A stretch of 64,000 nucleotides of DNA from Mycobacterium parmense. Its GTDB lineage: Bacteria; Actinomycetota; Actinomycetes; Mycobacteriales; Mycobacteriaceae. Shown here piece by piece: positions 1-64,000 of the stretch. The position numbers were made by a program, and so were the translations under genes. The notes beneath the pieces were generated by a model, which worked only from the letters and a program-made list of their open reading frames with translations, did not search any database and was not told the origin of the DNA. Every line of letters begins with the position of its first letter. Position 1 is the first letter of the stretch. The stretch is taken from positions 1,922,001 to 1,986,000 of the forward strand of contig NZ_AP022614.1 in NCBI RefSeq assembly GCF_010730575.1, read 5' to 3'.

Positions 1-206
1 AACTTCTCGGAGAACCGGGCCGCCAGGTTCGGGTGACGGACGCCCACCGCCTGCACCGCGTCGCGCAGGCGATGCCTGTCGAGCCGGCCGCTCAACGCGA
101 TCTGAAGCTGCACCGCGTACACGTCGTCGTCCCCGTGCGCGGTGCTGGCATGGAAGAGCAGCCCCTGCTGTAGGGGCGTCAGCGGTAGGACGTCAGCTAT
201 CCGCAT
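1..206 (-). CDS. NRPS, second subunit (N-terminal part only)
   Basis: Only the first 68 or so codons are in the window. The start ATG lies inside the last codons of the upstream NRPS gene (14-base overlap), so the two are translationally coupled. The protein begins [20 protein letters not shown], the typical first motif (C1) of a condensation domain. Because the preceding protein ends in an epimerisation domain, this should be a DCL-type condensation domain that accepts a D-aminoacyl chain. It would add the second residue of the lipopeptide. Its substrate cannot be read because the adenylation domain is outside the window. The gene is cut by the window edge and is not evidently broken. Confidence 0.9.
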
Positions 207-3200
207 ACTGCCGCTGCAACTCGTCGATCTGCTGCTGGGTGAGGCCGGCAGCGATATCCGAAGGTGTCAACCCGCCCCCGCCGCCGCGCACATGCGCACA
301 GATGCCGGCCAGGGCGTCGAACCACAATCGGCTCAACCGGCTGACCTGCGCCTCGTTCAGGGCGGAGGGCGCCCACTTCCACCCGGCGTGCAGGTAGGGG
401 CCGGTGTAGGCGTCCACCGTCGCGGCGTTGAGCTCGACGGTGTGCGCCAGCGGCATGGGCAACCGCGCGCTGGCGTCGATCAGGGACAGGCCGTCCTCGC
501 AGATCTCCCACATGTCACCGGACGCCTCGGTCCCCGCCGCTGCGCGCCCGAGATAGTTGAACGCGATCGGCGGGTCGGAGCCGTCGAGGTCGACGTCGTC
601 GTTCAGGTAGCGAAGGACGCCGTAGGTCAATCCGTCCGGCAGGGCCCGAAGCTGCTCTTTGGCGTCTTTGACCACCGCGCCCAGCCCCGCGTCACCGGCC
701 ACCACCTGAGCCCACGACAGCCCGCCGACGTCGATCGCGACGGGGTACTTGGTGGTGAACCACCCGACGGTGCGGGAGAGGTCGACGTCATCGGCCAACT
801 CCTCCTGGCGCCCGTGCCCCTCCACGTCGATCACGACCGGCGCGCCGGCGGTGCCCAGGAACTCCGCGCAGGCCAAGGCGAACGCGATCAACAGGATCTC
901 GTGGATTCCGGCGTGGAACGCGGCCGGCACCTCGCCCAGCAGCATGCGGCTCGTCTCGACGTCGAGCTGCGCGGCCAGGTTGCCGGCGCTGACGTAGGTG
1001 TCCACCGCGGGCTGCACCGCCGGCAGCGCGGAGGGCATCGCCGCGATGCGTTGCCAGGTCTCGGCCTGCCCGACGACGTCGGGGCGGTGCGCGTGCTCGG
1101 CCAGCAGCGAGGCCCACCGCGCGAACGACGTCCCCGGCGCCGGCAGCACCAGCTGCTGGCCGCCACGGTGCTGGGCCCAGGCGAGGTTGAGGTCCTCGAG
1201 CAGGATCCGCCACGACACCCCGTCAACGGCGAGGTGGTGGACGATCGCCACCAGGCGGCCCGTGGAGGCGACCCACAGCGCGCTCAGCATCACCCCGGCG
1301 GCCGGGTTCAACCGCGACCGCGCCTCGATCAGGGCCTCCTCCGAGAGCACCTGCACCGCGTGCAGGCAGTGCCGGGCGTCCACCGACCCCGGCTCGGGCA
1401 CCTGCAACGACCACGCGCCGTCGGCCCCCTCGTCGACGCGCAGCCGCAGCATCGCATGCCGATCCAACAGGGCCTGCAGCACAACCACCACGTCGGCCTC
1501 GGTCGTTCCGACGGGCGCCTGTACCACGACGGTCTGGTTGAACTGGTCGACGGGGCCGTCGATGCTGTGCAGCCAGGAGATGATCGGCGTGGGCACCACC
1601 GGGCCCACCCCCTCGTCGATCGCGTCGGCGGCACCGTCGACCACCGCGGCGACCCGGGCCAGCCGGGCCACGGTCTGCTCGACGAAGATGTCGCGCGGCC
1701 GGCACACCACCCCCGCGGCGCGCGCCCGGGCCACCACCTGCATCGACAGGATGCTGTCGCCGCCGAGCTCGAAGAACGACTCGTCGACCCCGACGCGTTC
1801 GAGCCCGAGCACCTGCGCGTAGATGCCGGCCAGGATCTCTTCCACCGCGTCGGCAGGGGGGCGATATTGCCCGCCGTCCTGGTACTCCGGCGCCGGCAGC
1901 GCGCGGGTGTCGAGCTTGCCGTTGACCGTCAGCGGCAGCGCGTCCAAAGCCACCACCGCGGCCGGGACCATGTAGGCCGGCAACCGCTCGGCCAGCGCGG
2001 TGCGGGCTGCCGCCGGGTCCGCGCCCCCGGTCACGTAACCCACCAGGCGCTTGTCGCCGGGGCGGTCCTCCCGGGCGATGACGACGGCCTGCTCGACGCC
2101 GTCGAGGGCGGCCAGTGCCGCCTGGATCTCGCCGAGCTCGATGCGGTAGCCGCGGATCTTGACCTGCTTGTCGGCGCGGCCCACGTAGCGCAGCTGCCCG
2201 TCGGCGCCCCACCACACCAGGTCTCCGGTGCGATACATGCGGGCGCCGGGCGCCCCGTACGGGCAGGCCACGAACCGCGTCGCGGACAGCCCGGCGCGAC
2301 CCACGTAGCCGTCCGCCAGACCGGCGCCGGTCACGTACAACTCGCCGACCACGCCCGCCGGCACCGGCTGCAGCCAGCCGTCGAGCACGAAGAAGCCCAG
2401 GTGGGCCAGCGGCACCCCGATGGGGCTGACGGCGGTGTCCACGTCGTCGGCGACGATCTCGCGGAAGGAGGCGTGCACCGTCGTCTCGGTGATGCCATAC
2501 ATGTTGATCAGGCGCGGTGCGGCCGGGTGGTTGTCCAGCCAGGGCCGCAGGCGCTGGGGTTCGAGCGCTTCGCCGCCGAACACCACCGCCTCGAGCGCGA
2601 GCTCCGCCCGCGGCCCGGGCTGCGCGGCGTCGGCGCTCTGCAGTGCATAGAACGCCGACGGGGTCTGGCTCAGGATCGTCACCTGCTCGGCCACCAGCAG
2701 GGCGTGCAGATCTTCCGGGGACCGCACCACGGCGTCGGGCACCACGACCACCCGCCCGCCGAACAGCAGCGCGCCCCAGATCTCCCACACCGAGAAGTCG
2801 AACGCCAGCGAGTGGCACTGCGTCCACACCTGCCCGGCCAGGCCCATGCCGGCGTCCAGGGTGGCAAGCAGCCGGGTCACGTTGCGGTGCGGGATCGCCA
2901 CCCCCTTGGGCGCGCCCGTCGTGCCCGAGGTGTAGATGATGTAGGCGACATCGTCGGGGGCCGGTCCGGGCGGCGGGGTGCCGGGGTCGCCGGCCAGCGC
3001 GGGGTCGTCGACGTCGACGACCGCCGCGGCGCATCCGTCCAGCCGGTCGGCCAGGGCGGCGGTGGTGACCGCGGCCACCGGCGCGGAATCGTCGAGCACG
3101 AACCGCATCCGCGCCGCCGGCACCGCCGGGTCGATCGGCACGTACGTCGCCCCGGTCTTCGCCACCGCGAGCATCGCCACGATCGCCTCGGCCGACCGCG

Positions 3201-4749
3201 GCAGCACCAGCGCCACCCGCTGCCCCGGGCCCACACCGCGGCCGGCCAGCAGGTTCGCCAGGCGGTTCGCCGCGCCGTCGAGCTCCGCGTACGTCAGCGA
3301 CCGTTCCTCGCACGTGACCGCCACCGACTCGGGCGTGCGCGCGGCCTGGGCGGCGAACGCCGCCGGGATCGACGTGTCCCGCGTCGCGGGCTGGATGCCC
3401 TGCGTCCGGTTGCCCCAGCCGTCGAGGCGGAGTCGCTCGCCCTCGTCCAGCACGGCGATCGACGACAACCGCCGCTGCGGATCGGCGACCATCGCCGCCA
3501 GCACCCGCTCGAGCCGTTTGGCCAGATCGGCGACTTCGAAGTTCGCCAATGGGCCGCAGGCGCCGGAGGTGCTGAGCGAAAGCTGGTCACCTGCACCGGA
3601 GAAGATCAGCCCGAAATCGCCGACCTGGCCGGGATTGGTAAAAGACGCCGACGCCTCCACCCCGGCGAAATCCATGGTCATTTTGGACGGCAGGAAATTG
3701 ACGCTCACCCTTTCGCCCGGCTGCTCCGGGCCCCGGAGGCGAGCTTTGCGCTCAAGGGCGTGCACCGGGAATCGCTGATGCTGCAGCGCTTCTCGTACCC
3801 GCATATCGACGAGCTTGCAAAAGCCGGCCACCGTGGATTCCGGGGATACCTTCAACACCAGCGGCACCATCCCGGAAACCATTCCGGGCAGCGTTTTGGA
3901 ATCCCGACGCACTCGCCTGCTGACGGGGAAGTCGAACACCACCTCCGAGCCCTCGGCGCACCATCCGCGAACCAGCAGCGCGCAGGCCGCGGTGACGAAG
4001 CTCGATTGCGGCACGTTCCAGGCACGGGACAGTTCGTGGGCTTGTCGAAGCACCGCGGGGTCCAGCCGAACGGTCGCGGACGGCAGGTAGGCGTCCCCGT
4101 CAGCCTCGGTCTGGGGCGAGCGGTTGTGCGGTCCGCTCTCCGGGGGCAGGTGCTCCGTCCAGTAGGCCCGGTCCTCGAGGTAGTCGGCGGACGCTTCGTA
4201 CTCCGACTCGCAGCGGACCAAATCCCCGAGCGTGCCGAAAAAAGCGGGAGGAATTGGCGCGCCCGATACGATTGCGGCGTAGACCGTCGCAATTCGGTGG
4301 GCGAGAAGCGTTATACCGGTACCGTCGATGACTATATGGTGAAAACACCCGAACAAATAGAATTCGTCGGACCAGGTCTGGAATAACGCATATTTGAAAA
4401 GCGGTCCGGCCGGCGACATCGGTGTGTGCTGGATCGCCAATGCCATACGCCGGGCTTCCTGAACCGGATGACGCGAGTCACTCAGGTCGTGAAACTCCAC
4501 CTCGAAATCGGGGTAATCGAGCGCCTTCTGAAAAACTCCGTCGTCCGCTTCGAAGATTGCGGCGCGGGCCGGCTCGGCCTCCTGCATCACGTGGCGAATC
4601 GCCCGCTCGAGCACGTCGCGCTCGATGGTGCCGTCGAATCGCACCAGGACGCCGAGTTGCCACTCCGTTGTGGAGTGCCCCGTTTCCTGCGCAAGCCAAA
4701 TGTCCAGCTGCCCCCGCGTCAGCGGGAGTGCCCGGTCATCACGTTCCAT
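193..4749 (-). CDS. NRPS, single module C-A-PCP-E, Thr-like specificity
   Basis: A 1518-residue nonribosomal peptide synthetase. Domains in order: condensation (about 5-440, HHIVIDG at 137-143), adenylation (about 460-960, core motif [11 protein letters not shown] near 606), carrier protein (GGDSILSM, Ser near 997) and epimerisation (about 1055-1500, [10 protein letters not shown] near 1170). Aligning the A-domain pocket by eye gives the ten-letter code D-F-W-S-V-G-M-V-H-K. This is one residue (N to S) from the common Thr codes, so Thr or allo-Thr epimerised to the D form is inferred. As the first module after mbtH, its condensation domain should take the fatty acyl chain made by the PKS. The start is the ATG five bases after the mbtH stop. 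GPL synthetases of M. smegmatis and M. avium activate Phe before Thr, so a Thr-first single-module subunit is unusual. Upstream codons in the same frame overlap mbtH and were excluded. Confidence 0.93.
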
Positions 4750-4754
4750 CCGGT

Positions 4755-4985
4755 TTACCTGTCCAGACCCTGACCCGCTGCCAACCTTTCGCGCAGACTC
4801 CTCGGCCTGATATCGGTCCAGTTCTGTTCGATGTAGTCCAGGCACGCCGCGCGGTCCGTTTCGCCATACGCCACTCGCCAGCCGGCGGGAACATCGGCGA
4901 AGGCAGGCCACAGGCTGTGCTGTTCCTCGTTATTGACCAAGACGAAAAAACTGCCCTCGTCATCGTCGAACGGGTTGATGCTCAC
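4755..4985 (-). CDS. mbtH: MbtH-like protein, NRPS chaperone
   Basis: A 76-residue MbtH-family protein, the small cofactor that binds NRPS adenylation domains and is needed for their folding and activity. It begins [14 protein letters not shown] and carries the family signature (EEQHSLWP, then PAGWRV and the C-terminal [10 protein letters not shown]). The GTG start is chosen because MbtH proteins begin at SINPFDD and a GGAG ribosome-binding site lies five bases before it. An ATG at 5012 would add nine residues (MSSRWSGDA) with no ribosome site. The gene leads the operon mbtH-NRPS-NRPS with a five-base gap. Its promoter region, including the KstR-like palindrome at 5016-5029, is duplicated upstream of the PKS. 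Confidence 0.93.
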
Positions 4986-5015
4986 CGCGTCTCCAGACCA
5001 TCTACTCGACATGGG

Positions 5016-5029
5016 TGTAACAGGTTTTA
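5016..5029. promoter_or_regulatory. KstR-like palindromic operator upstream of mbtH-NRPS
   Basis: TGTAACAGGTTTTA fits TNNAACNNGTTNNA on both strands, the published consensus for the mycobacterial TetR regulator KstR. On the minus strand a TATGGT that could be a -10 element lies directly upstream, so a bound protein would cover the transcription start. The match is by eye. Other TetR-family regulators with similar sites are possible. Confidence 0.5.
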
Positions 5030-5724
5030 AACCATACTGGAGCCCGACATATGTTGTCTAAGCCTTCGCGGAATTCGAGGGTCGGAGCGGATCTGCCGGC
5101 ACCGCCGCATCGGGATGCCCGACGGGGCGGACGTTAGGTACGGTCTGCGCTGTCAGGCCCCCATCCGCAGTTTGCTGAAGGCCGTGCCGGCCGTCCGGAG
5201 GCGGGGACCGAACACCCGCCACAGCGGGCGGCGATTGCGGAGACGCCGCCCGATCGATCGCCGGGTGCCGGGTTGCTTTTCGTCGAGGCCCTCGGCCCCC
5301 GCGACGCGATGTCGGGCCGCGGCCCCGGGTGATCGGGCGGCTTGCCGCCCCGCCTACCGGCGGTCGGCCGCCGCGACGACGACGGCCACCCGGGCTCGAC
5401 CAGCCCGCCCGCGCCGGCCCGGGAACCCGAACCGATCCGGCACGCGAGTTGCCGCGCGGCGCCGCGACGACGTCGTCTGCCCGCCCCGGCACCGCGTGTC
5501 GCCGGGTTTGCCGGCAGGCGGTTGCCTGCCCGGCGGCGACGGCGAACGAAGGCCGCAATCCGGGCGAAGACCTTATTTCGCGGCCTCCAACCGGAGTAAA
5601 ACGCCGTCCTTTGAGATCGCAAACTTCGACGCTAGTGTGGACGCGACGGCTATCCGGCGTTCGTGATTCAACGACACCATGCCACAAAACATCGGCGAAA
5701 CAGATCTGGTTGAGGCGACACAAA
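5030..5724. other. Divergent intergenic region, mbtH and methyltransferase
   Basis: About 700 bases between the mbtH operator and the plus-strand methyltransferase. The first 40 bases belong to the duplicated mbtH/PKS promoter block. The middle (about 5100-5560) is very GC-rich, with long open frames that have no recognisable protein and look like compositional artefacts. Nothing else is recognised except the promoter-like sequence at 5611-5638. Confidence 0.6.
5611..5638 (+). promoter_or_regulatory. Possible promoter of the lipid methyltransferase
   Basis: TTGAGA and TAGTGT are separated by 16 bases and lie about 87 bases before the methyltransferase start. They resemble sigma-70 type -35 and -10 elements. 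Weak evidence, as no repeat or experiment supports it. Confidence 0.3.
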
Positions 5725-6579
5725 ATGGACCAACTCAGTGAACCATCGGCGCAGGCCGAATCGGCAGGCGATTCACCGGTGGCAATGTCGGCGCACCTGG
5801 CCGACGACCTGCTGTCCACCACCGCCACCGGATGGCGCAGTTTTTATGATTCACTGAGCCGGCGTTTGGAGGACGTCGGAGTCGCCGATTCGTCATTCTT
5901 CCTCAATTACGGATACCTGCCGATCGATTCCAACAACGACTCCGCGTTCGTCATCCGCGACGGCACCTTCAACGCCAACTCCGTCCGGCTGGTGTTCGAG
6001 GTCGTCGGACCGGTCGACCTCAACGACCGCACGGTGGTCGAAATTGGCTGCGGCCGGGGGGGCAACAGCGCCCAGGTCGCCGAGAAATTCAGTGCCCGGG
6101 TAACCGGCATCGACATGTCAGCGGAGGCCATCGCCTTCTGCCGTCGCACGCACCGCGATTCGATCGACTTCCAGGTCGGCGATGCGTTGAATATTCCGCT
6201 GGCCGACGAGTTCTGCGATGCCGTCATCAACGTGGAATCGTCGCACTCCTACGGCAACCTCCCGAAATTCCTCAACGAGGTCCGCCGGATCTGCCGTCCC
6301 GGCGCCTGGTTTCTGCACACCGACTTTCTGAGCACCGACGACTGGGACTACGTGCGGGCGCGGCTGAAAGCGCTCGGCTTCGTCACCGAAACCGACCGCG
6401 ATATCACCGCCAACGTATTGGCGTCGCGCGATCAGGCGAAGGACAACTGGGCGCAGGTCTACGGCGACGGCAACGCCCGCGTGGCGAATTTCCTCGCGCT
6501 GCCCGGCTCCGCCATCTACGAGCAACTCCGGGCGGGTCTGCTGGAGTACCGGATCCTGCGTTCGCAGTTGCGCCCGTAG
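5725..6579 (+). CDS. SAM-dependent lipid O-methyltransferase (Rv2952-like)
   Basis: A 284-residue class I methyltransferase. Motif I VVEIGCGRGGNSAQ binds S-adenosylmethionine, followed by VTGIDMSAEAI. The later segment ESSHSYGNLPKFLNEVRRI with a following RPG resembles the mycobacterial phthiotriol/phenolphthiotriol dimycocerosate methyltransferase Rv2952 and relatives that methylate lipid hydroxyls. Placed between the PKS and the NRPS operon, it most plausibly methylates the hydroxyl of the PKS-made fatty acyl chain, the role of Fmt in GPL synthesis. That role is inferred from position and family. The ATG was chosen because TTGAGGCG lies upstream at a usable distance. The gene converges on the PKS with a 10-base gap. 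Confidence 0.82.
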   Translation: MDQLSEPSAQAESAGDSPVAMSAHLADDLLSTTATGWRSFYDSLSRRLEDVGVADSSFFLNYGYLPIDSNNDSAFVIRDGTFNANSVRLVFEVVGPVDLNDRTVVEIGCGRGGNSAQVAEKFSARVTGIDMSAEAIAFCRRTHRDSIDFQVGDALNIPLADEFCDAVINVESSHSYGNLPKFLNEVRRICRPGAWFLHTDFLSTDDWDYVRARLKALGFVTETDRDITANVLASRDQAKDNWAQVYGDGNARVANFLALPGSAIYEQLRAGLLEYRILRSQLRP

Positions 6580-6589
6580 CCGCCGTTCG

Positions 6590-17607
<11,018 letters not shown>

Positions 17608-17611
<4 letters not shown>

Positions 17612-17694
17612 TTCTGGCCACCCGCCGACTCGAGTTGCTTCTCGTCGCCGATCAAAATGTAAAAGCTGCCAGCGCAATCACCTTTGATGCTCAA
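17608..17694 (-). pseudogene. Vestigial mbtH leader frame coupled to the PKS
   Basis: A 28-codon frame starting TTG: it reads SIKGDCAGSFYILIGDEKQ and ends SAGGQK, with its stop overlapping the PKS start as ATGA. It aligns with the N-terminus of the MbtH protein in this window (SI, then [12 protein letters not shown]). Upstream DNA is almost identical to that of mbtH, including the GGAG ribosome site. One extra T changes the mbtH GTG start to GTTG, so TTG is now the in-frame start. This is therefore a truncated mbtH copy brought in with its promoter. Whether it is translated as a coupling peptide is unknown. An upstream ATG at 17722 gives only a frameshifted 14-codon peptide. Confidence 0.7.
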
Positions 17695-17725
17695 CCGCGT
17701 CTCCAGACCATCTACTGAACATGGG

Positions 17726-17739
17726 TGTAACAAGTTCTA
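17726..17739. promoter_or_regulatory. KstR-like palindromic operator upstream of the PKS
   Basis: TGTAACAAGTTCTA fits TNNAACNNGTTNNA and differs from the copy upstream of mbtH at two positions only. A TATGGT precedes it on the minus strand in both places. The shared site implies that lipid and peptide core synthesis answer to the same regulator. Confidence 0.5.
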
Positions 17740-18016
17740 AACCATACTTGTGGGCGTGACGCGTGTCACGCGGACCCATGTCTGGTTTGTTCAGGCAGCG
17801 CTGCGGCGGTGGCCACCAGCTGTGACCAGCAACGATGGTTGTGGTGCGGTTCGCGCGCCGTCGGAAAGGGTTGAGCTTTTCAGGGCCGGAATTTTCGCGC
17901 CTCGTTAGTGCCGGGAGCTAACTGTGCCCCAAAGTGGCCAGCATCACACGGTGACCAAAAGCTGCCGGAGCGCCGGCTGCGGAACACGCGCTTTCAGTAC
18001 TGCGCGTCGGCTTCGA
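17740..18016. other. Intergenic region, PKS promoter to glycosyltransferase
   Basis: Upstream (minus strand) DNA of the PKS transcription unit, bounded by the end of the next glycosyltransferase gene. The bases next to the operator match the mbtH promoter. An inverted repeat (GCGTGAC and its complement, about 17755-17772) lies just upstream. I see no gene in it. Confidence 0.5.
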
Positions 18017-19285
18017 TCAGCCCGCTGGCCGCCGGCGGGCGAAATTCTCCAGCAGGTCGGTGGCGGCCGCGGCGCTTTTGGCGGGTTCGGTGATGTGGGT
18101 GGCGAGCGCGCCGGCACGCTCGGCGTAGTCAGGCGCGAGAATGGTGCTCAGATCTGCCACCAGCGATTCCTCGGTCGCGCTCGAGAAGCGCCGCGCGGTG
18201 CCCACCTTGAGCCGCTTGACCGCGGCCCCGTAGACCGCATGGACGAGATCCCAGAACAGGATCAGTTGGGGGACCCCCGCGCGCATCGCGATGGGCGTGG
18301 TGCTCGAGCCCCCGTGGTGGACGACGGCGCGGCAGGCCGGGAAGACCGTGGCGTAGTTCATCGTGCCCACGACTTTGACGTGGTCGAAATGCGGGACGTC
18401 GCCGAAATCGGTGCCCGCGGCGCCGACCAGCGCGCGCTCGCCGAGCCGCGAGCATGCGGCGGCGATCATGGCGATCGTGTCGGCCGGCGATTCCACCGGG
18501 ATGCTGCCGAAGCCGAAGAAGACCGGCGGTGTCCCCGCGGCGATCCACGACGCGACCTCCTCGTCGGCGTCCGTCTGCAGATCGAGGGTCAGGGTGCCGA
18601 CGAAGGGCCGTTGCCCGGCCCGCGCCGCCCATTCTCGTGCCAGGCCGGGAAAGCACGCCTCGTCGTAGGCCTGTATTTCCAGCGACCCGCGTTCGGTGAT
18701 CCGTCGCGGGGCGGAGCCGCTCGCCGGCGGTAGGCCGAGTTCGAGGCGCTGGGCGTTTTCGGCCTTCTTCATCCCGCGCCACGACACCCACCAGAAGGCC
18801 GCGACCGCCTGGCGGGCCAGGGGTGCGGGCAGGAACCGCAGGGTCTGCCCGTTGGGCCGCAGCGGGAAGTAGTGGAGCGTGGCCAGCGGGATGTCGAAAT
18901 GTTCGGCGACGTTGGCGGCGGCGTCCTCGAAGTTGATGCCCGTGAAGATGAGGTCGGCCCCGTCGGCCAGCGACGTCAGCGTCGTGCTCATCTCCTGCCA
19001 GCCCCGCAGCAGCGGCCCCGCGATGTCAAGCCGGGACGTGATCAGCTTGCGGATCCGCCAGGGATGGCTGAAAAAGCAGGTCCAGAATTCGCGGTGGGCG
19101 TCCAGAATGGACCGCGCCTCCGGCCCGAAGCCCACCGCCGGCACCCCGGCGGCCTCGGTGAAGCCGACCAGGTCGGGCGGCACGGCCATGCACACGTCGT
19201 GGCCCCGGCGCACCAGCTCGCGGCCGACGGCCAGGTTGGGCTCGACGTCGCCGCGACTTCCCCAGCTCGCCAGCACGAATTTCAT
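18017..19285 (-). CDS. MGT-family glycosyltransferase, variant donor motif
   Basis: A 422-residue GT1/MGT-type glycosyltransferase of the kind that builds GPL glycans (GtfA/GtfB, Rv1524/Rv1526c). The N-terminus MKFVLASWGSRGDVEP holds the usual glycine-rich loop, and FFGFGSIPVESPADT and a C-terminal HHGG motif form the nucleotide-sugar site. Here the donor motif reads HHGGSSTTP instead of the HHGGAGTT found in the other five paralogues of this window. It also has LFWDLVHAVYG where the others have an LWTLPDQ-like segment, so donor specificity may differ. The ATG was chosen because all six paralogues begin MKF or MKC after the same leader (TCCGCG ATG). Expected to act at the cytoplasmic face on the lipopeptide. 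Confidence 0.9.
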   Translation of the reverse strand: MKFVLASWGSRGDVEPNLAVGRELVRRGHDVCMAVPPDLVGFTEAAGVPAVGFGPEARSILDAHREFWTCFFSHPWRIRKLITSRLDIAGPLLRGWQEMSTTLTSLADGADLIFTGINFEDAAANVAEHFDIPLATLHYFPLRPNGQTLRFLPAPLARQAVAAFWWVSWRGMKKAENAQRLELGLPPASGSAPRRITERGSLEIQAYDEACFPGLAREWAARAGQRPFVGTLTLDLQTDADEEVASWIAAGTPPVFFGFGSIPVESPADTIAMIAAACSRLGERALVGAAGTDFGDVPHFDHVKVVGTMNYATVFPACRAVVHHGGSSTTPIAMRAGVPQLILFWDLVHAVYGAAVKRLKVGTARRFSSATEESLVADLSTILAPDYAERAGALATHITEPAKSAAAATDLLENFARRRPAG

Positions 19286-19345
19286 CGCGGACCCCAGCCT
19301 TTCACCCGCCGATCCCGGCTCAGCCGCCCGGCAGCATAACCCGAT
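19286..19345 (-). repeat. Repeated glycosyltransferase 5' leader, copy 1
   Basis: Immediately before the start codon is a leader shared by several genes of the window: GCGATG preceded by a TGAAAGG-like block and, further up, GGGTTATGCTGC with TATGCT as a likely -10. This copy is shortened in the middle compared with copies at 27222 and 54579. Confidence 0.6.
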
Positions 19346-19705
19346 CGCGCGCAGGGCACCTCGAATTCGAAGCCGGCGCCGACCCCGAGGGGAGCGATCA
19401 CCCGAGACACGGTGCTCCGCTCCGGTCAATTGGCCGCCTCGTAAAATACCGAGCTTCAGCTCCTTCCGAATGGCCGCCCGTAGGAACGGACCGATACCGC
19501 CGGAACTACATCAACAGCGCCGAATCGATTCGGCAACGACCACCCAATTCGTCTCGCACTTACGGCAAACCGACCCGCAACAAATGGCAGCAAGTGCTGC
19601 TACCATCCTGCGGTGCGGACGCAGCGTCGAGAACGTGCTGAGCGGAGAGCGGGGCGTGCCCGGATGGCACCGGCTCGCGGAGAGGCCGCCGACGGAGCCA
19701 GTTAT
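19346..19705. other. Divergent intergenic region
   Basis: About 360 bases between the glycosyltransferase leader and the rhamnosyl O-methyltransferase start. An in-frame extension of the methyltransferase (GTG 19613, ATG 19664) is possible. No other gene or motif recognised. Confidence 0.45.
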
Positions 19706-20464
19706 GTGGACCGGAACTCGGTGCTGCGAATTGCCGCGGCTATGTTCGAGTCCGCGTCGACGCCATGGGATTTCTTCAAAAAAACGATTGCGATCCCTTC
19801 GCTGGCTCGCCATTTTTACCAGCCGACGGGTTCGGAGTGCGAAGAGTATCACAAGTGGTTCTATAACACCGGAGTGTTCAACCACATGACCTGGATGGGC
19901 GTCATGTGCCAGAAGTCGGCCAGTGACATGTGGAATTACCAGGAGATTCTCTTTGAACTGAAGCCTTCCCTGGTAATCGAATTCGGCACAAACCAGGGTG
20001 GCTCGGCGTTATTCTTCGCCAGCGTCATGAGGCAGATCGGCGCACCATTCAAGGTGCTTTCCGTTGACGTTTACCACGGCCCGCTCGAGCCCCGAGCTCG
20101 GCGCGATTCCGATATCTTGTTCGTCGAATCGCGGTCCACGGTCCCGGCTGTAGCGCAGCATATCCAGCGCCTCAAAGAGGAGTACCCGGGCAGGATATTC
20201 GCGATCCTGGACAGCGACCACTCCATGAATCACGTGCTGGCCGAGATGAAACTTCTGCGGCCGCTTCTCTCCGCCGGCGATTACCTGATCGTCGAGGACT
20301 CGAACATGAACGGACACCCCGTCCTGCCCGGATGGGGACCCGGACCCTACGAAGCCATCGAGGCATACGAACGGGAATTCCCGAACGACTACAAGCACGA
20401 CGTGGCGCGGGAGAACAAATTCGGCTGGACGCAGGCGCCCAACGGATACCTCATCCGCAACTAG
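19706..20464 (+). CDS. Rhamnosyl O-methyltransferase (Rv2959c/CmcI family)
   Basis: A 252-residue protein of the cephalosporin hydroxylase/CmcI methyltransferase family, closely similar to the M. tuberculosis rhamnosyl O-methyltransferase Rv2959c over the stretch EEYHKWFYN, SDMWNYQEIL, VIEFGTNQGGSALFF, AILDSDHSMNHVLAEMKLL and EDSNMNGHPVLPG, ending APNGYLIRN. The family transfers a methyl group from SAM to a hydroxyl of rhamnose on a glycolipid. VIEFGT.QGGS is the SAM-binding motif and the acidic DSDH/ED residues are metal ligands in CmcI-type enzymes. The GTG start was chosen because GGAG lies eight bases before it; GTG 19613 and ATG 19664 are in-frame alternatives. Its presence implies a rhamnose or 6-deoxyhexose in the glycan. 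Confidence 0.88.
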   Translation: MDRNSVLRIAAAMFESASTPWDFFKKTIAIPSLARHFYQPTGSECEEYHKWFYNTGVFNHMTWMGVMCQKSASDMWNYQEILFELKPSLVIEFGTNQGGSALFFASVMRQIGAPFKVLSVDVYHGPLEPRARRDSDILFVESRSTVPAVAQHIQRLKEEYPGRIFAILDSDHSMNHVLAEMKLLRPLLSAGDYLIVEDSNMNGHPVLPGWGPGPYEAIEAYEREFPNDYKHDVARENKFGWTQAPNGYLIRN

Positions 20465-20497
20465 CCGCGGGGGCAGGACTTCGTCGGGCCCCTACCC

Positions 20498-21256
20498 CTA
20501 CCTGGGCGGGGATCCGGCGCCCGCGGCCAGGAATTCGTTGAGGTAACGGGTCGGCTTGAGGTTGAGCAAGCGCTCTCGGTCGGCCTTGAGATCCGCGTAG
20601 GTGAGCGCCTCGACCTGTTCCACGGAGTAGGGCAACGTCGATTCGGGGGATCCCTTGCGGACGAAGCCGACACCCTGGTCGCACTTCAGCACGCCGACCA
20701 GCAGATCGGGCCGGGTGCTGCGGAGCTGGACGATCGCCTTCCACACGTCGCCGTTCCAGATCCCGATCACCAGCGGTCCCGACTGCTGCGCAACGAATTC
20801 GTCCCACGATTCCGCACGACGGCCGGCCAGGGCGAATGGTGGGTTGCAGTCGTGCAGGAAGATGACGCCGTCGTCGCGCAGATAACGCAGGGTGTATTCG
20901 ACGTCGCGCACGACCTGCTCGTAGGTGTGCAGCCCATCGATCAGCGCGACGTCAATCGGATGCCGCTCGAGGAACGCCGTCTCGTTCTCGAAGAACGCGT
21001 CGCTGGTCGTCTCGAAGTAGTGGGTCTCGCGGCCCTTGGCGTCGGAGAGTTGGCGCGTGCGCTCCGAAAGCTTGAACGCCGGGTCGACAGCGATCTTCAC
21101 ATCGGCGGCGATCCGCTGGAACGCCTGTCCCCGCGAAACGCCGATCTCCAGATACACGGGGTCCGGACGCCCGGCAAGCGCCCGCTGCACGGCCCTGATC
21201 CGGTTCACGCCCGGCCACGCGTCCGCCAACATCACCAGCCCGTTGTTGATGTTCAC
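20498..21256 (-). CDS. Class I SAM-dependent methyltransferase
   Basis: A 252-residue methyltransferase of the Methyltransf_24 type. It has VYLEIGVSRGQAF as SAM motif I, ETTSDAFF, DVALIDGLHTYEQVVRDVEY and GVIFLHDCNPP. The DGLH and HDCNP motifs are typical of small-molecule or sugar O-methyltransferases. The GTG start follows GGAGAGGA by seven bases, a strong ribosome site. It converges on the rhamnosyl O-methyltransferase and lies 55 bases downstream of the next methyltransferase, so the two minus-strand methyltransferases probably form an operon. Target position on the glycan is unknown. Confidence 0.8.
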   Translation of the reverse strand: MNINNGLVMLADAWPGVNRIRAVQRALAGRPDPVYLEIGVSRGQAFQRIAADVKIAVDPAFKLSERTRQLSDAKGRETHYFETTSDAFFENETAFLERHPIDVALIDGLHTYEQVVRDVEYTLRYLRDDGVIFLHDCNPPFALAGRRAESWDEFVAQQSGPLVIGIWNGDVWKAIVQLRSTRPDLLVGVLKCDQGVGFVRKGSPESTLPYSVEQVEALTYADLKADRERLLNLKPTRYLNEFLAAGAGSPPR

Positions 21257-21311
21257 GCAACGATCCTCTCCATTAAACGCGTGTCTGACAAGCGCGTCGG
21301 AAGCGGCGCAG

Positions 21312-22493
21312 TCAGCTCGAAGCCCGATTGGTCTCTGCGTCAAGCCGGCTGGTTCGCGCGAGCTTGCCCAGCCCGGTGATCTCCAGGCTGACCGACTTCC
21401 GTTGCCCGGCGGCGCCCAGCATGAAGGCGATGTCACCCACCGGCGCGCCCAACCAGAATCGCCAGAAGCGCTTCCGGAAGAACGTCCACGCGTAGCTCCC
21501 GTCGCCCATCGACCAGTACGCGGCGATCAAGAGCACGTAGTACACCGCGCGCTTCCAGCGCGCGGTGACCATCGCGAAATTCATCTCCCACGCCTCGAGC
21601 CCCCACGCCCGGTACCGCCATTCCAGCTCGTATCTTTTCTGGAACTCGTAGAAGGCCAGCATCTCGCCGTTGGTCACCAGGTACTCGTCGAAGACGAGGA
21701 TCGACCCCTCGACGAAGCGCTCTTTGCACGTTTCCAGCGCGTGCACGCAGCTCTCGTAGGTGTCCAGGTCCATGTGGAAAAGCGCGATCGGCGTGTCAGG
21801 ACGTTCGGCCAGGAACGGGGCCAGTGTGTCGTAGGTCATTCCCTTGATGAACTGCACCTTCCGGCCCATCGCGTCAGGCACCCCGTCGTGCAACGTCACG
21901 CCGGTGTCCCGGATGAAGCGTTGGGCGAAAGGCTCCGTCAGGGCGAAGGTGCCACGCTTGATGACGGCCTGGTCGTCGATCTGCCAGTCCTCGACCAGGC
22001 CCTCGAAGGTATCGAAGCCGTATACCGTGCGGCCGCACGAATCAGATATGAGTCTTGTCGACCAGCCGAGCCACACCCCCAGATCGAGCAGCAATCCGTC
22101 AGGGTGCCGGCACGACCGCGCCAGTCGCGTGGCCTCCCACATCAACGTGTGACCCCGAATCCGGCACCGACGCAGGTCGGCCAGCGTGCGGCCGATGAAC
22201 GCGCGGTAGGCGTCGTCATAAACCCTGATGTCGCGCGCGTACAGGTTCGGAATGAAGCGGTCGCGGCCCGGGTAAAGCAAGCGCGCACATACGAGGGCCA
22301 GGAGAAGCAGACCGATCGCGACCAGCAGAACGGGCTCCAAGTAGCACGCTGCCGCCACACCGACCGCGATGGCGATGAGAATCGCTTTCCATATGAGATG
22401 CAGGCTCGTCCGGTCCACGCTTCGCGTGTCGGCCGCGACCACCGCCTCGCCTCCAGGTTCTCGGCCGGTTCGAGGCCCACTAGACGGCATCAC
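21312..22493 (-). CDS. Membrane-anchored TylF-like methyltransferase
   Basis: A 393-residue protein. Residues about 33-72 form two hydrophobic segments (ILIAIAVGVAAACYL and VLLVAIGLLLLALVCARLL), followed by a TylF/MycF-like methyltransferase domain: LLLDLGVWLGWSTRLI, VYGFDTFEGL, LFHMDLDTYESC and ILVFDEYLV. The family O-methylates sugars and uses acidic residues and His to bind metal. A two-helix membrane anchor on such an enzyme is uncommon and would place it at the membrane where the glycolipid substrate sits. The start ATG at 22493 is one of two adjacent Met codons; no strong ribosome site was seen. The lower-complexity N-terminus before the helices may be overextended. Confidence 0.78.
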   Translation of the reverse strand: MMPSSGPRTGREPGGEAVVAADTRSVDRTSLHLIWKAILIAIAVGVAAACYLEPVLLVAIGLLLLALVCARLLYPGRDRFIPNLYARDIRVYDDAYRAFIGRTLADLRRCRIRGHTLMWEATRLARSCRHPDGLLLDLGVWLGWSTRLISDSCGRTVYGFDTFEGLVEDWQIDDQAVIKRGTFALTEPFAQRFIRDTGVTLHDGVPDAMGRKVQFIKGMTYDTLAPFLAERPDTPIALFHMDLDTYESCVHALETCKERFVEGSILVFDEYLVTNGEMLAFYEFQKRYELEWRYRAWGLEAWEMNFAMVTARWKRAVYYVLLIAAYWSMGDGSYAWTFFRKRFWRFWLGAPVGDIAFMLGAAGQRKSVSLEITGLGKLARTSRLDAETNRASS

Positions 22494-22608
22494 TCCACCA
22501 CCCGTTGGCAGGTTCCCGCCTCGAAGAGGTCAACCTTCAGACCGCCTTCCGTGCCTTCCGCGACAGCCGGAGAGCACGAGGCTCCCGAGCCGACAACATA
22601 CCAACCTG

Positions 22609-22629
22609 TTCGACAGGTGTGTGATAATG
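22609..22629 (+). promoter_or_regulatory. Shared promoter motif, acyltransferase A
   Basis: The TTNRAC-8-ATA motif with GATAAT as likely -10, 37 bases before the GTG start. It overlaps a perfect inverted repeat, ACCTGT TCG ACAGGT, at 22604-22618. Near-identical motifs precede two paralogous acyltransferase genes. Confidence 0.5.
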
Positions 22630-22665
22630 CCTCGATTCGTTGACCGCATTCTCCTAGCTGAGTAG

Positions 22666-24879
22666 GTGACCTTGCGCCAGGCCGACAGCGTCAGCCCTGC
22701 CGAAGAGGTACAGAGCCGGCGCTCTCCGCACAAGGAATTTCGTCCGGACATCGAGGGCTTGCGCGCTGTCACGCTGTTCGCGATTCTCGGCTTTCACGCG
22801 GCCGTGCCGGGAATGCGAGGTGGATTCGTCGGCCCGGACGTTTTCTTTGTCATTTCGGGCTTTCTGATTACCGGGCAACTCTGGCGTGAGGTGAGCACCA
22901 CCGGAAAGCTCCAGCTCGGACGCTTCTACGGTGGACGGGCGCGCCGGCTGCTGCCGGTGTCGGCCACCGTGGGGATTGTCACCGTGATCGCCTCCGCCGC
23001 CCTGCTACCGCCGTTGCAGGTCCAAAGCGTCATTTTCGACGCCATCGCCTGCGCGTTGTACGTCCCCAATTTCTGGTTCATCGCCGAAGGCGTGCACTAT
23101 TTCGGTGGGCACATGCCGCCGTCGCCGTTCCAGCATTACTGGACTCTGGGCGTCGAGGAACAGTTCTACCTGTTGTGGCCGCCCCTGATCATCGGGACGG
23201 CGTGGCTGGTCCGACGCGTGCGCCGGAGGAGCAAAACCACCGACGCCGCGGCCGCGATCTCACGGCGCCCGTTCCTGGTGGTCTTCGCTCTGGTCGCGGC
23301 CGTGTCGTTCGCGCTGTCGCTGGTGTTCACCTACGTGATGCCCGCTGTGGCGTACTTTTCGCTGCCCACCCGGGCCTGGGACTTCCCCGTCGGTGGCCTG
23401 CTGGCCCTGACCGCCGACCAGTGGCGCCGCCTGCCGCCCCTGGCGGCCGCGATCACGGGTTGGACCGGGATCGGGATGATTCTGGTGGCCTGCAACGTGT
23501 TGACCCCGGACACTCCCTACCCCGGTACCGCCGCGCTGCTGCCGGTGCTCGGCTCGGTCCTGGTGATCGGCGCCGGCTGCGCCACACCCACAAAAGGGTG
23601 CGGGCGCGTGCTGGCGGTGGCACCGATGCGTGAGGTCGGCCGGTTGTCCTACTCGTGGTATCTGTGGCACTGGCCGCTGTTGGTGCTGATACCCGCACTG
23701 CTCGGACACTCGCTCGGCCTGGCCGGCAGGCTGGCGGTGGTCTTGATATCCGGCGGGCTGGGAATGCTCACGTTGCGCTATATCGAGAACCCACTTCGCT
23801 TCGCGGCTGCGCTGCGCCGCTCCCCCTTACGCAGCCTCGCGGTCGGCGCCGTCGCCACCGCGGTGGCAGCCTGCGTGGGCGTGGCGCTCCTGTTTTGGGT
23901 GCCCGCCCCGATCGGGCACGGCGCCCCGGCCCCTCCCCTGGCCATCGCCGCTGGAACTGTCCCCGCAGGCGCAGGGCCGGCCGCCTACGACGCGGCGGTG
24001 CAGCACGCGTTTATGCAAGTGCACGACGCGGTGACGGCGTCAGCCGATCTTCGAGATGTCCCGTCGAACCTGCAGCCTCCGCTTGCGGGCGTGGCGGCGG
24101 AACACCAGGCCATGTTGTTCAACGGTTGCCTGCGCGAGCCTTTCCAGACCGGACAACCCGAGTGCGCGGCGGGCGACACCGCCTCGACCACCACGGTCGC
24201 CCTGGTCGGCGACTCGCACGCCGCGATGTGGAACCCGGCGTTCCAACAGGTCGCCGCGCAGCGGCGCTGGCGGCTGGAGATGCTGGCCAAGGGCGCCTGT
24301 CCGCTCAACGACGTGCCGATCAGCAACCAACTCTTCAGCGGGCTGGTGGAACACTTCGAGCACTGCGAGGAATGGCGGGGTCAGATCATGGCGCGACTGC
24401 GCGCCGAGCGCCCGCGGCTGATCGTCCTGAGCCTGTGGCGCGGATACAGCAACGGCAACGGCAGCGGTTGGCTGTCGGGTTTCACGGCATACGACACGGC
24501 GTGGATCGACAGCATGACCCGCCTGGTGCAGCAGCTGCGCGCGACCGGCGCCACGGTGCTCGTGCTCGGGCCGGTCCCGGATCCCCACATATCGGTGCCG
24601 ACCTGTCTATCCGGGCACCTCGATGACGCGACGGCGTGTTCACCGCTCAAGTCGCACGCGGTGAACCAGCAAGGCATCGCGGCAGAAACCGCGGCCACCA
24701 AGGCCGGCGGCGGCCAGTACACCGACCTCACCGATTTATTCTGCGCCGTCAATCGCTGCCCGGTCATTGTCGGCAACACCCTCGTCTACGTCGACGAGAC
24801 TCACCTGACCCTCGAATACTCCCGGCTGTTGGCACCAGCAATGGGAGCGCTGGCCGACCGCGCGCTCAATCAAGGCTGA
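22666..24879 (+). CDS. OafA-type acyltransferase with SGNH domain (A)
   Basis: A 737-residue integral membrane protein: an acyltransferase-3 domain (about 20-370, some ten membrane segments) joined to an SGNH hydrolase-like domain (about 450-735). The R-x10-H signature of acyltransferase-3 is present (GLRAVTLFAILGFHA). The SGNH part has the nucleophile block VGDSHAAMW and the C-terminal catalytic pair in DETHL. Such fusions (OafA family) move an acyl group from the cytoplasm across the membrane to a sugar hydroxyl. A role in acylating the lipopeptide glycan is inferred. The GTG start is conserved by position in the three paralogues (start codon, ACC, then TTGCGCCAGGCCGACAGC). It is separated by one base from the following epimerase gene. 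Confidence 0.9.
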   Translation: MTLRQADSVSPAEEVQSRRSPHKEFRPDIEGLRAVTLFAILGFHAAVPGMRGGFVGPDVFFVISGFLITGQLWREVSTTGKLQLGRFYGGRARRLLPVSATVGIVTVIASAALLPPLQVQSVIFDAIACALYVPNFWFIAEGVHYFGGHMPPSPFQHYWTLGVEEQFYLLWPPLIIGTAWLVRRVRRRSKTTDAAAAISRRPFLVVFALVAAVSFALSLVFTYVMPAVAYFSLPTRAWDFPVGGLLALTADQWRRLPPLAAAITGWTGIGMILVACNVLTPDTPYPGTAALLPVLGSVLVIGAGCATPTKGCGRVLAVAPMREVGRLSYSWYLWHWPLLVLIPALLGHSLGLAGRLAVVLISGGLGMLTLRYIENPLRFAAALRRSPLRSLAVGAVATAVAACVGVALLFWVPAPIGHGAPAPPLAIAAGTVPAGAGPAAYDAAVQHAFMQVHDAVTASADLRDVPSNLQPPLAGVAAEHQAMLFNGCLREPFQTGQPECAAGDTASTTTVALVGDSHAAMWNPAFQQVAAQRRWRLEMLAKGACPLNDVPISNQLFSGLVEHFEHCEEWRGQIMARLRAERPRLIVLSLWRGYSNGNGSGWLSGFTAYDTAWIDSMTRLVQQLRATGATVLVLGPVPDPHISVPTCLSGHLDDATACSPLKSHAVNQQGIAAETAATKAGGGQYTDLTDLFCAVNRCPVIVGNTLVYVDETHLTLEYSRLLAPAMGALADRALNQG

Positions 24880-24880
24880 C

Positions 24881-25957
24881 ATGTCTGCATCCGTACTGAT
24901 CACCGGCGGGGCGGGTTTCATCGGCTCCGCCCTCAGTCGCCGTCTTGTGACGGCCGGTTACGACGTCGCCGTCCTGGACGTGCTCCATCCGCAGGTTCAC
25001 GGCGACCGAGCCGTGCTAGACCTGCCCTCGTCCGTGCGGTTTTTCACCGGCGATGTCACCCACGCCCCCGACTGCGATGCGGTGCTGCGGACGTTCCGTC
25101 CGTCCCAGATCGTGCACCTGGCGGCCGAGACGGGGACCGCGCAGTCACTCTCGGAGGCGACGCGCCATGGTTCGGTGAACGTGGTGGGCACGACGCAACT
25201 CGTGGATGCGCTCAGCCGCTCGGCACACGTGCCCGACCAGTTCGTCCTGGCATCGTCGCGGGCCGTCTACGGGGAGGGCGCGTGGCAGTGCGGCTCGGCG
25301 ATCTTCTACCCGCAACCCCGCAGCCATGGGCAGCTGCTGGCCGGCATCTGGGATCCGCGGGGGCCGACGGGTGAGCCCGCCGTCCCGCTTCCCAGCCGGG
25401 CCGGCCGGACCGAGCCCCGGCCCACCAATATCTATGCCGCGACCAAGCTCGCTCAAGAGCACATCCTGGCCGCCTGGACCGCGGCCCACGACACCAACCT
25501 CAGCGTGCTGCGCCTGCAGAACGTCTACGGACCGGGGCAGTCACTGACCAATTCGTACACGGGCATAGTCGCCCTGTTCGCACAGCTGGCGCGCGATCGG
25601 CGCCCGCTGGAGGTCTACGAAGACGGGCGGATCGTGCGTGACTTCGTCTTCATCGACGACGTGGTCGAAGCGCTGTTTGCGGCGATAGCGCGACCGGCGC
25701 CGCAACCACGGTGCCTCGACATCGGTTCGGGTGTTGCGACGACCATCCACGGGCTGGCCACCAAACTCGCCGCGCTCTGCGATGCCCCCGAGCCGGTCGT
25801 GGTCGGGAAATTCCGCGACGGCGACGTGCGCGCCGCCAGGTGCGACGTCGAGCCGGCCGCGAACGAGATCGACTGGCATCCGAAGTGGGCGCTCGAGGAC
25901 GGCTTGCGGGTGCTGCTCGACTGGATCGGCGAGCAGCCGATCATCCGACCCGTTTGA
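24881..25957 (+). CDS. NAD-dependent nucleotide-sugar epimerase/dehydratase (extended SDR)
   Basis: A 358-residue extended short-chain dehydrogenase. It has the Rossmann motif LITGGAGFIGSAL at the N-terminus, VHLAAETG, LASSRAVYG, YAATK (Tyr near 186) as the catalytic YxxxK, and LRLQNVYGPGQ. These place it among GalE/RmlB/Tll-like enzymes acting on NDP-hexoses. The exact sugar cannot be read. In GPL loci such enzymes make 6-deoxytalose or other 6-deoxyhexose donors. An insertion around residues 140-175 (a loop rich in Pro and Arg) is longer than in GalE. It begins one base after acyltransferase A and ends inside the next gene: its last 17 bases overlap the 3' end of a convergent glycosyltransferase. 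Confidence 0.85.
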   Translation: MSASVLITGGAGFIGSALSRRLVTAGYDVAVLDVLHPQVHGDRAVLDLPSSVRFFTGDVTHAPDCDAVLRTFRPSQIVHLAAETGTAQSLSEATRHGSVNVVGTTQLVDALSRSAHVPDQFVLASSRAVYGEGAWQCGSAIFYPQPRSHGQLLAGIWDPRGPTGEPAVPLPSRAGRTEPRPTNIYAATKLAQEHILAAWTAAHDTNLSVLRLQNVYGPGQSLTNSYTGIVALFAQLARDRRPLEVYEDGRIVRDFVFIDDVVEALFAAIARPAPQPRCLDIGSGVATTIHGLATKLAALCDAPEPVVVGKFRDGDVRAARCDVEPAANEIDWHPKWALEDGLRVLLDWIGEQPIIRPV

Positions 25958-27221
25958 GGCGGGCGAAACGTTCGACGAGATCGGCCGCGGTGGCCACGCT
26001 TTCGGCGGACTTGGTCATCCGTGCGGCGAGTTCGCGGGCGTTGGTCAGACATTGCGGGGCGAGAACGGTGCGCAGGTCCGCGACCAGAGACTCCCGCGTG
26101 GTCGCCGAAAAGCGGCGACCGGTGCCCACTTTCAGCCGTTTGACCCGGGCGCCCCAGGCGCCCTGATCGGGCAGCGTCCAGAGGATCAGGGTGGGCAGTC
26201 CGGCCCGCAGGCCGGCGTTCGTCGTGCCCGCGCCGCCGTGGTGGACGAACGCGCGGCAGCCGGGAAGGGCCGCCGCGTAGTTCATCACGCCCACCACCTT
26301 CACGTGCTCCGGAAGGGGGACGCTACTGAAATCGGTTCCCGCGGCGCAGATCAACGCCCGCTCGCCCAGCTGCGCGCAGACCGAGCTGATCATGGCGAGC
26401 GTGTCGCCCGCAGACTCGACCCCCACGCTGCCGAACCCGAAACAGATCGGCGGGGCGCCCCCGGCAATCCACGAGGCGACCTCGTCGTCGGTGTCCGTCG
26501 GCAACTCCATGGTCAGCGCTCCGACGAAGGGCCGTTGGGGGGGCTGGCGGCTATTCCAGTTCGCCCATTCGGCCGCCAGCCCGGGATAGCACACCTCGTC
26601 GTAGGCCTGGATTTCCAGCGACCCGCGCTCGGCGATCCGTCGCGTCCAGGGGCTGGTGGCCTCCGGCAGACCGAGCGCGCGGCGCTGCGCGTCCTCGATC
26701 TTCTTCGGCCCCCGCCAGGACAGCCACTCGAGCGCCGTCATCGCGGTCCGGCCCACCGGCGGCGGCACGAACGGGAGCAGCCGGCCGTTGGCCCGCCACG
26801 GGAAGATGTGCAGTGTGGCCAACGGGATGCGGCGGTACTCCGCGACGTTGGCGGCGGTGTCCTCGTAGTTCATCCCGGTGAGGAGCAGGTCCGCCCCGTC
26901 GGCCAACGACGCCAACGTCCTGCTCACCTCTTCCCGGCACTGCGTCAGGGGCTCCTGAACGTCGCGCCACATCGTGTTGAGCTCTCGGACCTTCCAGGGG
27001 CTTTCGAAGAAGTAGGTCCAGAAGTCGCGGTGCGGGTCCAGGATGACTTTCAGCTCCGGACCGTAGGCGACACCGGCCGGGCCGGCCGCCTCGACGAAGT
27101 CGACCATCTCGGGCGCCACGGCCATACGCACGTCGTGGCCGCGGCGCACGAGTTCGCGCCCGACGGTGACGTAGGGCTCGACCTCGCCGCGCGTTCCCCA
27201 GTTCGCCAGCACGAATTTCAT
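25941..27221 (-). CDS. MGT-family glycosyltransferase
   Basis: A 426-residue GT1/MGT-type glycosyltransferase, paralogue of the five others in the window. It starts MKFVLANWGTRGEVEP, has CFGFGSVGVESAGDT in the hinge region and a canonical C-terminal donor motif FVHHGGAGTT. It should transfer an activated sugar to the lipopeptide or its growing glycan; donor and acceptor are not readable. The MKF start is fixed by paralogue alignment and the shared leader. A longer upstream frame (to 27707) is an artefact that would run through the leader and the divergent acyltransferase gene. The gene converges on and overlaps the epimerase by 17 bases. Confidence 0.9.
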   Translation of the reverse strand: MKFVLANWGTRGEVEPYVTVGRELVRRGHDVRMAVAPEMVDFVEAAGPAGVAYGPELKVILDPHRDFWTYFFESPWKVRELNTMWRDVQEPLTQCREEVSRTLASLADGADLLLTGMNYEDTAANVAEYRRIPLATLHIFPWRANGRLLPFVPPPVGRTAMTALEWLSWRGPKKIEDAQRRALGLPEATSPWTRRIAERGSLEIQAYDEVCYPGLAAEWANWNSRQPPQRPFVGALTMELPTDTDDEVASWIAGGAPPICFGFGSVGVESAGDTLAMISSVCAQLGERALICAAGTDFSSVPLPEHVKVVGVMNYAAALPGCRAFVHHGGAGTTNAGLRAGLPTLILWTLPDQGAWGARVKRLKVGTGRRFSATTRESLVADLRTVLAPQCLTNARELAARMTKSAESVATAADLVERFARLKRVG

Positions 27222-27320
27222 CGCGGATCCTGACCTTTCAGTTCCCCTGCGCACCCTGCGGAATGAAAGCGGCGGGCCCCGCACCCCTGGCTCAGCCGCC
27301 CGCAGCATAACCCGGCTCCC
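27222..27320 (-). repeat. Repeated glycosyltransferase 5' leader, copy 2
   Basis: A nearly full copy of the shared leader: TCCGCGATG, a TGAAAGG block, TGCGGAATGAAAGCG on the plus strand, and GGGTTATGCTGC with TATGCT as likely -10. Most similar to the copy before the glycosyltransferase at 54578. Confidence 0.65.
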
Positions 27321-27402
27321 GTGCGCCATCGAGAGGAAGCCGCAAATTTTGGACGCGTGCTCGATAACGCGGCCGCCCGTCGCCGAAGCGCCGTACAGGC
27401 TG

Positions 27403-27423
27403 TTAAACAGGTGTGTGATAATG
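27403..27423 (+). promoter_or_regulatory. Shared promoter motif, acyltransferase B
   Basis: TTAAACAGGTGTGTGATAAT matches the motif before acyltransferase A, at the same distance from the start codon. GATAAT is the likely -10. Confidence 0.5.
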
Positions 27424-27459
27424 CCCCCGGTTCGATGACCGCATCCTCTGATTAGGTAG

Positions 27460-29667
27460 ATGACCTTGCGCCAGGCCGACAGCGTTAGCCCTACCGACAG
27501 GCTTTCGGTCGAGCACACCGAACAATCCAAATTTCGCCCGGACATCGAGGGCTTGCGCGCCCTGACGCTGTTGGCGATTCTTCTCTTCCACGCCGGCGTG
27601 CCCGGCGTGGACGGTGGTTTCATCGGCCCGGACGTCTTCTTCATCATCTCGGGATTCGTCATCACCGGGCAGCTCTTGCGCGAGGTGAGCAGCACCGGCA
27701 CCCTCAAGCTTCGCCCGTTCTACGGGGCCAGGGCCCGACGCCTGCTGCCGGTGGCGGCGCTGGTCGGCGTCGTCACCGTGGTCGCGTCGGCGTTCCTGCT
27801 GCCCCCGTTCGAGGCGCGCAGCGCGGTCGGCGACGGCATCGCCTGCGCGTTGTACGTCGGCAACTACTGGTTCATCGCGCAGAACGTGGACTACTTCGGC
27901 GGCCATTTCCCGCCCTCACCGTTCCAGCACTACTGGACCCTGGGAGTGGAGGAGCAGTTCTATCTCATCTGGCCGCTGATGATCATCGGCACCGCCTGGC
28001 TCATCCGGCGTACCGCGGCGCGGCGGCGCGCCGGTACAGATGCCGCCTCGCCGGACCCGTCGCAACGCCCCTACTTCGTGGTCCTCGCGCTGATCGCCGT
28101 CTCGTCGTTCGCGCTGTCGCTGGTGACCACCTACCTGGTGCCTTCGGCGGCCTACTTTTCGTTGCCGACCCGGGCCTGGGACTTGGCCGTCGGCGGCCTG
28201 GTGGCCGTCACCGCGCAGCGGTGGCGCCGGCTGCCCGACCGGTCCGCGAAGGTCACCGGATGGGTGGGGCTGGCCCTGATCCTGTTGGCCTGCAACCGCT
28301 TCACCCCGGCGACCCCCTACCCGGGGACCGCCGCGCTGGTGCCCATGCTCGGCACGGCGCTCGTACTCGGCGCCGGCTGCGCCACGCCCACGCAGGGATG
28401 CGGTCGCATCCTCGCGTTGGCGCCCATGCGGGCGCTGGGCCGGCTGTCCTACTCCTGGTACCTGTGGCACTGGCCGCTGCTGGTGCTCGCACCGGTGCTG
28501 CTGGGCCACTCGCTGGGGCTGGCCGGCAGGCTGACGGCGGTCCTGATCTCGGGAGGGCTGGCGGTGCTCACCCTGCGCTTCGTGGAGAACCCGCTGCGAT
28601 ACGCCCCTGCCCTGCGCCGGTCCCCCGTGGCCAGCCTCGCGGTGGGTGGTGCCGCCACCGCGGTGGCGGCGTGCGTAGGCGTGGCCATGACGACGGTGAT
28701 TCCCGTCCCCGCCGGCCGCGGCGCGCCGACCGCCGGGCTGACCGTCACCGCGGCGCCGGCCGCCGCGGGCTCCGACATGCACGCCTACGACGCAGCGGTA
28801 CAGCACGCTTTCGCCCAGGTGCAGGCGGTGGTCGCGGCGTCCGCCGACCTGAAAGCCGTGCCGTCGAACCTGGACCCGCCGCTGGACGATGTAGCAGCCG
28901 AGCAGAATGCGATGGTGCATGACGGCTGCTTCCGCGCGGACAAAGAAAGCGGACAGCCCGAGTGCGCAACCGGCGATACCACCTCGAGCACCACGGTGGC
29001 TCTGGTCGGCGACTCACACGCCGCGATGTGGGATCCGGCATTCGAGCAGATCGCCACGCAACGACATTGGCGGCTCGAGATGATGGCCAAGGCGGGCTGC
29101 CCACTGATCGCCGTGCCCATCGCGAAACATCTCGACGGGGTGGTTGAACACTTTCGGCACTGCGAACAGTGGCGCGCTCTGATCCTCGCCCGGTTACGCG
29201 CCGAACACCCGCGGCTGGTCATGGTCAGCATGTCGCGGATGAATAGCGCCGGCAGTTGGCAGCCGGGCTTCACACCATACGACCAGGCATGGCTCGACGC
29301 CCTGCTCGTGCTGGTGCAGCAACTTCGAGCCACCGGCGCCGAGGTGCTGGTGTTCGGACCCGTCCCGGACCCGAACACTTCGGTGCCGGACTGTCTGTCC
29401 GGACACCTCGACGACGCGAGCGCCTGCTCGCCGGCGCGGTCAGCCGCGGTTAACCAAAGCGGCATCGCAGCCGAGTCCGCCGCCACCCACGCCGGAGGCG
29501 GCGAATACGCGGACCTCACCGAGCTCTTCTGCACCCCCAACCGCTGCCCCGTGATCGTCGGCAACACCATGGTCTACTTCGACTGGAATCACCTGACGCA
29601 CGAATACGCCCGGCTGTTGGCACCGGCAATGGGGCCGCTCGCCGATCGCGCACTCGCCCGCGGTTGA
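27460..29667 (+). CDS. OafA-type acyltransferase with SGNH domain (B)
   Basis: A 735-residue paralogue of the acyltransferases at 22666 and 29784, alike over its whole length. Acyltransferase-3 domain first (R-x10-H in GLRALTLLAILLFHA, then GPDVFFIISGFVITG), SGNH domain after residue 450 (VGDSHAAMWDPAF, and DWNHLTHEYA near the end). Expected to acylate a hydroxyl of the cell-surface glycolipid. This copy starts with ATG at the position where the other two use GTG. Having three diverged copies suggests three acylation sites or three acyl donors, which is inference. Upstream it faces the glycosyltransferase at 27221, both with conserved promoter sequences. Confidence 0.9.
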   Translation: MTLRQADSVSPTDRLSVEHTEQSKFRPDIEGLRALTLLAILLFHAGVPGVDGGFIGPDVFFIISGFVITGQLLREVSSTGTLKLRPFYGARARRLLPVAALVGVVTVVASAFLLPPFEARSAVGDGIACALYVGNYWFIAQNVDYFGGHFPPSPFQHYWTLGVEEQFYLIWPLMIIGTAWLIRRTAARRRAGTDAASPDPSQRPYFVVLALIAVSSFALSLVTTYLVPSAAYFSLPTRAWDLAVGGLVAVTAQRWRRLPDRSAKVTGWVGLALILLACNRFTPATPYPGTAALVPMLGTALVLGAGCATPTQGCGRILALAPMRALGRLSYSWYLWHWPLLVLAPVLLGHSLGLAGRLTAVLISGGLAVLTLRFVENPLRYAPALRRSPVASLAVGGAATAVAACVGVAMTTVIPVPAGRGAPTAGLTVTAAPAAAGSDMHAYDAAVQHAFAQVQAVVAASADLKAVPSNLDPPLDDVAAEQNAMVHDGCFRADKESGQPECATGDTTSSTTVALVGDSHAAMWDPAFEQIATQRHWRLEMMAKAGCPLIAVPIAKHLDGVVEHFRHCEQWRALILARLRAEHPRLVMVSMSRMNSAGSWQPGFTPYDQAWLDALLVLVQQLRATGAEVLVFGPVPDPNTSVPDCLSGHLDDASACSPARSAAVNQSGIAAESAATHAGGGEYADLTELFCTPNRCPVIVGNTMVYFDWNHLTHEYARLLAPAMGPLADRALARG

Positions 29668-29728
29668 GGCGCCGCGTCCTTGCCGGCATCACTGCGGGTA
29701 GCCGGATGCGGTCTGGCCGAGAGTTTTG

Positions 29729-29749
29729 TTGAACAGATGTGTAATACTT
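29729..29749 (+). promoter_or_regulatory. Shared promoter motif, acyltransferase C
   Basis: TTGAACAGATGTGTAATACT corresponds to the motifs before acyltransferases A and B. TAATAC is the likely -10. It lies 35 bases before the start codon. Confidence 0.5.
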
Positions 29750-29783
29750 TCTCGACTCGATGGACGCGCCCCTCACTAGGTAG

Positions 29784-31979
29784 GTGACCTTGCGCCAGGC
29801 CGACAGCATCAGCCCCATCGAAAGGTCGCAAAGTCGACGCTCGCCACCTTCGGAATTCCGCCCGGACATCGAGGGCCTACGTGCTGTCGCGGTGTTGGCC
29901 GTCGTCCTGTTTCACGCTGAAGTCCCCGGCGTGGGTGGTGGGTTCGTCGGCGTGGACGTGTTCTTCGTCATTTCCGGGTTTTTGATCACCGGGATGCTCT
30001 GGCGCGAGGCCAGCACCACCGGAACCGTCGTGCTGCGACGCTTCTACGGGGCGCGGGCACGCCGGCTGCTGCCGGCCTCCGCCACGGTCGGGGTCGCCAC
30101 GCTGATCGCCTCGGCGGCGCTGTTGCCTCCCCTGCAAGCGCTGACCGTATTCCGCGACGGCATCGCCAGCGCACTTTATGTGAGTAACTACTGGTTCATC
30201 CTCGAAAACATCAATTACTTCTCCAGCCTTTTGCCGCCCTCACCGTTTCAGCATTACTGGTCGTTGGGCGTCGAGGAACAGTTCTATCTGGTGTGGCCGG
30301 TGATGATTATCGCTACGGCGTGGCTGGTCCGACTCGTGCGCCGACGCACCCCAGCCGGTGCTCCAGATTCGCAACGCCCTTACGTGGTGCTCCTCGCGCT
30401 GATCGCGACCCTGTCGTTCGCCCTGTCGCTGATCGTGACCTACTGGGCGCCTTTTGTGGCGTACTTTTCGTTGCCCACCAGGGCCTGGGAGTTGGCACTC
30501 GGCGGCCTGGTGGCCCTCACTGCGGGCTACTGGCGCCGCCTACCGCAACTGGCGGCCGTGATCACGGGTTGGGCAGGGCTTGGGGTGATTTTGCTGGCCT
30601 GCACCCAATTGAGCTCGACCACGCCCTATCCGGGCACCGCCGCGCTGTTGCCCGTGCTGGGCACCGTTCTGCTGATCGGCGCCGGTTGCGCGGCCCCCTC
30701 GCGGGGCTGCGGCCACATCCTGGGATTGCCGCCGACACGCGCGATTGGGCGAATCTCCTACTCGTGGTACCTGTGGCACTGGCCGGTGCTGGTGCTCGCA
30801 CCGGCACTGCTGGGCCATCCGCTGGGACTGGCCGCCAGGCTGGCGGCGGCCCTGGTCTCCGGCGGGCTCGCCGTGCTCACCCTGCGCTTCATCGAGGACC
30901 CGTTGCGATTCGCCGCTCCCATCCGCCGGTCTGCCCTGGCCAGTCTCGCGCTCGGCGGTGTCGCCACCGCGGTCGCGGTCTGCGTGGGCGTGGTGCTGCC
31001 GAAAGCGGTGCCCGTTCCTATTGGTCGTGGGCCACCGGCTACACCGCTGACCATCACGGCAGCGCCTCCCCCCGCGGGTTCCGAGATCGACGCCTACGAC
31101 GCGGCAGTGCAGCGCGCCTTTACACAGGTGGAGGCGGCGGTCGCGGCTTCGGCCGATCTCAACGCCGTCCCCGCCAATCTGGACCCGCCGCTTGCGGGCG
31201 CAGCAGCCAACGGCAAAACGTATACGATCAGCGGCTGCCTGCGCATGCCCTTCCAGGGCGGGCAACCTGAGTGCGCGACGGGCGATACCGCTTCCACGAC
31301 AACGGTCGCCCTAGTCGGCGACTCGCATGCCGCGATGTGGACTCCGGCGTTCCAGCAAATAGTCGACCAGCAGCACTGGCGGCTCGAGACCCTCGCCAAG
31401 GGTGGCTGCCCGCTGATGGACGTACCCATCCCCAACAACTACTTCCGTCGCCTGATCGAACGTTATCAACACTGCGAGCAGTGGCGCGCTCAGATCATCG
31501 CCCGGTTACGCGCCGAACGCGCACGTCTGGTCGTGGTAAGTGTGTGGCGGGGGTACGGCGCCGACGAATCGCTGACAGGTTTCACGCCGTACGACCCGGC
31601 ATGGAACCAGAGCCTCACCCGTCTCGTGCGGCAGCTCCGCGCGACCGGCGCCAAAGTGCTCGTGCTCGGACCAGTTCCGGCGCCGCACTCAGTGCCGCGG
31701 TTTTGCCTGTCCGGCCACCTCGATGACGCGACGGTCTGTTATCCGCGACGGTCGACCGCGGTCAACGAACCCGGCATCGCAGCCGAAACCGCCGCCACGC
31801 ATGCCGGCGGCGGGCAATACATCGACCTGACCGGACTGTTCTGCGACACCACACGTTGCCCCGCCATCGTCGGCAACACCCTGGTCTACATCGACGTGAG
31901 CCACCTGACGTACGAATACTCTCGCGCGCTGGCACCGGTGATGGGGGCGCTGGCCGACCGCGCACTCGCCTCTGGCTGA
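29784..31979 (+). CDS. OafA-type acyltransferase with SGNH domain (C)
   Basis: A 731-residue third paralogue. The acyltransferase-3 half has R-x10-H in GLRAVAVLAVVLFHA and GVDVFFVISGFLITG. The SGNH half has VGDSHAAMWTPAF and the catalytic DVSHLTYEYS near the C-terminus. Function as for the other two: transfer of an acyl group to a surface glycan. It follows copy B directly, 116 bases downstream, with its own promoter motif rather than as part of an operon. A hairpin followed by T residues begins at its stop codon. Confidence 0.9.
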   Translation: MTLRQADSISPIERSQSRRSPPSEFRPDIEGLRAVAVLAVVLFHAEVPGVGGGFVGVDVFFVISGFLITGMLWREASTTGTVVLRRFYGARARRLLPASATVGVATLIASAALLPPLQALTVFRDGIASALYVSNYWFILENINYFSSLLPPSPFQHYWSLGVEEQFYLVWPVMIIATAWLVRLVRRRTPAGAPDSQRPYVVLLALIATLSFALSLIVTYWAPFVAYFSLPTRAWELALGGLVALTAGYWRRLPQLAAVITGWAGLGVILLACTQLSSTTPYPGTAALLPVLGTVLLIGAGCAAPSRGCGHILGLPPTRAIGRISYSWYLWHWPVLVLAPALLGHPLGLAARLAAALVSGGLAVLTLRFIEDPLRFAAPIRRSALASLALGGVATAVAVCVGVVLPKAVPVPIGRGPPATPLTITAAPPPAGSEIDAYDAAVQRAFTQVEAAVAASADLNAVPANLDPPLAGAAANGKTYTISGCLRMPFQGGQPECATGDTASTTTVALVGDSHAAMWTPAFQQIVDQQHWRLETLAKGGCPLMDVPIPNNYFRRLIERYQHCEQWRAQIIARLRAERARLVVVSVWRGYGADESLTGFTPYDPAWNQSLTRLVRQLRATGAKVLVLGPVPAPHSVPRFCLSGHLDDATVCYPRRSTAVNEPGIAAETAATHAGGGQYIDLTGLFCDTTRCPAIVGNTLVYIDVSHLTYEYSRALAPVMGALADRALASG

Positions 31980-31998
31980 AGCGCCAAGATGCGCTTTT
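31979..31998 (+). terminator. Likely intrinsic terminator after acyltransferase C
   Basis: AAGCGC, a six-base loop and GCGCTT form a perfect six-pair stem followed by T residues, starting at the stop codon. It lies between convergent genes. Confidence 0.5.
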
Positions 31999-32029
31999 GC
32001 CGCGATCGGGTTCCGGGACCCTGGAGGCC

Positions 32030-33031
32030 CTAAGACTGATCCCCCGCGGGTTGTTCGAGGTACCACGGGTTGGCCCGCGCCCAGTCGATGGTGCGGCGGA
32101 GCCCCTCTTCTACGTCGACCTCGAGGCGCCAACCCAGCTCGCGTTGCGCCTTCGTCGAGTCCGGAATACGGCGCGGGATGTCCTCGTAGCGGCCGCCGTA
32201 GCGCGCCGCGGTGTCGACGGCTTCGGCGTCGGACACCGAGTCCACGTTGGCGACCTTGATCGCCAGCTCGACGACGTCGCGCATGGTCGATTCGGTCATG
32301 CTGCCGATGTTGAACGCCTCGCCGATCGCCGCGTCGCTGTCGGCCGCCAGCAGGGTGCCGGCAATGGCGTCGTCGACGTAGGTGAAGCACCGCGACTGGT
32401 CGCCGGAGTCGTAGAGCAACGGCCGGCGCCCGTTGAGGATCCGGTGAACGCTCTGCGAGACCACGAAGATCGGAGCCTGCCGGGGGCCGTACACGTTGAA
32501 GTAGCGGACCACCGTCACCGGCAGCCCGTAGGCCGTGTGCATGGCGAACACGAGGTGCTCGGCCATCGCCTTGCTGGTGCTGTAGCTCCACCGCGCGGTC
32601 TTCGTCGAACCGAGGACACGATCGTCGTCCTCGGCGAACGGCGGGTTGGGGTTCTTCCCGAAGACCTCCGACGTGCTGGCGAAGACGACGCGCGTTCGGT
32701 GCCGTCGGCTCAGTTCCAGGACGTTGCGGGTGCCGATCACGTTGACGTCCAGGACCCGCAGCGGGTCGTTGAGATAGTTCTTCACACCGACGACCGCGGC
32801 CAGGTGGAAGACCGTGTCGACGCCGGGCGTCAGGGCTTGTTCCAGCGCGCTCAGGTCCGTGACGTCGCCCTGCACGAACCGGAAGTTGGGATGCCGGTCG
32901 AAGTCGATGCTGGTGTCGCGGGTGTTCTTGGCGAAGTCGAAGACGGTGACCGAGTCTCCGCGGTCCAGCAACGCGGAGACCAGGTGTGATCCGATGAAGC
33001 CGTAGCCGCCCGTCACGACGACATTGGACAT
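32030..33031 (-). CDS. UDP-sugar SDR, decarboxylase/epimerase-like
   Basis: A 333-residue extended SDR. It has VVTGGYGFIGSHL, VFHLAAVVGVKN, FASTSEVFGKNPNPP, RWSYSTSKAMAEHL (YxxxK near 149) and VRYFNVYGPRQAP. The segment SEVFG with a following TARWSYSTSK resembles the dehydrogenase/decarboxylase domain of ArnA and UDP-glucuronate decarboxylases more than GalE. It sits 47 bases downstream of a UDP-sugar dehydrogenase in the same orientation. The pair would convert UDP-glucose to UDP-glucuronate and then to a pentose or 4-keto-pentose donor such as UDP-xylose. A 4-epimerase giving UDP-galacturonate is the main alternative. The start MSNVVV is the first Met before the Rossmann motif. Confidence 0.83.
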   Translation of the reverse strand: MSNVVVTGGYGFIGSHLVSALLDRGDSVTVFDFAKNTRDTSIDFDRHPNFRFVQGDVTDLSALEQALTPGVDTVFHLAAVVGVKNYLNDPLRVLDVNVIGTRNVLELSRRHRTRVVFASTSEVFGKNPNPPFAEDDDRVLGSTKTARWSYSTSKAMAEHLVFAMHTAYGLPVTVVRYFNVYGPRQAPIFVVSQSVHRILNGRRPLLYDSGDQSRCFTYVDDAIAGTLLAADSDAAIGEAFNIGSMTESTMRDVVELAIKVANVDSVSDAEAVDTAARYGGRYEDIPRRIPDSTKAQRELGWRLEVDVEEGLRRTIDWARANPWYLEQPAGDQS

Positions 33032-33078
33032 ATTCGCTCTTTCTGTTGGCTCTGTGCGTTCGGTTGGCCCGCCGGGGC

Positions 33079-34461
33079 TTACCGCCCGATCCCCTTGTAG
33101 ACGAAGCCGGCCGCCCGGACCGCCGCCGGGTCGAAGCTGTTCCGGCCGTCGAGGAAGACGCACCCGGCGGCCGTCAGGTCCGCGAGCCGGACCAGCGGTA
33201 TCTGGTGGAACTGCCGGTGCCCGGCCAGCACCACCAGCGCGTCGGCGTCCTTGACCGCGGACTCGATGTCGGGGGTCAGCGGGATCTTCGTCACCGAGTG
33301 GGCCTCCTCGTCGGGCACCCACGGATCGTGCACCGCGAGCTGGCAGCCGGACTCTTCGAGTAAGGCGAGGACGTATTTGGTGGGCGTGAGCCGGCAGTCG
33401 CCGGTGTTGTTCTTGAACGCGATGCCCAGCACCGCGATCCTGCTGGTCTCGATGGCCTTCCCCTGCCCGGCCAGGAGCTGCTCGAGCAGCCCGTAGGTGT
33501 AGGCGGGCATGGTGTCGTTGACGGTCCTCGACGTCCGCGGGATCGCCAGCTCCAGCCCCACGGTCTCGCCCAGATGGTTGACGAACCACGGGTCCTTGGT
33601 CAGGCAGTAGCCGCCCACGCCCATGCTGGGCCGCAGGATGTTGGCGTCGCGGCCGCCCTTGGGCATCGTGTTGGCCGCCTCGATGACCTGCAGGGCGTCC
33701 ATGTCGAGCCGGTCGCACACCTTGGCCAGCTCGTTGGCGAGGGCGACGTTGAGGTCGACCCATAGGTTGTCCGCCAGCTTCACCATCTCGGCGGTCCGCG
33801 GATCGTCGACGACCACCGACTCCACTCCCAGGGCGTGGCGCCACAGCGTCGAGCAGGCGCGCGCGCTGCGCTCGTCGACGGCGCCGACGACGACGGGAAT
33901 CGACGTCAGCTCGCGGATGGCCTGGCCTTCTGCGAGCCGCTCGGGGCAGAACGCCAAACCGAAGTCGACCCCCACCCGCAGGCCCGAAACCTCCTCGAGG
34001 ATCGGGCAGACGAGCTTCTCGGTGGTGTCGGGCGGGACCGTGCTCTTGAGGATGACAAGGTGGCCTGGGTGCAGGTGCTCCCCCACGGCCCGGGCCGCCG
34101 CCTTGATGTCATCGACGATGGGTTCGAAGTTCGGGCCGAGCGGCGTGCCGACGGTCACGATGACGAAGTCGTTCTCGGCGACGGCGCCGAAGTCGGTCGT
34201 CGCGCGGAGCCGACCGACGCGAACGCTGTTGGCCACCAGTTCGCCGAGCCCGGGCTCGGGCACGGTGCTCTTGCCCAGGTTGATCTCGTCGACGACGCTC
34301 TGCCGCACGTCGATGCCGGTCACCGGCCAGCCGCGGTCGGCGAGTACGGCACCGATCACCGTGCCGATGTATCCGAAGCCCACCACCGCGATCCCCGACC
34401 GCTTGCCGCGGACCAGGAGATCGATCTCGGCGTCGCTACTTCCGAACACACCTTTTGCCAT
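33079..34461 (-). CDS. UDP-glucose/UDP-ManNAc-type dehydrogenase
   Basis: A 460-residue nucleotide-sugar 6-dehydrogenase. It has the NAD-binding motif VVGFGYIGTVIG at about 26-37, VTVGTPL, LKSTVPPDTT, ERLAEGQAI and the catalytic Cys in GVGGYCLTKDPWF near 286. It oxidises the C6 hydroxyl of a UDP-hexose to a carboxylate in two NAD-dependent steps. Sequence features lie between UDP-glucose and WecC-type UDP-ManNAc dehydrogenases; the SDR downstream favours UDP-glucose. Odd: the first 20 residues (MAKGVFGSSDAEIDLLVRGK) precede the Rossmann fold and resemble the N-terminus of the unrelated acyltransferase at 45753 (MAQGVFGRSEGDTD). The two genes also share their upstream leader. Confidence 0.88.
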   Translation of the reverse strand: MAKGVFGSSDAEIDLLVRGKRSGIAVVGFGYIGTVIGAVLADRGWPVTGIDVRQSVVDEINLGKSTVPEPGLGELVANSVRVGRLRATTDFGAVAENDFVIVTVGTPLGPNFEPIVDDIKAAARAVGEHLHPGHLVILKSTVPPDTTEKLVCPILEEVSGLRVGVDFGLAFCPERLAEGQAIRELTSIPVVVGAVDERSARACSTLWRHALGVESVVVDDPRTAEMVKLADNLWVDLNVALANELAKVCDRLDMDALQVIEAANTMPKGGRDANILRPSMGVGGYCLTKDPWFVNHLGETVGLELAIPRTSRTVNDTMPAYTYGLLEQLLAGQGKAIETSRIAVLGIAFKNNTGDCRLTPTKYVLALLEESGCQLAVHDPWVPDEEAHSVTKIPLTPDIESAVKDADALVVLAGHRQFHQIPLVRLADLTAAGCVFLDGRNSFDPAAVRAAGFVYKGIGR

Positions 34462-34560
34462 CGCGGAACCCAGCCCTTCAGTCCCCCGTGCGCGTTCTGT
34501 GAGCCGAAAGCGCGGACCTCCCGTCCGCGCTAACTGCACGGGAGTCTAATAGGGCGATTG
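34462..34560 (-). repeat. Repeated 5' leader, copy 3 (dehydrogenase)
   Basis: The same leader as the glycosyltransferase genes (GCGATG, a TGAAGGG block, GAACGCGCACGGG), ending upstream in CCTATTAGACTCCC with TATTAG as possible -10. It is most like the leader of the acyltransferase at 45754, and the likeness continues into the first coding bases of both genes. Confidence 0.6.
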
Positions 34561-34630
34561 ACTCGAAATCCAGAAGTTCTGACCGGTGACCCGAGTGTGA
34601 ACGGCGGTTCGCCCCGCGATGACGATCCGG

Positions 34631-35911
34631 TCATCTCGTGCACCCACGGCGAGTCCTGAGGCGGGCGAAGTCTTCGACGAGGTCGGCTGCCGCCAGCGCG
34701 CTTTCGGCGGGTTTGGTCATCCGGGTGGCGACCTCACGGGCACGGGTGAGGTAGGGCGGGGCCAGGATCCGGCGCAGATCGGTCGCCAGCGATTCCTCGG
34801 TGGTCGCCGAAAACCGTCGCCCGGTGCCGACCTTGAGCCGTTTGAGCTGAGCCGCAAAGAACGGCTGGTCGGGCAGGGTCCAGAGGATCAACTGGGGCAC
34901 TCCGGCGCGCAGCGCCGCGGCCAGGGTGCCCGCGCCCCCGTGGTGCACCACGGCGCGACACGCGGGAAAGGTGGTCGCGTAGTTCACCACGCCCACCACC
35001 TTGACGTGCTCGGGGTGAGCGACGTTGCTGAAGTCGGTCGAGCCCGAGCAGAGCAGTGCCCGCTCGCCCAGCTGCGCGCAGGCGGCACCGATCATGGCGA
35101 TCGTGTCGGCCGGGGATTCGACCGGGATGCTGCCGAACCCGAAGCAGACCGGCGGCGTTCCCGCGGCGATCCAGGACGCGACCTCTTCGTCGGCGTCCGT
35201 CGGCAACTGCATCGCCAGCGCGCCGACGAACGGGCGCCGGCCGTCGAATCGCGCCCATTCGGCCGCCAGGCCGGGGAAGCAGACCTCGTCGTAAGCCTGG
35301 ATTTCCAGTGATCCCCGCTGGGCGACCCGGCGCGGCGCGGGCGCTGTGGCCTTCGGCAGGCCGAGTTCGCGCCGCTGCGCGTCCTCGTCCTTCCTGGTCC
35401 CGCGCCACACCAGCCAGTCATTCACCGTCATCCCGGCGCGAATCAACGGCTGCGGCAGGAACGGCAGCAGCTGGCCGTGCGGCCGTACCGGGAAGAAGTG
35501 CAGGGTGGCCAGCGGAATGTCGAAGTACTCGGCGACATTCGCGGCGGGCTGCTCGAAGATCAAGCCGGTGAGCAGCAGGTCCGCCCCGTCCGCCACCGAG
35601 GCCAGCGTCGTGGTCATCTCGCTCCAGCAACGGGTGGCGAACTCCTGCGATTCGCGGCCCATCCGGTTCAGCTCTTTGACTCTCCAGGGGGTGCGGGAGT
35701 AACACGTCCAGTAGTTGCGCTGCGCATCCAGGATGGGCTGCGAATCAAGCCCGTAGGGCACCGCCGCGAGGCCGGCGGACTCGGCGAAGCCGACCAGGTT
35801 GGGCGGGACAGCCATGCGCACGTCGTGGCCGCGGCGCGCCAGCTCGCGCCCGACCACGACGGCGGGTTCGACGTCGCCGCGCCCCCCGTAGCTTGCAAGC
35901 ACAAATTTCAT
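34631..35911 (-). CDS. MGT-family glycosyltransferase
   Basis: A 426-residue MGT-type glycosyltransferase. It starts MKFVLASYGGRGDVEP, with CFGFGSIPVESPADT and donor motif VVHHGGAGTLAAA. The motif reads HHGGAGT then L where four of its paralogues have T. It lies six bases downstream of the Gfo/Idh/MocA oxidoreductase (TGACCGCGATG), so it lacks the long leader and is the second gene of a small operon with that oxidoreductase and probably the TylF-like methyltransferase. That linkage suggests the sugar it adds is then, or was already, modified by these enzymes. Donor not readable. Confidence 0.9.
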   Translation of the reverse strand: MKFVLASYGGRGDVEPAVVVGRELARRGHDVRMAVPPNLVGFAESAGLAAVPYGLDSQPILDAQRNYWTCYSRTPWRVKELNRMGRESQEFATRCWSEMTTTLASVADGADLLLTGLIFEQPAANVAEYFDIPLATLHFFPVRPHGQLLPFLPQPLIRAGMTVNDWLVWRGTRKDEDAQRRELGLPKATAPAPRRVAQRGSLEIQAYDEVCFPGLAAEWARFDGRRPFVGALAMQLPTDADEEVASWIAAGTPPVCFGFGSIPVESPADTIAMIGAACAQLGERALLCSGSTDFSNVAHPEHVKVVGVVNYATTFPACRAVVHHGGAGTLAAALRAGVPQLILWTLPDQPFFAAQLKRLKVGTGRRFSATTEESLATDLRRILAPPYLTRAREVATRMTKPAESALAAADLVEDFARLRTRRGCTR

Positions 35912-35916
35912 CGCGG

Positions 35917-36918
35917 TCAGCTCGGTTCGCGGGGCGGGAGGCCGGCCGCGCGGTAGATCCCGTCGATGACGGCCATGTTGTCGATCGCGTCCTTCGGTGT
36001 CGTCTTCACCGGCTCGCCGCGCAGCACCGAGGCGGCGAACGCATCGAGCTGGTAGGCGTAGGTGGTGCGCCGCGGGAAGCGCTCGACACGCTTGCCGTCG
36101 GCCGAGCGGACCGAGAGCCGCGGGAAGAGGTGCGGCGCCGCCGGACTGAGGTAGCGCAACTGACCCCGGTCGCCGACCACCTTGGCGCTCGCCCAGAACA
36201 GGCTGGACGACCACAGCGCGCAGTGCAGCCGGCCGGTGTGGCCGCCGGCGAAGCGCACCTCGGCCGTCATCACCCGGTCAACCTGCGGACCGTCCAGTTT
36301 CGGCTGCGCCGAGACGACCTCGGGTGCCGAACCGCCGAAGGTGCGGAGCATGTCGACCGTGTACACCCCGGCGTCCATGAGCGCGCCCCCGGCCAGCGAG
36401 AAGTCGTAGACGTTGGCGTTGGAGCGCTTCGGCAGCAGCACGCACACCGAGACTTCCACCCGCTCGAGCTTGCCCAACTCCCCCGACGCGATGATCTGCT
36501 CGACGCGCAAGGTCAGCGGGTGGTAGCGGTATTGCAGCGCCTCCATCACCACCCGGTCCGATGTGGCGGCCACTTCGGCGATCTCGCGCGCCTCGGCGGC
36601 GTTGGCGGTGAACGGCTTCTCACACAGCACGTGCTTGCCGGCGGCCAGGGCCGCCCGGGTCCACCTGCCGTGCAGGTTCGTCGGCAGCAGGTTGTAGACG
36701 GCGTCCACGTCGGGGTCGGCGAGCAGGGCCTCGTAGTCGTCGTGCACCCGGGCGACGCGGTGCTTGGCGGCGAACGCGTGGGCGCGGAAGACGTCGCGCG
36801 AGGCCACCGCGGCCACGACGACCTCGCTGCTTTCGCGGGCCGGGTTGATCAGCGTGGTCGGCGCCCACTTCGACGCGCCCAGGACACCGATCCGCAGGGG
36901 CGGCCCGCTTTCAGCCAC
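35917..36918 (-). CDS. Gfo/Idh/MocA-family oxidoreductase (1)
   Basis: A 333-residue NAD(P)-dependent sugar oxidoreductase. The N-terminal Rossmann motif is LRIGVLGASKW, and the family's CEKPFTANAAEA segment near 100 holds the catalytic Lys. The C-terminal domain has GGALMDAGVYTVDMLR, with Tyr where many members have His, as in glucose-fructose oxidoreductase. Such enzymes oxidise or reduce a ring hydroxyl or ketone of a sugar or nucleotide sugar. A paralogue lies at 40696-41685 next to a GMC oxidoreductase. The gene is followed after five bases by a glycosyltransferase and preceded by a TylF-type methyltransferase, so a role in making or changing a particular glycan sugar is inferred. Confidence 0.88.
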   Translation of the reverse strand: MAESGPPLRIGVLGASKWAPTTLINPARESSEVVVAAVASRDVFRAHAFAAKHRVARVHDDYEALLADPDVDAVYNLLPTNLHGRWTRAALAAGKHVLCEKPFTANAAEAREIAEVAATSDRVVMEALQYRYHPLTLRVEQIIASGELGKLERVEVSVCVLLPKRSNANVYDFSLAGGALMDAGVYTVDMLRTFGGSAPEVVSAQPKLDGPQVDRVMTAEVRFAGGHTGRLHCALWSSSLFWASAKVVGDRGQLRYLSPAAPHLFPRLSVRSADGKRVERFPRRTTYAYQLDAFAASVLRGEPVKTTPKDAIDNMAVIDGIYRAAGLPPREPS

Positions 36919-36954
36919 GGCCTCGGCGCCCGCGCTCGACCATGGTCGTCTTCA

Positions 36955-37767
36955 TCACTTCCGCCACAACACACCGGTCCCGTCGATCTCGACGATCTCC
37001 GCGGATATTCCGTGTTGTGAGCGGTAGTCGGTGACAGCTTTTTCGCACGGCTTCAGAGCGTGGTAGTCATCGATGATGCAGAAACCCCCGGGGGACAGCC
37101 GCGGATAGAGCGCATCGAGCGCTTGTATGGTCGATTCGTAGAGGTCGCCGTCAAGCCTCAATACAGCGATCCGTTCGATCGGGGCGTCGCGCAAAGTGTC
37201 TTTGAACCAGCCGGGAAGAAAGCGCACCCGGTCATCGAGCAACCCGTAACGCTCGAAATTCGCCTTTACTTCCGCTTCGGAGACGCCCAATATGCCCGCG
37301 ACGAAGTCCGCCCGAATCCCTTTGTCTGCCTTGTAATTCGCGGGATCCGAGCGCGGCACGCCCTGGAAGGAATCGGCCAGCCACACGCAGCGTGTCGCAT
37401 CCCCGTATGCGGCCAGAACCGCGCGCATCAGAATGCAGGCCCCGCCGCGCCAGACTCCACATTCCACCAGATCACCCGGGATATCGTCGGCCAGCACCGT
37501 CTCAACGCAATGCTGCAGACTTGTCAATCTCTGCATTCCAATCATCGTCTCGGCCTCCGCCGGCCAGTCCAGGCCCAGATCGCGGGGCGTAGCATCCGCG
37601 AGTCGATGCGCATTGTTTCGCTCGAGGAGGCGGTTGGAGGCTTTGAGAAGGAGGCGTCGCCTCAGTGGCCACTCGGCGGGCATTCGCTCCTGCATCCCAT
37701 ACCGGGTGAGGTTGCGCCGGAGCAGGTCGAGGTAAAGAGATCGGACGTCTAAGTCGGTCACCGTCAT
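36955..37767 (-). CDS. TylF/MycF-type O-methyltransferase
   Basis: A 270-residue macrocin O-methyltransferase homologue. It has GDLVECGVWRGGACILMRAV as SAM motif I, CVWLADSFQGVP, AVLRLDGDLYEST and GFCIIDDYHAL. The Asp pairs in DGDLY and DDYH are the metal and sugar ligands of MycF/TylF enzymes, which methylate hydroxyls of deoxyhexoses. Length is standard. It is the first gene of a probable operon with the Gfo/Idh/MocA oxidoreductase and the glycosyltransferase at 35911. It faces a GMC oxidoreductase across 161 bases that should hold both promoters. Confidence 0.88.
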   Translation of the reverse strand: MTVTDLDVRSLYLDLLRRNLTRYGMQERMPAEWPLRRRLLLKASNRLLERNNAHRLADATPRDLGLDWPAEAETMIGMQRLTSLQHCVETVLADDIPGDLVECGVWRGGACILMRAVLAAYGDATRCVWLADSFQGVPRSDPANYKADKGIRADFVAGILGVSEAEVKANFERYGLLDDRVRFLPGWFKDTLRDAPIERIAVLRLDGDLYESTIQALDALYPRLSPGGFCIIDDYHALKPCEKAVTDYRSQHGISAEIVEIDGTGVLWRK

Positions 37768-37928
37768 ACTGCCTCTATCTCGCGTGCCATCATTTCCGGC
37801 GCTGAGTCTAGACTCCTATTGATCGCGTGTTGAAGAGTTGTCCAGGATGAAATTTCCGGGGCCACAGGTTTGGATCCGGCCGAGCAAACGGGTTCACGTC
37901 CGCGCCCACCACCCCGTGAGGAGCACGA

Positions 37929-39569
37929 TTGGCTAATGGCGATCTGACCGCCCGCGAGGCCGAACGCGTGGTGTGGGATGTGATCGTCGTGGGCACCGGA
38001 ATGGGCGGCGGGATGCTGGGCCACCAGCTTGCGCGAGCCGGCCGCAGCGTGCTGTTCGTCGAAAAAGGACGCTCGACACTGCCCGGCACACCCGGAACCA
38101 TCCGCGCCGCGATGCCGGAGTTGGCCGAACCGCGATCGGCCCGCTGCGCCCAGACCTACTACGACGCCCTGGCACGGGCCGGCCGCTGCACCGACGAGAT
38201 CGAAGACATCAGCCGGCGACGCCGCAAAAGGTTCGTGCCGTTCATCGGCAGCGGCACCGGCGGATCGTCGGCCCTCTACGGCATGGTCTGCGAACGCTTC
38301 TTCGTCGCAGACTTCACCCCCCGGCAAAACTTCCACGACCCCGGCGACTCCACCGTGCCCGAGGCCTGGCCCATCACCTACGACCAACTGCGCCCCTGGT
38401 ACCGCCAAGCCGAAAAACTGCTCGGCGTGCGCGGCCAACCCGACCCCCTGCGCCCCGAGTCCGCCGAGGTCGGCCTGCCCCCCGCACCTCCGTTCTCCAC
38501 CGACAACCAACCCCTGGTCAACTACCTCACCGGCCGCGGCCTGCACCCCTACCACCTGCCGATGGCCTGCGACTACACCGACGGATGCACCACCTGCCAG
38601 ACGTACCTGTGCCCCCGACCGTGCAAGAACGACGCCGCCCGCAACGGCGTGCTGCCCGCCATCACCGAGCACGGCGCCCACCTGCTGACCCAATGCCGCG
38701 TGCTGCGCCTCGAAGCCGACCGCACCCAGGTCCGCCACGTCATCTGCCAACACCGCGGCGACATGCTCACCCTGCAGGCCAAAGTGGTCGTGCTCGCCGC
38801 CGGCGCACTGGCCACCCCCATACTGCTGCTCAACTCCCGCTGCGCCGACTGGCCCAACGGACTGGCCAACGGCTCGGACTACGTCGGACGCAACCTGATG
38901 CGCCACCTGCTCGAACCGATGGAGATCTGGCTCGAGCCGAAACGAAACGTCACCGCCGCCAACAAGGAGATCGGACTCAACGACTTCTATCTCTGGGAGG
39001 GTCAGAAGTACGGCACCGTGCAGTCTTTCGGTGCCATCCCCCCCATGGAGTGGGTGACCAACCGCCCCGACGCCAGGGGGCGGGCGTTGCGCCTGGTGAA
39101 TCCCGCGGTCCGCGCGATCTACGACCGGTTCGCGACCGGCGGCCTGGTGCTGGCCGCGATGATGGAAGACCTGCCCTACCTGGACAACCGCGTGCTGCCC
39201 TACGATCGGCCGAGCGTGGACGACAGGCAGCGCCTGCGCATGCAGTATCGGTTGCACGCCAACGAGATCGAGCGCAGAACGCAGTTTCTGCGGCTGCTCA
39301 ACGAGGTGCTGCAGCCGTTTCGCAAACTCACCTTGGGCAGCGGGAAGGAAAACGCCAACCTGGGCCACGTGTGTGGCACCTGCCGCTTCGGGACCGATCC
39401 CAAAACCAGCGTGCTCGACCCGCAGAACCGCGCGCACGAAGTGCACAACCTGTACGTGGTGGACACCTCGTTCTTCCCCTCCAGCGCCGGCTTGAACCCC
39501 AGCCTGACCGTCGCCGCCAACGCCTTGCGAGTCGCCGCGCACCTCAACGAGGCACACTTCGCCGACTAG
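37929..39569 (+). CDS. GMC-family FAD oxidoreductase (1)
   Basis: A 546-residue glucose-methanol-choline oxidoreductase. The FAD-binding motif is VIVVGTGMGGGMLGHQLA, followed by GSGTGGSSALYG. The C-terminal half has GHVCGTCRFGTDPKTSV (catalytic His region near 480) and SAGLNPSLTVAANALRVA, the family's closing signature. It would oxidise an alcohol, possibly a sugar hydroxyl or the lipid, to a carbonyl. The TTG start is supported by GAGGAG seven bases before it and by the same arrangement in the paralogue at 47502. Codons between about 38280 and 38900 are strikingly C-ending, giving open frames on other strands. Its stop TAG lies within the target duplication of an IS element. Confidence 0.88.
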   Translation: MANGDLTAREAERVVWDVIVVGTGMGGGMLGHQLARAGRSVLFVEKGRSTLPGTPGTIRAAMPELAEPRSARCAQTYYDALARAGRCTDEIEDISRRRRKRFVPFIGSGTGGSSALYGMVCERFFVADFTPRQNFHDPGDSTVPEAWPITYDQLRPWYRQAEKLLGVRGQPDPLRPESAEVGLPPAPPFSTDNQPLVNYLTGRGLHPYHLPMACDYTDGCTTCQTYLCPRPCKNDAARNGVLPAITEHGAHLLTQCRVLRLEADRTQVRHVICQHRGDMLTLQAKVVVLAAGALATPILLLNSRCADWPNGLANGSDYVGRNLMRHLLEPMEIWLEPKRNVTAANKEIGLNDFYLWEGQKYGTVQSFGAIPPMEWVTNRPDARGRALRLVNPAVRAIYDRFATGGLVLAAMMEDLPYLDNRVLPYDRPSVDDRQRLRMQYRLHANEIERRTQFLRLLNEVLQPFRKLTLGSGKENANLGHVCGTCRFGTDPKTSVLDPQNRAHEVHNLYVVDTSFFPSSAGLNPSLTVAANALRVAAHLNEAHFAD

Positions 39570-39570
39570 C
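39565..39570. repeat. IS target-site duplication, left copy (ACTAGC)
   Basis: ACTAGC directly adjoins the left end of the IS element and recurs at its right end. It contains the GMC stop codon TAG on the plus strand and supplies the transposase stop TAG on the minus strand. Confidence 0.8.
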
Positions 39571-40565
39571 TGTAGGAGGTCACCACGTTGGTGACGCCGG
39601 TGGTGAGTCGTGATGCTGGTGGCTGGCCGCCGGCGGCAGAGTGTGGTCGATGGTAGTTGAAGTGGATGTTCCAGATCTTGAGTGCTTCGTTGCGTTGGGT
39701 CTCTGAAGTCCAGGTCCGGGCGTAGAGGAACTCTTCGGCCAGGATGCGGTGGTATCTTTCCACCTTGCCGTTGTGGCGCGGGGTGTAGGGCGTGATGCGT
39801 TGATGGCGGGCGCCGTGCAGGACGTGGGCGAAGTCACGGGCGCGGTAACACGAGCCGTTGTCGGTGACGATGCGTTGGATGCGATCGATCCCGTGCGCGG
39901 CGAAAAAGACCCGGGCGCGGTGCATGAAGCCGATTGCGGTGATGGCTTTTTCATCGACAAGTGCCTCGGTGTAGGTCAATCGCGAGTAGCCGTCGACCGC
40001 GGAATGCAAATACACATAGCCTGCCCGCGTGCCTGCCGCGGTGGCCACCGCCACGGCCTTGGCCTGGGCGCTGCCCTTGCCGTGCACTCGCCACCCCGCC
40101 GTCGGGGATGCGGCCGACCTTCTTGACGTCGACGTGAATCATGTGTCCGGGGCGGCGCGCGATGATGCGTTGCGGCACCCGGTTGAGGTCCCCGCTGGGA
40201 TCGAGGAACCTGCGCCGGTTGAGCCCCAACGCGACCAGCTGGCGACTCACGGTGCGCCGGCTGATCACGATCCCGCGTGCATTGAGTTCGAAGGCGATCC
40301 GCGCTGCCGACCACTTGCGGACCCGGCGCAACGTCTCGATGACCTCGATCACCGAGCTCGTAGTGGCGCTGGGCTGACGTGTCGGAGCTGACGAGCGGTC
40401 GTGCAGCCCGAGCTCACCGAACTGGCGGAACCGGTTGACCCACTTGGACGCACACGCCCGCGAAATCCCCATCTCAGCAGCCACGTGGGCAATCGGGCGG
40501 TCAGCACAGCGGGCCACGAGGCGACGACGGCCTTCAACGGACAACGGGGCATTACCGTGGGTCAT
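39566..40565 (-). pseudogene. IS481-family transposase, frameshifted
   Basis: Two frames together make a full transposase. The first (from ATG 40565) carries helix-turn-helix segments (IAHVAAEMGISRACASKWVN) and the first catalytic Asp region GHMIHVDVKKVGRIPDGG. The reading then shifts at a C run near 40094 (G run in the gene), and the second frame continues WRVHGKGSAQAKAVA with IVTDNGS (second Asp) and GKVERYHR (catalytic Glu). In relatives the junction reads DGGGWRVH, so two bases appear lost. The last codon and stop (AGC TAG) are made with target-site bases. Either the element is inactive, it uses frameshifting, or the base run was misread. Confidence 0.8.
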
Positions 40566-40685
40566 GGACGGGTTCCTTCGGTGTAAGGACGAGGGGTTTG
40601 GCGATTTCTCATCCTGCCGCCCAGGAACCCGTCCCCCAGGACACCTCAACCCGTGTCGGCGCCTACAACGTCACGACCCGCAACA
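39571..40685 (-). mobile_element. IS481-family insertion sequence
   Basis: A 1115-base element with imperfect inverted ends beginning TGT (left 39571-39593, right 40663-40685; by eye 16 of 23 bases agree, including GGTC and ACGTTG). A six-base target duplication ACTAGC flanks it. It encodes one IS481-type DDE transposase on the minus strand, which is frameshifted. It sits between the convergent GMC and Gfo/Idh/MocA genes and breaks neither: removing it with one target copy restores a GMC stop followed by CCGATTCAGG. Confidence 0.85.
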
Positions 40686-40691
40686 ACTAGC
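40686..40691. repeat. IS target-site duplication, right copy (ACTAGC)
   Basis: Second copy of ACTAGC, joining the IS right end to the original sequence downstream of the GMC gene. Confidence 0.8.
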
Positions 40692-40695
40692 CGAT

Positions 40696-41685
40696 TCAGG
40701 CCGGTTGCCGCAGCGAGAGGCCCGCAGCGCGGTAGATCGCGTCGATGACGGCCATGTTCTCTACCGCGCCTTCCGGTGTCGTCTTCACCGGCTCACCGTG
40801 CAGCACGGCCGCGGCGAAAGCGTCGAGCTGAAACGCATAGGTCGAGCGCACCGTGAAGTTCTCCACCCGCTTTCCCCGGGTGGATCGGACGGAGAACCGC
40901 TGGAAAGGAATGAGCGGGTTGAGTCGCAACTCTCCGCGGTCGCCGACCACCTTGACGGTGAAGCGCGGCAGGTCGGTCGACCACATCGAGCAGTGGATCC
41001 GGCCGGTGTGCCCACCGGCGAAACGCAACTGGGCCGTCATCGTTCGGTCCACCTCGGGACCGTGCAATTTCGCTTGCGCCGCAACGACTTCGGGGGCCGA
41101 TCCGCCGAACCTGCGCACCATGTCGACCGCGTAGCACCCCAGATCCATCAGCGCACCGCCGGCGAGCGAGTAGTTGTACCGGTTGTGCGAGAATTTCGGC
41201 ATCCAGAAGCACCACTGAGCGTCCACCCGCTCCAGCTTGCCCAGCTCCCCCGACGCGATGATCTCCTCGACGCGCGCGGCGCAGGGATGGTAGCGGTAAT
41301 GAAACGCCTCCATCACGACCCGGCCCGACTCGGCGGCCAGCGCGGCGACCTCGCGCGCCTCGGCGGCATTGGCAGTGAACGGTTTTTCGCACAGCACGTG
41401 CTTGCCGGCGTCGAGCGCGGCCCGGGTCCACTTGCCGTGCAAGGCGATTGGCAGGGGGTTGTAGACGGCGTCCAGGCCGGGATCGGCGAGCAGCGCCTCG
41501 TAGCTGTCGTGCACCCGCTCGATGCCGTGCTTGGCGGCAAAGGCCTGCGCACGGGACACGTCGCGTGCGGCGACCGCGGCCACCACGATCTCGTCGTTGT
41601 CCCGGGCCGGCTTGATGAGCGCCGCCGGTGTGATGCGAGCCGCCCCAAGGATGCCGATCCGCACCGTGGCGACGCTGTCACGCAT
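40696..41685 (-). CDS. Gfo/Idh/MocA-family oxidoreductase (2)
   Basis: A 329-residue paralogue of the oxidoreductase at 35917. It has VRIGILGAARI, CEKPFTANAAEA, GGALMDLGCYAVDMVR and RFAGGHTGRIHC. Again Tyr stands in the position after DLGC where many family members have His. It should carry out an NAD(P)-linked redox step on a sugar. Before the IS arrived it would have been a tail-to-tail neighbour of GMC oxidoreductase 1, which suggests the flavin and nicotinamide enzymes act on the same sugar. The ATG at 41685 matches the paralogue's N-terminal length; a TTG at 41703 would add six residues. Confidence 0.87.
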   Translation of the reverse strand: MRDSVATVRIGILGAARITPAALIKPARDNDEIVVAAVAARDVSRAQAFAAKHGIERVHDSYEALLADPGLDAVYNPLPIALHGKWTRAALDAGKHVLCEKPFTANAAEAREVAALAAESGRVVMEAFHYRYHPCAARVEEIIASGELGKLERVDAQWCFWMPKFSHNRYNYSLAGGALMDLGCYAVDMVRRFGGSAPEVVAAQAKLHGPEVDRTMTAQLRFAGGHTGRIHCSMWSTDLPRFTVKVVGDRGELRLNPLIPFQRFSVRSTRGKRVENFTVRSTYAFQLDAFAAAVLHGEPVKTTPEGAVENMAVIDAIYRAAGLSLRQPA

Positions 41686-42209
41686 GGACTCCGATGCTAG
41701 CAAACAGGTAGCGGAGACTCGGACAACTAATTAGGACTCAGGCGGCACTATTGACGGGTCCACGACGACCCAGCGTCGCGCATGCTCCCACTGCCCGATC
41801 CTGGCGAATGTGGCTTCTACTACGCCCCAACGACTCGTTATTATCTCCTGGCCGAATTGCGTGTGACGCGATCGTCAGATCTCCACCGGACCTCGCGGCG
41901 TTCCGACCAATTTCAGAATGTCGGTGAGCGAATGGACGGTGCGTAGATCTCGCCGCTGATGGGATGGAAGCCGCCACTGCCGTACGGCTTGGTGACCGAC
42001 AGAGTCGCCGAACCCCTCTTCGTCGACACTGGTCTCATACTCGCCGTGGGGGCACCCAACTTCAGGTTCTCTTTACGCCAAAGGAGCTCGCGATATGCGC
42101 GGTCAAAGCCCTCTGGCAGGGCGGGGTTAACATGGCGCCCACCTGCTGGTACTCTCCCCGCGGAACCTCTTCTAGAAGGGCAGACGCGTATGCAGCATAG
42201 AAGCCTGAC
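41686..42209. other. Lower-GC intergenic region
   Basis: About 520 bases with visibly lower GC than the DNA to its left, marking the edge of a compositionally different island. Short open frames are present on both strands but none resembles a known protein. No promoter of the families seen elsewhere was found. Confidence 0.5.
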
Positions 42210-43175
42210 ATGGTAACGGGAGTACATAAAAAAGAGTTGGAATTCACCTCGCACAACATTCGTTTGGACGACGGTACTTTCACGAAACCCGAATCGAAAC
42301 ATTCGATTGTAGATCATCCATGGTTCATTTCGGCGCGCGGTATCTTACAAACGGTTTTCCCGGGGGATAAAACTCAACTCCGCCTGGCCGATGTGGGTTG
42401 CTTGGAAGGTGGATACGCTGTCGAGTTCGCGCGGATGGGATTTCGCGTTCTTGGGATAGACGTGCGTGAGTTGAACATAGCGGCCTGCAATTATGTTAAG
42501 TCAAAAACTGATCTACCGCACCTGGATTTTGTCCAAGACAACGCCTTCAATATTGCCAACTATGGAAATTTTGATGCTGTCTTCTGCTGCGGGCTGCTCT
42601 ACCATCTCGACCGCCCAAAGCAATTTCTGGAAACGATTTCAGCTGCGACGAACAAGCTTCTAATTCTGCAGACACACTTCTCTCTGATTGATTCAAACCG
42701 CAGGTTCGTCCGTCAAAAATTGGCCAAAATGAAGGATCGGATGCCTATAACTGCGCGATTGGTCCTGCCGGGGATGCAATGGGTATTGGACAGGTTGCTG
42801 GGAAAACCAAGGCCCGAAAGTTTCTATCTTTCGCTACCCAGAGATGTATGGCTATCGTCGCCCAGTGAAAACGAGGGCCTTCCTGGAAGGTGGTTCACCG
42901 AGTTTCACAGCGAAAGATCGTTCGGCAAAAGAGAAACTTCGAAATGGTCGTCTTGGGACAATCGTCGATCCTTTTGGGTTCAACGCGAATACTTATTGCA
43001 GACGATTCGCGACGTCGGATTTGACCTGGTGCTGGAACAGTATGACCACTTGGAGCCAAACATTGCAGAGTGCTTGCTCGAGGGTTCATATCAAGCAAAT
43101 CTTCGAGGGACATTCATCGGCATCAAGACGCAGAACGCAACGGTAGCTGCTGAATCACCTTCGATACCCTCCTAG
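42210..43175 (+). CDS. Class I SAM-dependent methyltransferase, low GC
   Basis: A 321-residue methyltransferase. LRLADVGCLEGGYAVEFAR is SAM motif I, then VLGIDVRELNI, LDFVQDNAFNI and AVFCCGLLYHLDRPKQFLE, a layout shared with Methyltransf_23 and CmoB-like enzymes. About 120 further residues follow the core (EGLPGRWFTEF, FWVQREYLL). Substrate is unknown; a sugar or lipid of the cell-surface glycoconjugate is likely from context. Codon use is AT-richer than in surrounding genes (many AAT, GAT, TTT and ATA codons), a sign of separate origin. No clear ribosome site lies before the ATG, so the start is less certain than the frame. Confidence 0.75.
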   Translation: MVTGVHKKELEFTSHNIRLDDGTFTKPESKHSIVDHPWFISARGILQTVFPGDKTQLRLADVGCLEGGYAVEFARMGFRVLGIDVRELNIAACNYVKSKTDLPHLDFVQDNAFNIANYGNFDAVFCCGLLYHLDRPKQFLETISAATNKLLILQTHFSLIDSNRRFVRQKLAKMKDRMPITARLVLPGMQWVLDRLLGKPRPESFYLSLPRDVWLSSPSENEGLPGRWFTEFHSERSFGKRETSKWSSWDNRRSFWVQREYLLQTIRDVGFDLVLEQYDHLEPNIAECLLEGSYQANLRGTFIGIKTQNATVAAESPSIPS

Positions 43176-43282
43176 TCCCGGTAACGCCGTGACCGGTGGA
43201 CGGTCGATGGACGCCAATGAGGACGCTGGATTTTATATCAATCCGTCTCCATGTACACGCAGTTTTGGCCTACACTCTTGCG

Positions 43283-44497
43283 ATGGCCCCCGCTGACACC
43301 TTGCGCCGCGCGGGAAACCGGCTTCGCGAGTTCGGACCTTTCGGCAAGACGGAGCCCATCCCTCGGATATTGGTGGTCTCGAACTACGGCAACTTAGGCG
43401 GAGGGGCAGCGGCCGTGTTTCGAGACATGGCGCTGGCGCTGAGGGAGAAGCGGCCGGACCTGGACGTGGTCGCCGTCTACCCGTGGAAGGGAAGCCTGGC
43501 GGCTGAGTGTGCTCGGCACGGTATCCGCACCAAGATTGCATGGATACCGCCTTGGGCTTTTCTCGAGCGGTGGCGCAGGCCGCGCGCTGAGGCCCTCATT
43601 GGCGCGATTCCGCGCGGTGCACTTCTCCTTGTAGGCATCTTGCAAGCAGTGTTTCTACTTATTCGATTGCGTCCCGCGATGGTGGTGAGCAACACAATGC
43701 TCATTCCGTCACACGCCGTAGCCGCCAAGCTACTGGGAATTCCCCATTATTGGATGGTCCATGAGTTCGGAAGAGATGACCATCACCTTCGGTTCCTGTT
43801 TGGCTACCGCAGAACCATCCTCCTGATCGGACAGCTGTCGGAGGCAGTAATCTGCAATTCACAGGCAGTTGAAAAGGCTCTGCTCGCGGTCGATCCAAAA
43901 ATGAGATCGCACGTCATCTACCCGGTCGTCGATACTCCCCTTTGCACGCCGCAGGAGCGGCGCCCGGGTGAGCTGATGCGAGCTATATTGATCGGTCGGC
44001 TCGCTAAATCCAAGGGGCAACACATTGCAGTTGAGGCTATCGCTATCGCGCGGCAAGCCGGTGTCGACATCGAGTTGGCTCTGATCGGCGCTGGCGACCA
44101 AAAGCCAATTCGCGAGCTTGCTCAACGCCTGGGCGTCGAGGACCTCGTGAGCCTTCACGGGCCAACCTCCGACGTTGGACTCTACTGGTCTACCGCCCAC
44201 GTAGGCCTTATGTGCAGCGAGTGCGAGGCGTTCGGCCTGGTAACGGTGGAGGCGATGAGAGCTGGGTTGCCTGTTTGCGGAACGAATACGGGCGGCACCC
44301 CGGAGATCATCGATTCAGGAGTCAACGGACTGCTGAGCCCCGCAGGGGACGCGAATGCACTCGCAGCCAACCTTATGGCGCTCGAGTCAGACGAGGATCT
44401 GCGGCGCAAGTTCGCCTCTCGCGCGGCAGATACGACGGAGCGCTTCCGGCGTGAGCATTACGGCGATGAACTCGCCCCCATTCTCGGCCTGGGTTAG
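43283..44497 (+). CDS. GT4-family glycosyltransferase
   Basis: A 404-residue retaining glycosyltransferase of family 4 (group 1), with a GT-B fold. The N-terminal domain has ILVVSNYGNLGGGAAAV; the C-terminal domain has AILIGRLAKSKGQHIAVEAI and the E-x7-E donor motif in ECEAFGLVTVEAM, then GTNTGGTPEIIDSG. It is unrelated to the six MGT glycosyltransferases and should use a different donor. A TACACT box lies six bases before the ATG, as in leaderless mycobacterial genes, so this start was preferred over GTG 43196. It is part of the lower-GC island with the methyltransferase before it. Confidence 0.85.
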   Translation: MAPADTLRRAGNRLREFGPFGKTEPIPRILVVSNYGNLGGGAAAVFRDMALALREKRPDLDVVAVYPWKGSLAAECARHGIRTKIAWIPPWAFLERWRRPRAEALIGAIPRGALLLVGILQAVFLLIRLRPAMVVSNTMLIPSHAVAAKLLGIPHYWMVHEFGRDDHHLRFLFGYRRTILLIGQLSEAVICNSQAVEKALLAVDPKMRSHVIYPVVDTPLCTPQERRPGELMRAILIGRLAKSKGQHIAVEAIAIARQAGVDIELALIGAGDQKPIRELAQRLGVEDLVSLHGPTSDVGLYWSTAHVGLMCSECEAFGLVTVEAMRAGLPVCGTNTGGTPEIIDSGVNGLLSPAGDANALAANLMALESDEDLRRKFASRAADTTERFRREHYGDELAPILGLG

Positions 44498-44541
44498 GAC
44501 GGACGCGCGATCGGGGACGTGTGCAGAACCGCCCACCCAGA

Positions 44542-45753
44542 CTAGCGCGCGCCGGCCGAAGTAATGCTTCTCCGCTTAAGACGCGACTTCAAGGAAATCG
44601 CGCGCTTCTCGACCAAAAACCAACTCAGCGCGGCTAGCGGCAGGGTGGCGATGGCTGAAACGATCGCGAACGCAATTGGATTCAGAAAAGCAAGCCCACA
44701 AATCACCAGCAACTGCTGTACAGGAAATGCGTAAATATAGACGCCGTAAGATAAATCTGTCCGGAGCCTCAAGCGCTCGTTGTGGATGAGAGCACCTGAA
44801 ACGATGATGGCGTAGGCCAGCGGAATGGCGGCAACAATTCGGTAATTGGGTAACAGGCTCGCCGCGAGGACGACTAACACGCTCACCACTACCAGCGACC
44901 ATCTGGCGGGAAGGACGTTTCGGAACAGATACAGGAGCGCGCCCGCCAGAAACATGAGAGCGAAACGCGCTGCCAATCCTTCCATGACCAGCTGATTAGT
45001 CGCGGCGTCGATGTACTGCCGACCGCCTGGTGGCGTTTCGACGAAGGCGCTGAAGGGGGGCAGTATCGCCGACCAGTACAGCACCAGCACGAACAGCGCA
45101 GGAATAAGCCACCGGCGATGTAAGAGTCCTGCTATACCGAGACCAGCAATAGCGATGTAGCACAGCACTTCCCAAGAGAGTGTACCGAGAGAACCGTCCC
45201 ACACCCCTGACCACGTAACGCCGCGCGGTGTTCCCCCGATATCGGGCTTAACGAACGACACGGCGCTGTTTCGAAGGACGTACTCGAACGGCGCACGCGA
45301 TAGCAGCAACTTGGCAGCCGAGCCTTTTTGGATGGTCACGGCGATCGGAGCTATGACAAACGCGGTGACGATAAGGCATGCCCATAGTCCAGGAAGGATT
45401 CGGAGGCCTCGAGCCAAGAAATAGTCGCGCAACCGAGCGCTTCTGAACCAACTCCACGTGATGAGAAATCCTGAGATTGCGAAAAAGCCGTCAACCCATC
45501 CTTCGCTAAGAAGTTGGTGAATCGGCTCGAACGACACGTGGCGGTCGGTGATTGGCCACGCGTGCCACAAAATAACACCGGTCGCTAGCATCAAACGCCA
45601 CGCATTTAGTGCGTTGCTTCGCGGATCGAATTCTTCTCCGAGTGTTAAACTTGTCGTACGTCTCCGTTTTGGCCAGCGACCGACGATGTCACTGTCGCCA
45701 GCGACTTTTGGGTCCGTGTCACCTTCACTGCGTCCGAACACACCTTGAGCCAT
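44542..45753 (-). CDS. Acyltransferase-3 family membrane protein
   Basis: A 403-residue membrane acyltransferase with about ten membrane segments and no SGNH domain, the size of the GPL acetyltransferases (Atf) and OafA-like proteins. The R-x10-H signature is present (AWRLMLATGVILWHAW), followed by GFFAISGFLITWSW. It probably acetylates or acylates a glycan hydroxyl. Odd: its first residues MAQGVFGRSEGDTD match the start of the UDP-sugar dehydrogenase at 34461, and the two share an upstream leader. The body has lower GC than neighbouring genes, so a foreign gene may have been joined to a local promoter and N-terminus. Confidence 0.88.
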   Translation of the reverse strand: MAQGVFGRSEGDTDPKVAGDSDIVGRWPKRRRTTSLTLGEEFDPRSNALNAWRLMLATGVILWHAWPITDRHVSFEPIHQLLSEGWVDGFFAISGFLITWSWFRSARLRDYFLARGLRILPGLWACLIVTAFVIAPIAVTIQKGSAAKLLLSRAPFEYVLRNSAVSFVKPDIGGTPRGVTWSGVWDGSLGTLSWEVLCYIAIAGLGIAGLLHRRWLIPALFVLVLYWSAILPPFSAFVETPPGGRQYIDAATNQLVMEGLAARFALMFLAGALLYLFRNVLPARWSLVVVSVLVVLAASLLPNYRIVAAIPLAYAIIVSGALIHNERLRLRTDLSYGVYIYAFPVQQLLVICGLAFLNPIAFAIVSAIATLPLAALSWFLVEKRAISLKSRLKRRSITSAGAR

Positions 45754-45840
45754 CGCGGTCCATATCCTTCAACCCCCGTGTGCGTCCAACGAATGGCAAA
45801 TCGGGAACCTCCCGTCTCCGACTATCCCGCTAGGCAGTGT
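45754..45840 (-). repeat. Repeated 5' leader, copy 4 (acyltransferase)
   Basis: A leader of the same family as those before the glycosyltransferase and dehydrogenase genes: GCGATG, TTGAAGG, ACGCACACGGGGG and a CGGGAGG block. Likeness to the dehydrogenase leader runs on into the first seven or so codons. Confidence 0.6.
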
Positions 45841-45857
45841 ATCCAACACATGTCTAA
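45836..45857 (-). promoter_or_regulatory. Shared promoter motif, acyltransferase at 45753
   Basis: On the minus strand TTAGACATGTGTTGGATACA fits the motif found before the three OafA-SGNH genes. TACACT at its end is a likely -10. Here the motif is joined to the glycosyltransferase-type leader. Confidence 0.45.
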
Positions 45858-45909
45858 CAGATCGGGGAGCAGGGAGTCCCGCAAGCACCGCAACACGCGC
45901 CTACGCCGC

Positions 45910-47184
45910 TCAACCAACGCGCTTGGGGCGGGCGAAGTTTTCCAGAAGATCACAAGTGGCCGCTACGCTGTCGGCCGGTTTGGTCAACCGCGGGGCGAGT
46001 TCGCGGGCTCGGGCGAGATATTGCGGGGCAAGAATCCTGCGCAGGTCCGCGACAAGCGATTTCTCGGTGGTGGTCGAGAAGCGCCGGGCGGTGCCCACCC
46101 TCAATCGTTTGACCGCGGCCCCAAAGAGGGGCTGATCGAAAAACGTCCAGAGGATCAACGTAGGGACTCCGGCGCGCAACCCCGCGGCCGTCGTGCCAGC
46201 CCCACCATGGTGCACCACGGCGCGACAGGCGGGAAAAATCTCGGCGTAGTTCGCCGTGTCCACCACCTTGACATGCTCGGAGTGGGGAATGTTGCTGAAG
46301 TCAGTTCCGCCGGAGCACAGCAGCGCTCGCTCGCCTAATTTTGCGCAGGCCGTTGCGATCAGGGCGAGCGTGTTTGCGGTAGTCCCGACGGGGATGCTGC
46401 CAAAGCCGAAGAAAATCGGCGGCGGTCCGGCGGCAATCCATGCCGCAACCTCATTATCGGCGTCCGTTGGCAACCCCAGCGTCAGCGTGCCGACAAAGGG
46501 CCGTTGCCCGTCCCACTTAGCCCATTCGGCTGCCAGCCCCGGAAAGCAGACCTCCTCATAGGCCTGGATTTCCAGAGATCCGCGTTCGGCGATGCGCTGC
46601 GGCCAGGGCGACGTCGCCTTGCGGAGACCGAGCTCACGACGCTGTGACTCCTCAACCTCCTTCACCGCACCGCCCCACGACAGCCGCTCGTAACCCTCCA
46701 TTGCGAAGCGCCCGAAGGGCGCCGGCAGGAACGGCAGTAACTGGCCATTGGCCCGCATCGGGAGGAAATGTAGCGTGGCCAGCGGAAGGTCGTAATACTC
46801 CGCGACGTTGGCGGCGAACTGTTCAAAACCGAGGCCGGCAACGATTACGTCGGCCCCGTCCGCCAGCGAAGTCAACGTTGTCGTCGCCTCCTTTGTCCAG
46901 CATTGGGCGACGATTTCTGAAACCTTGCGCCCCAGCCTATCCAGATCCCGGATCTTCCAGGGGGTCCGGAAGAAGCACGTCCAGTAGTCGCGCTGCGCTT
47001 CTACAAGGCCGCGCGAGTCCAGCCCGTAAGCGACCGCATCAAGCCCAGCAGCCTCGGCGAAACCGACCAGGTTGGGTGGGATAGCAATGCGCACCTCATG
47101 CCCCCGGCGCTGCAGCTCACGGCCCACAACGACGGAAGGCTCTACATCGCCACGCATTCCATAACATGCCAGAACACATTTCAT
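45910..47184 (-). CDS. MGT-family glycosyltransferase
   Basis: A 424-residue MGT-type glycosyltransferase. It starts MKCVLACYGMRGDVEP (MKC where its paralogues have MKF), with FFGFGSIPVGTTANT and donor motif VVHHGGAGTTAAG. Expected to add one sugar of the lipopeptide glycan. Codon use is slightly less GC-biased than in the copies at 18017 and 34631. It faces the second GMC oxidoreductase across 317 bases. The pairing of an MGT gene with a GMC gene also occurs near 37.9 kb, where the operon holding the MGT gene at 35911 faces GMC 1, which suggests block duplication. Confidence 0.9.
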   Translation of the reverse strand: MKCVLACYGMRGDVEPSVVVGRELQRRGHEVRIAIPPNLVGFAEAAGLDAVAYGLDSRGLVEAQRDYWTCFFRTPWKIRDLDRLGRKVSEIVAQCWTKEATTTLTSLADGADVIVAGLGFEQFAANVAEYYDLPLATLHFLPMRANGQLLPFLPAPFGRFAMEGYERLSWGGAVKEVEESQRRELGLRKATSPWPQRIAERGSLEIQAYEEVCFPGLAAEWAKWDGQRPFVGTLTLGLPTDADNEVAAWIAAGPPPIFFGFGSIPVGTTANTLALIATACAKLGERALLCSGGTDFSNIPHSEHVKVVDTANYAEIFPACRAVVHHGGAGTTAAGLRAGVPTLILWTFFDQPLFGAAVKRLRVGTARRFSTTTEKSLVADLRRILAPQYLARARELAPRLTKPADSVAATCDLLENFARPKRVG

Positions 47185-47501
47185 CGCAGATCTTGACCTT
47201 TCAGTTGACGAGCGCATCAGACAACGTCAGGTGCATCGGACATTATTACCGGTTCTTCGACTGCCGGCTGGGAGTCTGGCTACTGGCTTCGGGCTAATCG
47301 TTCGTCGGAAATCCGATCGCATCGGCATTCGTCGGCGACCCCGCGTTGACCTACCTCGCGCATTAGCTGCCACCAGGCCGCCAGTTACGGCATACACGAG
47401 CGGCCATTTCCAACATCGCTGAACCAATGGCTGCGAATGATACGATCGCGAATCGCCCGGACCGGGCCAGCTTTGGGCCATCACCCGATTGAGGAGCTCG
47501 A
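47185..47501. other. Divergent intergenic region, glycosyltransferase and GMC 2
   Basis: The first 35 bases next to the glycosyltransferase retain the leader (CTGCGATG and TGAAAGGTCAAGAT), after which likeness to the full leader is lost. The other end holds GAGGAG before the TTG start of the GMC gene. No gene or further motif recognised. Confidence 0.5.
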
Positions 47502-49151
47502 TTGGCTGACCGCGAACACAACGCGCGGGATCTCGAACGCGTGGTGTGGGACGTAATCGTCGTGGGCACCGGTATGGGGGGCGGGATGCTGGGCCACGCC
47601 CTGGCCCGCTCGGGCCGCAGAGTTCTGTTCCTCGAGAAGGGACGCTCGACGCTGCCCGGGACACCGGGAACGATCCGCTCGGCCATGCCCGAACTCGCCG
47701 AACCTCGAGCCGCGCGTTCGGCAACGACCTACTACGACGCGTTAGCCCGCGCGGGACGCTGCACCGATGAGATCGAAGACATCAGCCGGCGCTTCCCGCG
47801 GCGGTTCGTGCCCTTCATCGGCAGCGGCACCGGCGGGTCCTCGGCCCTCTACGGCATGGTCTGCGAACGATTCTTCGTCGCCGACTTCACCCCCCGGCAA
47901 AACTTCCGCGACCCCGGCGAATCCACCGTGCCCGAGGCGTGGCCCATCACCTACGACCAGATGCAACCGTGGTACACCCAAGCCGAGAAACTGCTCGGGG
48001 TACGCGGCCAACCCGACCCCCTGAGACCCGAAGCCGCAGACGTCGGCCTGCCCCCCGCCCCGCCGTTCTCGACCGACAACCAGCCGCTGGTCAACTATCT
48101 GACCGGTCGCGGACTGCACCCTTACCACCTGCCGATGGCCTGTGACTACACCGACGGTTGCGCCACCTGTCAGGCCTATCTCTGTGAGAAGTCGTGCAAA
48201 AATGACGCCGGACGCAACGGCGTGCTGCCCGCCATCACCGTGTACGGCGCGCAGCTGCTGGCCGAGTGCCGGGTCCTGCGCCTTGAGGCCGACCGCACCC
48301 AGGTCAAGCAGGTGATCTGCCAGCACCGCGGCGACATGCTTGCCCTGCAGGCCAACGTGGTGGTGCTGGCCGCCGGCGCGCTGGCCACCCCAGTGCTGTT
48401 GCTCAACTCCCGCTCCGGCGACTGGCCACGCGGATTGGCCAACGGCTCAGACTGGGTGGGACGCAACCTCATGCGACACCTTATGGATTGGATCGAGGTC
48501 TGGCCCCAGTCCGGCTGCAGGATCACGGCCGAAAACAAGGAGATCGGGCTCAACGACTTCTACTTCTGGCAGGGGCAGAAGTACGGCACCGTGCAGTCAG
48601 CTGGCACCATGGCCACGCTCGCACCCATAGACATGCTGACGAATCACCCCGGCTGGCAGCCCAAGGCGATGCGCCTGATGCGGCCGGCGGTACGGCCGAT
48701 CTACGAACGCTTCTTCAACGGTGGACTGGTGCTGGCCGCGATCATGGAAGACCTGCCCTACCCGGACAACCGCGTGCTGCCAAGCGATCGGCCCAGTGAG
48801 GATGGCCGCCAGCGACTGCGCCTTCGTTATCGGCTGCACACCAGTGAGGTCCAGCGCCGCGCGGAGTTCTTGCGGCAGGTAAAAGAGGTGCTGAAGCCAT
48901 TTCGCAACCTCACTCTCCGCACCGGCGAAAGCAACTCGACCCTGGGTCATGTCTGTGGCACCTGCCGTTTTGGAACCGATCCCAAAACCAGCGTGCTCGA
49001 CCCGCAAAACCGCGCACACGAAGTCGACAACCTCTACGTCGTCGACGCCTCGTTCTTTCCTTCCAGTACCGGTTTGAACCCCAGTTTGACTGTCGCGGCG
49101 AACGCTTTGCGGGTGGCCGCTCACGTTAACCAGGTGCATTTCGCCACCTGA
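47502..49151 (+). CDS. GMC-family FAD oxidoreductase (2)
   Basis: A 549-residue paralogue of the GMC protein at 37929, very similar through the first 300 residues and at the C-terminus, more diverged at about 310-400. It has VIVVGTGMGGGMLGHALA, GSGTGGSSALYG, GHVCGTCRFGTDPKTSV and STGLNPSLTVAANALRVA. It is an FAD-dependent alcohol oxidase or dehydrogenase; the diverged middle, which lines the substrate pocket in GMC enzymes, suggests different substrates for the two copies. The TTG start follows GAGGAG by six bases. It is followed after 77 bases by an alpha/beta hydrolase. Confidence 0.88.
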   Translation: MADREHNARDLERVVWDVIVVGTGMGGGMLGHALARSGRRVLFLEKGRSTLPGTPGTIRSAMPELAEPRAARSATTYYDALARAGRCTDEIEDISRRFPRRFVPFIGSGTGGSSALYGMVCERFFVADFTPRQNFRDPGESTVPEAWPITYDQMQPWYTQAEKLLGVRGQPDPLRPEAADVGLPPAPPFSTDNQPLVNYLTGRGLHPYHLPMACDYTDGCATCQAYLCEKSCKNDAGRNGVLPAITVYGAQLLAECRVLRLEADRTQVKQVICQHRGDMLALQANVVVLAAGALATPVLLLNSRSGDWPRGLANGSDWVGRNLMRHLMDWIEVWPQSGCRITAENKEIGLNDFYFWQGQKYGTVQSAGTMATLAPIDMLTNHPGWQPKAMRLMRPAVRPIYERFFNGGLVLAAIMEDLPYPDNRVLPSDRPSEDGRQRLRLRYRLHTSEVQRRAEFLRQVKEVLKPFRNLTLRTGESNSTLGHVCGTCRFGTDPKTSVLDPQNRAHEVDNLYVVDASFFPSSTGLNPSLTVAANALRVAAHVNQVHFAT

Positions 49152-49228
49152 CAACCATCTTTGATAAATGACGCCGTGGAATCCCTGAACCGGTTTGGCG
49201 CATTCGTCGAGACACATAAGATCACTGC

Positions 49229-50014
49229 GTGGACTTATTCGTGCAAGAATCCGGTCCCGTCGGGGCGCCCGCGATCGTCTTCCTGCATGGCGGGGAATAC
49301 ACCGGCCGGTCCTGGCAGCCCGTGGTCGAGCGAATGCAGCAATACCACTGTCTGGTCCCCGATCTGCCCCATCACGGCAAAAGCCTTCAGCCCACGCCAT
49401 TCAAGATGAGCGATACGGCTGCTGCGGTGGGGGAACTCATCCGCGCGCGGGTGGATTCTGGCCGGGTACACCTGGTGGGCCTGTCGCTCGGCGCCCAGGT
49501 GGGAGCGCAGCTGCTGGCGACTGAGCCAGAACTCGTCGACAGGGCGGTCCTCTGCGGGGCCATCGTCGACGCGATGCCGGTCGTTCGGCTGACAGCTCCT
49601 CTCCTGGCGCTCCTCGCATGGGTCTCCCGATCAGTGACCATCCGCAGGAATGCACGCCTGGTGGCGATTCCCTCAGCCAAGGTTGATGACTATCGCGACG
49701 ATGTGCGTCTCCTGCCGCCCGCCCAGATCGCCCAACTCGTGGCGGCGTCCGGCGGGTTCACGCTTCCGACGGACCTGGACAAATCGGATTCGCCCACGTT
49801 GTTTCTGACCGGCTCCCAGGAGATGCGGCTAATCCGCCGCTCGGCGGCAGCGCTCGCGCAGCGAATGCCCAACGGAGTCGACGGGGTCGCAATCGGTATG
49901 GACCACGAGTGGCCCCTACGCGATCCGGACCTCTTCGCGCGCACCGTCGACGCCTGGCTGTCCGGCAGGGCCCTGCCGCCCGAGATCGCCCTGTCGAACT
50001 CGGGTTATCGGTGA
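49229..50014 (+). CDS. Alpha/beta hydrolase
   Basis: A 261-residue alpha/beta-hydrolase-fold protein. It has VFLHGGEYTG (oxyanion loop), DLPHHGKS, the nucleophile elbow GLSLGAQ (Ser near 86) and a C-terminal His in GMDHEWPL near 224. The acid usually found after the sixth strand is replaced by a GSQE segment, so the third catalytic residue is unclear. It may be an esterase that removes or moves acyl groups. Placement before the Gap-like gene ties it to the locus. The GTG start is preceded at six bases by TAAGAT, consistent with a leaderless message. Confidence 0.8.
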   Translation: MDLFVQESGPVGAPAIVFLHGGEYTGRSWQPVVERMQQYHCLVPDLPHHGKSLQPTPFKMSDTAAAVGELIRARVDSGRVHLVGLSLGAQVGAQLLATEPELVDRAVLCGAIVDAMPVVRLTAPLLALLAWVSRSVTIRRNARLVAIPSAKVDDYRDDVRLLPPAQIAQLVAASGGFTLPTDLDKSDSPTLFLTGSQEMRLIRRSAAALAQRMPNGVDGVAIGMDHEWPLRDPDLFARTVDAWLSGRALPPEIALSNSGYR

Positions 50015-50095
50015 CCCCGTGCCTTCTTCTCGGTGCGCACCGGTGAAGCTTCCGGAGCGCCGACGGACGAGAATCAACAGGGTAGTGTTCCGACC

Positions 50096-50875
50096 GTGTT
50101 GAGCTCAGTGCTGCTGGTGCCGACGCTCCTGTTGACGCTCGATCCGTTGCGTCTGGGCCTCATCCTTCTACTGATCACTCGAGCGCGTCCCGTGCAGAGC
50201 CTGTTCGCCTATTGGGTCGGCGCCATGACGGCGAGTGTGCCCTACATGTTGGTCCCGCTGATGGTGCTGCACGCCATCCCATCCTTCAGGTCTTTTGCGG
50301 ATCGCTACGCCAACCCGGCCACCCTCAACAACCCCACCGTCGGGCACATCCAAATGGGCATCGGTGCGCTCGCGCTCTCGATTGCCGCGGTAATGGGGGT
50401 CCGCTTCCGCGCGCACCAGCGCGCGTCCTTGGCGATTGCGGGCGCCCCCGCGTCGACGCTCCCGCCGGACGGCGACCAGGATGTGACGAAGAAAAGCGCG
50501 GCTCCAAAAGGACGGCTTCGCGCCCGCATCCACACAGCGTGGGAAAACGGATCCACCTGGCCGGCGTTCATGTTCGGCGCCATGTCGGGGCCGCCACCTG
50601 TGACGGCCCTACTGGTACTCACCACCGTCATGGCCTCGGGAGCCGCGATTGGTACGCAGATAAGCCTCGCTCTCGCGTGGGTCGTCGGAATGTTCGCGGT
50701 GGTCGAGATCATCCTCATCAGCCATTTGGTCGCGCCCGTTAGAACCCAAGCGGCACTGCAATTGCTGCACGACTGGATTTTGGCTCACAAACGCCAAGTG
50801 CTGATCGCCATGATCGTCGTGGCAGGCGTCGCGATGCTGGCCTTGGGCATGCGCGGCATCGGAGCCGGTCCCTAG
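50096..50875 (+). CDS. gap: Gap/Sap-type membrane protein for glycolipid export
   Basis: A 259-residue polytopic membrane protein resembling the GPL-addressing protein Gap and the sulfolipid-addressing protein Sap. It has hydrophobic segments at VLLVPTLLLTL, LGLILLLIT, YMLVPLMVLHAI, MGIGALALSIAAVMGV, VTALLVLTTVMASG, ISLALAWVVGMFAVVEIILI and VLIAMIVVAGVAMLALG. The early DPLRLGLILLLITR recalls the start of these proteins (a Pro-Arg-x-Gly in the first helix). Gap is needed to move GPL to the cell surface. The GTG is chosen because the family begins right at the first helix and TAGTGT lies seven bases before it; GTG 50033 would add 21 polar residues. Confidence 0.82.
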   Translation: MLSSVLLVPTLLLTLDPLRLGLILLLITRARPVQSLFAYWVGAMTASVPYMLVPLMVLHAIPSFRSFADRYANPATLNNPTVGHIQMGIGALALSIAAVMGVRFRAHQRASLAIAGAPASTLPPDGDQDVTKKSAAPKGRLRARIHTAWENGSTWPAFMFGAMSGPPPVTALLVLTTVMASGAAIGTQISLALAWVVGMFAVVEIILISHLVAPVRTQAALQLLHDWILAHKRQVLIAMIVVAGVAMLALGMRGIGAGP

Positions 50876-51015
50876 CGAATCAGCCGGCCTCGTCGCAGCG
50901 CCCACTCGAGTTGGTAATTGATATCGTGCTGCGCCCGTTGCCCGAATATCAGGCCGGGCTGTCGGATCGGCTGACATTGAGCAATGATGTCGTCGGCGCT
51001 GAGTTGAGGACGATT
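50872..51015 (-). pseudogene. Possible C-terminal gene remnant, about 46 codons
   Basis: Between the Gap-like gene and the next methyltransferase, the minus strand holds an open stretch with no usual start codon, reading among others DIIAQCQPIRQPGLIFGQRA and then LEWALRRGRLIR before a TAG that overlaps the Gap stop. Residue composition looks like real protein, but I do not recognise a family and chance cannot be excluded. Confidence 0.25.
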
Positions 51016-51072
51016 CAGCGGATTAGCGTGCCGTGATTTAGGCAGTTATCGACCGACACTCAGGAGGATTCA

Positions 51073-51780
51073 TTGCGGACGTTAACCGAGATCATGAACA
51101 CAAACGACTCAGACAAGGGCACCTCGATGGGAGAGGCTCATGGCTACACGCCGGTCTACGAGCGATGGCTGGAGCCCATGCGCAACGACACATTGCGCTT
51201 GCTCGAGATCGGCGTGTGCGACCCGCGGATGCCGGGAGCATCGCTGAAGGGTTGGTACGAGTACTTCCCGAAGGCAACCATTTTCGGCTATGACATCAAA
51301 GACGCCCACCGTTTCGACAACGACCGGATTACCACATTCGTCGGCGACCAGTCCGACCGCGCAGATCTCGCACGTTTGGTGGAAAACTTCGGCGGCGAGT
51401 TCGACATCATCATCGACGACGGCAGCCATAACGCCATGCACCAGCAGGTCAGCTTGGCGTTCCTCTTCCCATACCTGAAGCCCGGCGGACAGTACATCAT
51501 CGAGGATTTGCACGTGGCGCCGAACACGCAGCACCTCCTCCGAAGCATGCAAACCGGTCTGCCGGGCGAGCGGGCGCCCGGAAGCGGCTTGGGCAAGCGC
51601 GTCAGGGCATTCTCCGGCGGCGTCCGCGCCGGCTGGCTCCTGTTCGGGGTTTTCAAATTTTGGCCGCGCAGGCCCTACATCACCGAACAGGAGATCGCAC
51701 GGATCCACGGCGACACCGAGCGCCTCGATCTCGCCTGCGACGACAAACTCGCCAGGTTTATCAAGCGGCGTCAAGGCTAA
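51073..51780 (+). CDS. MycE-like sugar O-methyltransferase
   Basis: A 235-residue class I methyltransferase. SDKGTSMGEAHGYTPVYERW at the N-terminus and LLEIGVCDPRMPGASLKGWY as the SAM motif match the catalytic domain of MycE-type sugar O-methyltransferases. FDIIIDDGSHNAMHQQ and YIIEDLH contain the acidic and His residues that bind the metal. It should methylate a hydroxyl of a glycan sugar. The TTG start has AGGAGG five bases before it. It converges on the glycosyltransferase at 51795 with a 14-base gap. Confidence 0.85.
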   Translation: MRTLTEIMNTNDSDKGTSMGEAHGYTPVYERWLEPMRNDTLRLLEIGVCDPRMPGASLKGWYEYFPKATIFGYDIKDAHRFDNDRITTFVGDQSDRADLARLVENFGGEFDIIIDDGSHNAMHQQVSLAFLFPYLKPGGQYIIEDLHVAPNTQHLLRSMQTGLPGERAPGSGLGKRVRAFSGGVRAGWLLFGVFKFWPRRPYITEQEIARIHGDTERLDLACDDKLARFIKRRQG

Positions 51781-51794
51781 GCTCCGAACTCGGC

Positions 51795-53063
51795 TCAGCC
51801 GACACGCCCGGCTCGGGCGAACCTCTCCACAAGATCGGCGGCGGTCGCGACACTTTCGGCGGGTTTGGTCATCCGGGTGGCGAGTTCGCGGGCACGCACG
51901 AGATATTCGGGGGCGAGAATAGTGCCAAGGTCCGCTACCAGCGATTTCTGACTCGTGGCCGATAGACGTCGGGCAGTGCCCACCCCCAGTCGTTTGATAG
52001 CAGCCCCCCACAGTGGCTGATCGGGCAACGTCCAGAGAATCAACGCGGGAACTCCCGCGCGCAGGACCGCGGCCGTGGTGCCGCCGCCGCCGTGGTGCAC
52101 GACCGCCCGGCACGCGGGGAAAACGGCCGCATAATTCACCGCGCCGACCACCTTGACGTGCTCGACGGAAGGGACGCCGCTGAAGTCGGTCCCGGCGGCG
52201 CACACCAGCGCCCGCTCGCCCAACTGCGCACAGGTCGCGCCGATCATCGCCAGCGTGTCGGCGGCGGACTCGAGCGCGATGCTGCCGAACACGAAGCAGA
52301 TCGGCGGTGTGCCCGCCGCAATCCAGGACGCGACCTCCTCGTCGGCGTCCGTGGTCAACTCCATCGTGAGCGTGCCGACGAACGGCCGCTGGCTTCCCCA
52401 TTTCTTCCATTCGGCCGCCAATCCTGGGAAACACACCTCTTCGTAGGCCTGGATCTCCAGGGATCCGCGTTCGGTGATCCGCTGCTGCGCCGGGCCGGTC
52501 GCCTTCGGCAGACCGAGCTCGTGGCGTTGCGCGTCCTCGACTTTCTTGGTTACCAGCCAGGACAGCCACCAGAACACCGACATCGCGCCGCGGCTCAATG
52601 GTGCCGGCAGAAACGACAGGACTTGGCTTCGCCCCCGCACCGGGAACCAATGCAGTGAGGCCAACGGAATGCGGTGGTACTCGGCGACGTTCGCGGCGGC
52701 GACTTCGAAATTCACGCCGATGCAGAGGAGGTCAGCTTCGTCCGTCACCGAGGCAAGCGTGGTACTCACCTCGGTAAAACACTGGGCAAGAGCCGCCGCG
52801 AGTTCATTCCGCAGCCTGCGCAGTTCGCGAATCTTCCAAGGGTTGCTGAAGTAACACGTCCAGTATTTACGCGTCAATCCCATGATGGCTTGCGTGTCCG
52901 GTCCGCAGGCGACGGCCTCGAGCCCAACAGACTCGGCGAAGCCCACCAAGTCCGGCGGGACCGCCATGCGGACGTCATGCCCCCGACGCGACAGCTCGCG
53001 GCCGATCGCCACGCAGGGTTCGACATCGCCACGCCTGCCCCAATTTGCCAGCACAAATTTCAT
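51795..53063 (-). CDS. MGT-family glycosyltransferase
   Basis: A 422-residue MGT-type glycosyltransferase. It starts MKFVLANWGRRGDVEP, with CFVFGSIALESAADT (Val replacing Gly in the usual FGFGS) and donor motif VVHHGGGGTTAAV, with GG where most paralogues have GA. It is 235 bases from a further MGT gene in the same direction, each with its own leader, so they look like tandem duplicates and not an operon. Donor unknown. Confidence 0.9.
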   Translation of the reverse strand: MKFVLANWGRRGDVEPCVAIGRELSRRGHDVRMAVPPDLVGFAESVGLEAVACGPDTQAIMGLTRKYWTCYFSNPWKIRELRRLRNELAAALAQCFTEVSTTLASVTDEADLLCIGVNFEVAAANVAEYHRIPLASLHWFPVRGRSQVLSFLPAPLSRGAMSVFWWLSWLVTKKVEDAQRHELGLPKATGPAQQRITERGSLEIQAYEEVCFPGLAAEWKKWGSQRPFVGTLTMELTTDADEEVASWIAAGTPPICFVFGSIALESAADTLAMIGATCAQLGERALVCAAGTDFSGVPSVEHVKVVGAVNYAAVFPACRAVVHHGGGGTTAAVLRAGVPALILWTLPDQPLWGAAIKRLGVGTARRLSATSQKSLVADLGTILAPEYLVRARELATRMTKPAESVATAADLVERFARAGRVG

Positions 53064-53140
53064 CGCGGATCCGGGCCCTCCACTTGTTGTGTGCGATTTG
53101 CCGAATGAAAGCCCCCGCAGGCGGGGAGTATAGCCCGCCT
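53064..53140 (-). repeat. Repeated glycosyltransferase 5' leader, copy 5
   Basis: Leader with GATCCGCGATG, a GGAGGGCC block and GGCTTTCATTCGG, reaching GGGCTATACTCCCC, where TATACT is a near-ideal -10 placed about 65 bases before the start codon. Confidence 0.6.
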
Positions 53141-53297
53141 TCCGCGTCATCGCTGATTACCGCCGCCATAGTCGAGGGACGCGTCAAGCCAGACAGACGC
53201 GCCAATGAAGTGGAGGAATTCGGTCGTGCGCGAGGGTGCCACGCGTTGGCTCGGGACGCAAAGACCGCTCGTCAGAAACCTCGGGCCCCCGTCGCGA

Positions 53298-54578
53298 TCA
53301 GCTCCTGCCGCCGGCGCGGGCGAAATCCTCCGCAAGATCGGCGGCCGCCGCGACGCTGTCGGCGGGCGTCGTCATTCGCGTGGCGAGTTCACGGGCCCGG
53401 GCCACGTACTGTGGGGCGAGGATTCGACGCAGATCCGCTACCAGCGATTTCTCGGTGGTGATCGAGAACCGCCTGGCGGTGCCGACCTTCAACCGTTTGA
53501 CCGCAGCTCCCCATATCCCCTGAACGTCAGCCATCCAAAGGATCAGCGTGGGGACCCCGGCGCGCAGGCCTGCCGCGGTCGTCCCTGCGCCACCGTGGTG
53601 CACGACGGCGCGGCAGGCCGGGAAAATCGCCGCGTAATTCACCGCGCCCACAACCTTGACGTGTTCGAAACAGTGGACGTTGCCGAAGTTAGTCCAGCCG
53701 GCGCTGACCAGCGCCCGCTCGCCCAACTGCGCGCATGCCGCCGCGATCATTCCAAGCGTCTCGGCCGGAGATTCGACCGGTATGCTGCCAAACCCGAAGA
53801 AGATCGGCGGTTTGCCGGCGGCAATCCACTTCGCGACGTCCTCGTCGGCGTCCGTCGCCAACTCCAGTGTCAGCGTGCCGACAAACGGCCGTTGGGGGAG
53901 ATTGCGCCCATTCCATTTCGCCCATTCGGCTGCCAGCCCCGGAAAGCACACCTCGTCATACGCCTGGATCTCCAGCGATCCCCGTTCGGCGATGCGGCGC
54001 GGCGCCGGACCCTTCGCCTTAGGAAGGCTGAGCTCGCGTCTCTGGGCGTCCTCGCCGCTCTTGACCCCGAGCCAAACCAGCCACTCGTATAACGTCATCG
54101 CACCCCGGATCAAAGGCGCCGGCAGCGTCGGAACAAGATGTCCGTTGACCCGAATCGGGAACCACAGCAGCGTGGCCAACGCGATGTCGCGAGACTCCGC
54201 CACATTGGTGGCGAGCTCTTGGTAGCTCATACCGGTCAGCAACAAATCGGCCCCGTCCGCCAGCGACCTCAGGGTCGTGCTCATCTCAGCCCAACACTGG
54301 ATGCCGGGCTCCCGAGCTTCGCGAAACAGCCTCTTCGCTTCCTGGATCTTCCATAAGTTGCGGAAGAACCTCGTCCAGAAGTTACGCGTCGCTTCCAGCC
54401 ACGCTTGCGTATCCGGCCCGTAGGCGGTCGCCGTCAGCCCAACCGACTCGGCAAAGTCAACCAAGTCGGGCGGGACAGCCATGTGCACATAGTGCCCTCG
54501 GTGAAGCAGCTCACGGCCTACGGCGACGCCGGGTTCGACGTCGCCGCGAGTTCCATAAAATGCGAGCACGAATTTCAT
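53298..54578 (-). CDS. MGT-family glycosyltransferase
   Basis: A 426-residue MGT-type glycosyltransferase. It starts MKFVLAFYGTRGDVEP, with FFGFGSIPVESPAET (262-276) and donor motif HHGGAGTT at 327-334. Residues 1-200 form the acceptor-binding half, where the paralogues differ most (here QAWLEATRNFWTRFFRNLW). It should add one sugar to the lipopeptide. It is the sixth MGT gene of the window, and its leader is the most complete. The sulfotransferase gene follows upstream in the same orientation. Confidence 0.9.
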   Translation of the reverse strand: MKFVLAFYGTRGDVEPGVAVGRELLHRGHYVHMAVPPDLVDFAESVGLTATAYGPDTQAWLEATRNFWTRFFRNLWKIQEAKRLFREAREPGIQCWAEMSTTLRSLADGADLLLTGMSYQELATNVAESRDIALATLLWFPIRVNGHLVPTLPAPLIRGAMTLYEWLVWLGVKSGEDAQRRELSLPKAKGPAPRRIAERGSLEIQAYDEVCFPGLAAEWAKWNGRNLPQRPFVGTLTLELATDADEDVAKWIAAGKPPIFFGFGSIPVESPAETLGMIAAACAQLGERALVSAGWTNFGNVHCFEHVKVVGAVNYAAIFPACRAVVHHGGAGTTAAGLRAGVPTLILWMADVQGIWGAAVKRLKVGTARRFSITTEKSLVADLRRILAPQYVARARELATRMTTPADSVAAAADLAEDFARAGGRS

Positions 54579-54675
54579 CGCGGATCCGGCCCTTCACTTC
54601 CCGTGCGCGTCCTGCGGATTGAAAGCGGAACCGCGCAGTCCCGGCGTAGCCGCCCGGCAGCATAACCCAACGCCC
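54579..54675 (-). repeat. Repeated glycosyltransferase 5' leader, copy 6
   Basis: The fullest copy: GGATCCGCGATG, AGTGAAGGGCC, CAGGACGCGCACGGGA, TTCCGCTTTCAATC and GGGTTATGCTGCC with TATGCT as likely -10, about 80 bases before the start. Confidence 0.65.
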
Positions 54676-54737
54676 GCCCAATCGCCGGGTCTCAACCTGC
54701 AAGCTCTCCCCCGGGTGGGCCATTGGTCACTGATGGA

Positions 54738-55712
54738 CTAAGCCCAAGTCTCGCTTCGCCGGTGAGCGATGGCGCTGACCTTGAGGAAACAGTTGACGAC
54801 CGATATCGGAACGAGCCGGTAAAATTTGTAGAGGCGGTGAAAATTGTCGAACGCAGTGCGGAAGCCTTGTTCGCTCGACCGATATGACTCGAAAACACGG
54901 TCCAGCGTGGTTTGCTCCCAGGGTTCGTCCCGCGCGGCCGCGCTCAGCGCTTCGTAAGCCGCCGGAATCCAGTCCGCACCGAAGGGCCGAGATACCGAGT
55001 CACCGTGTCGGTGGTGCCGAAGACCGGATGCAAGGAATTTCTCGATTGCATCCTCACCCCTGGTATCCAGTTCGATCGCGAGCGCCGTGGAAATCCGCTT
55101 GATCTCTCGGCGCCAATCGTCCATCAGGTTGGCGTACTCAACGAATACGCGCGGCAAGCCGCGCGTATCCCTCTCGGCCAGCAAGCTGTATTTCAGCCAC
55201 AGGGCACTCCCCAACTCCGGTGACGTCCCAGCGCTCGCCGTCAACGATTTCACGGACTCCTCGGGGTGGCGCACCGCAATCACGACCATCGGGGCGAATC
55301 CGGCCCGGCGTGCCGCCTCAAGCCACAAACCAGACAGCGCTGTGATTTTCGGGTCTTTGATCACCACGAGCGGCGCGGCCGGCAACGCTGCGAAAAATTT
55401 CCGTATTTTGGCGATCCAGGCGGCCTTCTCGGCGGCGCTGAACGCATCTTCCTCCTGCAGGCGCAAAGTCGGGTCGAACCCCGCGCTGCCGTGCCGGCGC
55501 AGGATTGCTCCGTTGAGATAGACGGCCGCGCGAGGCTCCCAAAATCCGGCAGGATCCCGCGCGGTGGCACCCAACAGCCCAGTCGGGAGCACCGCACCAC
55601 ACAACGAGAGGACCCGCGTCAACGCCGAGGTTCCGGACCGTGCAAACCCCAACACGAACAGCGCGACCGGCCGGTCCCCAGTGCCGAGCTGCCCGGCCAA
55701 ATCCATGTTCAC
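54738..55712 (-). CDS. Sulfotransferase-family protein
   Basis: A 324-residue PAPS-dependent sulfotransferase homologue. The P-loop-like 5'-phosphosulfate motif is LGFARSGTSALT at about 21-32, and VIAVRHPEESVKSL near 155 corresponds to the 3'-phosphate-binding region (Arg and Ser). KDPKITAL lies between. It would transfer sulfate to a glycan or lipid hydroxyl. Sulfated GPLs are known from some mycobacteria, so sulfation of this product is a reasonable inference. No signal peptide or membrane segment was seen, so it should act in the cytoplasm. The GTG at 55712 and ATG at 55706 are both possible starts. Confidence 0.82.
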   Translation of the reverse strand: MNMDLAGQLGTGDRPVALFVLGFARSGTSALTRVLSLCGAVLPTGLLGATARDPAGFWEPRAAVYLNGAILRRHGSAGFDPTLRLQEEDAFSAAEKAAWIAKIRKFFAALPAAPLVVIKDPKITALSGLWLEAARRAGFAPMVVIAVRHPEESVKSLTASAGTSPELGSALWLKYSLLAERDTRGLPRVFVEYANLMDDWRREIKRISTALAIELDTRGEDAIEKFLASGLRHHRHGDSVSRPFGADWIPAAYEALSAAARDEPWEQTTLDRVFESYRSSEQGFRTAFDNFHRLYKFYRLVPISVVNCFLKVSAIAHRRSETWA

Positions 55713-56196
55713 GAGTCAGCGTCCAATGCCAAGCCCGACAGTGGTATACGCCGCATTGCCATAGCAGGGGTTTCGACACGGAAGCAAGAAGGTCCCCCGG
55801 CGTGGTGCGGAACTGGAAGTCGACTCTCGGCCACGACCACACAATAAGGTCAACCTCGGGCGGATCGCTCTGGTTCGAGATAATGGCCCACGTTGAACAC
55901 TGCATTGGCCTGGGCTCAGCTCAACTGTCCCCAGCGCAGTGCCCGCGTCGTCCCCCGCCGTCGACACCGTCAACGCGACAACCCCGTCCCCGAATCCCCG
56001 GCTCGGCCGCAGATGTGAATACATGTCGGTGGGCATACCGGTCCAAAAGAGCACCGGCGCAAAGGCTTTCTTCGCGAATATGTGCGGAATCCCGGGCGGC
56101 CGCAGGCGGCTTCGGAAAGGCTGGGCCAAGTGCAAGTGCCTTGGCTAACCTGATGCGATGAATTGGTTCCCTTCATTGAAGGCCGGAGGCTAATCG
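55713..56196. other. Divergent intergenic region, sulfotransferase and PapA-like gene
   Basis: About 480 bases. Several open frames cross it on both strands but none shows a recognisable protein. The only clear signal is GGAGG seven bases before the PapA-like start. Confidence 0.5.
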
Positions 56197-57597
56197 GTGG
56201 CGATCCGGATTCCTCGCGCACGCACAACTGCCGACGGCCACACACCCAACGGCGAAGCGAAGCCGGACAATAGGCTGGCGCTGTTGGACCAGGCGTTCTA
56301 CGCCGGGCATTGCGCTGCCGGCCAGACGGAGGTCATGCAGGTGATGTGGCTGTATGAGCGCGCCGTCGACATGAAGGCGGTCGAACGACTGCACCGGAAT
56401 CTCGGTTACACGCTGTTCGGCCGGCGGATCGAGCGGTCACCGCTGCCGTTCGGCCGGCATCGGTGGGTATTCGACAGGGCGCCGTCGGACATCGACGTCG
56501 CCGCGTGTCCACGCCCGCGGTCCGAGCTCAGCGACTGGCTTGACGAACGGTCACAAATTCCCGTTGATCCCGAAACCGGTCCCAGCTGGCATTTCGGCGT
56601 GCTGCCCCTGACGGACGGCTCGATGGCGGTCAGCTTGGTGATGTCGCACTACGTGTGCGACGGCGTCGGCGGAATCATCGCGGTGACCGAAGCGCTCATG
56701 GGCCTCACCCGCGACCTCGGGTACCCGCCGCCGCATTCCCGCAGCCGGCTGCGCGCGGTCATCGAGGACGCGGGCGAGACAGTCCGGGCCGCCCCCGAGG
56801 TGGCCCGGGCGCTGGTCGCGGGGGCGCGAATGGCCCGCAGCAACCGCGACCTCGTGTCGACCGACAAGCGACCCGCCGCCGTAACCGGGGACGGCGGCGG
56901 CGACCTGATCGTGGTTCCCGGTGTCGCCATCTACATGGATATGGGCGAATGGGACGCCCGCGCGAGGGCACTTGGCGGCACCAGCAGCACCCTGACCGCC
57001 GGGTTCACCGCGAAACTCGGGGAACATCTGGGCTTCCGGCACGGCAAGGACGGCGACGTCACCGTACAACTCCTCGTGAACAACCGTGGCGAGGGCGATA
57101 CTCGTGCGCTCGCGGTGACGTTCGTCCGCGTCAACATCGACCCGACACGGGCAACGACGGATCTCAGCGAGGCGCGAGTGGCGATCAAGCAGGCACTGAC
57201 GAGCCTGCGAGAAACGCCGGACAACTCCTCGCTGGTCGCCGCGCTGACCCCGTTCACGTCGAAGCGGACGTGGAAACGGCTGGTCGACACCGCCAACACC
57301 GACCCTGATCACCCCGTGGTGTGCTCCAACCTCGGTGAGCTCGGCCCGACCACCCGCCTCGACGGCACCGACTGCGACTACCCGTATGCGCGAGGAACGC
57401 GACAAGGCGTGACGCGACAGTGGCTCGAGCAAATAGGTGGCCAACTTCAGGTGCTGTCGCTGCGCGCGTCCGGGGTCGGCAAGGTCGCCATGACCGTCCT
57501 CGCGTATCAGCCGGGAGCCCAGAACACCAAGGCCGCCCTGCGCGAGCTGTGTGCGCGCGCACTGGCCGAGTTCGGCCTGACCGGCGAGATCGACTGA
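56197..57597 (+). CDS. PapA/condensation-type acyltransferase
   Basis: A 466-residue protein of the condensation-domain-like acyltransferase group (PapA, WS/DGAT). The catalytic HxxxDG motif is HYVCDG, His151 to Asp155, and VQLLVNNRGEGDTRAL with the later VCSNLGELGP are typical of the family's second half. It would esterify a hydroxyl of the sugar or peptide with a fatty acyl-CoA or an ACP-bound acyl chain. PapA-like genes are common in glycolipid loci. The GTG start follows GGAGG by seven bases. It is the first of a plus-strand run that continues with exporters. Confidence 0.86.
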   Translation: MAIRIPRARTTADGHTPNGEAKPDNRLALLDQAFYAGHCAAGQTEVMQVMWLYERAVDMKAVERLHRNLGYTLFGRRIERSPLPFGRHRWVFDRAPSDIDVAACPRPRSELSDWLDERSQIPVDPETGPSWHFGVLPLTDGSMAVSLVMSHYVCDGVGGIIAVTEALMGLTRDLGYPPPHSRSRLRAVIEDAGETVRAAPEVARALVAGARMARSNRDLVSTDKRPAAVTGDGGGDLIVVPGVAIYMDMGEWDARARALGGTSSTLTAGFTAKLGEHLGFRHGKDGDVTVQLLVNNRGEGDTRALAVTFVRVNIDPTRATTDLSEARVAIKQALTSLRETPDNSSLVAALTPFTSKRTWKRLVDTANTDPDHPVVCSNLGELGPTTRLDGTDCDYPYARGTRQGVTRQWLEQIGGQLQVLSLRASGVGKVAMTVLAYQPGAQNTKAALRELCARALAEFGLTGEID

Positions 57598-57688
57598 CCT
57601 GGACGCGGCGGGCCGCGGCTGCGCGGACACCGGTGTTGGCCCAAACCCGGACGGGCCGGACGTCGTCGATTAGGGTTGGCAACCGTTA

Positions 57689-57709
57689 TTAGACTTGTGT
57701 CTGTTAGAC
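57689..57709 (+). promoter_or_regulatory. Shared promoter motif, MFS gene
   Basis: TTAGACTTGTGTCTGTTAGA follows the TTNRAC motif of the acyltransferase genes. The preceding CCGTTATT is also shared with the mmpS promoter at 59417. Confidence 0.45.
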
Positions 57710-57766
57710 GGACGGGACGACGTTCCGCTGCGACGGATTCAACGACGCAAGGGCGGCCACTGCGCA

Positions 57767-59308
57767 TTGAACGAGACAACGCACGGAATCAGCGACCCTG
57801 CGCCCGCAGAACCGATCGCTTCGCCTCATGACCTGACAACCTCCGAGGAGCGCCCGTCGACCCGCCACTTCGTCGCGGTGATCAGCGCTCTCAGCGGCAT
57901 CCAGCTGCTGGCGATGATCGACGGCACCGTCGTCATCTTCGCGCTCCCGAAGATCCAAAACGAGCTGGGCTTGTCGGATGCGATGCGGAGCTGGGTGATC
58001 ACCATCTACGTGCTGGCCTCCGGCGGCCTCATGCTCTTGGGCGGCCGTATCGGTGACACCATCGGCCACAAGCGCACTTTGATCCTCGGCGCCGCGCTGT
58101 TCACCTTCACCTCGGCGATGTGCGGCGTCGCCTGGGACGGCGGTGTGCTGGTGGCGGCCCGCCTGCTGAAGGGCGTCGCGGCCGCCTTCGTGGCACCGAC
58201 CGCTATGGCGCTGGTGGCCACGACGTTTCCCAAGGGGCCGACGCGCAACACCGCGGTGGCGGTGTTCGGCGCGATCTCCAGCGTCGGGTCGGTGGTCGGC
58301 CTTGTCGCGGGCGGGGCACTCGCCGAGGTCTCGTGGCGCCTGGCGTTCCTGGTGAACGTACCGATCGGACTGGTGGTGATCTACCTGGCCGCTACCGCGT
58401 TGCGGGAAACGAACAAAAAGCGGATGAAGCTCGACGCCGCCGGCGGTGTGCTGGCCACCCTGGCCTGCACCGCCGCGATATTCGGCTTGTCGACGGGTCC
58501 GGAGAAGGGCTGGCTGTCGACCGTCACCCTGGGTTCGGGTCTGGTGACGGTCGCGGCGTTCGCGGCGTTCATCCTCGTCGAGCGGACGGCCGAGAACCCC
58601 ATCGTGCCGCTGACGCTGTTCTTCGACCGCAACCGGTTGGCCACGTTCGCGGCCACGTTTCTCACCGGCGGGGTGACGTTCACGATGGCCGTGCTGATCG
58701 CGCTGTATGTGCAGAACGTCATGGGATATGGACCGATGCACGCAGCCATCGCGTTCGTCCCGTTCGCGTTCGCCACAGCCGTCGGTGCGGGCGTGGCCTC
58801 CCGGTTGGTGACTCGATTCCCGCCTCGCGCGTTGGTGATCACCGGCGGCATCGTCCTGTTGGGCGCCATCTCATGCGGATCCACGCTCAGCCGCGGCGCC
58901 CCTTATTTTCCCAATCTTGCGCTGCCGATCGTCGTCGCAGGTATCGGGCTCGGCATGATCAACGTCCCCTTGGGCCTCGCCCTGATCGCGAGCGTGCGCG
59001 TCGACGAACTGGGCCCCATCTCGGCGATCGCGGTGATGCTGCGGAGCCTCGCCGGGCCGCTGGTGCTCGCCGTCATCCAGGCCGCCATCACGGCGCGCAC
59101 ACTTCGCGCGGGTGGCAGCCGCGGGCCGGTGAAGGCCGTCAACGGCGCCCAGATGCACGCGCTGGAAAACGGCTTCACCTACGGCTGGGTGTGCTTGGGA
59201 GGGGTGGTCACCCTCATCGGCGCGGTCGCGCTACTCATCGGCTACACCGCTCAACAGGTGGCACGCGCCCAAGAAGTCAAGACGGCCCTCGACGTCGAGG
59301 GCCGGTAG
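57767..59308 (+). CDS. MFS transporter, DHA2/EmrB type
   Basis: A 513-residue major facilitator transporter with about 14 membrane segments. AMIDGTVVIFALPKIQNEL is the DHA2 motif (D..IVNVALP type) in the first helix and GGRIGDTIGHKRTLI is motif A after the second. Such pumps export hydrophobic drugs or lipids using the proton gradient. Standing between a PapA-like gene and mmpS-mmpL, it probably exports a lipid product or intermediate. The TTG at 57767 was preferred over the TTG at 57695, because the earlier codon falls inside the promoter motif; no strong ribosome site supports either. Confidence 0.87.
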   Translation: MNETTHGISDPAPAEPIASPHDLTTSEERPSTRHFVAVISALSGIQLLAMIDGTVVIFALPKIQNELGLSDAMRSWVITIYVLASGGLMLLGGRIGDTIGHKRTLILGAALFTFTSAMCGVAWDGGVLVAARLLKGVAAAFVAPTAMALVATTFPKGPTRNTAVAVFGAISSVGSVVGLVAGGALAEVSWRLAFLVNVPIGLVVIYLAATALRETNKKRMKLDAAGGVLATLACTAAIFGLSTGPEKGWLSTVTLGSGLVTVAAFAAFILVERTAENPIVPLTLFFDRNRLATFAATFLTGGVTFTMAVLIALYVQNVMGYGPMHAAIAFVPFAFATAVGAGVASRLVTRFPPRALVITGGIVLLGAISCGSTLSRGAPYFPNLALPIVVAGIGLGMINVPLGLALIASVRVDELGPISAIAVMLRSLAGPLVLAVIQAAITARTLRAGGSRGPVKAVNGAQMHALENGFTYGWVCLGGVVTLIGAVALLIGYTAQQVARAQEVKTALDVEGR

Positions 59309-59422
59309 CCAAGTGCTCAATTCGCCTGCAGTGGTCTCGGGTCCAGCGGCCGTAAAACCCGCTGAAAACATTCCCAAATCACGAACGATTGCTTCTGCCC
59401 TACACTATGGTTTGCTCCGTTA

Positions 59423-59443
59423 TTGGACTCGTGTTGTCTAGGG
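59423..59443 (+). promoter_or_regulatory. Shared promoter motif, mmpS-mmpL operon
   Basis: TTGGACTCGTGTTGTCTAGG with CCGTTATT just before it matches the MFS promoter. TAGGGT at 59439-59444 as -10 would start a leaderless message at the GTG at 59452. Confidence 0.45.
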
Positions 59444-59451
59444 TGGAACCT

Positions 59452-60066
59452 GTGGTCGAAGGCAGTGTGCGCGGTGCTGAGCTAGTTCAATCCGAAAGCA
59501 CCGTCGCCGGCGATCAGGCCGATGGCCAATCGGTGGGCAGCCGACCCAAACTCCTGAGGCCTATTCGACAACCTGCCGGTGCGTCCCGGCCACCGCGCGG
59601 ATCTGAAAGCCGCCGCCGAACTTTAGGACCCGCCATTTTCAGAGCCCTGAAACGCTTGTGGATTCCTTTGGTCGTGCTCGCGGTGATCGGCGCCGGCGGA
59701 GTGGCGGTGTCGCGGCTGCACGGCATCTTCGGCTCCGACAAACCAATGACCTATTCCGACACCAAAGCCGACAACACCAAACCGTTCAATCCCAAGCACC
59801 TCAGGTACGAGATCTTCGGGCCGCCGGGAACCGTGGCCGAGATCAGCTACTTCGGCGCCGACGGTGACCCCGAGCACGCTGACGGCGTGACGCTGCCGTG
59901 GTCGTTGGAGTTCCCGATCACCGCGGCGGCCGCCATCGGGAGCATCGCAGCGCAGGGAGACAGCGACAGCATCGGTTGCCGCATCTGGGTGGACGGGGTG
60001 TTGAAGGCCGAGAAGGTCACCCACGAGGTGAGCGCCTTCGCCTCCTGCATGCTGAAGGCCGCATGA
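59452..60066 (+). CDS. mmpS: MmpS-family membrane protein
   Basis: A 204-residue MmpS protein, the small periplasm-facing partner of MmpL transporters. A long polar N-terminus is followed by one membrane helix ([21 protein letters not shown]) and the MmpS domain ([20 protein letters not shown], then [11 protein letters not shown] and [20 protein letters not shown]). The N-terminal arm, about 80 residues, is longer than in MmpS4. MmpS4 is needed for GPL export in M. smegmatis. The stop overlaps the mmpL start as ATGA, so the two are translationally coupled. The start was placed seven bases after a TAGGGT box; GTG 59443 is the alternative. Confidence 0.9.
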
Positions 60067-62951
60067 GCAACCACCAACTCGAGAACACCCGACCGTTCGT
60101 GGCGCGGACGATCCAGCGGTTCTCGGTGCTCATCATCCTGGGGTGGCTGGCGATCATGGTGATCGTCACCGTCGGCGTTCCCTCGCTGGAGTTGGTCGAG
60201 AAGGAACACTCGGTGTCGCTGAATCCGACCGATGCGCCGGCTTTCAAAGCGGCGAATCGCATGAACGAGGACTTCAAGCAGACCGATCAATCCAGCTCGG
60301 GCAGCGTGGCGATGATCGTGCTGGAGGGGCAGCAACCCCTCGGGGACGCCGCGCACAACTACTACAACAACTTGATCCTGCAGCTGAAGAACGACCCCAA
60401 GCACGTGCAGCACATCCAGAATTTCTGGGGCGACGAACTCACCCGGGGCGCCGCGCAAAGCGCAGACGGCAAAGCCGCCTACGTGCAATTGACGCTCGCA
60501 GGCAATCCCGGCCAGAGCTTGGCGAACGAATCCATCGAAGCGGTTCAGCACATCGTCGCGAGGACGCCGGCCCCCCCGGGTGTCAAGGCCTACGTCACCG
60601 GACCGGCGGCAATTTCGGCAGATATGAACCGCAGTGGTGACCGGACGATCGTCACGGTCACGCTGGTGAGCGTCGCGGTCATCTTCCTCACCTTGCTCCT
60701 CGTCTATCGCTCGATAGTCACCGTGTTTCTGTTGCTGGTGATAGTCGGCATCGAACTCCAGGTGGCGCGGGGAACAGTCGCATTCCTCGGCCACCACGAG
60801 ATCATCGGGCTCACCACCTTCGCCGCCAACTTGCTCGTCTCGTTGTGCATCGCGACCGGTACCGACTACGGCATCTTCTTCATCGGCCGATACCAGGAGG
60901 CGCGCCAGGCTGGCGAGAGCCGGGAAGCGGCTTTCTACACCACCTACCGCGGCGTCGCCAAGGTGGTGCTGGGGTCCGGCCTGACGATCGCGGGAGCCGT
61001 CTTCTGCCTCGTGTTCACCCGGTTGCCGTTGTTCCACGCCATGGCCATCCCGTGTGCGGTCGGGATCCTCGTCGCCGTTGCGATCGCGCTCACCCTCGTC
61101 CCGGCGGTCATCGCCGTCGGCAGCCGAATCGGGCTGTTCGAACCCAAGCGGGTGCTCAAGGTCCGGGGGTGGCGCAGAATAGGCACCGCGATCGTCCGGT
61201 GGCCCGCCCCGATCCTCGTCGCGTCTCTGGCTGTGGCCATGCTCGGGCTGCTGACGCTGCCCGGATACAAACCGAGCTACAACGACCAGAAATACATCCC
61301 CAAAGACATTCCGGGCAACCAGGGCTTGGCGGCCGCCGGCCGGCACTTCCCGCCATCGGCGATGATGTCGCCCGAACTCCTGCTGATCGAAGCCGACCAC
61401 GACTTGCGCAATCCCGCGGACTTCCTGATCTTGGAGAAACTGGCCAAGGCGGTCCTCGCCGTTCCGGGCATCTCCAAGGTGCAGGCCGTCACCAGGCCCG
61501 AGGGAACGCCGATCGCGCACACCACCATTCCGTATCTGCTCAGCATGCAACAAGCCGGTCAGCAACAGTTCATGCATTTCCAGAAGCTACGCATGAACGA
61601 CATGCTCAAACAGGCCGAGATGATGACCGAGACGATCAACATCATGGAGCACATGTACGGCCTACTCCAGCAAATGGCCGCGACGACGCACCGCATGGTG
61701 ACCAAAACGCACGAGATGCAGGAGATCACCAACGATTTGCGGGATCACATCGCGGATTTCGAAGATTTCTGGCGACCGATCCGCAGCTACTTCTATTGGG
61801 AAAAGCACTGCTTCGACATCCCGATCTGCTTTTCCATACGATCCATTTTCGACACTCTCGACGGCGTGGACCTGGTCACCGACAAACTGCGCGACCTGGT
61901 CGGAGACCTCGATCAATTAGATGCGATCATGCCGCAGCTGCTCCTCCAGTTCCCCGAGATGATCGAGATCATGCAGAGCATGCGAACCATGATGTTCACG
62001 ATGCACAGCACGATGTCCGGGGTCTTCGGACAGATGGACGACAACAGCAGCAACTCGACCGCCATGGGGAAGGCGTTCGACACCGCGAAGAACGACGACA
62101 GCTTTTACATTCCGCCGGACGTCTTCAAGAACGCCGACTTCAAACGGGTCATAAAGATCTTCCTGTCGCCCGACGGGAAGAACGCCCGGATGCTCATCTC
62201 GCAGAAGGGCGATCCCGCGTCGCCCGAGGGCATTTCGAGGGTGGACCCGATCAAGAGCGCGGCGGCGGAAGCGCTCAAGGGGACCCCCCTGGAGGACTCC
62301 AAGATATACCTCGCGGGCACCGCGGCGCTGGTCAAAGACGTGGTGCAGGGGTCCACCTACGACCTCGCGATCGCGGTCATCGCCGCGCTGTGCCTCATCT
62401 TCGCGGTCATGTTGATCATCACCGGCAGCTTCATCGCCGCCCTGGTCATCGTCGGCACGGTGCTGGTTTCGCTCGGCGCGTCTTTCGGTTTGTCGGTGTT
62501 CGTCTGGCAGTACCTGCTGGGTACGCAGATCCACTGGGCAGTGCTGGTGATGTCGCTGATCGTGCTCTTGGCGGTGGGGTCCGACTACAACCTGCTGCTG
62601 GTTGCCCGGATGAAAGAGGAAATAGGCGCCGGTCTGAACACCGGCCTGGTGCGCGCGATGGGCGGCACCGGCAAGGTCGTCACCAACGCCGGATTGGTCT
62701 TCGCGTTCACCATGGGCTCGATGATGGTCAGCGACCTGGCCAGCATCGGGCAGGTGGGCTTGACGATCGGCCTGGGTTTGTTGTTCGACACGCTGGTGGT
62801 TCGGGCATTCATGACGCCGTCTATCGCGGCGCTGCTGGGGCGGTGGTTCTGGTGGCCGCAACGAGTTCGCCCACGGCCGGCCAGCTCGATGCTCCGGCCG
62901 ACCGGTCCCCGTCCCGTTGTGCGCGCCTTGATGCTGAGACAGCAAGGCTGA
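60063..62951 (+). CDS. mmpL: MmpL-family lipid transporter (1)
   Basis: A 962-residue RND-type MmpL transporter. It has two repeats, each a helix, a periplasmic domain and a five-helix bundle; the second periplasmic domain (about 420-760) contains a Met-rich stretch ([19 protein letters not shown]). The proton-relay Asp-Tyr pairs are present in [16 protein letters not shown] near 268 and [15 protein letters not shown] near 840. With MmpS it should carry the finished glycolipopeptide to the periplasm. The GPL locus has a similar mmpS4-mmpL4a-mmpL4b (tmtp) block. The start ATG overlaps the mmpS stop. Confidence 0.93.
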
Positions 62952-63066
62952 GCGGCGAACTGTTCGGGACGGATCGGGCAACTGTGGAAAGCATTGTGAC
63001 GCTGCGTGACGGCGAAGCGACGTCGCGTGGGGCGCGCGCAGCTGCCGCCTGCCCGTTGAGGGCCGC

Positions 63067-64000
63067 ATGAACATCGAGCAGCCTTGCCCTCCCCGCATCG
63101 CGCGGACCATCCGCAGCCTCTCGCCGCTCATCATCGTGGCGTGGGTGGCCCTGACGCTGACGGTGAGTTTCGGCGTTCCGTGGCTCGAGACGGTCGGCCG
63201 CGACCACTCCGTTCCGATGAGCCCCCGGGATGCGCCGTCGGTGCAGGCGATGACGCGCATGGGGAAGGTCTTCAAGGAATCCGATTCGGACAGTTTCGCG
63301 ATGATCGTCCTCGAGGGGCAGCAACCGCTCGGCGATGACGCCCACGCGTACTACGACACGTTGATTCGTCGGTTACGCAGCGACCGAACGCATATCGAGC
63401 ACGTGCAGGATTTGTGGGGCGACCGGCTCACGGCGGCGGGGGCGAAGAGTCCCGACGGCAAGGCCGTGTACGTCCAACTGAACCTCGCCGGCAACCAGGG
63501 CACCACGCTGGGGCAGGAGTCGGTGGCGGCGGTCCGCAACATCGTCAGCAGCCTGCCGCCGCCTCCCGGGGTCGAGGTGCACGTCACCGGCCCCTCGGCC
63601 CTGGTCGCCGACATGCAGCGCAGTGGCGACCGCTCCATCCTGAAGTTGACGCTGATCGGGGCCGTCATCATCTTCGCCGTGCTGATGTTCGTCTACCGCT
63701 CCGTGGTCACCGTGATCCTGTTGCTGCTCACGGTCGGTGTCGAACTTTTCGCGGCCCGCGGGATCGTCGCGTTCCTCGGTGACCGCAACATCGTCGTCCT
63801 CTCGACGTTCTCGATCAACCTGCTGGTCGCCCTCGCGATGGCGGCGGGAACCGATTACGGCATCTTCTTTTTCGGGCGATACCAGGAGGCGCGGCAGGCG
63901 GGCGAGGATCCGCAGACGGCCTACTACAGCACCTACCGGGGGGTCGCCCCCGTCGTCCTGGGATCGGGGTTGACCATCGCCGGGGCGATGCTGTGCCTGA
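63067..64000 (+). CDS. mmpL: MmpL-family lipid transporter (2), partial
   Basis: The first 311 codons of a second MmpL, cut by the window edge. It has the N-terminal helix [32 protein letters not shown], the periplasmic segment [20 protein letters not shown], and the first Asp-Tyr pair in [16 protein letters not shown]. It is a paralogue of the preceding gene, 115 bases downstream. Pairs of MmpL proteins behind one MmpS are the arrangement of GPL export genes. No stop codon occurs before the window ends. Confidence 0.92.

Follow-up and report, generated by a model that had tools for sequence, protein, structure and literature searches.

In non-tuberculous mycobacteria the type of colony, the sensitivity to phages and the contact with the host are set by surface lipopeptides, few of whose structures, to our knowledge, have been linked to genes. 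In the C-type glycopeptidolipid (GPL) loci of M. smegmatis, M. avium and M. abscessus (its first locus), Mps1 and Mps2, with a reductase, build a Phe-aThr-Ala-alaninol core. M. abscessus has a second GPL locus (MAB_4689c-4705c), for the lipooctapeptide GL8P (PMC11978893), M. xenopi a serine-containing GPL, the lipotetrapeptide acyl-Ser-Ser-Phe-aThr with a terminal D-allo-Thr (PMC7261415), and M. avium subsp. paratuberculosis (MAP) the linear lipopeptide L5P with a C-terminal methyl ester (PMC8103206), each as given in the parts of these reports available to us. Predicted from genes alone, the product of the locus described here looks like a relative of the known GPLs. In our reading, with a probability of about 0.6, the extended region would direct the biosynthesis and export of a surface glyco-lipotetrapeptide that belongs to the GPL family and has a core of its own, its chemistry and order of steps being deduced from gene content. 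No published locus or product of such a kind, and no description of lipids of this kind for the species concerned, was found among the open-licence PMC papers listed by our searches.

Extent and family membership

The stretch of 64,000 nucleotides analysed here (the window) cuts the locus, which continues 19.3 kb to the left and, flanked by bioA and bioF, measures about 85 kb (approximately window positions -19329 to 65982). The initial annotation took the window for the whole locus; its gene inventory was largely right, but a 4186-aa NRPS (NRPS2) with three of the four A domains, a methyl-branch-type PKS of 2084 aa (PKS2084) and a PEMT/ICMT-family methyltransferase lie to the left, and the MmpLb gene reaches 2 kb beyond the right edge. 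Genes were called with a codon script and their start positions are approximate. Related loci of some 50 to 90 kb occur in four other genomes of the genus, so the size is not unique. The transport and Gap genes are:

50033..50875 (+): Gap/SfLAP membrane protein, about 39-40% identical to Gap of the canonical locus
57695..59308 (+): MFS transporter
59389..60066 (+): MmpS4-like protein
60063..62951 (+): MmpL4a-like protein
63067..64000 (+): MmpL4b-like protein, gene ending at 65982

An NRPS, MbtH, MGT glycosyltransferases and MmpS/MmpL proteins are encoded in a single locus, as in GPL loci in the wide sense, and it is by its MmpS-MmpL-MmpL, MbtH, Gtf-, Atf-, Rmt- and epimerase-like genes that we assign it to the GPL family. 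The loci of genomes G092 and G046 were taken as the canonical C-type GPL loci. The MmpS4, MmpL4a and MmpL4b proteins are 58, 68 and 65% identical to those of G092 and 53, 68 and 74% to those of G046, so that the C-type transport set is present; Gtf, Atf, Rmt (TylF), epimerase and Gap also have homologs in G092, and identities to the canonical locus for MmpL, MmpS, epimerase, TylF and Atf are 56-79%. Export would be by MmpS-MmpL-MmpL with Gap.

Peptide assembly and chain release

The genes for the predicted lipopeptide core, three of them wholly or largely outside the window (to its left), are:

1..206 (-): N-terminus of NRPS2 (4186 aa; gene at window -12354..206), C-A(Thr)-T-C-A(Leu)-T-C-A(Thr)-T-E-C-T
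193..4749 (-): NRPS1, 1518 aa, C-A(Thr, DFWSVGMVH)-T-E (Pfam; E domain TIGR01720; motifs)
4800..5030 (-): MbtH-like protein (Pfam, 99 bits)
6590..17611 (-): bimodular PKS, 3673 aa, both AT domains malonyl-type (HAFH)
L004:671-6925 (+): PKS2084, methyl-branch-type, 2084 aa
L004:6981-7637 (+): PEMT/ICMT-like methyltransferase

The initial annotation rightly listed mbtH, an NRPS, a bimodular PKS, an SfLAP/Gap protein and MmpS-MmpL-MmpL, and called the core that of GPL synthesis. That description suits transport, MbtH and the glycosyl- and acetyltransferases; it is not upheld for the peptide assembly line and the PKS because the four A domains are split 1+3 over NRPS1 and NRPS2, domain reading finds no reductase and no TE on either synthetase, the code is Thr-Thr-Leu-Thr, NRPS2 ends in C-T, and the PKS has a paralog of the trehalose polyphleate (TPP) type. 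A standard C-type GPL locus enlarged by further tailoring genes would account for the MmpS/MmpL, epimerase, TylF-methyltransferase, Atf-like, Gap and MbtH homologs held in common with G092, but the lack of a reductase, the other pocket codes and the 1+3 division speak against it, as does the rest of this genome, where Condensation matches disclose only a 10403-aa synthetase and three frames at 627-638 kb as further NRPS clusters. Judged by its domains, which lack the defining NRPS features, this is not a C-type GPL locus, and we hold that explanation to be very improbable.

Pocket codes calibrated on the GL8P lipooctapeptide of M. abscessus suggest the core acyl-D-aThr-L-Thr-L-Leu-D-aThr. The eight A domains of a GL8P-type locus in genome G088 align in order with GL8P T-A-F-I-Y-L-T-T, which makes DFWTLGAVY, the code of position 6, Leu and DFWSVGMVH Thr, on the assumption that G088 is of the M. 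abscessus GL8P type, to which it was matched by eight codes and gene content. Motif-based reading misread or missed some A domains, and those codes were read by eye. The calibration agrees with a published correction of automatic prediction: in the available part of the GL8P report, position 6 is Leu by NMR, though the same paper's prediction gave Thr (PMC11978893). The first C domain of NRPS1 would join a long acyl chain to Thr, which NRPS1 would epimerise to D-allo-Thr; NRPS2 would then add L-Thr, L-Leu and Thr, the last of which would be epimerised. The E domain that follows the fourth A domain, with four residues coded, would fit a putative D-allo-Thr at position 4, as in the M. xenopi type. 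The scan of the window proteins turned up no acyl-AMP ligase, which counts against this scheme. An NRPS2 of the same layout, C-T tail included, accompanies an NRPS1 of 1512-1528 aa in four other genomes of the genus, among them M. bohemicum, whose NRPS1 is judged from size and 74% identity only; genome G083 has the same NRPS2 layout with different codes at positions 2 and 3. Compared by eye, the gyrA intein of G083 differs from the Mxe intein, and we did not take this genome for M. xenopi.

Equal length and D-allo-Thr at position 4 would also be features of a product of the serine-containing M. xenopi type, as far as the available part of its description goes (PMC7261415). The codes at positions 1, 2 and 4 are nevertheless those of GL8P Thr and that at position 3 is that of GL8P Leu, and NRPS1 has an E domain, whereas the same part describes the M. 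xenopi lipid with an L residue at position 1. We rejected such a product on its differing codes and think it improbable.

Like the GL8P-type loci, this one combines an NRPS ending in E-C-T with a convergent PEMT/ICMT-like gene. Among the matches listed, such a gene lies within 3 kb of 60 of 70 C-T tails (matches reaching at least query position 522, from 63 genomes, shorter ones having been dropped). The controls, reductase-ended long ORFs among the matches listed (frames of more than 2000 aa, from 118 sampled genomes, the tails coming from 198), have one within 3 kb in 1/52 cases and within 4 kb, the limit set for controls, in 2/52; the PEMT matches listed extend down to about E 5e-78, so that weaker homologs may be present in some control genomes, and the control count used a trimmed version of this list. 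Of the ten exceptional tails among these matches, seven are on contigs without a listed PEMT match, and for the other three a listed match is 46-54 kb distant; G083 combines a C-T tail with no PEMT in the 60 kb read. The PEMT family is found in 165 of 198 genomes of the genus, also apart from NRPSs, and this genome has a second copy at 187962.

The co-travel of tail and ICMT-like gene, with the analogy of MAP L5P, suggests that the C-terminus is probably methyl-capped, as a methyl ester. With neither reductase nor TE, release of the chain would fall to the terminal C-T pair, which would add no residue; the convergent membrane methyltransferase would then cap the chain. By our own arithmetic the published GL8P formulas, in the part of the report available to us, equal the named parts plus one CH2; this extra CH2 has explanations other than a methyl ester.

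A C domain normally requires an amine acceptor. This need, and the serine motif of the terminal T domain, kept in seven of seven tails compared, would be met if an unseen trans-acting adenylation enzyme added a fifth residue or an amine, giving a pentapeptide or an amide. However, eight A domains are found in a GL8P-type pair of NRPSs that has this tail, and GL8P is an octapeptide; BLASTP over the 86 proteins called in a 142-kb region of this genome found no further A-domain-like protein. We consider such an addition unlikely and favour an exit that leaves a methyl-capped tetrapeptide.

Acyl, glycosyl and predicted pentose tailoring

The bimodular PKS is 75.5% identical to its paralog in the TPP-type locus of the same genome, and its family is present in 137 of 198 genomes of the genus; on these grounds we rejected its status as a GPL core gene. 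It is the other copy, at 548-572 kb, that is flanked by genes with the order and sizes of papA3, mmpL10, fadD23 and pE (named by position and BLASTP); they are not neighbours of the copy studied here. The TPP-type enzyme of this locus would supply the long acyl chain. The AT3-SGNH, Atf-like and PapA-like enzymes would attach acyl groups, one of them probably methyl-branched and made by PKS2084; against this, no PKS2084 homolog was found in the 90 kb read of M. bohemicum. The tailoring genes in the window are:

5785..6579 (+): class I methyltransferase, distantly Fmt/Mtf2-like, 31% to the canonical-locus gene taken for Fmt
18017..19285 (-): MGT1 glycosyltransferase (Pfam)
19706..20464 (+): rhamnosyl O-methyltransferase family, above the NCBIfam cut-off
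20498..21256 (-): methyltransferase (Methyltransf_24)
21312..22442 (-): methyltransferase (TylF/Methyltransf_24-like)
22666..24879 (+): AT3-SGNH O-acyltransferase a
24881..25957 (+): SDR1, epimerase, about 78-79% to the canonical GPL locus SDR (G092)
25941..27221 (-): MGT2 glycosyltransferase
27460..29667 (+): AT3-SGNH O-acyltransferase b
29784..31979 (+): AT3-SGNH O-acyltransferase c
32030..33031 (-): UXS-like SDR (putative NDP-uronate decarboxylase), motif STSEVFG
33079..34461 (-): NDP-sugar 6-dehydrogenase (UGD), best PDB match CalS8
34631..35911 (-): MGT3 glycosyltransferase
35917..36918 (-): Gfo/Idh/MocA oxidoreductase 1, PDB relatives including a sugar 3-ketoreductase
36955..37767 (-): TylF-family sugar O-methyltransferase, 71% to the canonical-locus gene
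37929..39569 (+): GMC oxidoreductase 1, best PDB match FAD glucose dehydrogenase
40696..41685 (-): Gfo/Idh/MocA oxidoreductase 2
42210..43175 (+): methyltransferase, no homolog in eight regions compared
43196..44497 (+): GT4 glycosyltransferase
44542..45753 (-): Atf-like acyltransferase, about 56-57% to two genes of the canonical GPL locus (G092)
45910..47217 (-): MGT4 glycosyltransferase
47502..49151 (+): GMC oxidoreductase 2
49229..50014 (+): alpha/beta hydrolase
51073..51780 (+): probable seventh methyltransferase, weak methyltransferase matches only (E 0.0045-0.006)
51795..53063 (-): MGT5 glycosyltransferase
53298..54578 (-): MGT6 glycosyltransferase
54738..55712 (-): PAPS-type sulfotransferase (by fold)
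56197..57597 (+): PapA-like acyltransferase, Pfam 20 against a cut-off of 23.6

This inventory bears out six MGT (EryCIII-like) and one GT4 glycosyltransferases, three AT3-SGNH enzymes, two GMC and two Gfo/Idh/MocA oxidoreductases, and a UDP-sugar dehydrogenase with a decarboxylase-like SDR, and a tailoring set unlike that of either canonical GPL locus compared. The six methyltransferases first counted are six by Pfam, and the probable seventh and the PEMT/ICMT-like enzyme outside the window come in addition. The claimed PapA-like enzyme has a weak Pfam resemblance, under the cut-off; for the further acyltransferase (44542-45753) Pfam gives no credible match, and its assignment comes from the Atf-like homologs. 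The sulfotransferase also claimed scores 26.1 in Pfam, under the 27-bit cut-off, and is supported by its fold: for an AF2 model of mean pLDDT 75.5, sulfotransferases fill Foldseek ranks 1-18, with E from 4.6e-6 to 6.6e-4 and TM, by query length, of 0.30-0.47, and the P-loop motif RSGTS is invariant in seven sequences. A relative is located in the GL8P-type locus, and the GL8P structure names no sulfate in the available part of its report (PMC11978893). The enzyme may add sulfate, which makes sulfation of the product possible.

The MGT enzymes would glycosylate Thr hydroxyls with deoxyhexoses, the epimerase, rhamnosyl- and TylF-type O-methyltransferases acting as in GPLs, and with a pentose. 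The UGD matches CalS8 at 366 bits, the next-best PDB match scoring 246, and with its UXS-like partner this makes a pentose- or uronate-derived sugar probable, as had been proposed. The UXS gene lies no more than 500 bases from UGD in 57 of 59 named loci, an adjacency that, with the two sequences, predicts an NDP-xylose pathway. Across 198 genomes of the genus UGD occurs in 35, GMC in 50 and both in 34 (Fisher P 7.6e-25, relatedness ignored). Among 16 C-T frames of 4.1-4.4k aa (counting G156, frame 4385, with one internal stop), 15 are accompanied by UGD and all 16 by GMC (Fisher P 3.7e-12 for UGD, relatedness ignored). We read the CalS8-like UGD-UXS, GMC and Gfo/Idh genes as a recurrent pentose cassette. 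Three points favour a role in making a uronic acid or some other sugar instead: NCBIfam singles out no substrate for UGD, UDP-glucose included, and no equivalog cut-off is reached; the best solved relative of the SDR is an unassigned epimerase/dehydratase, UDP-glucuronate decarboxylases coming next; and GMC is also present in 16 genomes that lack UGD. In two genomes, G036 and G080, the GMC gene shares its contig with a reductase-ended Mps-type pair, at a distance of some 25 and 42 kb. With the CalS8 match and the adjoining UXS-like partner in nearly every named locus on the other side, we find a non-pentose role rather doubtful. At least one pentose, its identity presumed, would be made by UGD and UXS, and GMC (FAD) and Gfo/Idh (NAD) enzymes would remodel a sugar by oxidation to a keto-sugar and re-reduction.

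A broader proposal, which we advance tentatively and at less than even odds, is that C-T plus a convergent ICMT-like methyltransferase may be a dedicated NRPS exit across mycobacterial lipopeptides, replacing TE and reductase: the C domain would hand the chain to or off the last carrier, adding no residue, and the methyltransferase would cap it as a methyl ester. This locus would be one of many users; it would combine the exit with remodelling of a pentose on the lipid, in which GMC (oxidation) and Gfo/Idh (reduction) form pairs that act like DprE1/DprE2. The C-T/ICMT association is a testable rule by which the C-terminus of a mycobacterial lipopeptide could be predicted from sequence. From the locus itself, a particular core (aThr-Thr-Leu-aThr), an end group and a pentose branch are predicted for a set of species.

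Comparison with known systems

The C-type GPL loci resemble this one in transport, MbtH and Gtf, and that of G092 also in Atf-, TylF-methyltransferase-, epimerase- and Gap-like genes; they differ in their synthetases and core, and the two 80-kb stretches read (G092, G046) contain no PEMT, UGD, UXS, GMC or Gfo genes. The GL8P locus, with counterparts in G088 and, its NRPS end broken, in G092, shares MbtH, two NRPSs (the last ending E-C-T in G088), the convergent PEMT/ICMT-like gene, MGTs, Gap, MmpS-MmpL-MmpL, sulfotransferase- and PapA-like genes and identical Thr and Leu codes, but it has eight A domains and residues against four here, and no UGD/UXS/GMC/Gfo, AT3-SGNH or TPP-type PKS genes in the 60 kb read. 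The M. xenopi GPL is, like the predicted product here, a lipotetrapeptide with terminal D-allo-Thr, its Ser-Ser-Phe-aThr differing from the aThr-Thr-Leu-aThr predicted here from codes only, and MAP L5P, a linear lipopeptide with its methyl ester, differs in peptide. The TPP locus (MSMEG_0408-0412) has a bimodular PKS of about 3700 aa, which here adjoins mbtH and the NRPS without the papA3/mmpL10/fadD23/pE set. The UGD is closest, among solved structures, to CalS8 of the calicheamicin NDP-pentose pathway, to which CalS9 also belongs; the UXS-like partner is a further likeness, whereas here GMC and Gfo redox enzymes and glycosyltransferases of the GPL kind accompany the dehydrogenase.

Extent and gene content of the locus

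The locus is real, large and coherent, and it is that of a GPL-family surface lipopeptide, ordinary in kind. The initial annotation had described a GPL-like locus with an unusual tailoring set filling the window; its family held up, but the window is not the whole locus and the peptide assembly line differs. The window spans G000:C1:1922001-1986000 of a complete 5.95-Mb chromosome, and gene calling on flanks of about 40 kb on each side showed that both window edges cut the locus:

To window -12354: NRPS2 (4186 aa), running left
Left of NRPS2, opposite strand: a 218-aa PEMT/ICMT-family methyltransferase, then PKS2084, a 2084-aa single-module PKS
To window 65982: MmpLb, the right end

The total is about 85 kb, flanked by bioA and bioF (the latter scoring just below the NCBIfam cut-off), so that across window -23990..69529 bioA is split from bioF and bioB by the locus. 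In the M. bohemicum version a bioA homologue likewise lies past the MmpL genes. Past bioA, 18-29 kb to the right of the locus, are a second SfLAP protein (window 84398-85198, stretch L006) and an MmpS with a putative MmpL of 965 aa after it (window 91749-95047, L006).

Nearly every item of the gene inventory listed at the outset was backed by Pfam and NCBIfam searches. The Pfam search returned no credible match for a 403-aa protein; two genes of a canonical GPL locus, which we take for Atf genes, share 56% identity with it. The sulfotransferase scored under the Pfam cut-off and no solved relative was found by sequence alone; with a structural model (7 sequences, mean pLDDT 75.5), Foldseek ranks 1-18 are all solved sulfotransferases, at modest TM-scores (0.30-0.47). 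A relative is present in the GL8P-type locus, and the text portions describing the GL8P structure do not name a sulfate, which counts against sulfation. The interval 39566-44497 contains a transposase/integrase-core fragment (rve, 173 aa), near which the window's GC content reaches its minimum (0.545 at 42-44 kb); the low-GC stretch carries a GT4 and a methyltransferase with no homologue in eight compared regions. The interval is possibly a late insertion.

Peptide core and chain exit

NRPS1 (1518 aa) is ordered C-A-T-E, its E domain identified by TIGR01720, and NRPS2 is ordered C-A-T-C-A-T-C-A-T-E-C-T, with no reductase domain found on it by domain search. Among the 86 proteins called in a 142-kb region of this genome there is no A-domain-like protein besides these two NRPSs. 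Nine pocket positions per A domain (GrsA numbering), read via motif anchors, give the code DFWSVGMVH in modules 1, 2 and 4 and DFWTLGAVY in module 3. We calibrated these codes on the NRPSs of the GL8P-type locus in two genomes of the genus (G092 and G088), where modules 1-4 carry DFWSVGMVH, DVWSVAAVY, DVWTVVAMC and DFWT--VMW (dashes marking two positions without a reading) and modules 5-8 carry DAESELAIC, DFWTLGAVY, DFWSVGMVH and DFWSVGMVH. According to text portions of PMC11978893, the GL8P peptide of M. abscessus is T-A-F-I-Y-L-T-T by NMR, and its residue 6, predicted to be Thr, is actually Leu. Matching the order of the GL8P codes to that NMR sequence suggests that the peptide of this locus would be Thr-Thr-Leu-Thr; modules 1 and 4 are each followed by an E domain. 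All five compared loci of the window kind (our own and those of G172, G097, G098 and G082) share one Leu code, and the position 2 code, read by eye, deviates in G172, G098 and G082. The closest solved A domain to module 3 is one from linear gramicidin synthase, a match that does not settle the residue.

The genome encodes another large NRPS of the lipopeptide type, 10403 aa long and containing eight A domains (G000:C1:4683682-4714893; stretches L098, L100 and L099), with an MbtH ahead, a 1030-aa protein after and, nearby, a 2109-aa single-module PKS (KS-AT-DH-ER-KR-ACP).

The terminal C-T pair of NRPS2 is retained in all five compared loci of the window kind; G083 and G088 have it too, and the HHIxLDG and GG[DN]SL motifs are intact in these seven tails. 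The PEMT/ICMT-like gene is convergent with the tail and directly adjoins it in our own genome, G097, G082 and G088, and lies one gene away in G172 and G098; it was not found in the examined stretches of two canonical GPL loci or of G083, a genome in which the NRPS2 layout and a GMC gene are present and UGD was not found either. Among the matches listed in a 198-genome sample, 60 of 70 C-T tails have a PEMT homologue within 3 kb and ten have no near match; for long frames ending in a reductase, taken as a control, the figures among the matches listed are 1/52 within 3 kb and 2/52 within 4 kb. The PEMT family itself occurs in 165 of the 198 genomes, often as a copy distant from NRPSs. The ten tails with no near match, the case of G083 and this wide spread count against the interpretation given here. 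MAP L5P is known to end in a methyl ester at its C-terminus (PMC8103206). By arithmetic, the published GL8P formulas equal the free acid of stearoyl-TAFIY(OMe)LTT, carrying the sugars and the acyl group that are named, plus one CH2; the text portions of PMC11978893 do not name a C-terminal methyl ester. From the C-T/PEMT association, the MAP L5P ester and the extra CH2 of GL8P, we therefore infer that the chain would leave as a methyl ester by way of the C-T tail and the PEMT/ICMT-like gene. One GL8P-type NRPS, that of G092, has no C-T tail, its frame entering an ABC-transporter ATPase domain (L109:9212-17314).

The lipid module

The bimodular PKS carries HAFH in its AT domains and PKS2084 carries VASH, motifs that we take to denote malonyl and methylmalonyl types, respectively; a PKS2084 homologue was not found in the M. 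bohemicum stretch, a further result against the interpretation. The genome holds a second copy of the bimodular PKS (75.5% identity over 3701 aa), whose neighbours match the TPP set in order and size (M. smegmatis TPP genes as named in PMC10465359). In G172 a PUFA-synthase-like pair (L017 7049-18000 and L018 1-7182) with Rml genes occupies the position beside the MmpL genes, and gene order and size indicate the same arrangement in G098 and G082; the lipid module therefore appears exchangeable within the window's locus family. The first PUFA-like PKS of these sister loci is KS-AT-ACPx4-KR-DH, with a PfaD-like protein alongside. The window has no such pair near its MmpL genes and has the TPP-type PKS instead.

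Sugar genes and comparison with canonical GPL loci

The best solved relative of the UGD is CalS8 (366 bits; next 246). For the UXS the best named solved relatives are UDP-glucuronate decarboxylases (147 bits), and an epimerase/dehydratase without assigned function scores higher (182 bits). A scan of the species-genome collection found 59 UGD loci, 56 of them under mycobacterial names, including M. bohemicum, M. interjectum, M. palustre, M. elephantis, M. celatum and M. litorale. In 57 of the 59, UXS and UGD are no more than 500 bases apart; the two exceptions are L077, where UXS is further away, and L094, which is cut off by its contig end. Within flanks of up to 10 kb, a GMC gene accompanies 43 and a Gfo gene 37 of these loci. 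In the genus sample UGD occurs in 35 of 198 genomes and GMC in 50, with both in 34; in two of the 16 genomes with GMC and no UGD (G036 and G080), GMC shares its contig with an Mps pair of canonical type. The GMC protein resembles FAD glucose dehydrogenase, and sugar 3-ketoreductase is among the proteins that Gfo1 resembles; from these resemblances we infer that the two may act as a redox-remodelling pair.

So far as a search of open-licence papers shows, the core, the end group and the pentose cassette predicted here are new. The window locus and the canonical GPL locus have in common SDR1, the TylF-type methyltransferase and MGT homologues; what the window locus has in addition is the UGD-UXS cassette with its GMC and Gfo/Idh genes.
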